From positions 1 to 38,469 of the forward strand of contig JAJZFV010000034.1 in the NCBI GenBank assembly GCA_021805205.1: a stretch of DNA of 38,469 bases, written 5' to 3'. This DNA comes from Actinomycetes bacterium (GTDB taxonomy: Bacteria; Actinomycetota; Acidimicrobiia; Acidimicrobiales; Acidimicrobiaceae). Below the pieces are notes generated by a model. It worked only from the letters and a program-made list of their open reading frames with translations. It did no database searches and was not told the DNA's origin. The number at the start of each line of letters is the position of its first letter. Positions within the stretch are counted from its first letter, which is position 1. Positions 1 to 38,469 of the stretch are shown here, in pieces. Made by a program: the position numbers and the translations under genes.

Positions 1-2
1 AT

Positions 3-197
3 ATGGCCGAGAGGCTACTTTCGCATAACCTGCGCTTTTGGAGGTCGTTTTACCGGGTGCGTCCCAGCCATGAAAGCTCGATGATATCTCATCGTGACCT
101 TTTGGATTGCCTTGAGGCAAGAGATGCCAAAGGAGCAGAAGAGGCGATGCGAGAGCACATTCAATCGTCACGAAACCTAATGCAGAGCCTCTTTTAG
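3..197 (+). CDS. GntR-family regulator, C-terminal FCD fragment (5' end outside window)
   Basis: This is the 3' end of a gene that begins before the window. The visible 64 residues match the last helices of an FCD ligand-binding domain: a conserved His in SHRDLLDCLEARD, followed by the typical A-x3-A-x2-H ending (GAEEAMREHI). FCD domains belong to FadR-subfamily GntR repressors, which usually sense carboxylic acids. No DNA-binding domain is visible because it would lie upstream. The methylaspartate ammonia-lyase follows about 126 nt downstream on the same strand, so this regulator may control it; that is inference from position only. Confidence 0.65.
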   Translation: MAERLLSHNLRFWRSFYRVRPSHESSMISHRDLLDCLEARDAKGAEEAMREHIQSSRNLMQSLF

Positions 198-323
198 CTC
201 TTGGTCGGGGGGGAGTTTGGGTTGTGCTAATGCCAGCCTGGCGTAGATTACTTTGGCTAAAAGATTTGATAGGCGCTTGCTCTACCCATTCCAGCATTGC
301 GCCAAAAAGGAAGAGATAACAAG

Positions 324-1712
324 ATGTCCAAATTGGATCGAGACACCAGTCGAATAACGAAATGGCCCCAACCCAGTATCAAGGTTGCAGGGGTAGTAGT
401 TAGCCTTGGCCTTGCTGGTTTCTTTAGCGACGATCAAGTTGCGATAGCCAAAGACAGTACCAAAGACGGCTTCGTCTACTCTACGGCTCCGATTACCCCT
501 GGCTTTAGCGCCACTCGCATGGCAGGTGTTGGGCTATCGGTGATCCTCTTTGGAGGCGACGGTGCTATCGGAGTTGGCGATCTATTAACGGTGCAATATG
601 GAGGCGTAGCAAATAGAGAAGCCCCTTATAGCCATGGTGATCTTATTCGTATCAAAAGATTCGTTGAGACCGAGCTTAGAGATTGGATGGTAGGTCGTGA
701 AATCACCTCATTTCGCGATGAGGCTAAAGAGATCACCCGATTGAGGACGTCGAAGGAGATTCGCAATAGTGACGAGGCAACTGTTTTAAGCGACGAACCA
801 AAATTCGATAGCGATAGGCAAGAGGGCTATCCACTTCCAACTGCCCTCCGCTTTGCTATAACATCTGCCATCCTTGATTTGATCTCTAACTCGGCTCGAG
901 AGTTGATGGCAACAACGATTGCAAGAGAGTATCAGCTGGAGGGTGCCTTTGATCGAGTATCCATCTTTGCTCAAAGCGGCGACGATCGTTATAGTAACGT
1001 CGACAAAATGATCCTAAAGGAGGTAGATGCCCTTCCTCACGGCCTCATCAACAACGTTGCCACCTTGGTCGGTGGCGACGGTGCGATCTTTGCAGACTAC
1101 CTCTCCTACGTTGTTTCAAGGATTGAAAGACTAAGACCCCACGGGGGTTATAGCCCCACCCTCCACTTTGACGTCTATGGAACCTTTGGAGCAGCCTTTG
1201 GCGGAGATCTGCCTCGCCTCGTCGACTACATGGCAACGCTAAAGCAGCTATCGCCCAAATACAACCTTAGATTTGAACACCCTATCGACGGAGGAAGTCG
1301 CGATGGACAGATCGAGGTGATGGCCAAGTTGAAGGGGCTCTTGAGGGAAAAGGGAGTTGAGGTCGATATAGTTGCCGATGAATGGTGCAACGATATCGAT
1401 GACATTTCAGCCTTCGCCGAGGCTGACGCCGCGGATATGATTCACATTAAGTCACCTGACTTAGGCGGCCTCGATCAGATCGCCGAAGCGACCTTGGCGG
1501 TAAAGGATAGGGCTATGGCGGCATACCTCGGTGGTAGTTGTAACGAAAGCGAAATTTCAGCTAGGGCTACCACCCATTTAGCGGTCGCACTTGGCGCAGA
1601 TCAGGTACTTGCCAAACCGGGCATGGGAGTTGATGAGGGCTTGATGCTGGTGAGAAATGAGATAGAGCGAATCCTTGCCATTACTTCGTTCCAATCGACG
1701 CTGCACAAATAA
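324..1712 (+). CDS. mal: Methylaspartate ammonia-lyase
   Basis: The enzyme belongs to the enolase superfamily and converts L-threo-3-methylaspartate to mesaconate and ammonia in the cytosol. The residues that matter in the Clostridium tetanomorphum enzyme are all recognisable. Metal ligands are D283 (LHFDVYGT), E318 (RFEHPID) and D352 (VADEWCN). The catalytic Lys is K376 (IHIKSPDLGG), and the active-site His is H239 (LPHGLINN). The GGSCNESEISARA block is also kept. At 462 aa it is about 50 residues longer than the clostridial enzyme; the extra length is mainly N-terminal of residue 175. I chose ATG 324 because AAGGAAGAG (307-315) lies 8 nt upstream; a TTG at 297 has no such site. No glutamate mutase gene is nearby, so the classic glutamate-fermentation role is not supported. 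Confidence 0.93.
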   Translation: MSKLDRDTSRITKWPQPSIKVAGVVVSLGLAGFFSDDQVAIAKDSTKDGFVYSTAPITPGFSATRMAGVGLSVILFGGDGAIGVGDLLTVQYGGVANREAPYSHGDLIRIKRFVETELRDWMVGREITSFRDEAKEITRLRTSKEIRNSDEATVLSDEPKFDSDRQEGYPLPTALRFAITSAILDLISNSARELMATTIAREYQLEGAFDRVSIFAQSGDDRYSNVDKMILKEVDALPHGLINNVATLVGGDGAIFADYLSYVVSRIERLRPHGGYSPTLHFDVYGTFGAAFGGDLPRLVDYMATLKQLSPKYNLRFEHPIDGGSRDGQIEVMAKLKGLLREKGVEVDIVADEWCNDIDDISAFAEADAADMIHIKSPDLGGLDQIAEATLAVKDRAMAAYLGGSCNESEISARATTHLAVALGADQVLAKPGMGVDEGLMLVRNEIERILAITSFQSTLHK

Positions 1713-1999
1713 CAAGCACCACGCGATAGAGATTTTGTCATTGCTATCCCAACTTATGTTATTGCCCATTGACTAAGGCAGCTTTGGCAGCTTTGGCGAG
1801 TGGTCTTCGTTTAGGAAAGGTTTGGAAGTGACTTTGGTAGAGGAGAGGTTTGGTCTCAAGTCGATTTTTTCAAAGTAGACCTCGCCAACGGGTATTTGGT
1901 TCAAATTAGGTGAGGCCAAGGCGGATTTACATCGACCTTATCGATACCGATAAGGGACGACTTTGCGACCGTAGTAGATTTCATTGATTCAAGGAGCGG

Positions 2000-3466
2000 G
2001 TGAAGGTGTTTGAGTGTAGAAGGTGCGGTGCCAAGTATCCGATCAACTCTACGGGGTACCTCTGTGAATGCGGGGGCCACTTCCAGTTGGCGATAGATAG
2101 CCAACTCAAAGAGTCGACAACCAAGCGGTCGATGTGGGGGGTTGGATCGCTCGCTTCGACACTTCTGGAGGTAGTAAGACAGATAGATGTCGAAAGATTC
2201 GGTGAAGGTATCGATGACGATGGACAAGTAAAGTCGATATCCCCAAGAGCCGCCGAAGCATCAAAGTCAATAAGTGAAATTGATGGTCACCTAATCTCAC
2301 TTGGAGAGGGGCTCACTCCACAAATTACCGACATCGTCACCTCAACCCCTGGCGATAGGGTGGAGCTAAAGCTTGACTTTTTAAATCCAACACTCTCCTA
2401 CAAAGACCGAGGCTCCTCGATGATTGTATCGGCGGCGAAGTACGCAGGGGTCACCCAAGCGGCGGTGGACTCCTCTGGAAATGCCGCGGTATCTCTCTCT
2501 GCATATTGCGCCAGAGCCGGTATCTCTCTGAGGGTCTATCTTCCGGAGGAGACTTCAAAATCAAAGATCGCCCAAATCAAGAGGTTTGGTGGGATAGTTA
2601 ACCAGATACCTGGTGATCGCAGCGCGACCTCGGAGGCGATAGTTGAAGACCTCGATCGCTACCACCTCTACTACATGAGCCATATCTACAATCCACTCTT
2701 TCACCACGGAACCAAGAGCCTGCTCTACGAACTTCTGAGCGACAATAATAAGGTGCTGCCCGATGAGATCATAATCCCAGCTGGAAACGGAACTCTTCTA
2801 CTGGGAATTGAGGTGGCACTATCTGAGCTTGCTCGCCACGTTAGCGATCTGAAGGTGCCTCGAGTAGTAGTAGTTCAAGCTAAAAATGTCGCCCCCATCA
2901 ATAGCCTCCTCCTGGAGCAAATCTCTCCATCTGTCACCGATCGAGGTGTAAAAGATCCACACTTGCAATTGACCCATGGGCCCGACGATGAAAGTATGCA
3001 ACTTGGCTATCGAACTGTCGCCCCCGGAGTCACCTGGAACTTAGCCGATTCGACGATGGGAGATCTGCACCTTAGCGCTTTGACTGAAATAGGAGGGGAC
3101 TCTTGGAGAGGAGGCCATCTGTCGTTACCCTCGACTAACTCGATCTCTAATTCAACTTTGGCCGAAGGTATTGCGATTGCCAAGCCCCCAAGATTGATAG
3201 AGATGGCAGAGGTGATCTCAAAGCGAAGTTGGCCAGTGGTGGTGGTAGATGAAGAGGAGATAGTTGAGGCCAAGGCTCGACTTAGTTTACAAGGGGTCGA
3301 CGTCGAAGATACCGCCGCAGCCACCTACGCCGGAGCTATCAAATGGCTTGACTACCGTCGTCAAAGCCCTCTGGCAGCAAGGGATAGTTCTGCAAGAGGG
3401 GATGGTAGCCACCTCACGGTTGTAGAGCTAACAGGAGCTGGCTTAAAGAGCCCCTATCTGTCGTGA
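2000..3466 (+). CDS. Threonine-synthase-like PLP-dependent lyase
   Basis: This is a fold-type II PLP enzyme of 488 aa. The N-terminus carries a small zinc ribbon (C6, C9, C22, C24), as in many threonine synthases. The PLP lysine is K135 in LSYKDRGS, followed by a cofactor-binding DSSGNAA and a glycine-rich phosphate loop IIPAGNGTLLLG. True threonine synthases usually read T-G-S-F-K-D-R-G and A-S-T-G-N-T, so the S-S-G-N form is closer to dehydratase or ammonia-lyase types. The function may be beta- or gamma-elimination on an amino acid or phospho-amino acid rather than threonine synthesis. GTG 2000 lies only 3 nt after AAGGAG (1991-1996); GTG 2006, two codons in, has the better 9-nt spacing. 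The gene follows mal on the same strand with a 287-nt gap. Family certain, substrate unknown. Confidence 0.8.
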   Translation: MKVFECRRCGAKYPINSTGYLCECGGHFQLAIDSQLKESTTKRSMWGVGSLASTLLEVVRQIDVERFGEGIDDDGQVKSISPRAAEASKSISEIDGHLISLGEGLTPQITDIVTSTPGDRVELKLDFLNPTLSYKDRGSSMIVSAAKYAGVTQAAVDSSGNAAVSLSAYCARAGISLRVYLPEETSKSKIAQIKRFGGIVNQIPGDRSATSEAIVEDLDRYHLYYMSHIYNPLFHHGTKSLLYELLSDNNKVLPDEIIIPAGNGTLLLGIEVALSELARHVSDLKVPRVVVVQAKNVAPINSLLLEQISPSVTDRGVKDPHLQLTHGPDDESMQLGYRTVAPGVTWNLADSTMGDLHLSALTEIGGDSWRGGHLSLPSTNSISNSTLAEGIAIAKPPRLIEMAEVISKRSWPVVVVDEEEIVEAKARLSLQGVDVEDTAAATYAGAIKWLDYRRQSPLAARDSSARGDGSHLTVVELTGAGLKSPYLS

Positions 3467-3519
3467 CCAAGGTCAATCTACTGAGAAGAGCCCCTCTTTG
3501 AAGTTGGCAAAGGATCCAA

Positions 3520-3542
3520 GCTGTGGGGGCTTACCCCGCTCT
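3520..3542. terminator. Possible weak terminator between convergent genes
   Basis: GTGGGG (3523-3528), a five-base loop and CCCCGC (3534-3539) form a short GC-rich stem followed by TCTTTC. It lies between the convergent PLP-enzyme and RpiR genes. There is no proper U-tract, so support is limited. Confidence 0.3.
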
Positions 3543-3543
3543 T

Positions 3544-4443
3544 TCAATCGGTAAGGCCGTTGGCGGTGCTCTCCTCCCAGAGGTTCATTCTCTGTACCCC
3601 GAATTCGCCAAGGCTAGATAAGACCGCAGTCGTCAACATCTCTACCAATGCTATCCCAGCGACTGCGGTGTCGAAGGGGGCGGGAACTTCAACGTTGATC
3701 GGAAGCACCACATCGGCGTAGTTCGATGCGGGCGAGAGTAGCACGTCGGTTATGAGGAGGACTTTAGCGTGGCGCTCTTTGAAGGATCTCACCACTTGCA
3801 CTGTATCAAGCTCATAGCGACGAACGTCGAAGGCCACTAAAACCGACTTTTTGGAGGCGTCGATGATAGCTGCAGACCTGCTATTCAAGTCATTTGAGAG
3901 CAATGCCACATCGGGGCGTAGTCGTAGCAGATAGTTTTCAAGGAGCATCGCCCAGCTCTTTGAGCTTCGTCCCCCTATCAGCCATATCTTCTTTGATAGG
4001 TCGCATAAGGTCTCAACTGCAGCCTGAAACTCAGACTCAGGGATGGTGTCGGTGATCGAGGTGATAGTCTCTGCCATCCCCTTGGCTAGAGGAGATATCG
4101 CCACTTCAAAGTTGGAGTGGTTGGGGCTTCTCTCTAATCGATCCTTGGGGCCGGCTCGTCTGACTGAAAGCTCTTCGAGAAGAGCCCCCTGAAACTCTAA
4201 GAATCCCCCGAAGCCGAGCTTTTGCACCAGACGAATCACACTTGCAGGGCTAGAGGATGAGTGTTGTGCAAGGTCGGCTACGCTTCCCAAACCAATTGCG
4301 GGATATGAAGATAGTAGGGTCCGAGCTATCTTGCGCTCCGATGGAGTCATGAGGTCCATATTTCTACGGAGGTGATCAGCTATCGATATCGGTCGTGCCG
4401 CTTTACTTGCACCTTTTACTACCTCGATCTCTTCAATCGACAT
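3544..4443 (-). CDS. RpiR/MurR-family transcriptional regulator (HTH_6 + SIS)
   Basis: A 299-aa regulator with an N-terminal RpiR-type helix-turn-helix (about residues 20-95; TPSERKIARTLLSSYP, then SVADLAQHSSSSPASVIRLVQKLGFGGFLEFQ). The C-terminal half is a sugar-isomerase (SIS) domain (about 135-265; KKIWLIGGRSSKSWAMLLENYL). Family members sense phosphosugars or other small metabolites and bind palindromic operators. The gene is divergent from the APC permease at 5133, and the 689-nt intergenic region contains two perfect palindromes that could be its sites. An AGAGGGG-like ribosome site precedes ATG 4443. The effector is unknown; a link to amino-acid or amine use is inferred from the neighbouring permease and aminotransferase. 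Confidence 0.88.
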   Translation of the reverse strand: MSIEEIEVVKGASKAARPISIADHLRRNMDLMTPSERKIARTLLSSYPAIGLGSVADLAQHSSSSPASVIRLVQKLGFGGFLEFQGALLEELSVRRAGPKDRLERSPNHSNFEVAISPLAKGMAETITSITDTIPESEFQAAVETLCDLSKKIWLIGGRSSKSWAMLLENYLLRLRPDVALLSNDLNSRSAAIIDASKKSVLVAFDVRRYELDTVQVVRSFKERHAKVLLITDVLLSPASNYADVVLPINVEVPAPFDTAVAGIALVEMLTTAVLSSLGEFGVQRMNLWEESTANGLTD

Positions 4444-5132
4444 TCAAGCCCCTCTTTACCTTGTCGCCTTACCTTGCTTGCTATCTTCCGCAACACAGTA
4501 TTTGCACCGAATAGGGATTTCATTTTTTAAGGACGCTAAATGGGAGATCGGTTTTGACTATACCGAAAAGGTAAATTACCACATCTACGTTGCGCAACTA
4601 CTTCTTTGGTACCGATCTTCGAAATATATATCGATCTCGGTCTATCTCTCTCGCTTCGACTTCACGTACCTTCGCGCCATTGAGGCCCAATCTCACCAAT
4701 TTTCCATCCACTTTGGCAGCTGGATCGTTTCGAAATGACTTTTGAATTATTTCATTCTTGTGAACTCATGCCCAATTTCACTTTAATACTCGTATTTTCC
4801 TATTTTGAGTGATACAGTATCAAAATCGAAAAAAATCAAGTTTTTGGAATGTTTGTTCCAAAGACTTGACCGGGGAGTTGATTTAAGATTCTGCCCCAGA
4901 CGAACCCCGCGGGGACATGGGGCGAGTTGTGGGCGAGTGGGTCATAAGCCATATCCGTCGATCTTCGAAAGCTGCGGGGCGAGAGGGGTTCGATGGGTCG
5001 GGTAGCTTCAATCTCCTTCGGCGATGGGTTAGGTAACAGATCCATAGGTCAGCGTGGACCTCTAGTTGACAACGATTACAAGGGTGGAAACTTGCAATCT
5101 GAATTCATTGTTAATTTACAAAGGGGACGTAA
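4444..5132. other. 689-nt intergenic region between divergent rpiR and APC permease genes
   Basis: No convincing gene is present; short frames here lack ribosome sites and family features. The region holds two palindromes (4810-4822 and 4843-4862, listed separately). It also has a possible promoter TTGTGA (4758-4763), 18 nt, TTTAAT (4782-4787). A GC-rich stretch contains CGAACCCC (4901-4908), which can pair with GGGGTTCG (4985-4992), and the self-complementary CCCCGCGGGG (4905-4914). A TTGACA (5066-5071) near the gene start has no clear -10 partner. The permease mRNA could therefore have a long structured leader. Confidence 0.4.
4810..4862. promoter_or_regulatory. Two perfect palindromes, candidate operators
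   Basis: TGATAC-A-GTATCA (4810-4822) is a perfect 13-bp palindrome. Twenty bases on, TTTGGAA-N6-TTCCAAA (4843-4862) is a perfect 7-bp inverted repeat. Both lie in the divergent region between the RpiR regulator and the APC permease, 20-80 nt downstream of a weak candidate promoter. Binding by the adjacent RpiR protein is an inference. Confidence 0.45.
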
Positions 5133-6647
5133 ATGAGTTCTTCAACTGTTGAAGCAACGCAATCCTCGAGACCAAAGAGAAACCTTACGCTCTGGGGAGC
5201 CGCAGGTCTATCGCTCGGTATCGTAGGACCAAGCCTTGCAATGTCCGGAAACGGCCAAGGAACCGCCGCAGTCGTCGGTAAAGCCGTTCCATTGATCTTT
5301 GTACTGGGCGCAATTGGTATATCGCTCATCTCACACGGCTTCATACGCCTTACCCAAAAGTTCAACCAAGCTGGTAGCACCTATGCCTTGGTTGGTATGA
5401 CTGTAGGGCCAAGGGCTGGGTTCTTCTCTGGGGTTGGGATCATGGCGACCTATGCTCTCTTTGCCCTCGGAAATATTGGAGCTATCGGTAGCTTCGTTAA
5501 TGCCTTCATAGCCAATGCTCAAGGGTCACCTGCCCATCCCTTTAAGGTTCCGTGGCTTCTTAGCGGTGTTATTGGCATCATCTTTGCTATTCTCCTATCG
5601 ACCCGTGAATTTAAGAACGTGGTAAAGATCCTCCTCATCATCGAAGGTGTTGGAGTGGTATCTATGGTTGTCCTCTCTGTGGTAATTCTCGGCAAGGGTG
5701 GAGTGGCTCACGGCGGTGGCCTAGACCTATCCACCTTTGGAACTAACCACGAAAGCTTCACTACGATCATGGGTGCGGTCGTTGGAGCCTTTCTCTCGTG
5801 GGCTGGCTTCGAAGGCGCCGCGGCACTTGGAGAAGAGACTTCCAATCCAAGTCGAAACATCCCACGGTCGCTCTTAGGAGTTGTCGCTGGAACATCGGTC
5901 CTCTTTATCGTCGTCATGTTCGCCCAGACCGTCGGCTTTGGTACTAACGCAGCTGGAGTCAAAGCCTTTTCTACCTCTGGCAACTCCCTTGCACAACTGG
6001 GGCACAACTACGTAGGCCTATGGTTCTCATTGGTCCTCTCCTTCACCGCTATCATGTCGGCGTTCGGATGTATGTTGGCTTCTATTGGTACAGCGGGACG
6101 TCTCCTCTATGCCTTCTCTCGCGATGGTCTTGGACCGAAGTCCTGGGGAAAGCTCGATCGTAAGGGCGAGCCAGCGGTAGCGCTTCGCACCGTCATCGTT
6201 GTGATCACCGTTGTCGCCGCAATCTCCTTCTATACCGGTCACCCAGTTCTTGGAACAGGCGATCCAGCCCTCGATATGTACTTCTACTTCTCTACAATTG
6301 GGGCGTTGTGTCTCATGGTGAGCTACCTAATGGTTGAGGTCGGAACCATCCTTCACTTGACCAAGGAGAGGCGAGATAAGATTGCCGAGACCATAATCCC
6401 GGTGCTCGGTGGAGCCATCATCCTTGCGGTCTTCTACTTCAACGTCAAGGGTCAGACCTCTATAACAGCCGCGCCATTTATCGCTGGTGCACTAATGGGG
6501 ATAGCACTTATTATTACATTTGCATACCCAGGTCTTGCTACCAAGGTCTTCAACGGTCTTAGGCGTTCGCTATCAGAGCCTGAGGGTAAGGAACTTCCTG
6601 CCTCATCGGGTATCAATAAGGGCCCGTTCCCTACGCCGGAGGTCTAG
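5133..6647 (+). CDS. APC-superfamily amino acid/amine permease
   Basis: A 504-aa integral membrane protein with about 12 hydrophobic segments. The first segment has the unwound TM1 glycine signature of the APC superfamily (LWGAAGLSLGIVGPSLAMSGNG). The TM6 region (FEGAAALGEETSNPSRNIPRSLLG) carries the conserved G-E-E-x-x-N-P-x-R-x-I-P motif. It would import an amino acid, amine or related zwitterion by symport or exchange. ATG 5133 follows AAAGGGGAC at good spacing. The aminotransferase gene starts at the very next base after the stop codon, so the two are almost certainly cotranscribed and probably act on the same compound. The substrate cannot be read from sequence. Confidence 0.87.
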   Translation: MSSSTVEATQSSRPKRNLTLWGAAGLSLGIVGPSLAMSGNGQGTAAVVGKAVPLIFVLGAIGISLISHGFIRLTQKFNQAGSTYALVGMTVGPRAGFFSGVGIMATYALFALGNIGAIGSFVNAFIANAQGSPAHPFKVPWLLSGVIGIIFAILLSTREFKNVVKILLIIEGVGVVSMVVLSVVILGKGGVAHGGGLDLSTFGTNHESFTTIMGAVVGAFLSWAGFEGAAALGEETSNPSRNIPRSLLGVVAGTSVLFIVVMFAQTVGFGTNAAGVKAFSTSGNSLAQLGHNYVGLWFSLVLSFTAIMSAFGCMLASIGTAGRLLYAFSRDGLGPKSWGKLDRKGEPAVALRTVIVVITVVAAISFYTGHPVLGTGDPALDMYFYFSTIGALCLMVSYLMVEVGTILHLTKERRDKIAETIIPVLGGAIILAVFYFNVKGQTSITAAPFIAGALMGIALIITFAYPGLATKVFNGLRRSLSEPEGKELPASSGINKGPFPTPEV

Positions 6648-7994
6648 TTGGCAAAGGATATTGCAGGACTGGATCGCCTTTCAAAGGAGGCCGCTGACCT
6701 CTTTCGCCGCGATAGCCAAGTCATTGCAGGTATCGAGAAGCTACGCTTCTTCCCCGTCGTCGTTGAAGGCGGGGAGGGGGCGACCCTTTTCGAGGCAGGG
6801 GGGCGAAAGCTAATAGACTTTAGCGCCACTTGGACTGCGGCAGGTCTTGGCTATGGCCATCCTCGGGTTACCGAAGCCATCACTAGGGCGGCGAAGAATC
6901 CTGGTGGAATGGGTCTGTCTATAGCAAATTCAAGTGCCATAGCCTTTGCCGAGGAACTCCTAGCTATAACGCCTGGTGGACCGGATCGCAAGGTCTACAT
7001 TGGCCATGCCGGAAGCGACGCCTGCGACGTGGCTCTACGAGGCGTGCGATTCAACTCTTCCAAGCGTAAAATCGTCGCCTTTGAGCACTCATACCACGGA
7101 GGTATCGGCCTATCAATGAGTGTATCTGGGGTTCACGTCGATACTGGGGCTACTGAACCCGACTCAGATACCATCTTTGTGTCATACCCCAACCCTTATC
7201 GACCGCCGATCGACGATCCAACCCCCGAGGGTGCAACGAAGGCGAGCCTCGCTCAGATCGAGGCTGCATTTCGCGGTGGCGAGGTGGCATGTATAATCGT
7301 CGAACCTATCCTCGACGATGGAGGCCTAGTGGTGCCGCCAAAGGGGTTCTTGGCCGAGATTGAAAAGTTGTGCCACAGCTACAACGTCATAATGATCTGC
7401 GACGAGGTAAAGGTAGGGTTAGGCAGGCCCGGGCTACTTCACGCCTTTGCCCACGATGGGGTGACCCCCGATATCGTCTGCTTTGGTAAGGCGATTGGAA
7501 ATGGCTTTCCACTCTCGGCGGCAGTCGGGCCAACCGAACTCCTAAATGGCCCCACTGCGGCAGCGTTACTAACAACGGCTGGTAATCCAGTATCAGCCGA
7601 GGTGGGGCGCGCCGTGATACGAACCTTGATCGAAGATGATATTCCAGCTAGAACCAAGGCTGCTGGAGAGTTGATGCGAAGACTCTTTGCGGAGCTAGAT
7701 AGCCCCTATATCGGAGATATTCGAGGTTATGGTCTGGTAACTGGAGTTGAGCTTGTGAGCGATCGCGAGTCGAAGCAAATTGCTAAATCTCTTACCGCTG
7801 CTACTATCTATCGCGCCTTTGAACTTGGGTTATGCGTCTTTAGCGTGGGACCTAACGTTCTAGAGATCACTCCACCGATGATAATCTCAGATGAGTTGAT
7901 CGAGCGAGGGGTCTCTATCATCGGCCAAGCGATCGAGGACGCCGCAAGTGGCAGGGTGGATCCAGAGGCGGTTGCAGCCTTTTCTGGTTGGTAG
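6648..7994 (+). CDS. Class III PLP-dependent aminotransferase
   Basis: A 448-aa fold-type I aminotransferase of the ornithine/GABA/glutamate-semialdehyde group. The PLP lysine is K281 in CFGKAIGNGFPL. D252-E253 (MICDEVKVGLGRPG) bind the pyridine nitrogen region, and HSYHGG (147-152) stacks on the ring. Where GABA and ornithine enzymes usually read D-E-V-Q-T-G-x-G-R-x-G, this one reads D-E-V-K-V-G-L-G-R-P-G, so substrate range may differ. The TTG start directly follows the permease TAG, with GGAGGT (6638-6643) 4 nt upstream inside the permease end, which implies translational coupling. It probably removes the amino group from the compound imported by the permease, giving a semialdehyde or keto acid. 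Confidence 0.88.
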   Translation: MAKDIAGLDRLSKEAADLFRRDSQVIAGIEKLRFFPVVVEGGEGATLFEAGGRKLIDFSATWTAAGLGYGHPRVTEAITRAAKNPGGMGLSIANSSAIAFAEELLAITPGGPDRKVYIGHAGSDACDVALRGVRFNSSKRKIVAFEHSYHGGIGLSMSVSGVHVDTGATEPDSDTIFVSYPNPYRPPIDDPTPEGATKASLAQIEAAFRGGEVACIIVEPILDDGGLVVPPKGFLAEIEKLCHSYNVIMICDEVKVGLGRPGLLHAFAHDGVTPDIVCFGKAIGNGFPLSAAVGPTELLNGPTAAALLTTAGNPVSAEVGRAVIRTLIEDDIPARTKAAGELMRRLFAELDSPYIGDIRGYGLVTGVELVSDRESKQIAKSLTAATIYRAFELGLCVFSVGPNVLEITPPMIISDELIERGVSIIGQAIEDAASGRVDPEAVAAFSGW

Positions 7995-8445
7995 ATCTAC
8001 GAAGTTCACTGGGAAAGATAGGCGAAGTTAACCGGTCAATTTATAGCGCATAATTTGCTCGATCTCTCTAGTTTGTACCTTGAGTCAAAAACTAGGCGAC
8101 TTGGTTTCAATGCGATACCCACATGGATTTATAGAGGTTTATATAGGTCGGCATATCGCCTTGAATTAGATCCCCAGAGCTTTGGATCGGTGTCAATACT
8201 GACAAATCGAAGAGATCTTGCATAGTCGTAGGCGATAGGTCGAAGAGGCTTTGACGGTCGCAATATAGCAAATTTGGCCAGAGTGCACCTAGCATCTCCT
8301 CCCGGACAACCTTGTTGAGTGCGCTCTGGCCAATGCTAAAGATTTGGATAATTAGATAGCGCTGATCTAAATTATTCATCCTATATTGAGCGGTTCTAGG
8401 CAATTTGAATGATTATCTTATTTAGAGATTTCACTAGGGGGAAAT
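7995..8445. other. 451-nt gap with a long inverted repeat
   Basis: A reverse-strand frame (8107-8403) has no family features and is not called. The notable element is an inverted repeat: TTGGCCAGAGTGCAC (8274-8288) pairs with GTGCGCTCTGGCCAA (8319-8333), with one G-T/A-C type mismatch over 15 bp and a 30-nt loop. It sits 280 nt after the aminotransferase and 113 nt before the SDR start. Confidence 0.5.
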
Positions 8446-9207
8446 ATGGATCTTAAATTACAAGGTAACAGGGCCTTGGTGACGGGTGGAACAAAGGGAA
8501 TTGGACGGGCCATCGTTGAGACCTTCCTAAAAGAAGGATCTCAAGTGGCCTTTTGTGCAAGAAACCCCGAAGAGGTGCGACAGACCCAGGAGGCATTTGC
8601 TTCTATAGGTCCAAAGGTAATTGGAAGCGTGGTCGACGTTGGCGATAAGGCAGCTATCGACGCTTGGGTCGCGAGCGCGGCCGAGGCGATGGGCGGAATC
8701 GACACTGTCGTAAATAACGTAAGTGCCTTGGCCATCCCAGATACCGATGAGAACTGGGAGCTATCGCTACGGGTGGACCTAATGGGAACTGTAAACGTGA
8801 CCAAGGCCGCTTTTAGCCATCTCGAGCAGAGTTCCAACGCATCGGTGATTAACATCTCGAGCGTTTCGGGTCGCGAAGCAGACTTTGCCGGTGGACCTTA
8901 CGGTACCGTCAAGTCAGCAATTATTGCATATAGCGCACACCTCGCCTTTACCTATGCCGCCCAAGGAATTAGGGCTAATACTGTATCGCCAGGCAACACC
9001 TACTTTGAAGGTGGGGTATGGAATCAAATCGAGGAGGGCAATCCCGATCTATTCAATATGGCACTAGGACTAAATCCAACTGGCAAGATGGGTACAGCTG
9101 AGGACTCGGCTAACGCCGTCGTCTTTTTAGCCTCACCACTAGCAAGTCGTATCAGTGGAACCAACCTCGTTGTTGATGGTGCCCTTACCCGAGGAATTCA
9201 GTTCTAA
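8446..9207 (+). CDS. SDR-family oxidoreductase
   Basis: A 253-aa classical short-chain dehydrogenase. The cofactor loop is TGGTKGIG (13-20), the NNV motif is at 90-92, and the catalytic triad is S139, Y152 and K156 (NISS, then YGTVK). The reaction is NAD(P)-dependent interconversion of an alcohol and a carbonyl. ATG 8446 follows AGGGGG. It stands alone between two gaps, downstream of the aminotransferase; it could reduce or oxidise a product of that enzyme, but nothing in the sequence proves it. Confidence 0.87.
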   Translation: MDLKLQGNRALVTGGTKGIGRAIVETFLKEGSQVAFCARNPEEVRQTQEAFASIGPKVIGSVVDVGDKAAIDAWVASAAEAMGGIDTVVNNVSALAIPDTDENWELSLRVDLMGTVNVTKAAFSHLEQSSNASVINISSVSGREADFAGGPYGTVKSAIIAYSAHLAFTYAAQGIRANTVSPGNTYFEGGVWNQIEEGNPDLFNMALGLNPTGKMGTAEDSANAVVFLASPLASRISGTNLVVDGALTRGIQF

Positions 9208-9628
9208 CTTGACGATAGCCATAGCTATTGAAGTTGGAGCTTGTCTTCGATAGTTCAAGGTCGGCCAAAGGTGCAACTGGCGCCCCCAACCCAATTAGGT
9301 ATTGGTGGTCGGCTATCTGAAGCAGACAGAGCCATGAGAGGCTTTGACTCTCTCTAGGCTCTGTCTGCTTCTGGCACCTTGGCGTAGTCAAGGAGATTTA
9401 GTTACTGATTGAACTTTGCGAATCGAGGCAGCTACAACCCTCTTTTAGCAAGAATTCAAAAGTGTGCTAGATGTAGTGTTGTCAAAGGTTGCAGTCGCTT
9501 CCTCTGTCGAAGCGGGTACCGGGAAGTTTTCAACCGGTGTTTTATAAGCTTCAGTCGTTTTGACTTGACAGTGCGACTGAGGCGAAGGCTATTCGAAATC
9601 TAATATTGTGCGATAGGCGGTGGGGTAG
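9208..9628. other. 421-nt gap with a perfect 14-bp hairpin
   Basis: No credible gene; a 64-residue frame at 9409 lacks a start signal and family features. The region holds the hairpin at 9320-9370 described separately. The remainder is AT/GC-mixed sequence without a clear promoter. Confidence 0.4.
9320..9370. terminator. Long hairpin (14-bp perfect stem plus nested 5-bp stem)
   Basis: AAGCAGACAGAGCC (9320-9333) pairs perfectly with GGCTCTGTCTGCTT (9357-9370). Inside the loop GAGAG (9336-9340) can pair with CTCTC (9348-9352). It lies 113 nt after the SDR stop. No T-run follows, so it is either a transcript-end stabiliser or another palindromic element rather than a textbook intrinsic terminator. 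Confidence 0.5.
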
Positions 9629-10864
9629 TTGAGCGAAGAGTCAAAACAGACCAGATTTGATCGTTTTAATCGCCCCACCTTTGCTGAGATCCTTCCGATG
9701 GTTGATCTGAAGCTTCCGAATTTGATGGCTCCAGAGCTTCCAAGGAGCGTTGCGACGATCAACGACATCCGTCTTCGAGCTTCAAAGATGGTTCCAAGGA
9801 GCGTCTTTGACTACGTCGATGGCTCAGCTGGTGACGAATCGACCTATAAAAATTCCTTGGAGCTATTTTCGCGGGTGAGATTTACTCCTAGGCAGTTGCA
9901 AGGGGTAGAAAGTGTCGATCTAAGGACGAACTTCGTCGGAGTTGAATCGCCACTTCCTTTTGCCCTTGCTCCAACTGGATTTACTCGGCTGATGCACCAT
10001 CAAGGAGAGCTGGCGGTGGGGCGCGCGGCTGCAAAGAAAGAGGTGATCTATACCCTTTCTACCATGGGCACGATAGCTCCGGGAGAACTATCGTCCTACC
10101 TGCCGCACTCCAAGCTCTTCTTTCAGCTCTATATCTGGCGCGATCGATCTTTTACGATTGACCTGCTCGAGCAGGTAAGAGGTGCCGGGTATCGGGCAAT
10201 AATGCTCACCATCGATACCGCAACTGCTGGCCTTCGATATCGCGATGAGCGAAATGGATTTGCGATACCACCCAAGATAACCCCAAAGACCATCGCTGAT
10301 ATGGCGCTTCATCCTCGTTGGTGGGTAAACCTACTAACGAGGCCGCCACTTGAGTTTGCCACGCTGAAGTCGACCGACGGCACAGTTTCAGATCTAGTTC
10401 GATCGGTATTTGACCCTCGTTTGAACTACGACGACCTAGCTTTCCTGCGAGAGAGTTGGGATGGCCCAATCATCGTAAAAGGAGTCCAGTCACCCAACGA
10501 CGCTAGAGTGATGGCAGATATGGGTGTCGAGGCGGTCCTTCTCTCTAACCACGGTGGGAGGCAATTGGATCACTCGATGGAGCCGCTCCGTTTAATTGAG
10601 CCCACTCGAGATCTGGTGGGCGATTCGATCCAAGTCTTTCTCGATGGAGGAGTGCGATCTGGAAGCGATATTCTCGCGGCTATGTGTCTTGGTGCTAGCG
10701 GTGTCTTCTTAGGGCGACCTTACCTATATGGTTTGATGGCCAACGGTCAACGCGGGGTCGAGAGGGTGATCGATATTTTTGCCAAAGAACTGACGGTTCA
10801 AATGCAACTTCTAGGAGTATCGTCGTTGTCTCAACTAAATAGAGAGATGGTAACGCTTTTATAA
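9629..10864 (+). CDS. FMN-dependent alpha-hydroxy-acid oxidase/dehydrogenase (LldD/glycolate oxidase family)
   Basis: A 411-aa TIM-barrel flavoprotein that oxidises L-2-hydroxy acids to keto acids. FMN contacts appear as ALAPTGFTRL (about 112-121), FQLYIWRDR (about 165-173) and IIVKGV with K284. The catalytic HGGRQLD has H308 and R311. The phosphate-binding end, FLDGGVRSGSDILAAMCLGASGVFLGRPYLYGL, is intact. FMN enzymes of this type include lactate dehydrogenase, lactate monooxygenase, glycolate oxidase and mandelate dehydrogenase. The long lead before the barrel and the HP-rich insertion around 220-250 cannot be matched to one of these with certainty. The TTG start (MSEESKQTRF) has a GGTGGGG stretch upstream. 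Confidence 0.87.
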   Translation: MSEESKQTRFDRFNRPTFAEILPMVDLKLPNLMAPELPRSVATINDIRLRASKMVPRSVFDYVDGSAGDESTYKNSLELFSRVRFTPRQLQGVESVDLRTNFVGVESPLPFALAPTGFTRLMHHQGELAVGRAAAKKEVIYTLSTMGTIAPGELSSYLPHSKLFFQLYIWRDRSFTIDLLEQVRGAGYRAIMLTIDTATAGLRYRDERNGFAIPPKITPKTIADMALHPRWWVNLLTRPPLEFATLKSTDGTVSDLVRSVFDPRLNYDDLAFLRESWDGPIIVKGVQSPNDARVMADMGVEAVLLSNHGGRQLDHSMEPLRLIEPTRDLVGDSIQVFLDGGVRSGSDILAAMCLGASGVFLGRPYLYGLMANGQRGVERVIDIFAKELTVQMQLLGVSSLSQLNREMVTLL

Positions 10865-10972
10865 GAGTAGCTAAAGGTCTCAAAATACCACGATTGGCCA
10901 CTATTGCAACTTGCCCTTAGGCATTGTCGACAAAGACAAAAACAGAAAACTGTCGCCAATCCAGCACGTCGC

Positions 10973-11010
10973 CCGTGGTGATGCCAGCCTTTAGGGGCTT
11001 GACACCACGG
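10973..11010. terminator. Hairpin between hydroxy-acid oxidase and acetamidase genes
   Basis: CCGTGGTG (10973-10980) pairs perfectly with CACCACGG (11003-11010). AGCC (10986-10989) and GGCT (10996-10999) form a nested stem. It lies 109 nt past the upstream stop and 45 nt before the next ATG, so it may end the upstream transcript or sit in the leader of the acetamidase mRNA. Confidence 0.4.
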
Positions 11011-11054
11011 AAACAATATTTGAAGTAGAAGTAGAGATAAAGGAGAGTATCAAG

Positions 11055-12053
11055 ATGGAGATAATTGAATTTAGGCCTACGCGAGATCAGTTCGTGTATA
11101 CCTTCGGTGGCAACAAGCCAGCCATGGCTATCAAGCCTGGAACTGTGTTGAAGCTGTGGAGTGAAGACGCCTTCAACAACACCATCAAGTCAGTTACCGA
11201 CCTCTCAAGTGAGAAGGTCGACATGAACTTCATCAACCCTCAAACCGGCCCGTTCTACGTACAAGGGGCAGAGCCCGGCGACACCTTGGTGCTGCACATT
11301 GTAGATCTAACCCCGGCACGCAACTACGGAGTATCGTCGGCGATTCCATTCTTTGGTGGTTTGACTGCCACTGACAGAACCGCCCTATTACACGATCCTC
11401 TCCCTGATACCACTTGGATCTATGAACTTGATCGAAGCCGAGGCACTGTAGGCTTCCAAGCTCGTTTTAGTGACTTTCAGGTGGACCTTCCGATATCGCC
11501 AATGCTAGGAACCGTTGGAGTTGCTCCGGCGGCTAACGAGGTAAGAACCTCACTTACACCGGAGCGATTTGGTGGAAATATGGATACCCCAGACATGAAG
11601 GCCGGAACTACGGTGTACCTAGGCGTGAATGTCGAAGGGGCTCTCTTTTCGATTGGAGACGGCCACTACCGCCAAGGCGAAGGCGAATCCTGTGGCACCG
11701 CGGTCGAAGGAGCGATGGACTCGACCATCATCGTCGAACTCATCAAGGGAAGAGCTCCGCTTTGGCCTCGCCTTGAGACCGACGAGGAGATCATAACCGT
11801 AGGTTCGTCTAGACCCCTCGAAGACTCTTGGAGGATCGCAAACGTAGAGATGGTTCGCTGGTTGGAAGAGTTGTTCGGCCTTCATACCATGGACGCCTAC
11901 CAGCTCCTCTCCCAAACCTCTAAGGTTCCAGTGGCAAATGTGGTTGACATCAACTATTCGATGACCGCTAAGGTTCCGAAGAATCTCATTCCGAAGGTCG
12001 CAACCTATGACGGTATGCGTGAGAATCTACTTGAGGTCGCTCGCTCGCTTTAG
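11055..12053 (+). CDS. Acetamidase/formamidase family amidohydrolase
   Basis: A 332-aa protein of the FmdA/AmdA family, which hydrolyses short amides to ammonia and a carboxylate. Family blocks are visible: VEGAEPGD-like VQGAEPGDTLVLHI (69-82), GTVGVAPA (152-159), GGNMDTPDMKAGTTVYL (173-189), and GDGHYRQGEGESCGTAVE (201-218), whose acidic and His residues form the active site in this family. AGGAG (11041-11045) lies 9 nt before ATG 11055. The length matches bacterial members of roughly 300-330 aa. The gene stands alone, so its physiological amide is unknown; it may release ammonia from amides of the compounds handled nearby. Confidence 0.88.
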   Translation: MEIIEFRPTRDQFVYTFGGNKPAMAIKPGTVLKLWSEDAFNNTIKSVTDLSSEKVDMNFINPQTGPFYVQGAEPGDTLVLHIVDLTPARNYGVSSAIPFFGGLTATDRTALLHDPLPDTTWIYELDRSRGTVGFQARFSDFQVDLPISPMLGTVGVAPAANEVRTSLTPERFGGNMDTPDMKAGTTVYLGVNVEGALFSIGDGHYRQGEGESCGTAVEGAMDSTIIVELIKGRAPLWPRLETDEEIITVGSSRPLEDSWRIANVEMVRWLEELFGLHTMDAYQLLSQTSKVPVANVVDINYSMTAKVPKNLIPKVATYDGMRENLLEVARSL

Positions 12054-12481
12054 GGTGTTGCATCCGAGGAGATCATTGCTTAGCGCGCCAGGTTCGAGAG
12101 CTTTGGCGTTGATTGCAATCGAGTAGTGATCTCTTTTAGAGGCCCTGGGAAGGCTACTGTCTTTGTGTTCCAAGGGTTGAAGTAGATAGTACGGCTGCCA
12201 AGCTAGCTTTGGCCCTAGCTTCAACCCACCAAGAGCCACTTCAGAGGCAGTAAAACGAAAGTTTTCGAAATGGTCTTTTAGTAAGGTGCGAGGGCTGGGA
12301 TATCTGGTGGCGAAGGAGTTTCCCCGAGACTAGCTACCACGGTGGTATTTGAAGTTCGCCGCTTTGCTAAAGAGGCTTTGTTAAAGCGATAAGGCAACTT
12401 CTATCGACCGATTTAGGCACTGTGGCTTCACCGGTATTTTCCTTATTTTCAAATTGCGAGCCTATGTGAAAGGAAGACTTG
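12054..12481. other. 428-nt gap with a nested inverted repeat
   Basis: GGGTTGAAG (12174-12182) pairs perfectly with CTTCAACCC (12219-12227). Within the loop GCCAA and TTGGC flank an AGCTAGCT palindrome and can form a second stem. The structure is 121 nt after the acetamidase stop. No gene is seen in the gap. Confidence 0.45.
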
Positions 12482-13249
12482 ATGGGCGCATCAAGGAGTG
12501 TAGCTTTAGTAACTGGAGCTGGGTCCCCCTCTGGTATCGGCATTGCCATTGCAAAGGAGCTCTCTAAGGACCATGAAATCGTGGTTGTAACCTCTACCAC
12601 TGAGAGAATCTATGCCAGAGCCAAAGAGATCACCTCCAATAGCTGCGAAGGAGTTGGCTTTATCTGTGACCACAGCGATGAGGCTTCGGTATTGGACCTC
12701 TTCTCCAAGCTGGAAGGGCTAGGTGCGCTCCGCACTCTAGTAAACAACGCCGGTATGGTTCAAGTTGGATCAAATGAAACCTTCCTTCAGAGCCACGAGA
12801 TCGAATTATCTCAATGGAACGCTTCGATCGCACGCAACCTTACGACTGCAATGCTGGCGACCAGATCTGCGTTAGCCCAGATGCGTCGTAACTTCTTTGG
12901 TCGGATCGTAAACATTGCCTCTACCACTGGCTTTATACAGACCAACGTTGGCGAGGTCGCTTATGCCTCAGCAAAGGCGGCGATGGTAGGATTGACAAAG
13001 ACGGTCGCCTTGGAAAATGCCAGATTTAATATCACCTGTAATGCAATTGCTCCGGGATGGATCGCTACCCCCTCCTCGACCGAAGAGGAGCTCCGCCACG
13101 GTAAAGCAACACCTTTAGGTAGAAGCGGTCGTCCAGAGGAGATAGCCACCCTAGCGCGATACCTCGCCTCTGAAGGAAGTTCCTATCTCACAGGGCAGAT
13201 AATAGTGGTAGATGGTGGTAACAGCATCATCGAAGGACTTTCTCGATAG
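12482..13249 (+). CDS. SDR-family oxidoreductase (FabG-like)
   Basis: A 255-aa classical SDR. The glycine loop is VTGAGSPSGIGIA, NNAG is at about 88-91, and the catalytic residues are S147 (NIAS), Y161 and K165 (YASAK). The C-terminal PGWIATP and YLTGQIIVVDGG segments are typical of FabG-like enzymes. ATG 12482 is preferred over the TTG three bases earlier because AAGGAAG (12469-12475) is then at normal spacing. It probably oxidises or reduces a hydroxy/keto compound with NAD(P). It is followed after 182 nt by an MFS carrier on the same strand. Confidence 0.86.
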   Translation: MGASRSVALVTGAGSPSGIGIAIAKELSKDHEIVVVTSTTERIYARAKEITSNSCEGVGFICDHSDEASVLDLFSKLEGLGALRTLVNNAGMVQVGSNETFLQSHEIELSQWNASIARNLTTAMLATRSALAQMRRNFFGRIVNIASTTGFIQTNVGEVAYASAKAAMVGLTKTVALENARFNITCNAIAPGWIATPSSTEEELRHGKATPLGRSGRPEEIATLARYLASEGSSYLTGQIIVVDGGNSIIEGLSR

Positions 13250-13431
13250 GGGCCCGATGGAGATAGGGCACTTTTGCCGAAGGTAACATTGCATTAAGTG
13301 ACAAAGCGCACCGTGAAAGTTAACTGTTCATACCACTAGCCTGATAGTTAGAGGTTGAATGCAGGAAGAGGGTAATCTCCTCGGAAAGTGGTTCAAGTAC
13401 CTCTAGTGAACTGTCAATCCTTGGAGATCAA

Positions 13432-14652
13432 GTGAATGAGACCAGGGGAATTGCAGCCTCAATAAGGCGCCTTCTCGAACTATCAACGCAAGAGTTGATC
13501 GTAATTTCGATCTACCTATTTGCAACAGGGCTATTTAGAGCTAGCCAAAACGCAGCTCAGACTACCATGCCCCTAATCGGCCACGAGTTACTTGGAATTG
13601 GAGTGACTCGAATTGGACTATTGGCTACAATTTGGGGCGGTGCATCGGTTGCAACCAACCTGACAATTGCGAGCCTGAGGCGGGCCCATAGAAGCATCTT
13701 TATAACTGGGCTTGTAGCTTTCCCATTTGCAATGTTGGCGTTAGTTCTGGCTCGAAGCTACATTGAATTGATTGCATCGGTGCTCCTCCTCGCGGTTAGC
13801 GGAGGAATAATTATGCCCGCCCTAGCGAGCTCCTCGGCCAATTTGGGTTCTGTCTCATCCAAGCGTGGGGCAGTGGCATTTACTGTAGCCCTTAGCCTTA
13901 GCCTTGCTATAGGTCCACTGATTGAATCTGCAGCACTGCACTTGAGCCATGATTCTCTTCGCCTGGCACTTGCCTCCTTCATCCCACTTGCGGCTATTGG
14001 ATCTGGTCTAGGAGTTGCAAAGTTGGGTAAAGTCGATACAAAAGTAGGCGAGCGTGGAGGTCAAGGTAGTACCGCATACATCCTCTTCAAGGAGAGGGGC
14101 TTTCGCGACGCAGTCTTTAGCCTTGCCCTCTATCAATTTCCATTCGTGGCTATCATCAGCTTTGCCGCAATTCTGGCGCGATCTCGATTCGGCTCCACCG
14201 CCGCCTTCTCCCAAGAGGCACTTACGGTCTTCTTTCTTGTATCCTTTGCCTCACGAGCGTTCTTGCTACTACATCCGACTAAAGAACGAGATCTCGATTG
14301 GCTCAGGGTCTCTGCGATATTGACCATCGTCGGGGTAGTCGTTATCGGACTTTCGACCAACTCTATTTGGTTCGTGGTAGCTATGGTTTTACTTGGAGTA
14401 CCCCATGGTCTTACATATCCCCTGGCCCTAAATCTATTGAATGAGACAGCAACCCCTTCCCAACTCGCCAAAGGCAATTCTATCCTTTCGGCTACGACAG
14501 GAATGATTTCATTGGCTGGGCCATTCGTAATTGGACTTTTGTCGGCCCGATTCGGAATATCGGTGATGTTTCTTCTGATGGTGATTCCGACCCTTCTATT
14601 TTCTGCCCCGCTCTTTATACGACGCAACCTGGGATCGCTGCTCACCGGCTAA
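13432..14652 (+). CDS. MFS transporter, about 12 TM
   Basis: A 406-aa membrane protein with about 12 hydrophobic segments arranged as two six-helix halves. The cytoplasmic loop between the halves is around residues 195-225 (LGKVDTKVGERGGQGSTA). It starts with GTG 13432, preceded by GGAG at 5-nt spacing. The classic motif A is not well kept. The fold indicates a secondary carrier for a small organic solute or drug; direction and substrate cannot be told. The stretch before it contains AGAGGT...ACCTCT and CACTAG...CTAGTG pairs that could form a leader hairpin. The gene is convergent with the ABC ATPase at 14994. Confidence 0.82.
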   Translation: MNETRGIAASIRRLLELSTQELIVISIYLFATGLFRASQNAAQTTMPLIGHELLGIGVTRIGLLATIWGGASVATNLTIASLRRAHRSIFITGLVAFPFAMLALVLARSYIELIASVLLLAVSGGIIMPALASSSANLGSVSSKRGAVAFTVALSLSLAIGPLIESAALHLSHDSLRLALASFIPLAAIGSGLGVAKLGKVDTKVGERGGQGSTAYILFKERGFRDAVFSLALYQFPFVAIISFAAILARSRFGSTAAFSQEALTVFFLVSFASRAFLLLHPTKERDLDWLRVSAILTIVGVVVIGLSTNSIWFVVAMVLLGVPHGLTYPLALNLLNETATPSQLAKGNSILSATTGMISLAGPFVIGLLSARFGISVMFLLMVIPTLLFSAPLFIRRNLGSLLTG

Positions 14653-14993
14653 CTCTAGGCCCTTATGGTGACCAAGTCAGAGGTGACGTTGACCTGGACC
14701 GACGAACTAAGAGGTCGTTTGTAATCAAAAGATCTAGCTTGGGGTTCGTTCTTTTGGATAAGAGCTCACGGACTCCAAATAGAGTCAATCCGGGGTCAAA
14801 GAGCCAGCCATTGTAAGGTGCAATATGCACTACTCGACACTCTCGAGATGGGTGACATGGGTATATAAGTTCAAATTAAACTTGGTAACAAAGAGGTTAG
14901 CGACGACCAGAGGCGCTCGACGAATTTGGAGAATCGACTGTATATAAAGTTAACTGGTTTGGCTTTGACAAAGGGAGATCCGCCTTAGCGCCG
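14653..14993. other. 341-nt gap between convergent genes
   Basis: I see no gene and no strong terminator. There is a small CTCGA-N5-TCGAG hairpin near 14846-14860. The region was checked by eye for tRNA features and none was found. Confidence 0.35.
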
Positions 14994-16160
14994 TTAAATC
15001 GCCTCGCCTGTGGCAATATCAAAAAATAATGTCTTTTCGCTATTTAGGGTTAGATCGATCTCTTGTCCGGTTTGAAAGTGGTAGTTAGGTGGTATCCTTG
15101 CCACACCAACTCCACTTCCGCCACCCTTATTGGCTCCGAACTCGATATCTGTCATATCTTCATCCTCGGCAATTGCTCCAGCTACTTTGATCGCCTTAGC
15201 GTTGAAGCGAAAGTAGACCAGGAGTTCAGATCCCAGGGCCTCAACTAGATCTACCGCCACCTTGATGTTGCTATAGCTCTGGCTTGTTGCAACCGAGAGG
15301 TGTTCCGGTCGAAAGCCAACAGCCACTTTTTTTCCACGGTATCGATCCAAATTGGCATTCGTGTAGCTTGCAAGTTCTACCCGTTGGCCGCCGAGGTTGA
15401 TGTAGCTTCCATCTTCAGAGAGCCCCGCCTCAAAGATGTTCATCGAAGGTGACCCAATGAAACTCGCTACAAAAAGGTTGGCGGGTTTGGAGTAGATGGT
15501 CTGAGGATCGGCGCACTGCTGAAGATCGCCGGCGTGCATCACGGCAACTCGGTCTCCCATCGTCATCGCCTCTACTTGGTCGTGGGTTACATACAGGGTG
15601 GCAACACCCAATTGTCGCTGCACCCGGGAGACCTCGGCCCGCATTTTAACTCTAAGGTTGGCATCTAAGTTAGATAGAGGTTCATCCATGAGAAAGACTG
15701 AAGGGTCGCGAACTATTGCACGACCCATGGCTACTCTTTGACGTTGACCGCCGGAGAGCTGTCCAGGCTTCTTCTCCAGCTGCTCCATAAGTCCTAAAAC
15801 TTCAGCCGCATTTGCTACAGATCTTGCCACCTCCTCTTTACTCTTCTTCCGAAGGGTTAGGGCAAAGCCGATATTTTGTGCAACTGTCATATGGGGATAA
15901 AGTGCGTAATTCTGAAAGACCATAGCAATGTCTCTATCGCGTGCGGTAAGGTCGTTTACAATACGATCACCGATCATTAGAGTCCCGTCCGAGATCTCTT
16001 CCAATCCTGCAACCATTCGAAGTGTGGTGGTCTTTCCACACCCGGATGGGCCGACAAGTACCACAAATTCACCCTCTCTTATTGAGAGATCTAAGCCTTG
16101 GACGACCTTTTGGCCATTTGGATAGACCTTTGTAAGCTTTTCCATGGTTACAGTTGCCAT
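14994..16160 (-). CDS. Sugar ABC transporter ATP-binding protein (MalK/UgpC/MsmX type)
   Basis: A 388-aa ATPase with a complete nucleotide-binding domain: Walker A GPSGCGKT (37-44), Q83 (FQNYALYPHMTV), signature LSGGQ (135-139), Walker B FLMDE (156-160) and switch H193. The C-terminal 140 residues form the TOBE/regulatory domain typical of carbohydrate ABC importers. ATG 16160 (MATVTMEKLTKVYP) is chosen over longer versions because family members start here and AAAGGGGG lies just upstream. Binding protein and permeases are encoded 10-16 kb away with no ATPase beside them, so this is their likely energy subunit. A promoter-proximal 10-mer shared with the binding-protein gene supports that link. 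It may also serve other importers. Confidence 0.92.
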   Translation of the reverse strand: MATVTMEKLTKVYPNGQKVVQGLDLSIREGEFVVLVGPSGCGKTTTLRMVAGLEEISDGTLMIGDRIVNDLTARDRDIAMVFQNYALYPHMTVAQNIGFALTLRKKSKEEVARSVANAAEVLGLMEQLEKKPGQLSGGQRQRVAMGRAIVRDPSVFLMDEPLSNLDANLRVKMRAEVSRVQRQLGVATLYVTHDQVEAMTMGDRVAVMHAGDLQQCADPQTIYSKPANLFVASFIGSPSMNIFEAGLSEDGSYINLGGQRVELASYTNANLDRYRGKKVAVGFRPEHLSVATSQSYSNIKVAVDLVEALGSELLVYFRFNAKAIKVAGAIAEDEDMTDIEFGANKGGGSGVGVARIPPNYHFQTGQEIDLTLNSEKTLFFDIATGEAI

Positions 16161-16525
16161 TGGAGCCCCCTTTGAACGGCTTTCGACTTGACGAAGAACC
16201 AACTTTGGTGAAAAAATAGTCGATATCAGATAAGAGTTCTTACCACTGACCAGTTTCAAATGTTAGCATGGCCAAATAGCCTCTGCTACAAAAGGCGGTC
16301 AAGTTTTTTCACCGTCTGGAGGGGCCATGTTATCTTTAAAGTGGACAAAGGTAGACTTCGGCGTACTCAAGGTGCATCAAAGGCTAGAAAGAGGGTTCGT
16401 CTTGGAGGTAGTGCCGATCGATTCGAGTATTGGCGGTACAAGGTGGCGATCTGCCTTCAGCCACCGCTGTACCAACTCTAGAGAGGTGCGCCGTATGCAA
16501 TTTGAGGTAAGACCGAGAGGAGTCT
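16161..16525. other. 365-nt divergent region between ABC ATPase and FadR-type regulator
   Basis: No gene is called here. The left side contains the candidate ATPase promoter and the shared 10-mer (listed separately). An alternative reverse-strand promoter is TTGACC (16302-16297) with TATTTG 18 nt further. The regulator's own promoter could not be identified. Confidence 0.4.
16243..16265 (-). promoter_or_regulatory. ABC ATPase promoter region with TGGTCAGTGG element
   Basis: On the reverse strand an extended -10 (TG-C-TAACAT, hexamer 16265-16260) is followed after 7 nt by TGGTCAGTGG (16252-16243). The identical 10-mer occurs just after the -10 of the binding-protein promoter at 27794-27785. 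Both genes belong to the same presumed transporter, which makes a shared operator plausible. Confidence 0.45.
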
Positions 16526-17248
16526 ATGGATACTATCTGGCATCCAATTAAGGAGTCGGGTCACCTAACTGAGAAGATTGTCGCCCGAATTGAGCAGATA
16601 ATTGAAGAATCGCAGTTGACGGCTGGGTCCAGACTTCCTTCGGAGCGGGATCTGGCCCGACTTTTGGGAGTTTCGCGCCCCGCACTTCGCGAAGCGGTCA
16701 AGACCCTTGAAGCCCATGGTAGGGTTGCAGTTCGCCATGGTCAAGGCGTCTTTATAGTAGCAAGTGCAGACGACGTGATGAGAGATCGCCTCGCCAAGCA
16801 AGAGATCTCCATGACAGAGCTCTATGCCATGCGAAATGTGCTTGAGGCTCCGGCGGCGGGGTGGGCTGCAGCTAACGCTAGCGAGGAAGATATCGAACGC
16901 CTTCGTCTAGCCCTAGAAGCGGAAGAGGAGGCCCGAACTAACCCTACCGACTTTTCGCGCCTTGCCCAACTAGATTCTGGATTTCACCTCTTGATCGTAG
17001 AGATAGCCAGAAACCGTTTTCTACTGCAGACCGTAGGTATACTCCAGGAGATGATGGCCGCAGGAATGGACACTACATTGACGGTCCCTGGCCGCCTAGA
17101 GCGTTCACGACAGGATCATCGTGCAATATTTGAGGCGATTCGAGACCACGACGTCGAGGCGGCGCGAGTAGCTGCATCATCTCACATCATTGGCGCTCGT
17201 GAAGCGGCACTACTTCGAGTACGAGAAGCTGGCGAGATCCACCAGTAA
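16526..17248 (+). CDS. FadR-subfamily GntR transcriptional regulator (HTH + FCD)
   Basis: A 240-aa regulator with a winged HTH of the GntR type (residues 15-78; LTAGSRLPSERDLARLLGVSRPALREAVKTLEAHG). An all-helical FCD effector domain follows (about 98-235), including the D150/H154 pair (LDSGFHLLI) and the late DHRAIFEAI and SHI histidines that bind metal or carboxylate ligands in this family. GAGAGGAG precedes ATG 16526. It lies 109 nt before the sulfo-lyase operon, whose promoter carries a GGT-N3-ACC element of the form FadR-type proteins recognise, repeated at the ABC/GH31 promoter. It is the natural candidate repressor of the whole regulon; an organic-acid intermediate such as a sulfonated acid would be the inducer. 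Confidence 0.9.
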   Translation: MDTIWHPIKESGHLTEKIVARIEQIIEESQLTAGSRLPSERDLARLLGVSRPALREAVKTLEAHGRVAVRHGQGVFIVASADDVMRDRLAKQEISMTELYAMRNVLEAPAAGWAAANASEEDIERLRLALEAEEEARTNPTDFSRLAQLDSGFHLLIVEIARNRFLLQTVGILQEMMAAGMDTTLTVPGRLERSRQDHRAIFEAIRDHDVEAARVAASSHIIGAREAALLRVREAGEIHQ

Positions 17249-17276
17249 ATTGCTTCAAAGTCGAATCGATTTTTAA

Positions 17277-17325
17277 TTGACATCACCACCTTCAAGCGCT
17301 AGTGTTATTGGACAGAGGTCATACC
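17277..17325 (+). promoter_or_regulatory. Promoter and 16-bp operator of the sulfo-lyase operon
   Basis: TTGACA (17277-17282), 17 nt, TAGTGT (17300-17305), 4 nt, then GGACAGAGGTCATACC (17310-17325). The element covers the expected transcription start. Its 3' part, GGTCATACC, is a GGT-N3-ACC core as bound by FadR-subfamily GntR regulators. The same 16 bases with the same spacing to -35 and -10 occur at 32363-32315 on the other strand. Confidence 0.75.
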
Positions 17326-17357
17326 TTATAAACCAGATATTAACACTGAGGTGACGC

Positions 17358-17654
17358 ATGAGCGATGAATTGGCCTTTTTGGCCCATCAGCAAGGAGACT
17401 CCGTAGCTGTTGCGGTTAGGGATGTTGAGGCCGGCAAAGCACGGCTTGCATATCTTGACTCCGAGGATCAGATCGAGATTGTAACTAGGGAAGCAATTCC
17501 ACTTGGCCACAAGGTGGCTCTAGTTTCAATCCCAGCCGAGGCATCGATAGTTGAATACGGTGAGATCATTGGATCTTCCAGAGGTCAAATCGAAGCAGGG
17601 GAGTTAGTTCACATCCACAACATTAGGAGCAATAGATGGCAAATCAAGGCCTAA
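17358..17654 (+). CDS. suyA: Sulfolactate sulfo-lyase small subunit-like SAF-domain protein
   Basis: A 98-aa SAF-domain protein, the separate small subunit of UxaA-type lyases. Visible features are FLAHQQGDSVAVAVRDVEAG at the start, PLGHKVALVSI in the middle (the His is conserved in the family), and the terminal VHIHNIRSNRW. In altronate and galactarate dehydratases this domain is fused to the large subunit; in (2R)-sulfolactate sulfo-lyase it is a separate subunit of about this length. GAGGTGA (17348-17354) precedes ATG 17358. The stop overlaps the next gene by 19 nt, so the two subunits are translationally coupled. First gene of a five-gene operon. Assignment to SuyA is by recalled similarity and context; an altronate-type dehydratase is the alternative. 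Confidence 0.72.
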   Translation: MSDELAFLAHQQGDSVAVAVRDVEAGKARLAYLDSEDQIEIVTREAIPLGHKVALVSIPAEASIVEYGEIIGSSRGQIEAGELVHIHNIRSNRWQIKA

Positions 17655-18793
17655 CCGGTTATCGTCGCGCAAACGGAGCCGTTGGAATCCGTAACTATGT
17701 GGTCATATTGGCAGTCGACGACCTATCCAATGCAGCAGTAGAAGGTATCGCAGCACTTGTTCCAGGTACGATTGCTATCCCTCACGCCTACGGTCGCCTT
17801 CAATTCGGTGAAGACCTCGAATTGACCTTTAGAACTTTGATCGGTACTGGAGCAAACCCAAACGTAGCGGCGGTGGTAGTAGTTGGAATTGAACCCTCCT
17901 GGACCGATCGGGTGGCAGATGGAATCGCCCTTACCCAAAAGCCAGTTGAACGTCTCTCGATCGAGCGTAACGGCGACCTAAATACCATCGCGCAAGGAGC
18001 TCGGATCGCCGCTCGACTACTTCAAGATGCGAGCGAGATTCAAAGAACTCCGGTTGAACGAAGCGAAGTGATGATGTCGATCAAGTGCGGGGAATCCGAT
18101 ACCACAAGTGGCCTCGGTGCATGCCCCACCACATCGCAAGCCGTTGATCGAACCGTTCTAGCTGGGGGAACCGTGCTCTTTGGTGAGACCACCGAATTGA
18201 CCGGTGGTGAACACCTGATCGCTAATAGATGCGTAAACGACGCCGTTAAAGATAAATTCATGGCATTCTTCAATGACTACTTGGCGACGGTAGAGGCGCA
18301 GGGCGTGGACCTTTTAGGCTCACAGCCGACCCAGGGAAATATCAGAGGTGGCCTCTCGACCATTGAAGAGAAGGCTATGGGAAATATCGCTAAGACAGGT
18401 TCTGTCCCGGTGGTTGATGCACTCGAGCCAGCCGTTGCCCCAAGCGTTCCGGGATTGAACTTCATGGATACCTCTTCAGCCGCCGCCGAGTGCATAACTT
18501 TAATGGCTGCAGCAGGAGCCGTCATCCACCTCTTTCCTACCGGACAAGGAAACATAATCGGAAATCCAATTGAACCAGTAATTAAAATCACGGCCAACCC
18601 CCTAACGGCCAGCACCATGGGAGAGCATATCGATCTCGATGTATCTGGACTTCTTCGTCGCGACTATGGGCTAAAGGAGGCTGGAGATCAGTTGATGGAG
18701 CTAATCGATCGCACCATCAATGGACGTTTGACAGCTGCAGAGGCGATTGGCCACAAAGAGTTCGTTATCACCAAGCTCTATCGGAGCGCATAG
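17636..18793 (+). CDS. suyB: Sulfolactate sulfo-lyase large subunit-like (UxaA family)
   Basis: A 385-aa UxaA-family lyase large subunit, the length known for SuyB, which cleaves (2R)-3-sulfolactate to pyruvate and sulfite. Conserved blocks are VDDLSNAA (28-35), PHAYGRLQFGEDLELTFRTLIGTGANPNVAAVVV (49-82), KCGESDTTSG with C151 (150-159), SQPTQGNIRGGLSTIEEKAMGNI, and FPTGQGNIIGNPI near residue 300. The KCGESD cysteine is the probable metal ligand. From memory these blocks match SuyB more closely than altronate dehydratase, but I cannot align them here. AGGAG (17625-17629) inside suyA serves ATG 17636. The aldehyde dehydrogenase starts 2 nt after the stop. Confidence 0.72.
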   Translation: MANQGLTGYRRANGAVGIRNYVVILAVDDLSNAAVEGIAALVPGTIAIPHAYGRLQFGEDLELTFRTLIGTGANPNVAAVVVVGIEPSWTDRVADGIALTQKPVERLSIERNGDLNTIAQGARIAARLLQDASEIQRTPVERSEVMMSIKCGESDTTSGLGACPTTSQAVDRTVLAGGTVLFGETTELTGGEHLIANRCVNDAVKDKFMAFFNDYLATVEAQGVDLLGSQPTQGNIRGGLSTIEEKAMGNIAKTGSVPVVDALEPAVAPSVPGLNFMDTSSAAAECITLMAAAGAVIHLFPTGQGNIIGNPIEPVIKITANPLTASTMGEHIDLDVSGLLRRDYGLKEAGDQLMELIDRTINGRLTAAEAIGHKEFVITKLYRSA

Positions 18794-18795
18794 AT

Positions 18796-20268
18796 ATGGC
18801 AATTGCTACCCAAGCGCTCATCGATGCGGGAGCGGTTGTACCAATGTTGATCGGAGGCGAATGGAGCCCATCATTTACCTCCGGTCTTCGCGATGTAACC
18901 AATCCAGTCAACGATAGGGTCATCGCCCAGATCGCCTACGGTGGAGCAGATGAAGCAGATGCCGCCGCCGATAGCGCGGCTGATGCTTTCAGAAGCTGGT
19001 CTAATACTTCTACACGTTACAGAAGCGATATCTTGAGGCGTACATATGAGCTACTGTTGGAGCGCGCCGAGGCGATTGGCTATATCCTTAGCCTTGAATC
19101 CGGAAAGCTCTTGCCCGAGGCCATCGGTGAGATTCGCTTCAGCGCAGAGTACTTTAGATGGTTCTCTGAGGAGATTCGCCGTCCACAAGGCGAAGTTTTT
19201 GCAAGTGAGGATCAAAGCCGGCGACAGATTTCGATTTCGAGACCGATTGGAGTCGCAGCCACTTTGACTCCCTGGAACTTTCCGGTATCAATTCAAGCTC
19301 GCAAAGTGGCACCGGCTTTGGCGGCAGGTTGCACCGTCGTGGCTCGACCATCCGAGAAGGCGCCATTGGCGGTGGCGGAGGTGTTTCGGGCACTGGTTGA
19401 CGCCGGTATACCAAAGGGCGTCGTCAATCTTATCTACGGACCAGCTTCACCCCAGTCAAATGCTCTCATCGATCATGAGTCGGTAGAGGTTATCAGCTTT
19501 ACCGGATCGACGGCGGTAGGTTCCGCCCTGATGAAACGGGCTTCGGCTCGTATCGTAAAGTGTGCCCTTGAATTGGGGGGTGACGCTCCATTTATCATCT
19601 TTAGCGACGCTGATATAGATAGAGCTATCCAAGGTCTCCAGATAGCCAAATTTAGGAACAATGGACAGTCGTGCATCGCTGCTAACCGAGTCTTTGTTGC
19701 CTCTTCAATTATGGATCAAGTCTGCGACAGACTCGGAAAGCTAACTGAGGCGATGAGCGTTGGCGACCCTCTCGGGGGCGAACCGGTCGATCTTGGACCC
19801 CTTATAGATCAGAGTCGTCTTCGTGAGGTAGATAAGATCGTTCGTGAGGCAACCTCTGCCGGGGCTTACTTTCTAGGAGGAGAGCCAAAGATGTGTGATG
19901 GTCCCAACTACTATCGACCCGGCTTCTTGGTAAATGTAGCCGAGGAGTGCCAACTTGCTAGAGAAGAGGTCTTTGGCCCGGTCGCCGGTGTCTTCTCGTT
20001 TGACGACGAAGAAGAGGTGATTGAGCGCTCCAATAGGACATCTATGGGGCTAGCTGGATACGCCTACACCTCGGATCAAGGGCGGATCTGGAGACTGTCA
20101 GAGAGGATCGAAGTCGGGATTCTTGGGATCAACCATCCGCTGCCATCGGTGGTCTATTCCCCTATGGGGGGATTGAAGAGAAGTGGCCTCGGACGAGAAG
20201 GGGCTCACGATGGATTGGCTGAATATCAAGAGACAAAGTACGTCTCGATAGGTGTAGAGGGGCTGTGA
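18796..20268 (+). CDS. NAD(P)-dependent aldehyde dehydrogenase (succinate-semialdehyde dehydrogenase-like; candidate sulfolactaldehyde dehydrogenase)
   Basis: A 490-aa ALDH with all catalytic residues: N161 (TPWNFP), E259 (LELGGDAP) and C293 (NNGQSCIAANR). The latter sequence is typical of the GabD-like branch, to which known sulfolactaldehyde dehydrogenases also belong. The coenzyme-binding FTGSTAVG is at 235-242. In this operon it fits oxidation of (S)-sulfolactaldehyde, released by the aldolase, to (S)-sulfolactate. Alternatives are 2-ketoglutarate semialdehyde, glycolaldehyde or succinate semialdehyde. It begins 2 nt after suyB and overlaps the next gene by 4 nt (GTGA), so coupling is tight. 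Confidence 0.88.
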   Translation: MAIATQALIDAGAVVPMLIGGEWSPSFTSGLRDVTNPVNDRVIAQIAYGGADEADAAADSAADAFRSWSNTSTRYRSDILRRTYELLLERAEAIGYILSLESGKLLPEAIGEIRFSAEYFRWFSEEIRRPQGEVFASEDQSRRQISISRPIGVAATLTPWNFPVSIQARKVAPALAAGCTVVARPSEKAPLAVAEVFRALVDAGIPKGVVNLIYGPASPQSNALIDHESVEVISFTGSTAVGSALMKRASARIVKCALELGGDAPFIIFSDADIDRAIQGLQIAKFRNNGQSCIAANRVFVASSIMDQVCDRLGKLTEAMSVGDPLGGEPVDLGPLIDQSRLREVDKIVREATSAGAYFLGGEPKMCDGPNYYRPGFLVNVAEECQLAREEVFGPVAGVFSFDDEEEVIERSNRTSMGLAGYAYTSDQGRIWRLSERIEVGILGINHPLPSVVYSPMGGLKRSGLGREGAHDGLAEYQETKYVSIGVEGL

Positions 20269-21983
20269 CCGAAGAACTACGAAGTTGGAACTGGTTTGGC
20301 CAAAGTGGAAAACTTGGCTTTTACCATCGTTCTCATACCAAATCTGAGGGATTCCCAGACGATATGTTCTCTGGGCGTCCCGTCATTGGGATCGGTGCAT
20401 CGTGGTCCGATCTTGCCCCATGCAACTCTCACCTTCATGAGATCGCCCAATCGGTAAAGGCCGGAATCTACGAGGCTGGTGGGTTTCCCTTTGAATTTCC
20501 GACGATGGCACTCGGTGAGACCCTTATGCGCCCAAGTGCGATGCTCTATCGCAACTTGGCGGCGATGGAGATCGAGGAGCTAATCCGCGCTAACCCTCTC
20601 GACGGCGTGGTTCTATTAACGGGCTGCGATAAGACTACACCAGCTGCGATCATGGGGGCCCTAAGCGTTGATCTTCCAACGATCATACTTACAGGTGGCC
20701 CAATGATGAACGGAGTATTTCGTGGAGAGACCGTCGGCTCTGGTACCGATCTCTGGCGCTTCTCTGAAGATGTTAGGGCCGGCGTCATGACCCAAGAGGA
20801 CTTTGTCTCATCTGAGGCGTGCGTCTCACGTAGCGTCGGTCACTGCACCACGATGGGAACCGCATCGACAATGGCCTGTATAACTGAAGCCCTAGGTCTA
20901 TCGCCAACTGGTACTTCTACCATTCCCGCCACAGACGGACAGCGTAGGAGTACGGCTCAACTTGCTGGGCGAAGAATCGTGGCAATGGTTAGAGAAGATC
21001 TCCGTCCTTCGAAGATCTTGACTCGACATAGCTTCGAAAATGCGATCGTGGCTAACGTAGCCCTGGGTGGCTCTACTAATGCCATCATCCATCTGCTTGC
21101 GATCGCAGGTAGGGCCGAGGTCGAACTTGAATTGAAAGACTTCAACGACGTTGGTAGAGGTGTTCCAACACTTGCCGACCTAAAGCCAAGTGGTCGCTTT
21201 TTGATGGCCGACTTTCACGCGGCTGGAGGCCTTCCACCGCTTTTGAATGAGATCTCGGAGCACCTTCACCTCGATGCTCTAACGGTATCGGGTAGGACGA
21301 TCGGCGAAGAGATCGCTGACGCTAGAAACTGGAACCGCGAGGTAATAAGGAGCAAGGAGCAACCACTTCTTCCACCCGGAAGTGGATCTGTGGTGCTATT
21401 TGGTAACTTAGCCCCAAATGGAGCGGTATTGAAGTTGTCAGCAGCAGATCCTAAGCTATGCCAACACCGTGGCAAGGCGTTGGTCTTTGACTCTATCGAA
21501 GAGTACAACCAGAAGATCGATTCTGAGGACTTCGAGGTAGATCCAAATGACATCTTGATCCTACGAAATGCTGGCCCCAAGGGATACCCAGGGATGCCTG
21601 AGGTTGGAAATCTAGCGATTCCCAAAAAACTCGTAAAGGAGGGGCTCCGCGATATGGTTCGGATATCGGACGCCCGTATGAGTGGAACCTCATTTGGAAC
21701 TGTAGTTCTCCACGTTGCTCCTGAAGCGGCAAGTGGCGGCCCCCTTTCGTTGGTGCAAGATGGAGATAGCGTGTTTTTAGATGTACCCAACCGCCGTCTC
21801 ACCTTAGAGATTTCAGATGAGGAGATGCAATTGCGAGCCAGCATTCGCCAAGGGGTCGACTTCAACGATTCAAGTGGATATGTAAGGCTCTACCGAGAAC
21901 ACGTCATGGGAGCAGATACCGGTTGCGACTTTGACTTTCTGGTAGGTAGAAGAGGTTCAGAGGTTCCGAGGAGGTCAACGTGA
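20265..21983 (+). CDS. IlvD/Edd-family sugar-acid dehydratase (candidate 6-deoxy-6-sulfogluconate dehydratase)
   Basis: A 572-aa Fe-S dehydratase. The three cluster cysteines are C53 (APCNSH), C121 (GCDKTTPA) and C194 (GHCTTMGTASTM), the arrangement of [2Fe-2S] sugar-acid dehydratases such as L-arabonate and D-xylonate dehydratase. The opening RSWNWFG...FYHRSHTKSEGFPDDMFSGRPVIGI is also characteristic of that branch, and D122/K123 are kept for Mg binding. It removes water from an aldonic acid to give a 2-keto-3-deoxy acid. In the pathway inferred here the substrate is sulfogluconate; xylonate, arabonate or gluconate are alternatives. GTG 20265 overlaps the ALDH stop, and a GTGA overlap links it to the SDR. 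Confidence 0.88.
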   Translation: MTEELRSWNWFGQSGKLGFYHRSHTKSEGFPDDMFSGRPVIGIGASWSDLAPCNSHLHEIAQSVKAGIYEAGGFPFEFPTMALGETLMRPSAMLYRNLAAMEIEELIRANPLDGVVLLTGCDKTTPAAIMGALSVDLPTIILTGGPMMNGVFRGETVGSGTDLWRFSEDVRAGVMTQEDFVSSEACVSRSVGHCTTMGTASTMACITEALGLSPTGTSTIPATDGQRRSTAQLAGRRIVAMVREDLRPSKILTRHSFENAIVANVALGGSTNAIIHLLAIAGRAEVELELKDFNDVGRGVPTLADLKPSGRFLMADFHAAGGLPPLLNEISEHLHLDALTVSGRTIGEEIADARNWNREVIRSKEQPLLPPGSGSVVLFGNLAPNGAVLKLSAADPKLCQHRGKALVFDSIEEYNQKIDSEDFEVDPNDILILRNAGPKGYPGMPEVGNLAIPKKLVKEGLRDMVRISDARMSGTSFGTVVLHVAPEAASGGPLSLVQDGDSVFLDVPNRRLTLEISDEEMQLRASIRQGVDFNDSSGYVRLYREHVMGADTGCDFDFLVGRRGSEVPRRST

Positions 21984-22771
21984 GTAGCGTTCTCGAAGGT
22001 CAAGTTTGCCTAGTAACCGGGGGCGGGGGAGGAATTGGAGCTGCGATATGCCTACTACTTGCCCAAAGTGGGGCTCGAATAGGGGTAGTAGATCGCAACT
22101 TACAGGGTGCTTCAGAGACCGTCGCTGCAATTAGAGAGCTAGGCGGAGAGGGATTGGCACTAGAGTGCGATATCTCAGATCACGGTAACCGCATCGACCT
22201 CTACCAAAGAGCAAAGGTGGAGTTGGGTGCGATCGACCTCTTAGTCAATAACGCCGCTGACCATGGATCTAGGGAGAAGTTTCTAGACGTCTCCCACCTG
22301 GAGTGGGAGAGAATAGTTGCAACGAATCTCGGTGCGACTTGGCACTTTAGTCAGCTAGTGGCTCCATCGATGGTGCAAAGGGGGGGAGGTAGCATCATTA
22401 ATTTAGGCGCAATACAGGCTCAACTCCCCGTAGCCACCTACGCCTCTTACGTGGCAACCAAGGGAGGAATTATCTCACTTACCAAAGCTTTAGCGGTGGA
22501 GCTCTCTCCATATGGCATAAGGGTAAATTCAATCTCTCCCGGCGCTATTGCTACACCCTCGACCCAAAGTGCATTAGATGGCCTTGGCACAACCGAGAAG
22601 GCCCCTACGCTACTGGGAAGGATGGGCACTGCTAACGACGTTGCGCAAGGAGTTCTATTTTTAGCTTCGCCCGCGGCATCGTTTATTACCGGGGAGAACC
22701 TAGTGATAGATGGGGGAAGGTCACTCTCGAGAGATCCAGATCCCTTCGCCTCATTCGGTGACAGAAGATAA
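21980..22771 (+). CDS. SDR-family sugar dehydrogenase-like protein lacking the catalytic Ser
   Basis: A 263-aa SDR with TGGGGGIG (13-20), an NNA motif (90-92) and the catalytic Y157 and K161 (YVATK). The position 13 residues before the Tyr, normally the catalytic Ser of N-I-S-S, is A144 here (IINLGAIQA), with Q146 and Q148 close by. The enzyme may use another proton-relay residue or be catalytically altered. Sulfoquinovose 1-dehydrogenase of the sulfo-ED pathway is an SDR, so oxidation of the sugar at C1 is the role suggested by context. GTG 21980 overlaps the dehydratase stop (GTGA) and follows GAGGAGG. Last gene of the operon. Confidence 0.82.
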   Translation: MSSVLEGQVCLVTGGGGGIGAAICLLLAQSGARIGVVDRNLQGASETVAAIRELGGEGLALECDISDHGNRIDLYQRAKVELGAIDLLVNNAADHGSREKFLDVSHLEWERIVATNLGATWHFSQLVAPSMVQRGGGSIINLGAIQAQLPVATYASYVATKGGIISLTKALAVELSPYGIRVNSISPGAIATPSTQSALDGLGTTEKAPTLLGRMGTANDVAQGVLFLASPAASFITGENLVIDGGRSLSRDPDPFASFGDRR

Positions 22772-23040
22772 ATTGCCGATTAGCTCTCCAAGTTCAACTT
22801 GGAAAACTCAGAGAAATATTTGATCGCCGAGATGCAATATTGGTTTTGGCGGCGTGAAACAAATTCAGGATCGAAGGTTGATCGAGGGCTGGGTAAGGGA
22901 TAAATTGGGAAAGATTCGCCCTTCATGGGATATCGATGATCGCCTCTTTGGAAAAGTGTTTCTGAATCACCCCTACTCCTTCGGTGGCATTTCCAAATAA
23001 TTGTTGAAGTTTAGAAGATTAATTAAGGAGTTTAAAAGAG
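22772..23040. other. Leader/intergenic region before the aldolase gene
   Basis: An 8-bp inverted repeat TTTGGAAA (22947-22954) / TTTCCAAA (22990-22997) with a 35-nt loop lies 40-90 nt before the aldolase ATG. AAGGAG (23025-23030) is the ribosome site. It is unclear whether the aldolase has its own promoter or is read through from the upstream operon. Confidence 0.4.
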
Positions 23041-23958
23041 ATGGCATCGAGCGGTAATGGTACAATTGGTGCACCAAAGGGAGTCTTTGTAGCCCTAGCC
23101 ACTGCACTAAAGGCCGACTACTCCATCGACTATGACTCAATGACAAAGCTCGTCGACCACGTTGTAGCTGGAGGTGTAGGTGGAATATGCCCAGTAGGTT
23201 CGACCGGTGAGGGGCCACTTTTGGGACGGGCCGACCGGGTTGCGATTACCAGTTTTGTTCGATCGAAGATCTCCGATTCCCACCATCTGATTCCAGCTAC
23301 GGTCTCGGTTACCCCAAGTGACGCCCGCATAGATTTAGCCCAGTACCACGAGGCAGGCGCTACAAGCGCTCTGGTACCGCCTCCTTTTTACTATCCACTG
23401 GAACCAAAGGCGATTAGGGACTTCTTTGTATCGATCGCTGATAGTTCACCGCTACCGATCGTTATATACAACATTCCTCAAATGACAAAGGTTCAGATCT
23501 CTCCTGTGCTAGTTGGCGAGCTAGCAGAGCATGAAAATATCGTCGGAATCAAAGATTCCAGTAGGGACTTCGAATACTTCGCTAGCACCTGTGATCAGCT
23601 CAGACTAAGGAATAACCAGACCTTCTCGGTATTGACTGGGACCGATACCATGCTTAGTTCAACCAATCTGGTTGGTGGAGGCGGGACTATTGCCGCTTCG
23701 GTCAATCTGGTTCCCAAGCTGGTAGTAGATCTCAATGAGGCAACTTTGAGAAGAGACTACGATCTCGCGAGTCAACTGCAGATTCGCCTCCTTCGAATCG
23801 TCCAAGCGTGTCGAATGCCGGGATTTCCAGCTGGATGGAAGGCGGCGCTGTCTCTCCTTGGACTTATGGATATGACAGTAGCCCCACCGGCTCAGATAGC
23901 AGAAACCTCCCAAGTGGAGAAGCTTCGGTCCTCGCTAGTGGAGCTTGGAGTACTGTAA
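23041..23958 (+). CDS. DapA-family class I aldolase (candidate 2-keto-3-deoxy-sulfogluconate aldolase)
   Basis: A 305-aa TIM-barrel protein of the DapA/NanA/KdgA superfamily. The Schiff-base lysine is K171 (IVGIKDSS), the catalytic Tyr is Y143 (VIYNIPQ), and the carboxylate-binding loop is GSTGE (53-57). These enzymes split or form 2-keto-3-deoxy acids with pyruvate. Placed after the dehydratase, it would cleave the 2-keto-3-deoxy acid into pyruvate and a C3 aldehyde; for a sulfonated substrate that aldehyde is sulfolactaldehyde. A KDG, KDX or N-acetylneuraminate-type aldolase is possible on sequence alone. The Ldh2-family gene ends 8 nt downstream on the opposite strand. Confidence 0.85.
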   Translation: MASSGNGTIGAPKGVFVALATALKADYSIDYDSMTKLVDHVVAGGVGGICPVGSTGEGPLLGRADRVAITSFVRSKISDSHHLIPATVSVTPSDARIDLAQYHEAGATSALVPPPFYYPLEPKAIRDFFVSIADSSPLPIVIYNIPQMTKVQISPVLVGELAEHENIVGIKDSSRDFEYFASTCDQLRLRNNQTFSVLTGTDTMLSSTNLVGGGGTIAASVNLVPKLVVDLNEATLRRDYDLASQLQIRLLRIVQACRMPGFPAGWKAALSLLGLMDMTVAPPAQIAETSQVEKLRSSLVELGVL

Positions 23959-23965
23959 CGATTGC

Positions 23966-25000
23966 CTAGATCTTCCAGCTGGGGGGAAGATCTATATTTG
24001 CACTATTTGCCATCTCGATGATCTCGTGTGCCACGGAGTCGGCTATCTCTACCTTGGTGTCGTCGGTTATCTCTTCTGGAAGTGGCCTCGACCTACCCGG
24101 CAGTCGACCATTGGTGGCAGTTACCTGCTCCGCCAAGGCATCGATTCTTTTAAGAGAGTCTTCTCCACCACCAAATTGTCGAGGGTCGATTGCAATGAGG
24201 AGGTGGCTTAATCCCTGTCGCTTGGAGACTTCATCTAAGGAGAGGGGATCGGCTACCTCTGTCGAGAGTGACGGACCTACTAATCCCCCGGTAAGTGCCT
24301 CTACCATCAGGGCCAGGGCAAACCCCTTTGCCCCTGCCATTGGAGCTAGCATTCCAAAGAGAGCCTCTTTAGGATCGGTAGTAGGCGCTCCACTTGAATC
24401 AAATGCCCAGCCATCCGGTATCACCTCGTCCTTGGCCGCCGCTTGAGCAATTCTTCCTCTAGCTACGGTGGATGTAGCTAAGTCGATGATTACTGGGCGG
24501 GGCCTACTTGGGATACCACAGGCTATGGGGCTGGTGGAGAGGATAGCTTTGTTGCCGTTCCACGCAGGCATAACGGCTGGTCCGTTGGTAAATGCCAGCC
24601 CAAGCAATCCGTTTTTGATCATCTCCAAGACATAGAGACCAAGAACACCACAATGGTTTGAGTCTGAAACGCCGACGATGCCTATGCCATATCTTAGAGC
24701 TCGCTCGCTGGCTAAAACGCTTGCGGCGTGAGCTTGAAAGTGCCCCATACCTCCGTTGCCATCGAGAGATAGTAGCGGACCGGTATCCGTTTCCACTGAT
24801 AGCTGTGAATCCTTAGAGATGCCGCCTCCGTCGATTCGCCTCAGGTAGTGGGGCAGTCGTAGTAGTCCATGCGAACCTCTTCCCCACGCATCGGCCATTG
24901 TGATCTCATATGCACTGCGTTGTGCCACTTCGTTAGAGAGGCCATAAGCCATAAGTAACCCTCTGGCGACCGCTTGGGTCTGAGAAAAATTTGATTGCAT
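23966..25000 (-). CDS. comC: Ldh2/malate-lactate dehydrogenase family oxidoreductase (candidate (R)-sulfolactate dehydrogenase)
   Basis: A 344-aa NAD(P)-dependent 2-hydroxyacid dehydrogenase of the MDH2/LDH2 fold, unrelated to Rossmann LDHs. Family marks are RGSHGLLRLPHY with H44 and R48, SDSNHCG with H116, and the late AGAKGFALALMVEALTGGLVG. ATG 25000 (MQSNFSQTQAVARGLL) has GGGGG upstream and matches the family length; a longer frame would overlap the divergent gene. ComC, the (2R)-sulfolactate dehydrogenase, belongs to this family and is known to work with an (S)-specific SlcC to invert sulfolactate. The divergent SlcC-like gene next door makes that role attractive. Other substrates such as ureidoglycolate, malate or a sugar-derived acid remain possible. 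Confidence 0.85.
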   Translation of the reverse strand: MQSNFSQTQAVARGLLMAYGLSNEVAQRSAYEITMADAWGRGSHGLLRLPHYLRRIDGGGISKDSQLSVETDTGPLLSLDGNGGMGHFQAHAASVLASERALRYGIGIVGVSDSNHCGVLGLYVLEMIKNGLLGLAFTNGPAVMPAWNGNKAILSTSPIACGIPSRPRPVIIDLATSTVARGRIAQAAAKDEVIPDGWAFDSSGAPTTDPKEALFGMLAPMAGAKGFALALMVEALTGGLVGPSLSTEVADPLSLDEVSKRQGLSHLLIAIDPRQFGGGEDSLKRIDALAEQVTATNGRLPGRSRPLPEEITDDTKVEIADSVAHEIIEMANSANIDLPPSWKI

Positions 25001-25143
25001 ATTGCCCCCAATAGGTGATGACCTTATATCGGTAAATCCTAGCAGTGGTAAGACCATTAAGGGCATTTCTACGACTAGCATTGGATCTAGAAGTGACCAA
25101 TGGGTAGCTATCTGAGCCACCAAAGCGAAGCAGCAAAGGAGCG
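25001..25143. promoter_or_regulatory. Divergent promoter region with FadR-type operator TGGTAAGACCA
   Basis: TGGTAAGACCA (25046-25056) is a perfect TGGT-N3-ACCA palindrome, the FadR-subfamily operator form. A reverse-strand promoter for the Ldh2-family gene overlaps it: TTACCA (25053-25048, on the reverse strand), 17 nt, TATAAG. GGTGATGACC (25014-25023) nearby, followed by TTATA, resembles the operator flank at 17321-17330. Control by the FadR-type protein of this window is inferred. Confidence 0.5.
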
Positions 25144-26154
25144 GTGACCTTGAATAATTCCACCTCCGAAGAGATCTCCCCAACAAAGTTTTCCAACTGC
25201 GTGTTAGTTGTAGAAGACGTATGGGGTAAGGCCTTTGACCTTGCTAAGGAGCAATTAACCTTCTCATACCAACCTGAGCTCTGGAAAGATGGTGAGAAGC
25301 TAAGGCAAGCCATCGCCCGAGCCGATGCCTTAGTGGTTAGAAATCGTACCCAAGTAAATCGAGAACTCCTAGCTAGCGCGCCGATGCTTAAGGTGGTTGC
25401 TAGGGCAGGTGTAGGTCTCGACAATATCGACCTTACAGCCGCCGATGAGTTGGGCGTGGTCGTAGTTGCAGCACTTGGTGCAAATGCCACAAGTGTCGGT
25501 GAACACGCCCTAGCAATGGCCTTCGCCTTTGCAAAGGACCTTGTAAATCAAGACAATGACACCAAAGCTGGGCGATGGGATCGTCGATTGGGCTTCGAGC
25601 TCAACGCTAAGAGCTGGGGAGTAATCGGCCTTGGAGCAACTGGCCGTGAAACTGCCAGACTTAGCCACGCCATTGGTATGAAGGTCTTCGGATACGACCC
25701 TCTGCTCCCAGCCGATAGAAAGGTAGAAGGAGTTGATCGTCGTTGCGAGACTATAGATGAGCTATTGGCAACCTGCGACATCGTATCACTGCATGTACCT
25801 CTCACGCCGTCGACAAAGAACCTAGTAGACGCCGAATTCCTAGCCAAAATGAGAGAGGGTTCCTACCTTATAAATTCATCTCGTGGCGCCTTGGTCGATG
25901 AGGATGCTCTAGTAATGGCTCTAGATTCAGGTCACATATGCGGAGCGGCACTTGACGTAAGGGAGGCTGAACCACCTAAAGCACACCCTCTAAATAACCA
26001 TAAAAAGGTTATAGCCTCTCCTCACGTGGCAGGATTGACTCATGAGTCACAAGATCGAATAACTACCATCCTCGCCTCTGAGGTGGAGTCGATTCTAAGG
26101 GGCCAGGTGGCTACCTACCACGTTGGATCGCATTGTGTTCCAGTAGGAAAGTAG
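25144..26154 (+). CDS. slcC: D-isomer-specific 2-hydroxyacid dehydrogenase (candidate (S)-sulfolactate dehydrogenase)
   Basis: A 336-aa Rossmann dehydrogenase of the D-3-phosphoglycerate dehydrogenase type. The NAD loop is GLGATG (162-167), and the catalytic residues are R247 (NSSRGALVDE), E276 (DVREAEPP) and H294 (SPHVAGLT). There is no ACT domain, so it is not a full-length SerA. SlcC of sulfolactate degraders belongs to this family and oxidises (S)-sulfolactate to sulfopyruvate. Next to a ComC-like gene and with SuyAB in the same regulon, that is the favoured role; phosphoglycerate, hydroxypyruvate or glyoxylate reductase are alternatives. GTG 25144 is only 2 nt from AAGGAG (25136-25141), so TTG 25150 with 8-nt spacing may be the real start. 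Confidence 0.85.
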   Translation: MTLNNSTSEEISPTKFSNCVLVVEDVWGKAFDLAKEQLTFSYQPELWKDGEKLRQAIARADALVVRNRTQVNRELLASAPMLKVVARAGVGLDNIDLTAADELGVVVVAALGANATSVGEHALAMAFAFAKDLVNQDNDTKAGRWDRRLGFELNAKSWGVIGLGATGRETARLSHAIGMKVFGYDPLLPADRKVEGVDRRCETIDELLATCDIVSLHVPLTPSTKNLVDAEFLAKMREGSYLINSSRGALVDEDALVMALDSGHICGAALDVREAEPPKAHPLNNHKKVIASPHVAGLTHESQDRITTILASEVESILRGQVATYHVGSHCVPVGK

Positions 26155-26233
26155 CTTCAACGTTGGAGCTTATTCTCTTGGTCGGTGGCAACTCATGCAC
26201 CGAAGAAGAGAAGTTTGACAGATAGCCATACAA

Positions 26234-26288
26234 ATAAAAAGGTCCCCCAATTTAACTTCGAATGAAGGTAGATGGGGGACCTTTTTAT
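26234..26288. terminator. Strong bidirectional intrinsic terminator
   Basis: A 16-bp perfect stem: AAAAAGGTCCCCCA (26236-26249) pairs with TGGGGGACCTTTTT (26273-26286), extended by two more pairs outward, with a CTTC/GAAG mini-stem in the loop. A-run and T-run flank the GC core on both sides, so it can stop transcription from both the hydroxyacid dehydrogenase (+) and the binding-protein gene (-), which converge here. Confidence 0.92.
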
Positions 26289-26315
26289 GGGGAACTTCCA
26301 TGAGGAAGATATGTT

Positions 26316-27692
26316 TTAGGCAACCACTGCGCTGCCTACTGCTGCTTGCATAGCTTGAAGGCCGGCTGAAACCGAAGACTGGTTGGCAATTACCGAATTC
26401 AATGGGGCCTGCAGCGTCGCGGAGACCGCTGGGTAGTTTTGAATCGATGGTCTAGCCTTGGCACTCGCGAGTATGGTGGGAAGATTCTTGAGGTTAGGTG
26501 ACTTCACCAGTAGCTCGGTATTTGCCTGAACGTCTTGACGGGCAGATAGTAGTCCAGCTCCAGCAGTTAGCTGAATCTGTTGCGCTTGGGAAGTCAGGTA
26601 CTGAATAACTCTCCAGGCAGCCTCGGGGCGTGTTGACTTGGAGTTGATTCCATACATCCAACCGCCGGTACAGCCATGACCACTTCCGTTGCTTTGTCCT
26701 GGCAGTGGGGCATTGTTCACCTTTCCTGGAACTTTAGATTGCGTTGGACTATTTGCAAGGGTGTAGGCATAGGTCCAGTTACGCATAAAGAGGGCATTGC
26801 CGTTTTGCATTAGCACCAAGGCGTCGTTTGGCTTCATCGTGGAGGTTCCGGGAGGAGAGATCTTGTTGGTGTAGATGCAGTCGTAGAGGAACTGTAGTGA
26901 TTTGGTACCTGCTGGAGTATCCAAGGTCACCTTTGAACCAGAGGAGATCTCGCCGCCATAACCCCATGTGTACTCACAGAACTCGTCGAAGATCGCCTCG
27001 ATCTGGGCGCCTTCCCAAACGTAGCCCCAGAACTCAGGATTACTAGCCCGTTCGCCCGCCTGTACCTTCTGCGCGATACGAACTAATTCGGCGTAGGTGG
27101 TTGGAACGGTCTCGTTGTACTTTGCAAGCAGGTCAGTGCGGTAGTAGAGCTGCCCAACGTCGATCGACTGTGGAATTGCATAGAGCTTACCCTTATATTT
27201 TCCGATGTCGAGAGCGGTTGGAATAAAGGCCGACTGGAACGATGTAGAAGCATATTGATCAAGGGGGAGAACCCACCCAGCTGCAGCGAACGTACCAGGA
27301 TAAGTTACGTCCATGGTTAATACATCTGGGGTAGAGGCCCCACCGGCTAGTGCCGTGACGTATTGGTTGTATACATCGTTAGTCGTTGGTGGAATGGTCT
27401 GAAAGGTAACTGGAGTATCGGGATTTGCATTATTCCACTGATTTATAAGGATCGTTGTAGTTCCGGAGTTATCTTGAGGTCCCGCAAGAACGATTGGCCC
27501 TGTCTGACGAGCCGGCGCACCAGTTGTCGTTGGTCCCGAAGAAGCCGCCGCAGTTGTAGTCGCCGAGGAGCTTCCACTTCCACAAGCAGCCAAGACAACT
27601 CCGCCAACTGCTGCAACTCCAAGACCAAGGAACTTTCGTCTGCCTATCTCTCTAGTCGAGTTATCCTCGGCCTTTTCTAGTTCTGAACCCAT
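26316..27692 (-). CDS. ABC transporter sugar-binding lipoprotein (extracellular, family 1)
   Basis: A 458-aa solute-binding protein. The N-terminus has a twin-arginine motif (R18-R19, RRKFLG), a hydrophobic stretch and a lipobox ending at C37 (LAAC), followed by a Ser/Thr/Ala-rich linker, so it should be exported by Tat and anchored as a lipoprotein. The mature part reads PIVLAGPQDNSGTTTILINQWNNANPDTPVTFQTIPPTTND, then ALAGGASTPDVLTMDVTYPGTFAAAGWVLPLDQY, the standard pattern of family 1 carbohydrate-binding proteins. The late EAAWRVIQYLTSQAQQ is also typical. It has its own promoter and lies downstream of the permease-GH31 genes on the same strand. The ligand is inferred to be the glycoside acted on by the GH31 enzyme. 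Confidence 0.92.
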   Translation of the reverse strand: MGSELEKAEDNSTREIGRRKFLGLGVAAVGGVVLAACGSGSSSATTTAAASSGPTTTGAPARQTGPIVLAGPQDNSGTTTILINQWNNANPDTPVTFQTIPPTTNDVYNQYVTALAGGASTPDVLTMDVTYPGTFAAAGWVLPLDQYASTSFQSAFIPTALDIGKYKGKLYAIPQSIDVGQLYYRTDLLAKYNETVPTTYAELVRIAQKVQAGERASNPEFWGYVWEGAQIEAIFDEFCEYTWGYGGEISSGSKVTLDTPAGTKSLQFLYDCIYTNKISPPGTSTMKPNDALVLMQNGNALFMRNWTYAYTLANSPTQSKVPGKVNNAPLPGQSNGSGHGCTGGWMYGINSKSTRPEAAWRVIQYLTSQAQQIQLTAGAGLLSARQDVQANTELLVKSPNLKNLPTILASAKARPSIQNYPAVSATLQAPLNSVIANQSSVSAGLQAMQAAVGSAVVA

Positions 27693-27774
27693 CTATGGCT
27701 CCCTTTCCCCCGTGCAGGCGCACTTTCCCACTAAATACGAGATGACTCAAACTCAAGAAGTTTTTTGAACATCA

Positions 27775-27825
27775 AGTGGACTGTCCACTGACCACTAATC
27801 TAACATTTGTTTACCTAAATGTCAA
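27775..27825 (-). promoter_or_regulatory. Binding-protein promoter with 15-bp palindromic operator
   Basis: Reverse strand: TTGACA (27825-27820), 17 nt, TAGATT (27802-27797), then AGTGGACAGTCCACT (27789-27775), a perfect 15-bp palindrome seven bases after the -10, over the expected start of transcription. It overlaps TGGTCAGTGG (27794-27785), shared with the ATPase promoter region. This is a good candidate for a repressor site; which protein binds is unknown. Confidence 0.72.
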
Positions 27826-27865
27826 GTAAAGTTGCGGCGCGACAGTGAATCTTTACTATTTTTTG

Positions 27866-30295
27866 CTAGTCGAAATCGATCTGTCGATCTGGATTTAGGA
27901 CGATCTCTAGCTCTTCAACTTTTCCGTCGCTCCTATGCAATCGCGCCGAGGAGAGCCTTGGCCTCGCTTCGCTAATGTATAGTTTTGGCCTGTTATCTCC
28001 ACTCCCAGAGGGATCGAAGATGTAGGTAAAGGCCTCGCCATCCTGATAGATCACACTTTTATGGGGCGGTCCATCCCAAACTTCGATCTCCCAAGTTTCG
28101 CTCGATATTTCGTCGGTGTAACGTCCTGATGGACCGAATGCAATTGCACTTCCGCTTCGTATAAAGATCGGGATCCTATCAAGCGGAACGTCCATCTTGA
28201 AGCTCTTGGGACCAACGTGCGATTGACCACTCCAGTAGTCTGACCACTGGCCCTTAGGTAGGACCACCTCCACATTTGCTAGGTCACTTTCGCCGCTGAG
28301 GACGGCCACAACCAAGATGTTTGGACCTAAAAGAAATTCGTGGTTGACCCGGTAGTTGGAGAGTTCCTGACTATCTTCAAAGATCAGAGGGCGTAACATT
28401 GGCCATCCGAACTTGGCCCCTTCCCACGCAGCGCTAATGATGTTGGGGAGTAGTCGGTATCTAAGCTCTGCAAACTTCCTAACGATCGTCTCGGCTTCTT
28501 CTCCAAAGTGCCAAGGTTCCCTCGGTGTCAAGCCGTGAAAGCGAGTCAAGGGAGAGAGGCAGCCCACTTGGGCCCAGCGAATGTATAACTCTCTCGAAGG
28601 ACCAACTCCGAAAAAACCGCCCACGTCATGGGCCCACATACCTGGAGCCGAGAGGCCCCAATTCAATCCTCCTCGAAGGCTATTTGAAAGACCGGCGAAG
28701 CTTGATTCAGGGTCTCCTCCCCATTGCGCTGGATAACGCTGTGATGATGCCCAACCGGCACGACTCCAAACCAGGGGAGCTTCGCCTTTATACTCTTCCA
28801 TCGCCTCGGAGACGGTTCTGGAATACCAAAGAGGGTAAAGATTGCGCCAATTCCTACCCCTCGATCCATCGTGCATCTTTGCGTCATCGGGAAGTCCTTC
28901 GCCAAAGTCGCACTTCAATACAGAGACCCCAAGATCAAGAAGCTCTTTGTTCTTCTTCTTCCACCAAATGCGAGCCTCTGGATTGGAAAAGTCGACCAAA
29001 CGCCGAGGGCGTCCGTCTTTCGAGAAAGTTCTAACTACCTTTGCCGCATCGCCATTGCCGTCGGAGACGAGATAGCCACCCTCTTTTGCCTCTTCGATCA
29101 AGGGAGATGCATCGTCGATGTAGGGAAGTTCCCAAAGTGAGATCCTAAATCCCCTCTCTTTGAGAGAGGCCATCATCTCGATCGGCTCTGGGTACTTCTC
29201 ATGCGACCAGATGAAGTCGCAGTTGAGGCGATCGAGGACCAGCCAATCGGGGTCGATGTGGAGAACGTCGCACGGGATATTGTGCTCTCTCATTCCATCT
29301 GCCGCCTCTTCGAGGGATCGACGATTGGGATATCTACACCTTGACATCCAAAGGCCAAAGGCCCATCGCGGTGGTACCTTCATGCGCCCCGTCAACTCGG
29401 TATATAGCGTAAGCCTCTCACGAACGTCAACACCAGCTATCAGGAACAGGTCAAGCCTCGCCTCTTCATTCAAGACCTCGAGAACGTTAGGATAGGGGTC
29501 ACCCACTCTTACCTTCATCGGTCCAGGTCCATGAATAAATGCCGTATAGCCCCTAGAGGAGTGGAGGACCGGTGCTGGCTTGTAGACAAGGCCAGTTCCT
29601 ACCCCTGAAGCATCGTTGGCTACTAATTCAAAGGAGGATCCATTGTGGATTAGGGGGCTAAATTGCTCACCGAGTCCGACGATGTATTCGTCGTGAGCGA
29701 TCTCAAGTGAGAACGAAGAGCTCTCCTTGGCAAAAGCTATGTGTGGAGAGTATGGAAAGCCGGCAACTTGACGCCGGTCCCCGCCGCCTCTTGTTATCAG
29801 GGCTCCACTTAGGTCGATTAGTTCGAAGGAGAAGGGCTCTTTATTGAACTTAAGGGTCAACGATTCGCTTCGTATCTCGAGAGACTTTCCCAGATCCTCT
29901 AGGCTTAGCGCCGAGCACTGCGGCAGCTCCGTCTTCAATATTCCAAAGTTGATACCGTCTATGTCCTCGATCTCCAAATCGTCCGGGATAAGGGTAATCC
30001 GAAAGGTGTTTTTTCCATAGCCATGAACTATGAGCGAAGCCTTTGCTCTGACTGTAGGATCGTGCTCCTCGTTAGCCTCCTCAATCGTTGGAGCATTTGG
30101 AAGAAGCGACTCCAGACCCTGCTTTGAGGTCGGTTCGGAGGTGATAATTCCCGGTACCATTCCTATTGGTACGAAACTCACCCCTCCAACCCTCAGAGTA
30201 ATTCCATGAGCATCTTGGCTGTAGCTTTCGATAGAGCGAACTAGGAATCTATTGCCCGCTAGGTTGTCGATTTTTTCCACATCTGTTGTCGTCAT
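27866..30295 (-). CDS. Glycoside hydrolase family 31 alpha-glycosidase (YicI-like)
   Basis: An 809-aa GH31 retaining alpha-glycosidase. The nucleophile is D463 (LKCDFGEGLP, compare KTDFGERIP of YicI) and the acid/base is D528 (YPAQWGGDPES). The N-terminal beta-sandwich (about 1-290), catalytic barrel (about 300-640) and C-terminal beta domains are all present. There is no signal peptide, so it acts in the cytosol after import. The barrel segment IPCDVLHIDPDWLVLDRLNCDFIWSHEKYP follows alpha-xylosidase/glucosidase forms. The K-R-x-x-W sulfonate-binding motif I recall from YihQ sulfoquinovosidase is not seen. ATG 30295 overlaps the permease stop (TAATG), showing coupling; a longer frame would run into that gene. 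Confidence 0.9.
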   Translation of the reverse strand: MTTTDVEKIDNLAGNRFLVRSIESYSQDAHGITLRVGGVSFVPIGMVPGIITSEPTSKQGLESLLPNAPTIEEANEEHDPTVRAKASLIVHGYGKNTFRITLIPDDLEIEDIDGINFGILKTELPQCSALSLEDLGKSLEIRSESLTLKFNKEPFSFELIDLSGALITRGGGDRRQVAGFPYSPHIAFAKESSSFSLEIAHDEYIVGLGEQFSPLIHNGSSFELVANDASGVGTGLVYKPAPVLHSSRGYTAFIHGPGPMKVRVGDPYPNVLEVLNEEARLDLFLIAGVDVRERLTLYTELTGRMKVPPRWAFGLWMSRCRYPNRRSLEEAADGMREHNIPCDVLHIDPDWLVLDRLNCDFIWSHEKYPEPIEMMASLKERGFRISLWELPYIDDASPLIEEAKEGGYLVSDGNGDAAKVVRTFSKDGRPRRLVDFSNPEARIWWKKKNKELLDLGVSVLKCDFGEGLPDDAKMHDGSRGRNWRNLYPLWYSRTVSEAMEEYKGEAPLVWSRAGWASSQRYPAQWGGDPESSFAGLSNSLRGGLNWGLSAPGMWAHDVGGFFGVGPSRELYIRWAQVGCLSPLTRFHGLTPREPWHFGEEAETIVRKFAELRYRLLPNIISAAWEGAKFGWPMLRPLIFEDSQELSNYRVNHEFLLGPNILVVAVLSGESDLANVEVVLPKGQWSDYWSGQSHVGPKSFKMDVPLDRIPIFIRSGSAIAFGPSGRYTDEISSETWEIEVWDGPPHKSVIYQDGEAFTYIFDPSGSGDNRPKLYISEARPRLSSARLHRSDGKVEELEIVLNPDRQIDFD

Positions 30296-31215
30296 TATTT
30301 GACAGCCCCCAAGGTCATTCCACTTATAAGTCGCTTTTGAAATACAGATACCGCTAGGGCTACCGGCACCAGAGCAAGTACCGTCGCCGCCGATATGATT
30401 CCCCAAGGAAATGTGTATTGACCTGGATATAGGGCGATACCCACTGGAAGTGTTCTCATCGAATTATCGGTCATGAATGTGAGAGCCAAGAGGAATTCAT
30501 TCCAATCGGTTGCAAAGATGATGAGGCCGGCGGTCACAATCCCAGGTATCGATACCCGGAGGATGATTCGAATAAATGCACCAAAGTAGTTGAGGCCATC
30601 GACCATAGCCGCCTCTTCGAGCTCTTTCGGCAGGTCTTGGAGGTATGCATTCATCAACCAGACACATATTGGCAGGCTCAAAAAGGTATACGGAATGATC
30701 AAGGCCCAATAGGTATTGAGGAGTGAAAAGTGGCGGAAGAGATTGAATAGTGGAACCACCAATGTGATAGGTGGAAGGAATGAAAAGCCGAGAATCACTA
30801 GCAGTACCGTCTTTTTAAATCTAAAGCGGAGTCTTGCAATGGCATATCCCGCCAAAGTTCCAAGAAATAGGGTGGCGAGGGTGGACGAGACGCTAACTAC
30901 CAGGGAGTTTATATAGTATCTTCCAAAGGGCGCCTGCCCAAGTGCAGTCCTATAGCTACCCAAGGTGATTGAGGAGGGTATCAGGGTAACTGGTTGGGTT
31001 GTTAGCTGTGATTGAGGCTTTAGTGAAGTGATCACTATCCATAGCACTGGAAAGAGCGCATAAAACCCAAGGACGATGGCACTCGCGTTGAAAAGACCCA
31101 TACGAGCCTTGGCCCATCCGCTCCTTCGTTGACGCCTCATCGGCCCGCTTCGAGGGCGAGCAGTCGAGGTTTTACGCTTTTGGACCTTCTGATTTGGAAC
31201 TTCTGTAATTGACAT
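30295..31215 (-). CDS. Sugar ABC transporter permease (MalG type)
   Basis: A 306-aa inner-membrane permease with six predicted segments. The EAA loop for ATPase docking is LEEAAMVDGLNYFGAFIRIILRVSIPG (about residues 205-231). The N-terminal tail is strongly basic (KVQKRKTSTARPRSGPMRRQRRSG). The sequence ends SGMTLGAVK, the usual MalG-type finish. It starts 22 nt after the partner permease and its stop overlaps the GH31 start. The ribosome site is weak, which suggests coupling to the upstream gene. Confidence 0.92.
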   Translation of the reverse strand: MSITEVPNQKVQKRKTSTARPRSGPMRRQRRSGWAKARMGLFNASAIVLGFYALFPVLWIVITSLKPQSQLTTQPVTLIPSSITLGSYRTALGQAPFGRYYINSLVVSVSSTLATLFLGTLAGYAIARLRFRFKKTVLLVILGFSFLPPITLVVPLFNLFRHFSLLNTYWALIIPYTFLSLPICVWLMNAYLQDLPKELEEAAMVDGLNYFGAFIRIILRVSIPGIVTAGLIIFATDWNEFLLALTFMTDNSMRTLPVGIALYPGQYTFPWGIISAATVLALVPVALAVSVFQKRLISGMTLGAVK

Positions 31216-31237
31216 CTGTGGTTGCTCGACTCGCTCT

Positions 31238-32194
31238 TTAGCCCAAGGACTCGGGACGGTATAGGACTTTTACGTAGAAGATTGCAAAGGCGGAGATCAT
31301 GATTGCTAGGACAACGCCCATAGCTGAACCATAACCAAAGTTCAAACCTTGTATCGCCTGTTGGTAGAGGTAGAGGGGAAGGTTTAGGGTTGAATATCCT
31401 GGTCCACCAAGGGTGAGTCCATAGATGATATCAAAGGCCTGAAGCGCCTCAACGGTTCGAAGAACTAACACTACAAGGATGGTTGGGCGAAGCATCGGCA
31501 TTGTTATGCGACTAAACCTTTGCCAAGCTGTAGCACCATCGACGTCGGCGGCCTCATAGACCGAGGCTGGAATTGACTGTAGGCCTGCCAAGAAGACTAA
31601 GGCTGCAAATGAATTAACCTTCCAGATAGCTACCAAAAAGAGTGCTATTACTGCAAGTGTTGGTGATCCAAGCCACACGAACGAGTGGGGTAGTCCTAGT
31701 CTTTGTAGTACTCCATTGAAGAGGCCATAGTTTGGGTCGTACATAAAGCGCCAGACAACGGCGGTTATGACGGTTGGCATCATCCATGGAAAGAGTAGGG
31801 CTGCACGAAATAGACCCCTTCCACGAAACTCCCTATTAGCCATGAGGGCGACGCCTAGACCAACGATTGTCTGACCCAAAACGCTTAAGACCGCATAAAA
31901 GATGGTGAACTTTAGTGCCAACCAAAAGACGTGATCGTGAAAGAGTTGGGTGTAGTTGGAGAGGGTGAAGTTATGCTGAAGTGGATCAGTCAACACATAA
32001 TGCTGAAAAGACCAGAGAATCGTCTGAGCCGATGGATACAGAAGAATGGCCGTAAGTCCCACGAAAGTAGGCAAAATAAGCCAAAAGGCGAACCTCCTCT
32101 CTCGCGAACCCAACCCCCTCGTCCTCTTCTTGGTGCGACTCAAAATCGCAGAACCAGCCACAACTCCTGGCTCACTGCGCGTAATTTCCTTCAA
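31238..32194 (-). CDS. Sugar ABC transporter permease (MalF/UgpA type)
   Basis: A 318-aa inner-membrane permease with six predicted segments. The EAA loop reads YEAADVDGATAWQRFSRITMPML, standard for carbohydrate importers. I place the start at TTG 32194 (MKEITRSEPG) because GGAGGGG lies 5 nt upstream; an ATG at 32224 has no ribosome site. First gene of the permease-permease-GH31 operon, whose promoter at 32363-32335 carries the 16-bp element found at the sulfo-lyase promoter. The leader would be about 130 nt. Confidence 0.91.
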   Translation of the reverse strand: MKEITRSEPGVVAGSAILSRTKKRTRGLGSRERRFAFWLILPTFVGLTAILLYPSAQTILWSFQHYVLTDPLQHNFTLSNYTQLFHDHVFWLALKFTIFYAVLSVLGQTIVGLGVALMANREFRGRGLFRAALLFPWMMPTVITAVVWRFMYDPNYGLFNGVLQRLGLPHSFVWLGSPTLAVIALFLVAIWKVNSFAALVFLAGLQSIPASVYEAADVDGATAWQRFSRITMPMLRPTILVVLVLRTVEALQAFDIIYGLTLGGPGYSTLNLPLYLYQQAIQGLNFGYGSAMGVVLAIMISAFAIFYVKVLYRPESLG

Positions 32195-32314
32195 CGATTC
32201 CCCTCCTACCTCAAACCACAGCATTAAAGCCGTAGCTAGGCAACCGCTACCTCAATCGTCTGGAACGATCATGATATGAGGCCATAACAGATAAATCAAA
32301 AAGAATGAATCGTT

Positions 32315-32363
32315 GGTATGACCTCTGTCCTTTTACCCTAATCGAAATTATGATTTATGTCAA
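32315..32363 (-). promoter_or_regulatory. Promoter and 16-bp operator of the ABC-permease/GH31 operon
   Basis: Reverse strand: TTGACA (32363-32358), 17 nt, TAGGGT (32340-32335), 4 nt, GGACAGAGGTCATACC (32330-32315). Element sequence, -35, spacer length and the distance from -10 to the element are identical to the sulfo-lyase operon promoter at 17277-17325; only the spacer and the 4-nt gap sequences differ. Confidence 0.75.
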
Positions 32364-32862
32364 TCATCTTCAATGGTTGAAATGTAACGAATTCGCAAGA
32401 TAGCAAACCGCCGTAAGCCACAACCAAGACTACGACCCGAGGGGCGAGCGATCCTGTCTTTTAGCACTTTGTCAGAACCAACGATGCCATTGATTTAGGT
32501 AGCCAAGATTGAAAGACCCTAAGGAATCTAAGGCAATTTGCCTTGTTTGTAGCTACTTAGATGGCCGTCGTTAATGTTGAAGCTGAGCCAAAATTAGGCT
32601 TAGTATCGGCTGGAGCGACGACTCGGATGCAGCACATCAGATTAGGCCGAGCCATATGGCTCTTATCTTCAGAGTTAGCGTACCTTCTCCGAGGATAGAA
32701 CTACGGTATCTACCGAGTCAGTTTCGATCGCTGATCCATAACAAAGTTACGGTCTATAACGACGTTTCAAGGCTCAACATCTCTGTTTGTCCGGAGCAGA
32801 TATCAACTCGCTAACTCTTGGCGCGTCAGAAGAATAAAAATGGTGGAGAAGAATTTCTGATC

Positions 32863-32883
32863 ACAAAGCGGGTATCGCTTTGT
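32863..32883 (-). terminator. Hairpin after marR
   Basis: ACAAAGCG (32863-32870) and CGCTTTGT (32876-32883) form a perfect 8-bp stem with a 5-nt loop, 18 nt past the MarR stop on the reverse strand. Only a loose T-rich tail follows, so it is a moderate candidate. Confidence 0.5.
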
Positions 32884-32900
32884 TGAAGCTTTTTGATCTG

Positions 32901-33392
32901 CTATTTAACGATACTTGGTACGTCGTTGGCTTCGAGGCTAGAAACGGTGTCGATCAACTTATAGAGTGCTGGTAGGGCTAGATTGATCGCCTCCTCTGCT
33001 TCGTGATCAAGCTTTTCAAATGCGGCGACCAGTACCGAAACCCTGTGGTCAATCAGGGTCAAGAGTTTTGATCGCCCAAAGTCGGTAAGAGATAGCTCTC
33101 CAACTCGGCGATCTTCCGTGGTTCCGTTTCTCTCTATTACGCCCATCTTCAATAGTCGCTTCACGATCGTTGACGCTGTATTCGGGGCGATCGAGAGCGC
33201 TTCGGCGGCTATTCCAACCCTTACCCTCTCGTGGTCAGCTACGTATCTTAGAAACTCGTACTCCGAAGCTGTGAAGTAGCGATCGGCAAATAGGTCGTGC
33301 TGGGTACGGCGCATCGCTCGTCGAAGATTCGCTATGACTTGGGTCAACTCGTGAGCTGTAATTTGACGATTGGAGTTGGCTACTTCTGACAT
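32901..33392 (-). CDS. MarR-family transcriptional regulator
   Basis: A 163-aa winged-helix regulator. The recognition region is IAAEALSIAPNTASTIVKRLLKMGVIERNGTTEDRRVGELSLTDFGR (about 60-107), containing the conserved D-R-R of the MarR wing. Flanking helices form the dimer interface. Start ATG 33392 lies inside a perfect inverted repeat, suggesting autoregulation. The gene is divergent from a DHA2 efflux pump (start 33579), a common pairing in which the regulator releases the promoter when a toxic ligand binds. Confidence 0.9.
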   Translation of the reverse strand: MSEVANSNRQITAHELTQVIANLRRAMRRTQHDLFADRYFTASEYEFLRYVADHERVRVGIAAEALSIAPNTASTIVKRLLKMGVIERNGTTEDRRVGELSLTDFGRSKLLTLIDHRVSVLVAAFEKLDHEAEEAINLALPALYKLIDTVSSLEANDVPSIVK

Positions 33393-33420
33393 ATCTGATA
33401 GTTTATTCTGTGACAGATAT
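33391..33420. promoter_or_regulatory. Candidate MarR operator
   Basis: ATATCTG (33391-33397) and CAGATAT (33414-33420) form a perfect inverted repeat with 16-nt spacing. It overlaps the MarR start codon and lies between marR and the divergent efflux-pump gene. Confidence 0.5.
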
Positions 33421-33578
33421 AAATTTCAAATAGCGGAGTTAGTCTTTTGCGAACGCCAAGTGAAGTTTCGGATCTTTCCTTACTCCGACTCTCACTTTAA
33501 TATGGTGTTAGTTGGTCAGAGGCTACAAACGATTGGCTTAGCAGAGCTCTCCGCTAGTTAGAGATTGACGGGTTCGAA

Positions 33579-35318
33579 GTGATCAGCGAAAAGTTATTGA
33601 ATGAAAAGTCTGATAGGTACAAGTGGATAGCGCTCTCAAATACGACGCTTGGAGTTTTGATGGCAACCATCGACTCCTCCATAACCCTAATTGCCTTACC
33701 AAACATATTTCGAGGCATCGGCCTTGATCCACTAGCGCCGGGTAATAGCTTCTACCTCCTTTGGATGATCCTTGGCTTTCTCATTATCACAAGTGTCTTG
33801 GTGGTTAGCCTCGGTCGCCTCGGAGACATCTTCGGTAGAGTGAAGATGTATAACCTGGGCTTCGTTATCTACACCATCGCCTCTCTGATACTTACCGTTG
33901 ACCCCTATCACGGCCGAAGCGGTGCACTTTACCTAATTATCTTTCGACTTCTTCAAGGTGTAGGCTCAGCCTTCTTGGTGGCGAACGCCTCTGCCATCCT
34001 CGCCGATGCCTTTCCGGCTAACCAACGTGGAACTGCGCTTGGAATCAACCAGGTTGCAGGTATCTCAGGCTCCTTCATTGGATTGGTACTCGGTGGTCTA
34101 TTAGCCCCAATCAATTGGCGCTTGATATTTCTGATCTCAGTTCCAATTGGAATCTTTGGAACGGTTTGGGCCTATCTCAAGCTTGAAGAGCGAGGGATTA
34201 GAAAGCCGGCAAAGATCGATTGGAACGGAAACGTCACCTTCGCCCTTGGCTTTGTCCTTATTATGGTGGGAATCACCTACGGTATTCAACCACACGGCAA
34301 GAGCTCCACCGGATGGACCTCTCCAGCTGTATTAGGTGAGCTAATTGCAGGATTAGCCCTCTTTGCAATCTTCGTAGTGGTTGAGCTAAAGAGTGATCAT
34401 CCTATGTTTCGCATAAGCCTCTTCAAGATCAGAGCCTTCTCCTTTGGAACCATCTCAACCTTTTTGGTCTCGGTCTCTAGAGGTGGGCTGATGTTCATGT
34501 TGATCATATGGCTACAAGGAATCTGGCTTCCACTTCACGGCTATAGCTTTGAAGCGACCCCACTGTGGGCAGGTATCTATATGTTGCCACTTACCATCGG
34601 CTTTTTGATAGCAGGGCCTCTCTCAGGTTACTTCTCGGATAAGATCGGTCCTCGCATATTTGCGACGGTTGGACCGATTGGGACGGCGCTGGCCTTCGTC
34701 GCCTTCCTCTTTCTTCCGGTCGACTTTCCTTATGTGGCATTTGCGGTAATTCTCTTAGTGTCAGGCCTCTCTCAGGGCCTTTTCGCCTCCCCTAATCGAG
34801 CTGCGGTGATGAACTCGCTTCCTCCAGGCGATAGAGGTGTCGGCGGAGCTATGAATTCAACCTTTCAAAACTCAGCTCAGGTATTTTCAATCGGTATCTT
34901 CTTCTCGTTGATGATCGCCGGGCTCTCCGCCACTCTGCCATCGGCACTTACCAAGGGTCTCACCGCACACGGAGTTAAGTTGGCAGCGGCAAGTAGCCTT
35001 TCACACGTACCTCCAGTATCGGTTCTCTTCTCAGCACTACTTGGATATAACCCAATTGCTAAGCTTTTGGGTCCATCGGCAATGGCCCAGATTCCCCACA
35101 AAGATGTAGTCGCACTAACCGGGCGTGGCTTCTTCCCTAAGTTGATCTCGGTGCCCTTTGCCTCTGGCATTCGCGAAGCATTTATCTTCGCGGTCATCGC
35201 CTGTGTCATTGCGGCGATCATCTCCTGGGCTAGGGGAAGTTCCAAGGCGCCTGCAGCAGATAGCGCCACCTCTAATACAGATGAAGACATGCCAATAGCT
35301 GAGATCTCGATCGATTAG
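33579..35318 (+). CDS. DHA2-family MFS efflux pump (EmrB/QacA type, 14 TM)
   Basis: A 579-aa membrane protein with about 14 hydrophobic segments. Family marks are WIALSNTTLGVLMATIDSSITLIALPNIF in TM1, motif A GRLGDIFGRVKMYNLG in loop 2-3, RLLQGVGSAFLVANASAILADAFPANQRGTALGINQVAGISGSFIGLVLGG (motifs B and C), and a later GPLSGYFSDKIGPR. It exports hydrophobic or cationic toxic compounds by proton antiport. The start at GTG 33579 has a weak ribosome site; a TTG at 33597 is possible. The divergent MarR gene probably regulates it. Confidence 0.88.
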   Translation: MISEKLLNEKSDRYKWIALSNTTLGVLMATIDSSITLIALPNIFRGIGLDPLAPGNSFYLLWMILGFLIITSVLVVSLGRLGDIFGRVKMYNLGFVIYTIASLILTVDPYHGRSGALYLIIFRLLQGVGSAFLVANASAILADAFPANQRGTALGINQVAGISGSFIGLVLGGLLAPINWRLIFLISVPIGIFGTVWAYLKLEERGIRKPAKIDWNGNVTFALGFVLIMVGITYGIQPHGKSSTGWTSPAVLGELIAGLALFAIFVVVELKSDHPMFRISLFKIRAFSFGTISTFLVSVSRGGLMFMLIIWLQGIWLPLHGYSFEATPLWAGIYMLPLTIGFLIAGPLSGYFSDKIGPRIFATVGPIGTALAFVAFLFLPVDFPYVAFAVILLVSGLSQGLFASPNRAAVMNSLPPGDRGVGGAMNSTFQNSAQVFSIGIFFSLMIAGLSATLPSALTKGLTAHGVKLAAASSLSHVPPVSVLFSALLGYNPIAKLLGPSAMAQIPHKDVVALTGRGFFPKLISVPFASGIREAFIFAVIACVIAAIISWARGSSKAPAADSATSNTDEDMPIAEISID

Positions 35319-35718
35319 CTTTTTTCTATCTTGCAAATAGAGGCCTCGGTAGCAGTAGTTGGATCCACAATTTGCTAGCCCTCTGTGCCGAAAGCATTGT
35401 CACCAGAGGTGCAGCTAGTGGATCTTGATGAAGCGCTAGCAGCACCTCTGGTTAAGAGAGAAGATATTTTTCCAAGAGAACAAAACTGAAGCAACATCGC
35501 CCAAAGTTATTTCCTTTCCTTGGGGCGATCTCGACCTAGTTCTTGTATGAGCAGTTGTGTTTTGAGCTCTTACGAGAGACCATCGGAAGGGTAGTTGAGT
35601 ATGGTTCTAGGACATCGACAACTTCCCATATCGATACGTAGGTGTCCGGTACTTTGCCATTTTGGCATAACTGCCAAATTTAATATTTCAATAACTACTT
35701 GCCGATACCTTTTTGTTC
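35319..35718. other. 400-nt gap after the efflux pump
   Basis: The gap contains the hairpin at 35402-35452 and otherwise no recognisable gene. The AT-rich stretch before the YHYH lipoprotein (about 35640-35710) may hold its promoter, but I cannot define the hexamers. Confidence 0.4.
35402..35452. terminator. Hairpin downstream of the efflux-pump gene
   Basis: ACCAGAGGTGC (35402-35412) pairs perfectly with GCACCTCTGGT (35442-35452). After one mismatch GCTAG (35414-35418) pairs with CTAGC (35436-35440). It lies 84 nt after the pump's stop codon. No strong T-run follows. Confidence 0.55.
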
Positions 35719-36780
35719 ATGTTAGAAAAATTATTACACATAAGGCACAAGACGGCGTTTCGTGGAGTGCTTCTCTCTGGCCTAGCAGCGGTCGTTGCTA
35801 GCTGTGGTACCAACACCGTTACGCTGAGCGCTGGAGGCGGCTCTACAACAACTTCATCGCAAGCGACCTCTTCAGCCCCGTCATCGACGACACAAATAGG
35901 CTCATCGCCGTCAACTACCGCAACTATTCCCCAAGCTAGTCCCAGTGTTCTACCACTAGGTGACGGCAAGGTTCTTTATGGGTCAGCTGCAGTGGGCTAC
36001 GTCGATAGCTGCGGAACTCTAAGGACAAATAATCGCCGAGTCCATGGCGGACCTTGGATCAATACCAGCAATGACACATGGACTCCAGCAGCCAAGTTGG
36101 CGGTTCAAGGTTCGAACTACTATTCAAACGCCTACTTTCATATGACGATCTCAAATGGCATCAGGACCATTGCCACCGACTCGGTACCAGTTGGGATGCC
36201 GGTCGGAAATTTCCCAATATCGCCCAGCGACCCCGCATATCAATACGATACCAACCCTAATCACGTAGTCCCTAAAGCACTATCAATTACCATTCCATCT
36301 TCACCTACCGTTGCTAGTGAACCGTCGTGTCTGCCACAGGGTGCAATAGGAGTTCTCACCAACGGCGTCTTGCTATTCAACGCATTAGACGCAGGTTCGC
36401 TCGATGCCGTTGCCCACGAGACACAAGATGTGTGCGGAGGTCACCCCGACCACTTCGGAACCTACCACTACCACGACATATCACCCTGCATATTAAAAAC
36501 CGCCACAGGATCTTCAACCCTGGTTGGATATGCGCTCGATGGATTCGGAATCTACGTCGAACGAAATAGCAACGGTTCTCTCGTGACTAATTCGCAGCTA
36601 GATCAGTGTCATGGGCGAGTATCTCCAATTCAATGGGATGGGAAGACGGTAAATATGTACCACTATGTCGCCACCAACGAGTACCCCTATACCCTGGGGT
36701 GCTTCGCCGGGACGGTAACTACCGCCGCAGCCACCTCCATTGGAGATCCGATCGCAGCCCTTACCCAACAACAAGGGTAA
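35719..36780 (+). CDS. YHYH-domain lipoprotein
   Basis: A 353-aa exported protein. A basic N-terminus and hydrophobic stretch end in a lipobox with C29 (VVASC), followed by a Ser/Thr-rich linker to about residue 70 typical of actinobacterial lipoproteins. The main domain contains GGHPDHFGTYHYHDISPC, the YHYH motif (249-252) that names the family, and later YALDGFGIYV and MYHYVATNEYPYTLGCF. YHYH proteins are secreted or surface proteins of unknown biochemical function; the His-rich motif suggests metal binding. Cysteines are few and may form disulfides. ATG 35719 is used; a TTG two codons earlier is possible, and neither has a clear ribosome site. Confidence 0.83.
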   Translation: MLEKLLHIRHKTAFRGVLLSGLAAVVASCGTNTVTLSAGGGSTTTSSQATSSAPSSTTQIGSSPSTTATIPQASPSVLPLGDGKVLYGSAAVGYVDSCGTLRTNNRRVHGGPWINTSNDTWTPAAKLAVQGSNYYSNAYFHMTISNGIRTIATDSVPVGMPVGNFPISPSDPAYQYDTNPNHVVPKALSITIPSSPTVASEPSCLPQGAIGVLTNGVLLFNALDAGSLDAVAHETQDVCGGHPDHFGTYHYHDISPCILKTATGSSTLVGYALDGFGIYVERNSNGSLVTNSQLDQCHGRVSPIQWDGKTVNMYHYVATNEYPYTLGCFAGTVTTAAATSIGDPIAALTQQQG

Positions 36781-37275
36781 ACAACTCTAAGATTTAAATG
36801 ATGGTGGGCATTTGGTGCCAAAACCGTAAAGGCTTTGAGCTTTCCCAAGGTTAGATTTGGGCTGCTGCCCCATTCATGGAAGGTTAGCCCTGTCTTGATC
36901 TCTCGTTTCTTGGGCTACTTCGGAAAAGACTCTACTCATGGGATAACTTCTGAACTCACCCTAAAGTGCACCACAAGAGCCCCAACCTTATTCATCCAAT
37001 AGGAGCCTGAGCACTTTTGCATCACGAGAGTGATACCACATGGTTCTCCGCGACGGGTCATTTTTCGGTTAATTGCATTTCCAACGTATGAGGAGTCGGT
37101 CCTGAGGTGCTAGCCGCGATAGGGTTTTGCGATCATCGTATCCCCTCGATGGTAAGCTAACCTCTGAGCTTCTTTACCGACTCTAGATCCAGAGGGGCGC
37201 TGTTGTAATTTCTATAATCGCAAGCCGCCCCTTTCTACCCTATCTGGCGCCCAGCCATTGTTATGATTTAGAGCA
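36781..37275. other. 495-nt gap before the acetyltransferase gene
   Basis: No gene is seen. A perfect TATAAT occurs at 37213-37218 but without a clear -35. It lies inside a loop closed by AGGGGCG (37193-37199) and CGCCCCT (37226-37232). The right end carries the extended -10 described for the acetyltransferase. Confidence 0.35.
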
Positions 37276-37276
37276 A
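37259..37276 (+). promoter_or_regulatory. Extended -10 promoter, probably leaderless transcript
   Basis: TG-T-TATGAT (37259-37267) is an extended -10 element whose hexamer ends 8 nt before ATG 37276. The start of transcription would fall on or next to the A of the start codon, and no ribosome site is present, which fits a leaderless mRNA, common in actinobacteria. Confidence 0.6.
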
Positions 37277-37734
37277 TGAGTGATTGGGCGATCCGTCAAG
37301 CAAAACCATCTGACTACGATTCGATTATTGCTGTAGTCAACGATTGGTGGGGGCGTGATGTCAGGAGTAGCGTGCCACGCCTATTTTTGGATCACTTTCA
37401 TGCTACGAGTCTGATTGCTACAAGCGGTGAAGAGCTCGCCGGATTCCTCGTTGGCTTTCACTCTCCCTGTGAACCTTGCGAGGCATACATTCACTTCGTC
37501 GGGGTTAACCCAAAGTTCCGCGGTTCTGGCCTTGCGAGTCAGCTCTATCAAGTGTTCTTCTCCGGGGCGAGAGAAAGAGGGCGCGATATCGTGCGAGCGA
37601 TAACAAGCCCAATCAACGAAGACTCAATTGCGTTCCACCTTTTCATGGGTTTCGAACTAACAGGTCCGGTGCCCGACTATAACGGTCCGGGGGTCGAACG
37701 AATTGTGTTTACTCGATTACTCAAAGGTACTTAG
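37276..37734 (+). CDS. GNAT-family N-acetyltransferase
   Basis: A 152-aa GNAT protein, the usual size for a single-domain member. It opens AIRQAKPSDYDSIIAVVNDWWG (strand 1 and helix 1). The acetyl-CoA pyrophosphate loop is R82-G-S-G-L-A (FVGVNPKFRGSGLASQLY), and the late NEDSIAFHLFMGFEL is the motif B N-x2-S/A-x2-x-F/Y-x-x-x-G-F pattern. It transfers an acetyl group to an amine on a small molecule or protein; the substrate is unknown. No ribosome site is present and the promoter lies directly against the ATG. Confidence 0.86.
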   Translation: MSDWAIRQAKPSDYDSIIAVVNDWWGRDVRSSVPRLFLDHFHATSLIATSGEELAGFLVGFHSPCEPCEAYIHFVGVNPKFRGSGLASQLYQVFFSGARERGRDIVRAITSPINEDSIAFHLFMGFELTGPVPDYNGPGVERIVFTRLLKGT

Positions 37735-38053
37735 ACCACTTTGAATTGAAAGACCATTTGGTCGGGTACGAGTCGATACCGGTGAATGTCAGGATAGTTG
37801 ACGCATTTGCCTGCTTTTAGATTAATGGCCATTTGGCCATTTTGAGCCGTTTTTGACTCTACGATTTCTCAGTTATCGACAATGGTTTTTTCATCGTCAC
37901 CGATCGGTTCGTAAGCGATTATTGAAATGTGCATAAACGCGGAGCGCCTACACACAATCCAACAATCTTTGACCGCTTTCACCAACAGTTTTCTGCTGCT
38001 GCTACCAGCTAAGGCAAATAGTCATTGAAGAGTTGGGGTGTTCCGAGATCGAT
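37735..38053. other. 319-nt gap before the IS remnant
   Basis: The gap contains AATGGCC-ATTT-GGCCATT (37824-37841), a perfect 7-bp stem followed by T-rich sequence, a possible terminator for the acetyltransferase gene. I could not find a clear IS terminal repeat in this stretch. Confidence 0.35.
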
Positions 38054-38469
38054 CTAAGTGATCAAACTTTGACTAACGACCGATCTATCTCGCGGTGGTG
38101 TGGTCCATGTTCCACCAGGAGGAGTCCAATCTCTCACTTTAGAGTTGACCCACCTCCTTGGACTCAGTTCTCTCGCCTTATTGTAGAGCTCGGCCCGTTT
38201 CGACAGCACCTCCATGTGGTTACCTTCGTGGACATCATGTGGAGTGACGAACTTTAGAGCACTATGGCGATGGTGATAGTTGTAGTAACTGACAAACTTC
38301 TCCACCCAGATTCGACTATCTGTAAGACTTTCAAATCCTTGAATAGGGATAACCTGGCCAGTACTTGGTTGTTCGAAAGAGCGCTTCGATGTGAGGGTTG
38401 TCATCTGATATGTAAAGGCCGAGAGTTAGAGGTGGTGATCCCCATCTTGTAACAAAGCTCCAGTAGAGA
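38054..38469 (-). pseudogene. IS3-family transposase (OrfB/rve) remnant, frameshifted
   Basis: The reverse strand encodes the C-terminal part of an IS3-type integrase-core transposase in three different frames. From the window edge: GITTSNSRPL (frame A, to about 38420), SDDNPHIEALFRTTKYWPGYP (frame B, about 38415-38345), then FESLTDSRIWVEKFVSYYNYHHRHSALKFVTPHDVHEG and the long ELSPRRW tail (frame C, about 38335-38054). Together they rebuild the usual S-x-S-R-P-x-x-S-D-D-N-P-x-x-E-A-x-F region with the catalytic Glu, and the H-x-H-S-A-L-x-F-x-T-P region. Two frameshifts make it inactive unless sequencing errors explain them. The upstream part lies beyond the window. Confidence 0.8.

What the first reader, a model, noticed from the sequence alone, without database searches (positions are those of the whole stretch)
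14994..32363. A complete-looking sulfoquinovose-to-sulfite pathway in one regulon (sulfo-ED plus SuyAB)
Seen: SDR, IlvD/Edd dehydratase, DapA-type aldolase, GabD-like ALDH, D-isomer 2-hydroxyacid dehydrogenase, Ldh2-family dehydrogenase, a split UxaA-type lyase matching SuyAB in size and recalled motifs, a sugar ABC importer and a GH31 glycosidase. Known: the sulfo-ED pathway (Pseudomonas putida SQ1) uses an SDR, lactonase, IlvD/Edd dehydratase, aldolase and sulfolactaldehyde dehydrogenase and excretes sulfolactate. Sulfolactate degraders invert (S)- to (R)-sulfolactate with SlcC and ComC, then cleave it with SuyAB. Inference: here both halves are joined, so one organism could take a sulfosugar to two pyruvates and sulfite. 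If the host is an acidophilic actinobacterium, algal sulfolipid in acidic water would be a natural source. The missing lactonase and the GH31 type are the weak points.
Basis: partly seen in the sequence, partly recalled or inferred. Interest (0 to 1): 0.92.

Follow-up and report, generated by a model that had tools for sequence, protein, structure and literature searches.

The report
Sulfosugar-to-sulfite pathway in acidophile-family actinobacteria
An actinobacterium from a family of acid-loving bacteria carries, apparently under one switch, genes that look able to import a rare sulfur-bearing sugar (more likely sulfofucose than the commoner sulfoquinovose) and break it down to pyruvate and sulfite, with a new mix of enzymes for the middle steps.

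Summary
The genes are there and behave as one unit. SuyB falls in the SuyB clade (100/100), lacks three of four UxaA/GarD cysteines as other SuyB do, and is 58% identical to SuyB beside hpsN/hpsO in Cupriavidus. suyA-suyB-ALDH-ilvD-SDR overlap or lie 2 nt apart. The same 7 of 42 family genomes hold close SuyB, IlvD, GH31 and DapA orthologues; the other 35 hold none at those levels. A palindromic site is conserved at suyA (7/7), malF (6/6 seen) and comC|slcC (7/7). The 'missing' lactonase sits in the cluster in four relatives.

The sugar is probably not sulfoquinovose. The SDR is in a 99/97 clade with SDRs of sulfofucose-type clusters, a sulfo-ED SQ dehydrogenase outside it. The aldolase's nearest plasmid relative is in an Arthrobacter sulfofucose-type cluster. 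The IlvD groups with L-arabinonate dehydratases, its distal-pocket residues changed. The GH31 lacks most of the sulfoquinovosidase signature.

I read it as a new variant of the tandem sulfofucose-sulfolactate sulfolyase pathway (mBio 2025), with another dehydratase and aldolase and a candidate sulfofucosidase. No substrate was tested.

The parts
13432..14652 (+). MFS transporter, possible exporter; neighbour, membership not proven
   Evidence: PF07690; 74% orthologue beside the cluster in G214; 36% homologue beside SMP-30 and DapA in G424
14994..16259 (-). ABC transporter ATPase (MalK/UgpC type) of the sugar importer
   Evidence: PF00005 + OB_MalK; 67-87% in 6 of 6 relatives
16526..17248 (+). 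GntR/FadR (FCD) regulator of the cluster
   Evidence: PF00392+PF07729; 48% to the GntR next to suyAB in R. koreensis
17310..17325 (+). proposed operator GGACAGAGGTCATACC (core AGGT-CAT-ACCT) in the suyA promoter
   Evidence: exact at suyA in 7 of 7 genomes; both window matches of the 16-mer at up to 3 mismatches are exact, 0.35 expected
17358..17654 (+). SuyA, small subunit of (R)-sulfolactate sulfo-lyase
   Evidence: SAF domain; 41% to SuyA of C. pinatubonensis, 47% R. koreensis; overlaps suyB by 19 nt
17636..18793 (+). SuyB, large subunit of (R)-sulfolactate sulfo-lyase
   Evidence: 56-76% in the 13 best plasmid rows; clade 100/100; Cys pattern
18796..20268 (+). aldehyde dehydrogenase, proposed sulfolactaldehyde dehydrogenase (SLADH)
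   Evidence: best plasmid hit = ALDH of the R. koreensis suyAB operon 52.7%, second Arthrobacter YA7-1 50.6%, third 44.1%; catalytic and proposed sulfonate-binding positions kept
20265..21983 (+). IlvD/EDD dehydratase, proposed sulfogalactonate (or sulfogluconate) dehydratase
   Evidence: groups with an annotated L-arabinonate dehydratase 100/99, apart from SG dehydratases; distal-pocket changes
21980..22771 (+). SDR, proposed sulfofucose dehydrogenase (SfcH-like)
   Evidence: clade 99/97 with SDRs of sulfofucose-type clusters; best plasmid hit S. mexicanum 49.8%, next rows about 40%
23041..23958 (+). DHDPS-family aldolase, proposed KDSGal/KDSG aldolase
   Evidence: PF00701; best plasmid hit Arthrobacter YA7-1 44.7%, the other 19 rows shown 34.8% or less
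23966..25003 (-). ComC-like (R)-sulfolactate dehydrogenase (Ldh2 family)
   Evidence: NCBIfam top hit L-sulfolactate dehydrogenase, 220 bits against a cut-off of 500; best plasmid hits R. koreensis/R. jostii 49%, then 37-38%
25046..25056 (.). operator-like palindrome TGGTAAGACCA between comC and slcC
   Evidence: present in 7 of 7 comC|slcC spacers
25144..26154 (+). SlcC-like (S)-sulfolactate dehydrogenase (2-hydroxyacid dehydrogenase)
   Evidence: PF02826/PF00389; best plasmid hits R. koreensis 46.5% and R. jostii 45.3%, then 38-45%, so the gap is small
26316..27692 (-). sugar-binding lipoprotein of the importer (MalE-like)
   Evidence: PF01547; nearest solved: trehalose/maltose-binding proteins, third SmoF
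27866..30292 (-). GH31 glycosidase, candidate (sulfo)glycosidase
   Evidence: orthologues in the same 7 of 42 genomes
30295..31215 (-). importer permease MalG
   Evidence: 79-94% in relatives
31238..32224 (-). importer permease MalF
   Evidence: PF00528; 86-92% in relatives
32315..32330 (-). proposed operator GGACAGAGGTCATACC in the promoter of the malF-malG-GH31-SBP operon
   Evidence: exact in window, G214, G402; one mismatch in G413, G415, G416; G401 contig ends

Best explanation
A single-regulon pathway that takes a C6 sulfosugar to pyruvate and sulfite in an actinobacterium of the Acidimicrobiaceae. Proposed steps: the ABC importer brings in an alpha-glycoside or the free sugar; the GH31 frees the sugar inside the cell; the SDR oxidises sulfofucose (6-deoxy-6-sulfo-D-galactose) to its lactone; a lactonase (in the cluster in relatives; elsewhere or spontaneous here) opens it; the IlvD dehydratase makes 2-keto-3-deoxy-sulfogalactonate; the DapA-type aldolase splits it into pyruvate and (S)-sulfolactaldehyde; the ALDH makes (S)-sulfolactate; SlcC and ComC invert it to (R)-sulfolactate through sulfopyruvate; SuyAB releases sulfite and a second pyruvate; sulfite leaves by an exporter. 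The GntR/FadR-type regulator acting at the shared palindrome would switch the suy operon, the importer-GH31 operon and comC/slcC together. Shown here by sequence: gene families, SuyB membership, shared inheritance, shared promoter site. Inferred: every reaction, binding of the site by the GntR protein, and sulfofucose rather than sulfoquinovose. The confidence is for the whole statement with sulfofucose; for 'a sulfosugar to sulfite in one regulon' I would put 0.87.
For: SuyB: 57.9% to SuyB next to hpsN/hpsO of C. pinatubonensis HN-2 and 75.9% to Rhodococcus; from the 14th row of the 40 shown identity is 39.8% or less; clade 100/100; three of four Cys columns shared by E. coli UxaA and GarD are empty in 21 of 21 full-length SuyB rows, window included, and filled in 8 of 8 other rows, in line with PMC6336799 (passages). 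Operon: overlaps at 17636, 20265 and 21980, a 2-nt gap before the ALDH. Co-inheritance: the same 7 of 42 family genomes hold SuyB >=86%, IlvD >=73%, GH31 >=61%, DapA >=54%; 8 other SuyB loci of the class show no IlvD, DapA or GH31 hit in the stretches read. Regulon; the exact 16-mer is in 14 of 209 loci (several overlap), all from these seven genomes. Sulfofucose: SDR clade 99/97 with S. mexicanum (listed among sulfofucolytic clusters in PMC12421959), G303 and YA7-1, Shinella SQ dehydrogenase outside; S. mexicanum, G303 and YA7-1 carry enolase-type dehydratases 59% alike; aldolase tie to YA7-1; IlvD next to the group whose best-studied member prefers D-fuconate and 4S acids (PMC11316719, passages). 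Sulfonate fit: the helix Trp is His in 6 of 6 cluster enzymes and Arg in both SG dehydratases; the C-terminal His is replaced in 7 of 7 (RR[SP]T) and is Tyr in both SG dehydratases.
Against: No enzyme was assayed and no substrate bound. The SDR has Ala where S. mexicanum and G303 have the catalytic Ser (Thr in YA7-1), in 6 of 6 Acidimicrobiaceae looked at; it also lacks Arg at PpSQDH Arg152/Arg154 as I align them by eye (so does the S. mexicanum SDR). The Shinella SQ dehydrogenase sits on a long branch (2.14), so its exclusion is less sure than the support suggests. The binding protein is not an orthologue of S. mexicanum's (no blastp hit at 1e-6). No lactonase in the window; the genome's two other SMP-30 proteins above the cut-off are not orthologues. 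The stereochemistry argument from the IlvD is weak: 734 bits to the L-arabinonate dehydratase but 717 to PuDHT, reported to work best on D-gluconate, and canonical SG dehydratases are also annotated araD. The published sulfofucose dehydratase and aldolase are of other families. The S. mexicanum, G303 and YA7-1 clusters are assigned by homology, not assay; the P. wurundjeri proteins themselves were not available. The SLADH grouping is 80/93, below the tool's star. No PF00174 sulfite oxidase was found. Several of the seven genomes are 76-89% complete and two pairs are close, so the 7-of-42 pattern is not seven independent events.
Confidence: 0.6

Rival explanations
1. Same pathway, but the sugar is sulfoquinovose: a sulfo-ED variant with a new aldolase and a new GH31, joined to SlcC/ComC/SuyAB.
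For: The dehydratase is of the PF00920 family used by sulfo-ED, and a canonical SG dehydratase is also annotated araD. SQ is far commoner than sulfofucose. At two distal-pocket positions ours and the SG dehydratases both depart from the L-arabinonate dehydratase. SQ also occurs in acidophile glycans (S. acidocaldarius, PMC12890257 passage). In the alignment an Arg stands at YihQ Arg301 in 7 of 7 cluster GH31s. MalF and MalG are nearer to the Shinella (40%, 44%) than to the YA7-1 (35%, 34%) permeases.
Against: SDR 32% to a canonical SQ dehydrogenase and in another clade; IlvD nearer L-arabinonate (58%) than SG dehydratase (50%); PF00701 aldolase; YihQ Gln262, Gln288, Trp304, Tyr508 not kept in the GH31.
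Confidence: 0.26
2. A non-phosphorylative pentose or D-fucose pathway (Weimberg/Dahms type: SDR, SMP-30, IlvD L-arabinonate dehydratase, DapA-type L-KDA dehydratase, ketoglutarate-semialdehyde dehydrogenase; scheme recalled) that has come to lie next to a sulfolactate operon.
For: This set of families fits that route; IlvD is 57.6% to an annotated L-arabinonate dehydratase; the GH31's best NCBIfam score is alpha-xylosidase, below its cut-off.
Against: suyAB, ALDH, ilvD and sdr overlap or nearly touch; the ALDH is nearest to ALDHs of a suyAB operon and a TauE-bearing cluster, 32% over 258 aa to the ALDH beside the L-arabinonate dehydratase of Paracoccus TOH; the DapA's nearest plasmid relative sits with a galactonate-type dehydratase, SSADH-like ALDH and TauE; shared inheritance with suyB in 42 genomes; shared promoter site; distal-pocket changes in the IlvD.
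Confidence: 0.07
3. The suy half serves only C3 sulfonates (sulfolactate or DHPS) taken up from outside; the sugar half is a separate pathway sharing the regulator.
For: R. koreensis carries suyAB-ALDH-slcC-comC without a sugar half, and so do other SuyB loci of the class as far as read, so the module can work alone.
Against: The sugar genes lie inside the suy operon and are inherited with it. I recognised no sulfonate importer or DHPS dehydrogenase among the window's ORFs, but I did not search for them and the MFS genes at 13432 and 33579 were not tested for substrate.
Confidence: 0.05

Closest known systems
Tandem sulfofucolytic-sulfolactate sulfolyase pathway of Paracoccus wurundjeri (PMC12421959; abstract, results parts 1-2 of 3, discussion part 1 of 2, passages)
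   Same: ED-type start with an SDR, lactonase (in relatives here), dehydratase, aldolase; SlcC/ComC/SuyAB end; ABC importer; one organism from sulfosugar to sulfite
   Different: Dehydratase IlvD/EDD (PF00920) instead of enolase-type SfcF; aldolase PF00701 instead of PF03328; an SLADH-like ALDH in the operon (no classical homologue in P. wurundjeri); GH31 in the regulon; Actinomycetota
Canonical sulfo-ED (P. putida SQ1 type; compared through the Shinella sp. WSC3-e cluster L208)
   Same: SDR, IlvD/EDD dehydratase, SSADH-like ALDH, GH31, MalFG-type importer
   Different: SDR and GH31 not close; aldolase family differs; here the pathway goes on to SuyAB instead of stopping at sulfolactate
Extended sulfo-TAL clusters with SuyAB in Thermotogae and Chloroflexi (PMC9594981, passage)
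   Same: Sulfosugar breakdown and SuyAB in one gene cluster
   Different: Transaldolase route for sulfoquinovose, not an ED route
Sulfolactate/DHPS-type operon of Rhodococcus koreensis (L002)
   Same: GntR, SuyA, SuyB 76%, ALDH 53%, SlcC 46%, ComC 49%
   Different: No sugar half, glycosidase or sugar importer in the stretch read
Arthrobacter sp. YA7-1 plasmid cluster (L152)
   Same: SDR 42%, DapA-type aldolase 45%, ALDH 51%, SMP-30, MalFG-SBP importer
   Different: Enolase-type dehydratase, TauE; no SuyAB or GH31 annotated in the stretch read

Membership tests
SuyAB (R)-sulfolactate sulfo-lyase | split small (SAF) and large subunit genes | tested here: met
SuyAB (R)-sulfolactate sulfo-lyase | large subunit in the SuyB clade, apart from UxaA/GarD | tested here: met
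   100/100; the tool warns of long branches for UxaA, GarD and one other row
SuyAB (R)-sulfolactate sulfo-lyase | absence of the conserved UxaA/GarD cysteines | tested here: met
   three of four columns empty, as in 21 of 21 full SuyB rows; the fourth Cys is kept in all
SuyAB (R)-sulfolactate sulfo-lyase | sulfite release from (R)-sulfolactate | not testable with these tools
   needs an assay
SlcC/ComC sulfolactate-inverting pair | 2-hydroxyacid and Ldh2-type dehydrogenases linked to suyAB, nearest to such pairs | tested here: met
   best plasmid hits of both are in the Rhodococcus suyAB operon, narrowly for SlcC; found in 7 of 7 genomes, on one contig with suyB in 5, contigs break in G413 and G416
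canonical sulfo-ED | SQ dehydrogenase orthologue | tested here: not met
   32% and outside the clade
canonical sulfo-ED | PF00920 dehydratase of the SG dehydratase clade | tested here: not met
   family yes, clade no
canonical sulfo-ED | PF03328 KDSG aldolase | tested here: not met
   PF00701 in the cluster; the rest of the genome not searched
sulfofucolytic ED tandem pathway | SfcH-type SDR | tested here: met
   clade 99/97 with the S. mexicanum SDR; P. wurundjeri SfcH itself not available
sulfofucolytic ED tandem pathway | enolase-type SfcF dehydratase | tested here: not met
   IlvD in its place in the cluster; the rest of the genome not searched
sulfofucolytic ED tandem pathway | PF03328 SfcE aldolase | tested here: not met
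   PF00701 in the cluster; the rest of the genome not searched
sulfofucolytic ED tandem pathway | PF08450 lactonase | tested here: inconclusive
   absent in the window, present in the cluster of 4 of the 7 genomes, contig ends in two
sulfofucolytic ED tandem pathway | SlcC, ComC, SuyAB in the cluster | tested here: met
GH31 sulfoquinovosidase | catalytic Asp pair | tested here: met
   both align
GH31 sulfoquinovosidase | SQ-binding residues of YihQ (Gln262, Gln288, Arg301, Trp304, Tyr508; roles recalled) | tested here: not met
   only the Arg column agrees, in a gapped stretch
sugar acid dehydratase subfamily (IlvD/EDD) | C-terminal His (called fully conserved in PMC11316719) | tested here: not met
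   RR[SP]T in 7 of 7

The most novel reading that the evidence does not exclude
Acidimicrobiaceae scavenge sulfofucose from the N-glycans of neighbouring Thermoplasmatales archaea (of the two reported natural sources, the one from an acid habitat): the GH31 is the first sulfofucosidase, and the IlvD and DapA enzymes are an independent invention of the sulfogalactonate steps, giving a complete one-cell route from an archaeal surface sugar to sulfite.
Probability: 0.22. Interest if true: 0.85.

Novelty: new variant of a known kind. Interest (0 to 1): 0.68.

Why it matters
Having sulfosugar breakdown and C-S cleavage in a single bacterium is called unusual (PMC12421959, discussion), and that paper lists sulfofucose clusters from Proteobacteria; its main text has no word beginning 'actino' or 'Arthrobacter'. 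Here is a compact, co-inherited, apparently co-regulated set in Actinomycetota with a different dehydratase and aldolase, so a search seeded with enolase-type SfcF, as in that paper, would miss it. It offers a candidate sulfofucosidase, for which that paper found none, and a natural test of how a sugar-acid dehydratase is retooled for a sulfonate.

Tried and rejected
Considered and rejected: SuyB as altronate/galactarate dehydratase; the Weimberg pentose route (see rivals); the GH31 as a classical sulfoquinovosidase; the genome's SMP-30 proteins on C53 and C11 as the missing lactonase: 23-30% over short stretches. The L-arabinonate similarity of the IlvD was first taken as an argument for galacto-stereochemistry; a canonical SG dehydratase turned out to be annotated araD too, so I keep it only as a weak point, resting on the tree.

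A phylum search with the SDR at E<=1e-58 found only the window's own genome among 396; the list does not show whether G214 or G303 were drawn, and the cut-off may be too strict for 49% identity. The handle search told no kinship. The binding protein against PDB did not point to a sugar. PMC10755693 gave no text on the SQase motif. Operator-like sites were not found upstream of dapA (short stretches only in three genomes) or, with this consensus, of the binding-protein gene; at gntR only in two genomes. GGTNNGACC as such is over-represented in the window (12 against 4.3 expected), so the short core alone proves little; the argument rests on conserved position.

Rows left out: the SuyB tree used 22 SuyB rows; SuyB-type hits of G243, G315, G379, a second G296 copy, R. 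jostii and the other plasmid rows were not included. The IlvD tree has 12 rows and no solved-structure sequence.

Literature: searches. Of 40 papers the 12 shown include none that joins Acidimicrobiaceae or Acidithrix with sulfoquinovose or sulfolactate; that is my only basis for saying this cluster is not in print. In one search five papers hold the sulfofucose terms.

Full report
What is there. On the plus strand suyA (17358-17654), suyB (17636-18793), an ALDH (18796-20268), an ilvD-type dehydratase (20265-21983) and an SDR (21980-22771) overlap or lie 2 nt apart. A DapA-type aldolase follows after 269 nt here, and after 27 nt in G415 and G416 (ORF starts). comC (minus) and slcC (plus) diverge; malF-malG-GH31-SBP run on the minus strand; an ABC ATPase and a GntR/FadR regulator sit upstream of suyA.

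SuyAB is genuine. In 72,556 plasmid records the large subunit hits 314. In the 40 rows shown the first 13 are 56-76% identical, among them C. pinatubonensis HN-2, whose locus carries annotated hpsN and hpsO; from row 14 on identity is 39.8% or less. In a 30-row tree the 22 SuyB-type rows form one clade (100/100; the tool warns of long branches). PMC6336799 (passages) states that four cysteines are conserved in the UxaA/GarD superfamily except in the sulfo-lyase. I took the four columns in which E. coli UxaA and GarD share Cys: all are Cys in 8 of 8 other rows; three are missing in 21 of 21 full SuyB rows including the window, and the fourth is kept in all.

The downstream half. The ALDH, SlcC and ComC of the window have their best plasmid hit in one operon of Rhodococcus koreensis: GntR, suyA, suyB, ALDH, MFS, NAD(P)-dependent oxidoreductase, slcC, comC; for SlcC the lead is small. 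The ALDH keeps the catalytic positions and the two Arg positions proposed to bind the sulfonate in RlGabD (PMC10599462, passages; read off the alignment); those Arg are shared with SSADH and do not discriminate. In a 14-row tree it groups with the R. koreensis, G303 and Arthrobacter YA7-1 enzymes (80/93, not starred), apart from E. coli GabD and the sulfo-ED ALDHs of Shinella and Burkholderia.

One unit. Searches of 42 family genomes found SuyB (>=86%), IlvD (>=73%), GH31 (>=61%) and DapA (>=54%) in the same seven (4 of 12 in g1, 3 of 5 in g5) and in none of the other 35 at those levels; the next best were IlvD 47-50% in four genomes, GH31 44% in G422 and DapA 43-44% in G424. Gene order is kept as far as contigs go. 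Many of the 42 are incomplete and the seven are related, so this is not seven independent events. Eight other SuyB loci of the class showed no IlvD, DapA or GH31 hit, nor did the G233 stretch.

One regulon. The 16-mer GGACAGAGGTCATACC, with the inverted repeat AGGT-CAT-ACCT, lies upstream of suyA in 7 of 7 genomes and upstream of malF in 6 of 6 (exact in three, one mismatch in three; the G401 contig ends before it). A TTGACA-like -35 precedes it at suyA in all seven and at malF in the three genomes where that stretch was printed. The comC|slcC spacer holds TGGTAAGACCA in 7 of 7. In the window the 16-mer with up to 3 mismatches is found twice, both exact, against 0.35 expected; 5 of 100 shuffles reach two at that looser setting. 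The exact form is in 14 of 209 loci, all of these genomes. The short core GGTNNGACC is itself over-represented in the window (12 against 4.3). By eye the binding-protein promoter has another conserved palindrome-like element; dapA has none. Binding by the GntR protein is inferred from the FadR-like form of the site (consensus recalled).

The missing lactonase. In G214 a PF08450 protein lies between the MFS gene and the ABC ATPase (L028:8457-9320); G415, G416 and G413 have one at the same end of the cluster. The window lacks it there; G401 and G402 contigs end. The genome's two other PF08450 proteins above the cut-off are not orthologues. G415 also has an aldose 1-epimerase beside malF.

Which sugar. 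I compared with a canonical-looking sulfo-ED cluster found through YihQ (Shinella L208): importer, IlvD annotated araD, aldolase/citrate-lyase-family aldolase, SMP-30, SDR, YihQ-like glucosidase, TSUP transporter, SSADH. The window's SDR is 32%, IlvD 50%, ALDH 37% and GH31 27% identical to these; MalF and MalG are somewhat nearer to Shinella (40%, 44%) than to YA7-1 (35%, 34%). By contrast the SDR's best hit among the 5000 best-scoring plasmid records is the S. mexicanum SDR (49.8%, next rows about 40%), in a strain that PMC12421959 lists with sulfofucolytic clusters; the locus also holds an enolase-type dehydratase, importer, SMP-30-like protein, suyAB, slcC and comC. With G303 (same order: SfcF-type dehydratase, importer, and comC-slcC-ALDH-suyBA) and Arthrobacter YA7-1 these SDRs form a clade of nine (99/97) against 17 generic SDRs and the Shinella enzyme, which is on a long branch. 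The DapA-type aldolase is nearest to that of YA7-1 (44.7%; the other 19 rows shown 34.8% or less), which lies between an enolase-type dehydratase 58.5% to S. mexicanum's and an SMP-30, with an SSADH-like ALDH and TauE. So two sugar steps point to sulfofucose-type clusters, themselves assigned by homology.

The dehydratase. It groups with the Paracoccus TOH enzyme annotated L-arabinonate dehydratase and an Arthrobacter ERGS1:01 enzyme (100/99), apart from two SG dehydratases. The best-studied L-arabinonate dehydratase, RlArDHT, has D-fuconate as its best substrate and prefers 4S acids; its active site is completed by a helix Arg22-Trp30 and a C-terminal His of the partner subunit, the His being called fully conserved in sugar acid dehydratases (PMC11316719, passages). 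D-fuconate is sulfogalactonate without the sulfonate. In the cluster enzymes the position of Trp30 (placed by the alignment) is His in 6 of 6 looked at, and the tail ends RR[SP]T in 7 of 7; in the two SG dehydratases the same places are Arg and Tyr. I read this as a second, independent retooling of the distal pocket for a sulfonate. It does not fix the C4 configuration: the score against PuDHT, reported best on gluconate, is close.

The GH31. Its nearest solved relatives are 5f7c and YicI-type enzymes, not YihQ. Nucleophile and acid/base Asp align. Of YihQ's SQ-binding residues (roles recalled; letters checked) only Arg301 has a counterpart, an Arg in 7 of 7 cluster enzymes and Val in the 44% homologue of G422, in a gapped stretch. 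YicI Cys307-Phe308 is Pro-Asp here, so I do not expect an alpha-xylosidase (determinant recalled). It is a candidate for a new sulfo-glycosidase; PMC12421959 identified no candidate sulfofucosidase.

Open points. The SDR has Ala at the catalytic Ser in 6 of 6 Acidimicrobiaceae looked at. No PF00174 sulfite oxidase was found in this 89% complete genome; several TauE-family proteins were, so I expect export of sulfite rather than oxidation.

Host and ecology. G014, in the same family, has one contig of 2,158,157 b, the published length of Acidimicrobium ferrooxidans (PMC3035218 abstract). Genus g1 includes a 4.0-Mb genome (G214; one stretch 49% GC); Acidithrix C25 is 4.10 Mb and 47.7% GC (PMC8223813, whole text), so Acidithrix is possible, not shown. 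Sulfofucose is reported from Fucaceae glycolipids and N-glycans of Thermoplasma acidophilum (PMC12421959), and the same glycan was modelled into cryo-EM maps of two other Thermoplasmatales filaments (PMC12448462, passages). Archaeal glycans in acid water are therefore a plausible source; the habitat of this host was not shown.

Verdict. It is a new variant of the tandem sulfofucose-sulfolactate sulfolyase pathway.

Noticed in passing
L152:2803-14028 (Arthrobacter sp. YA7-1 pYA7-1a): Cluster of importer, SDR, enolase-type dehydratase, DapA-type aldolase, SMP-30, PfkB, aldolase, SSADH-like ALDH and TauE that looks like a sulfofucose-type ED pathway with a DapA aldolase, on a plasmid typed as conjugative.
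   Followed up: partly
L030:67-12305 (G303): Actinobacterial SfcF-type cluster (dehydratase 59%, importer about 50-62% to S. mexicanum) next to comC-slcC-ALDH-suyB-suyA.
   Followed up: partly
L002:13812-22181 (Rhodococcus koreensis plasmid): Compact GntR-suyAB-ALDH-MFS-oxidoreductase-slcC-comC operon, apparently for sulfolactate or DHPS.
   Followed up: no
L190:3473-7619 and L191 (G424): SMP-30, DapA homologue (43-44%), mutarotase-like protein and, in L190, an MFS1 homologue together, no suyAB hit in these short contigs; sugar unknown.
   Followed up: no
window 22409-22411 (SDR residue 144) and orthologues: Ala in place of the catalytic Ser of the SDR in 6 of 6 Acidimicrobiaceae looked at, Tyr and Lys kept.
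   Followed up: partly
window 11055-13249: Acetamidase/formamidase-family protein and a second SDR upstream of the MFS gene; relation to the cluster unknown.
   Followed up: no
L192 (G422): SMP-30 and a 44% GH31 homologue adjacent on a short contig, with Val where the cluster GH31s have the Arg of 'DRLNC'.
   Followed up: partly
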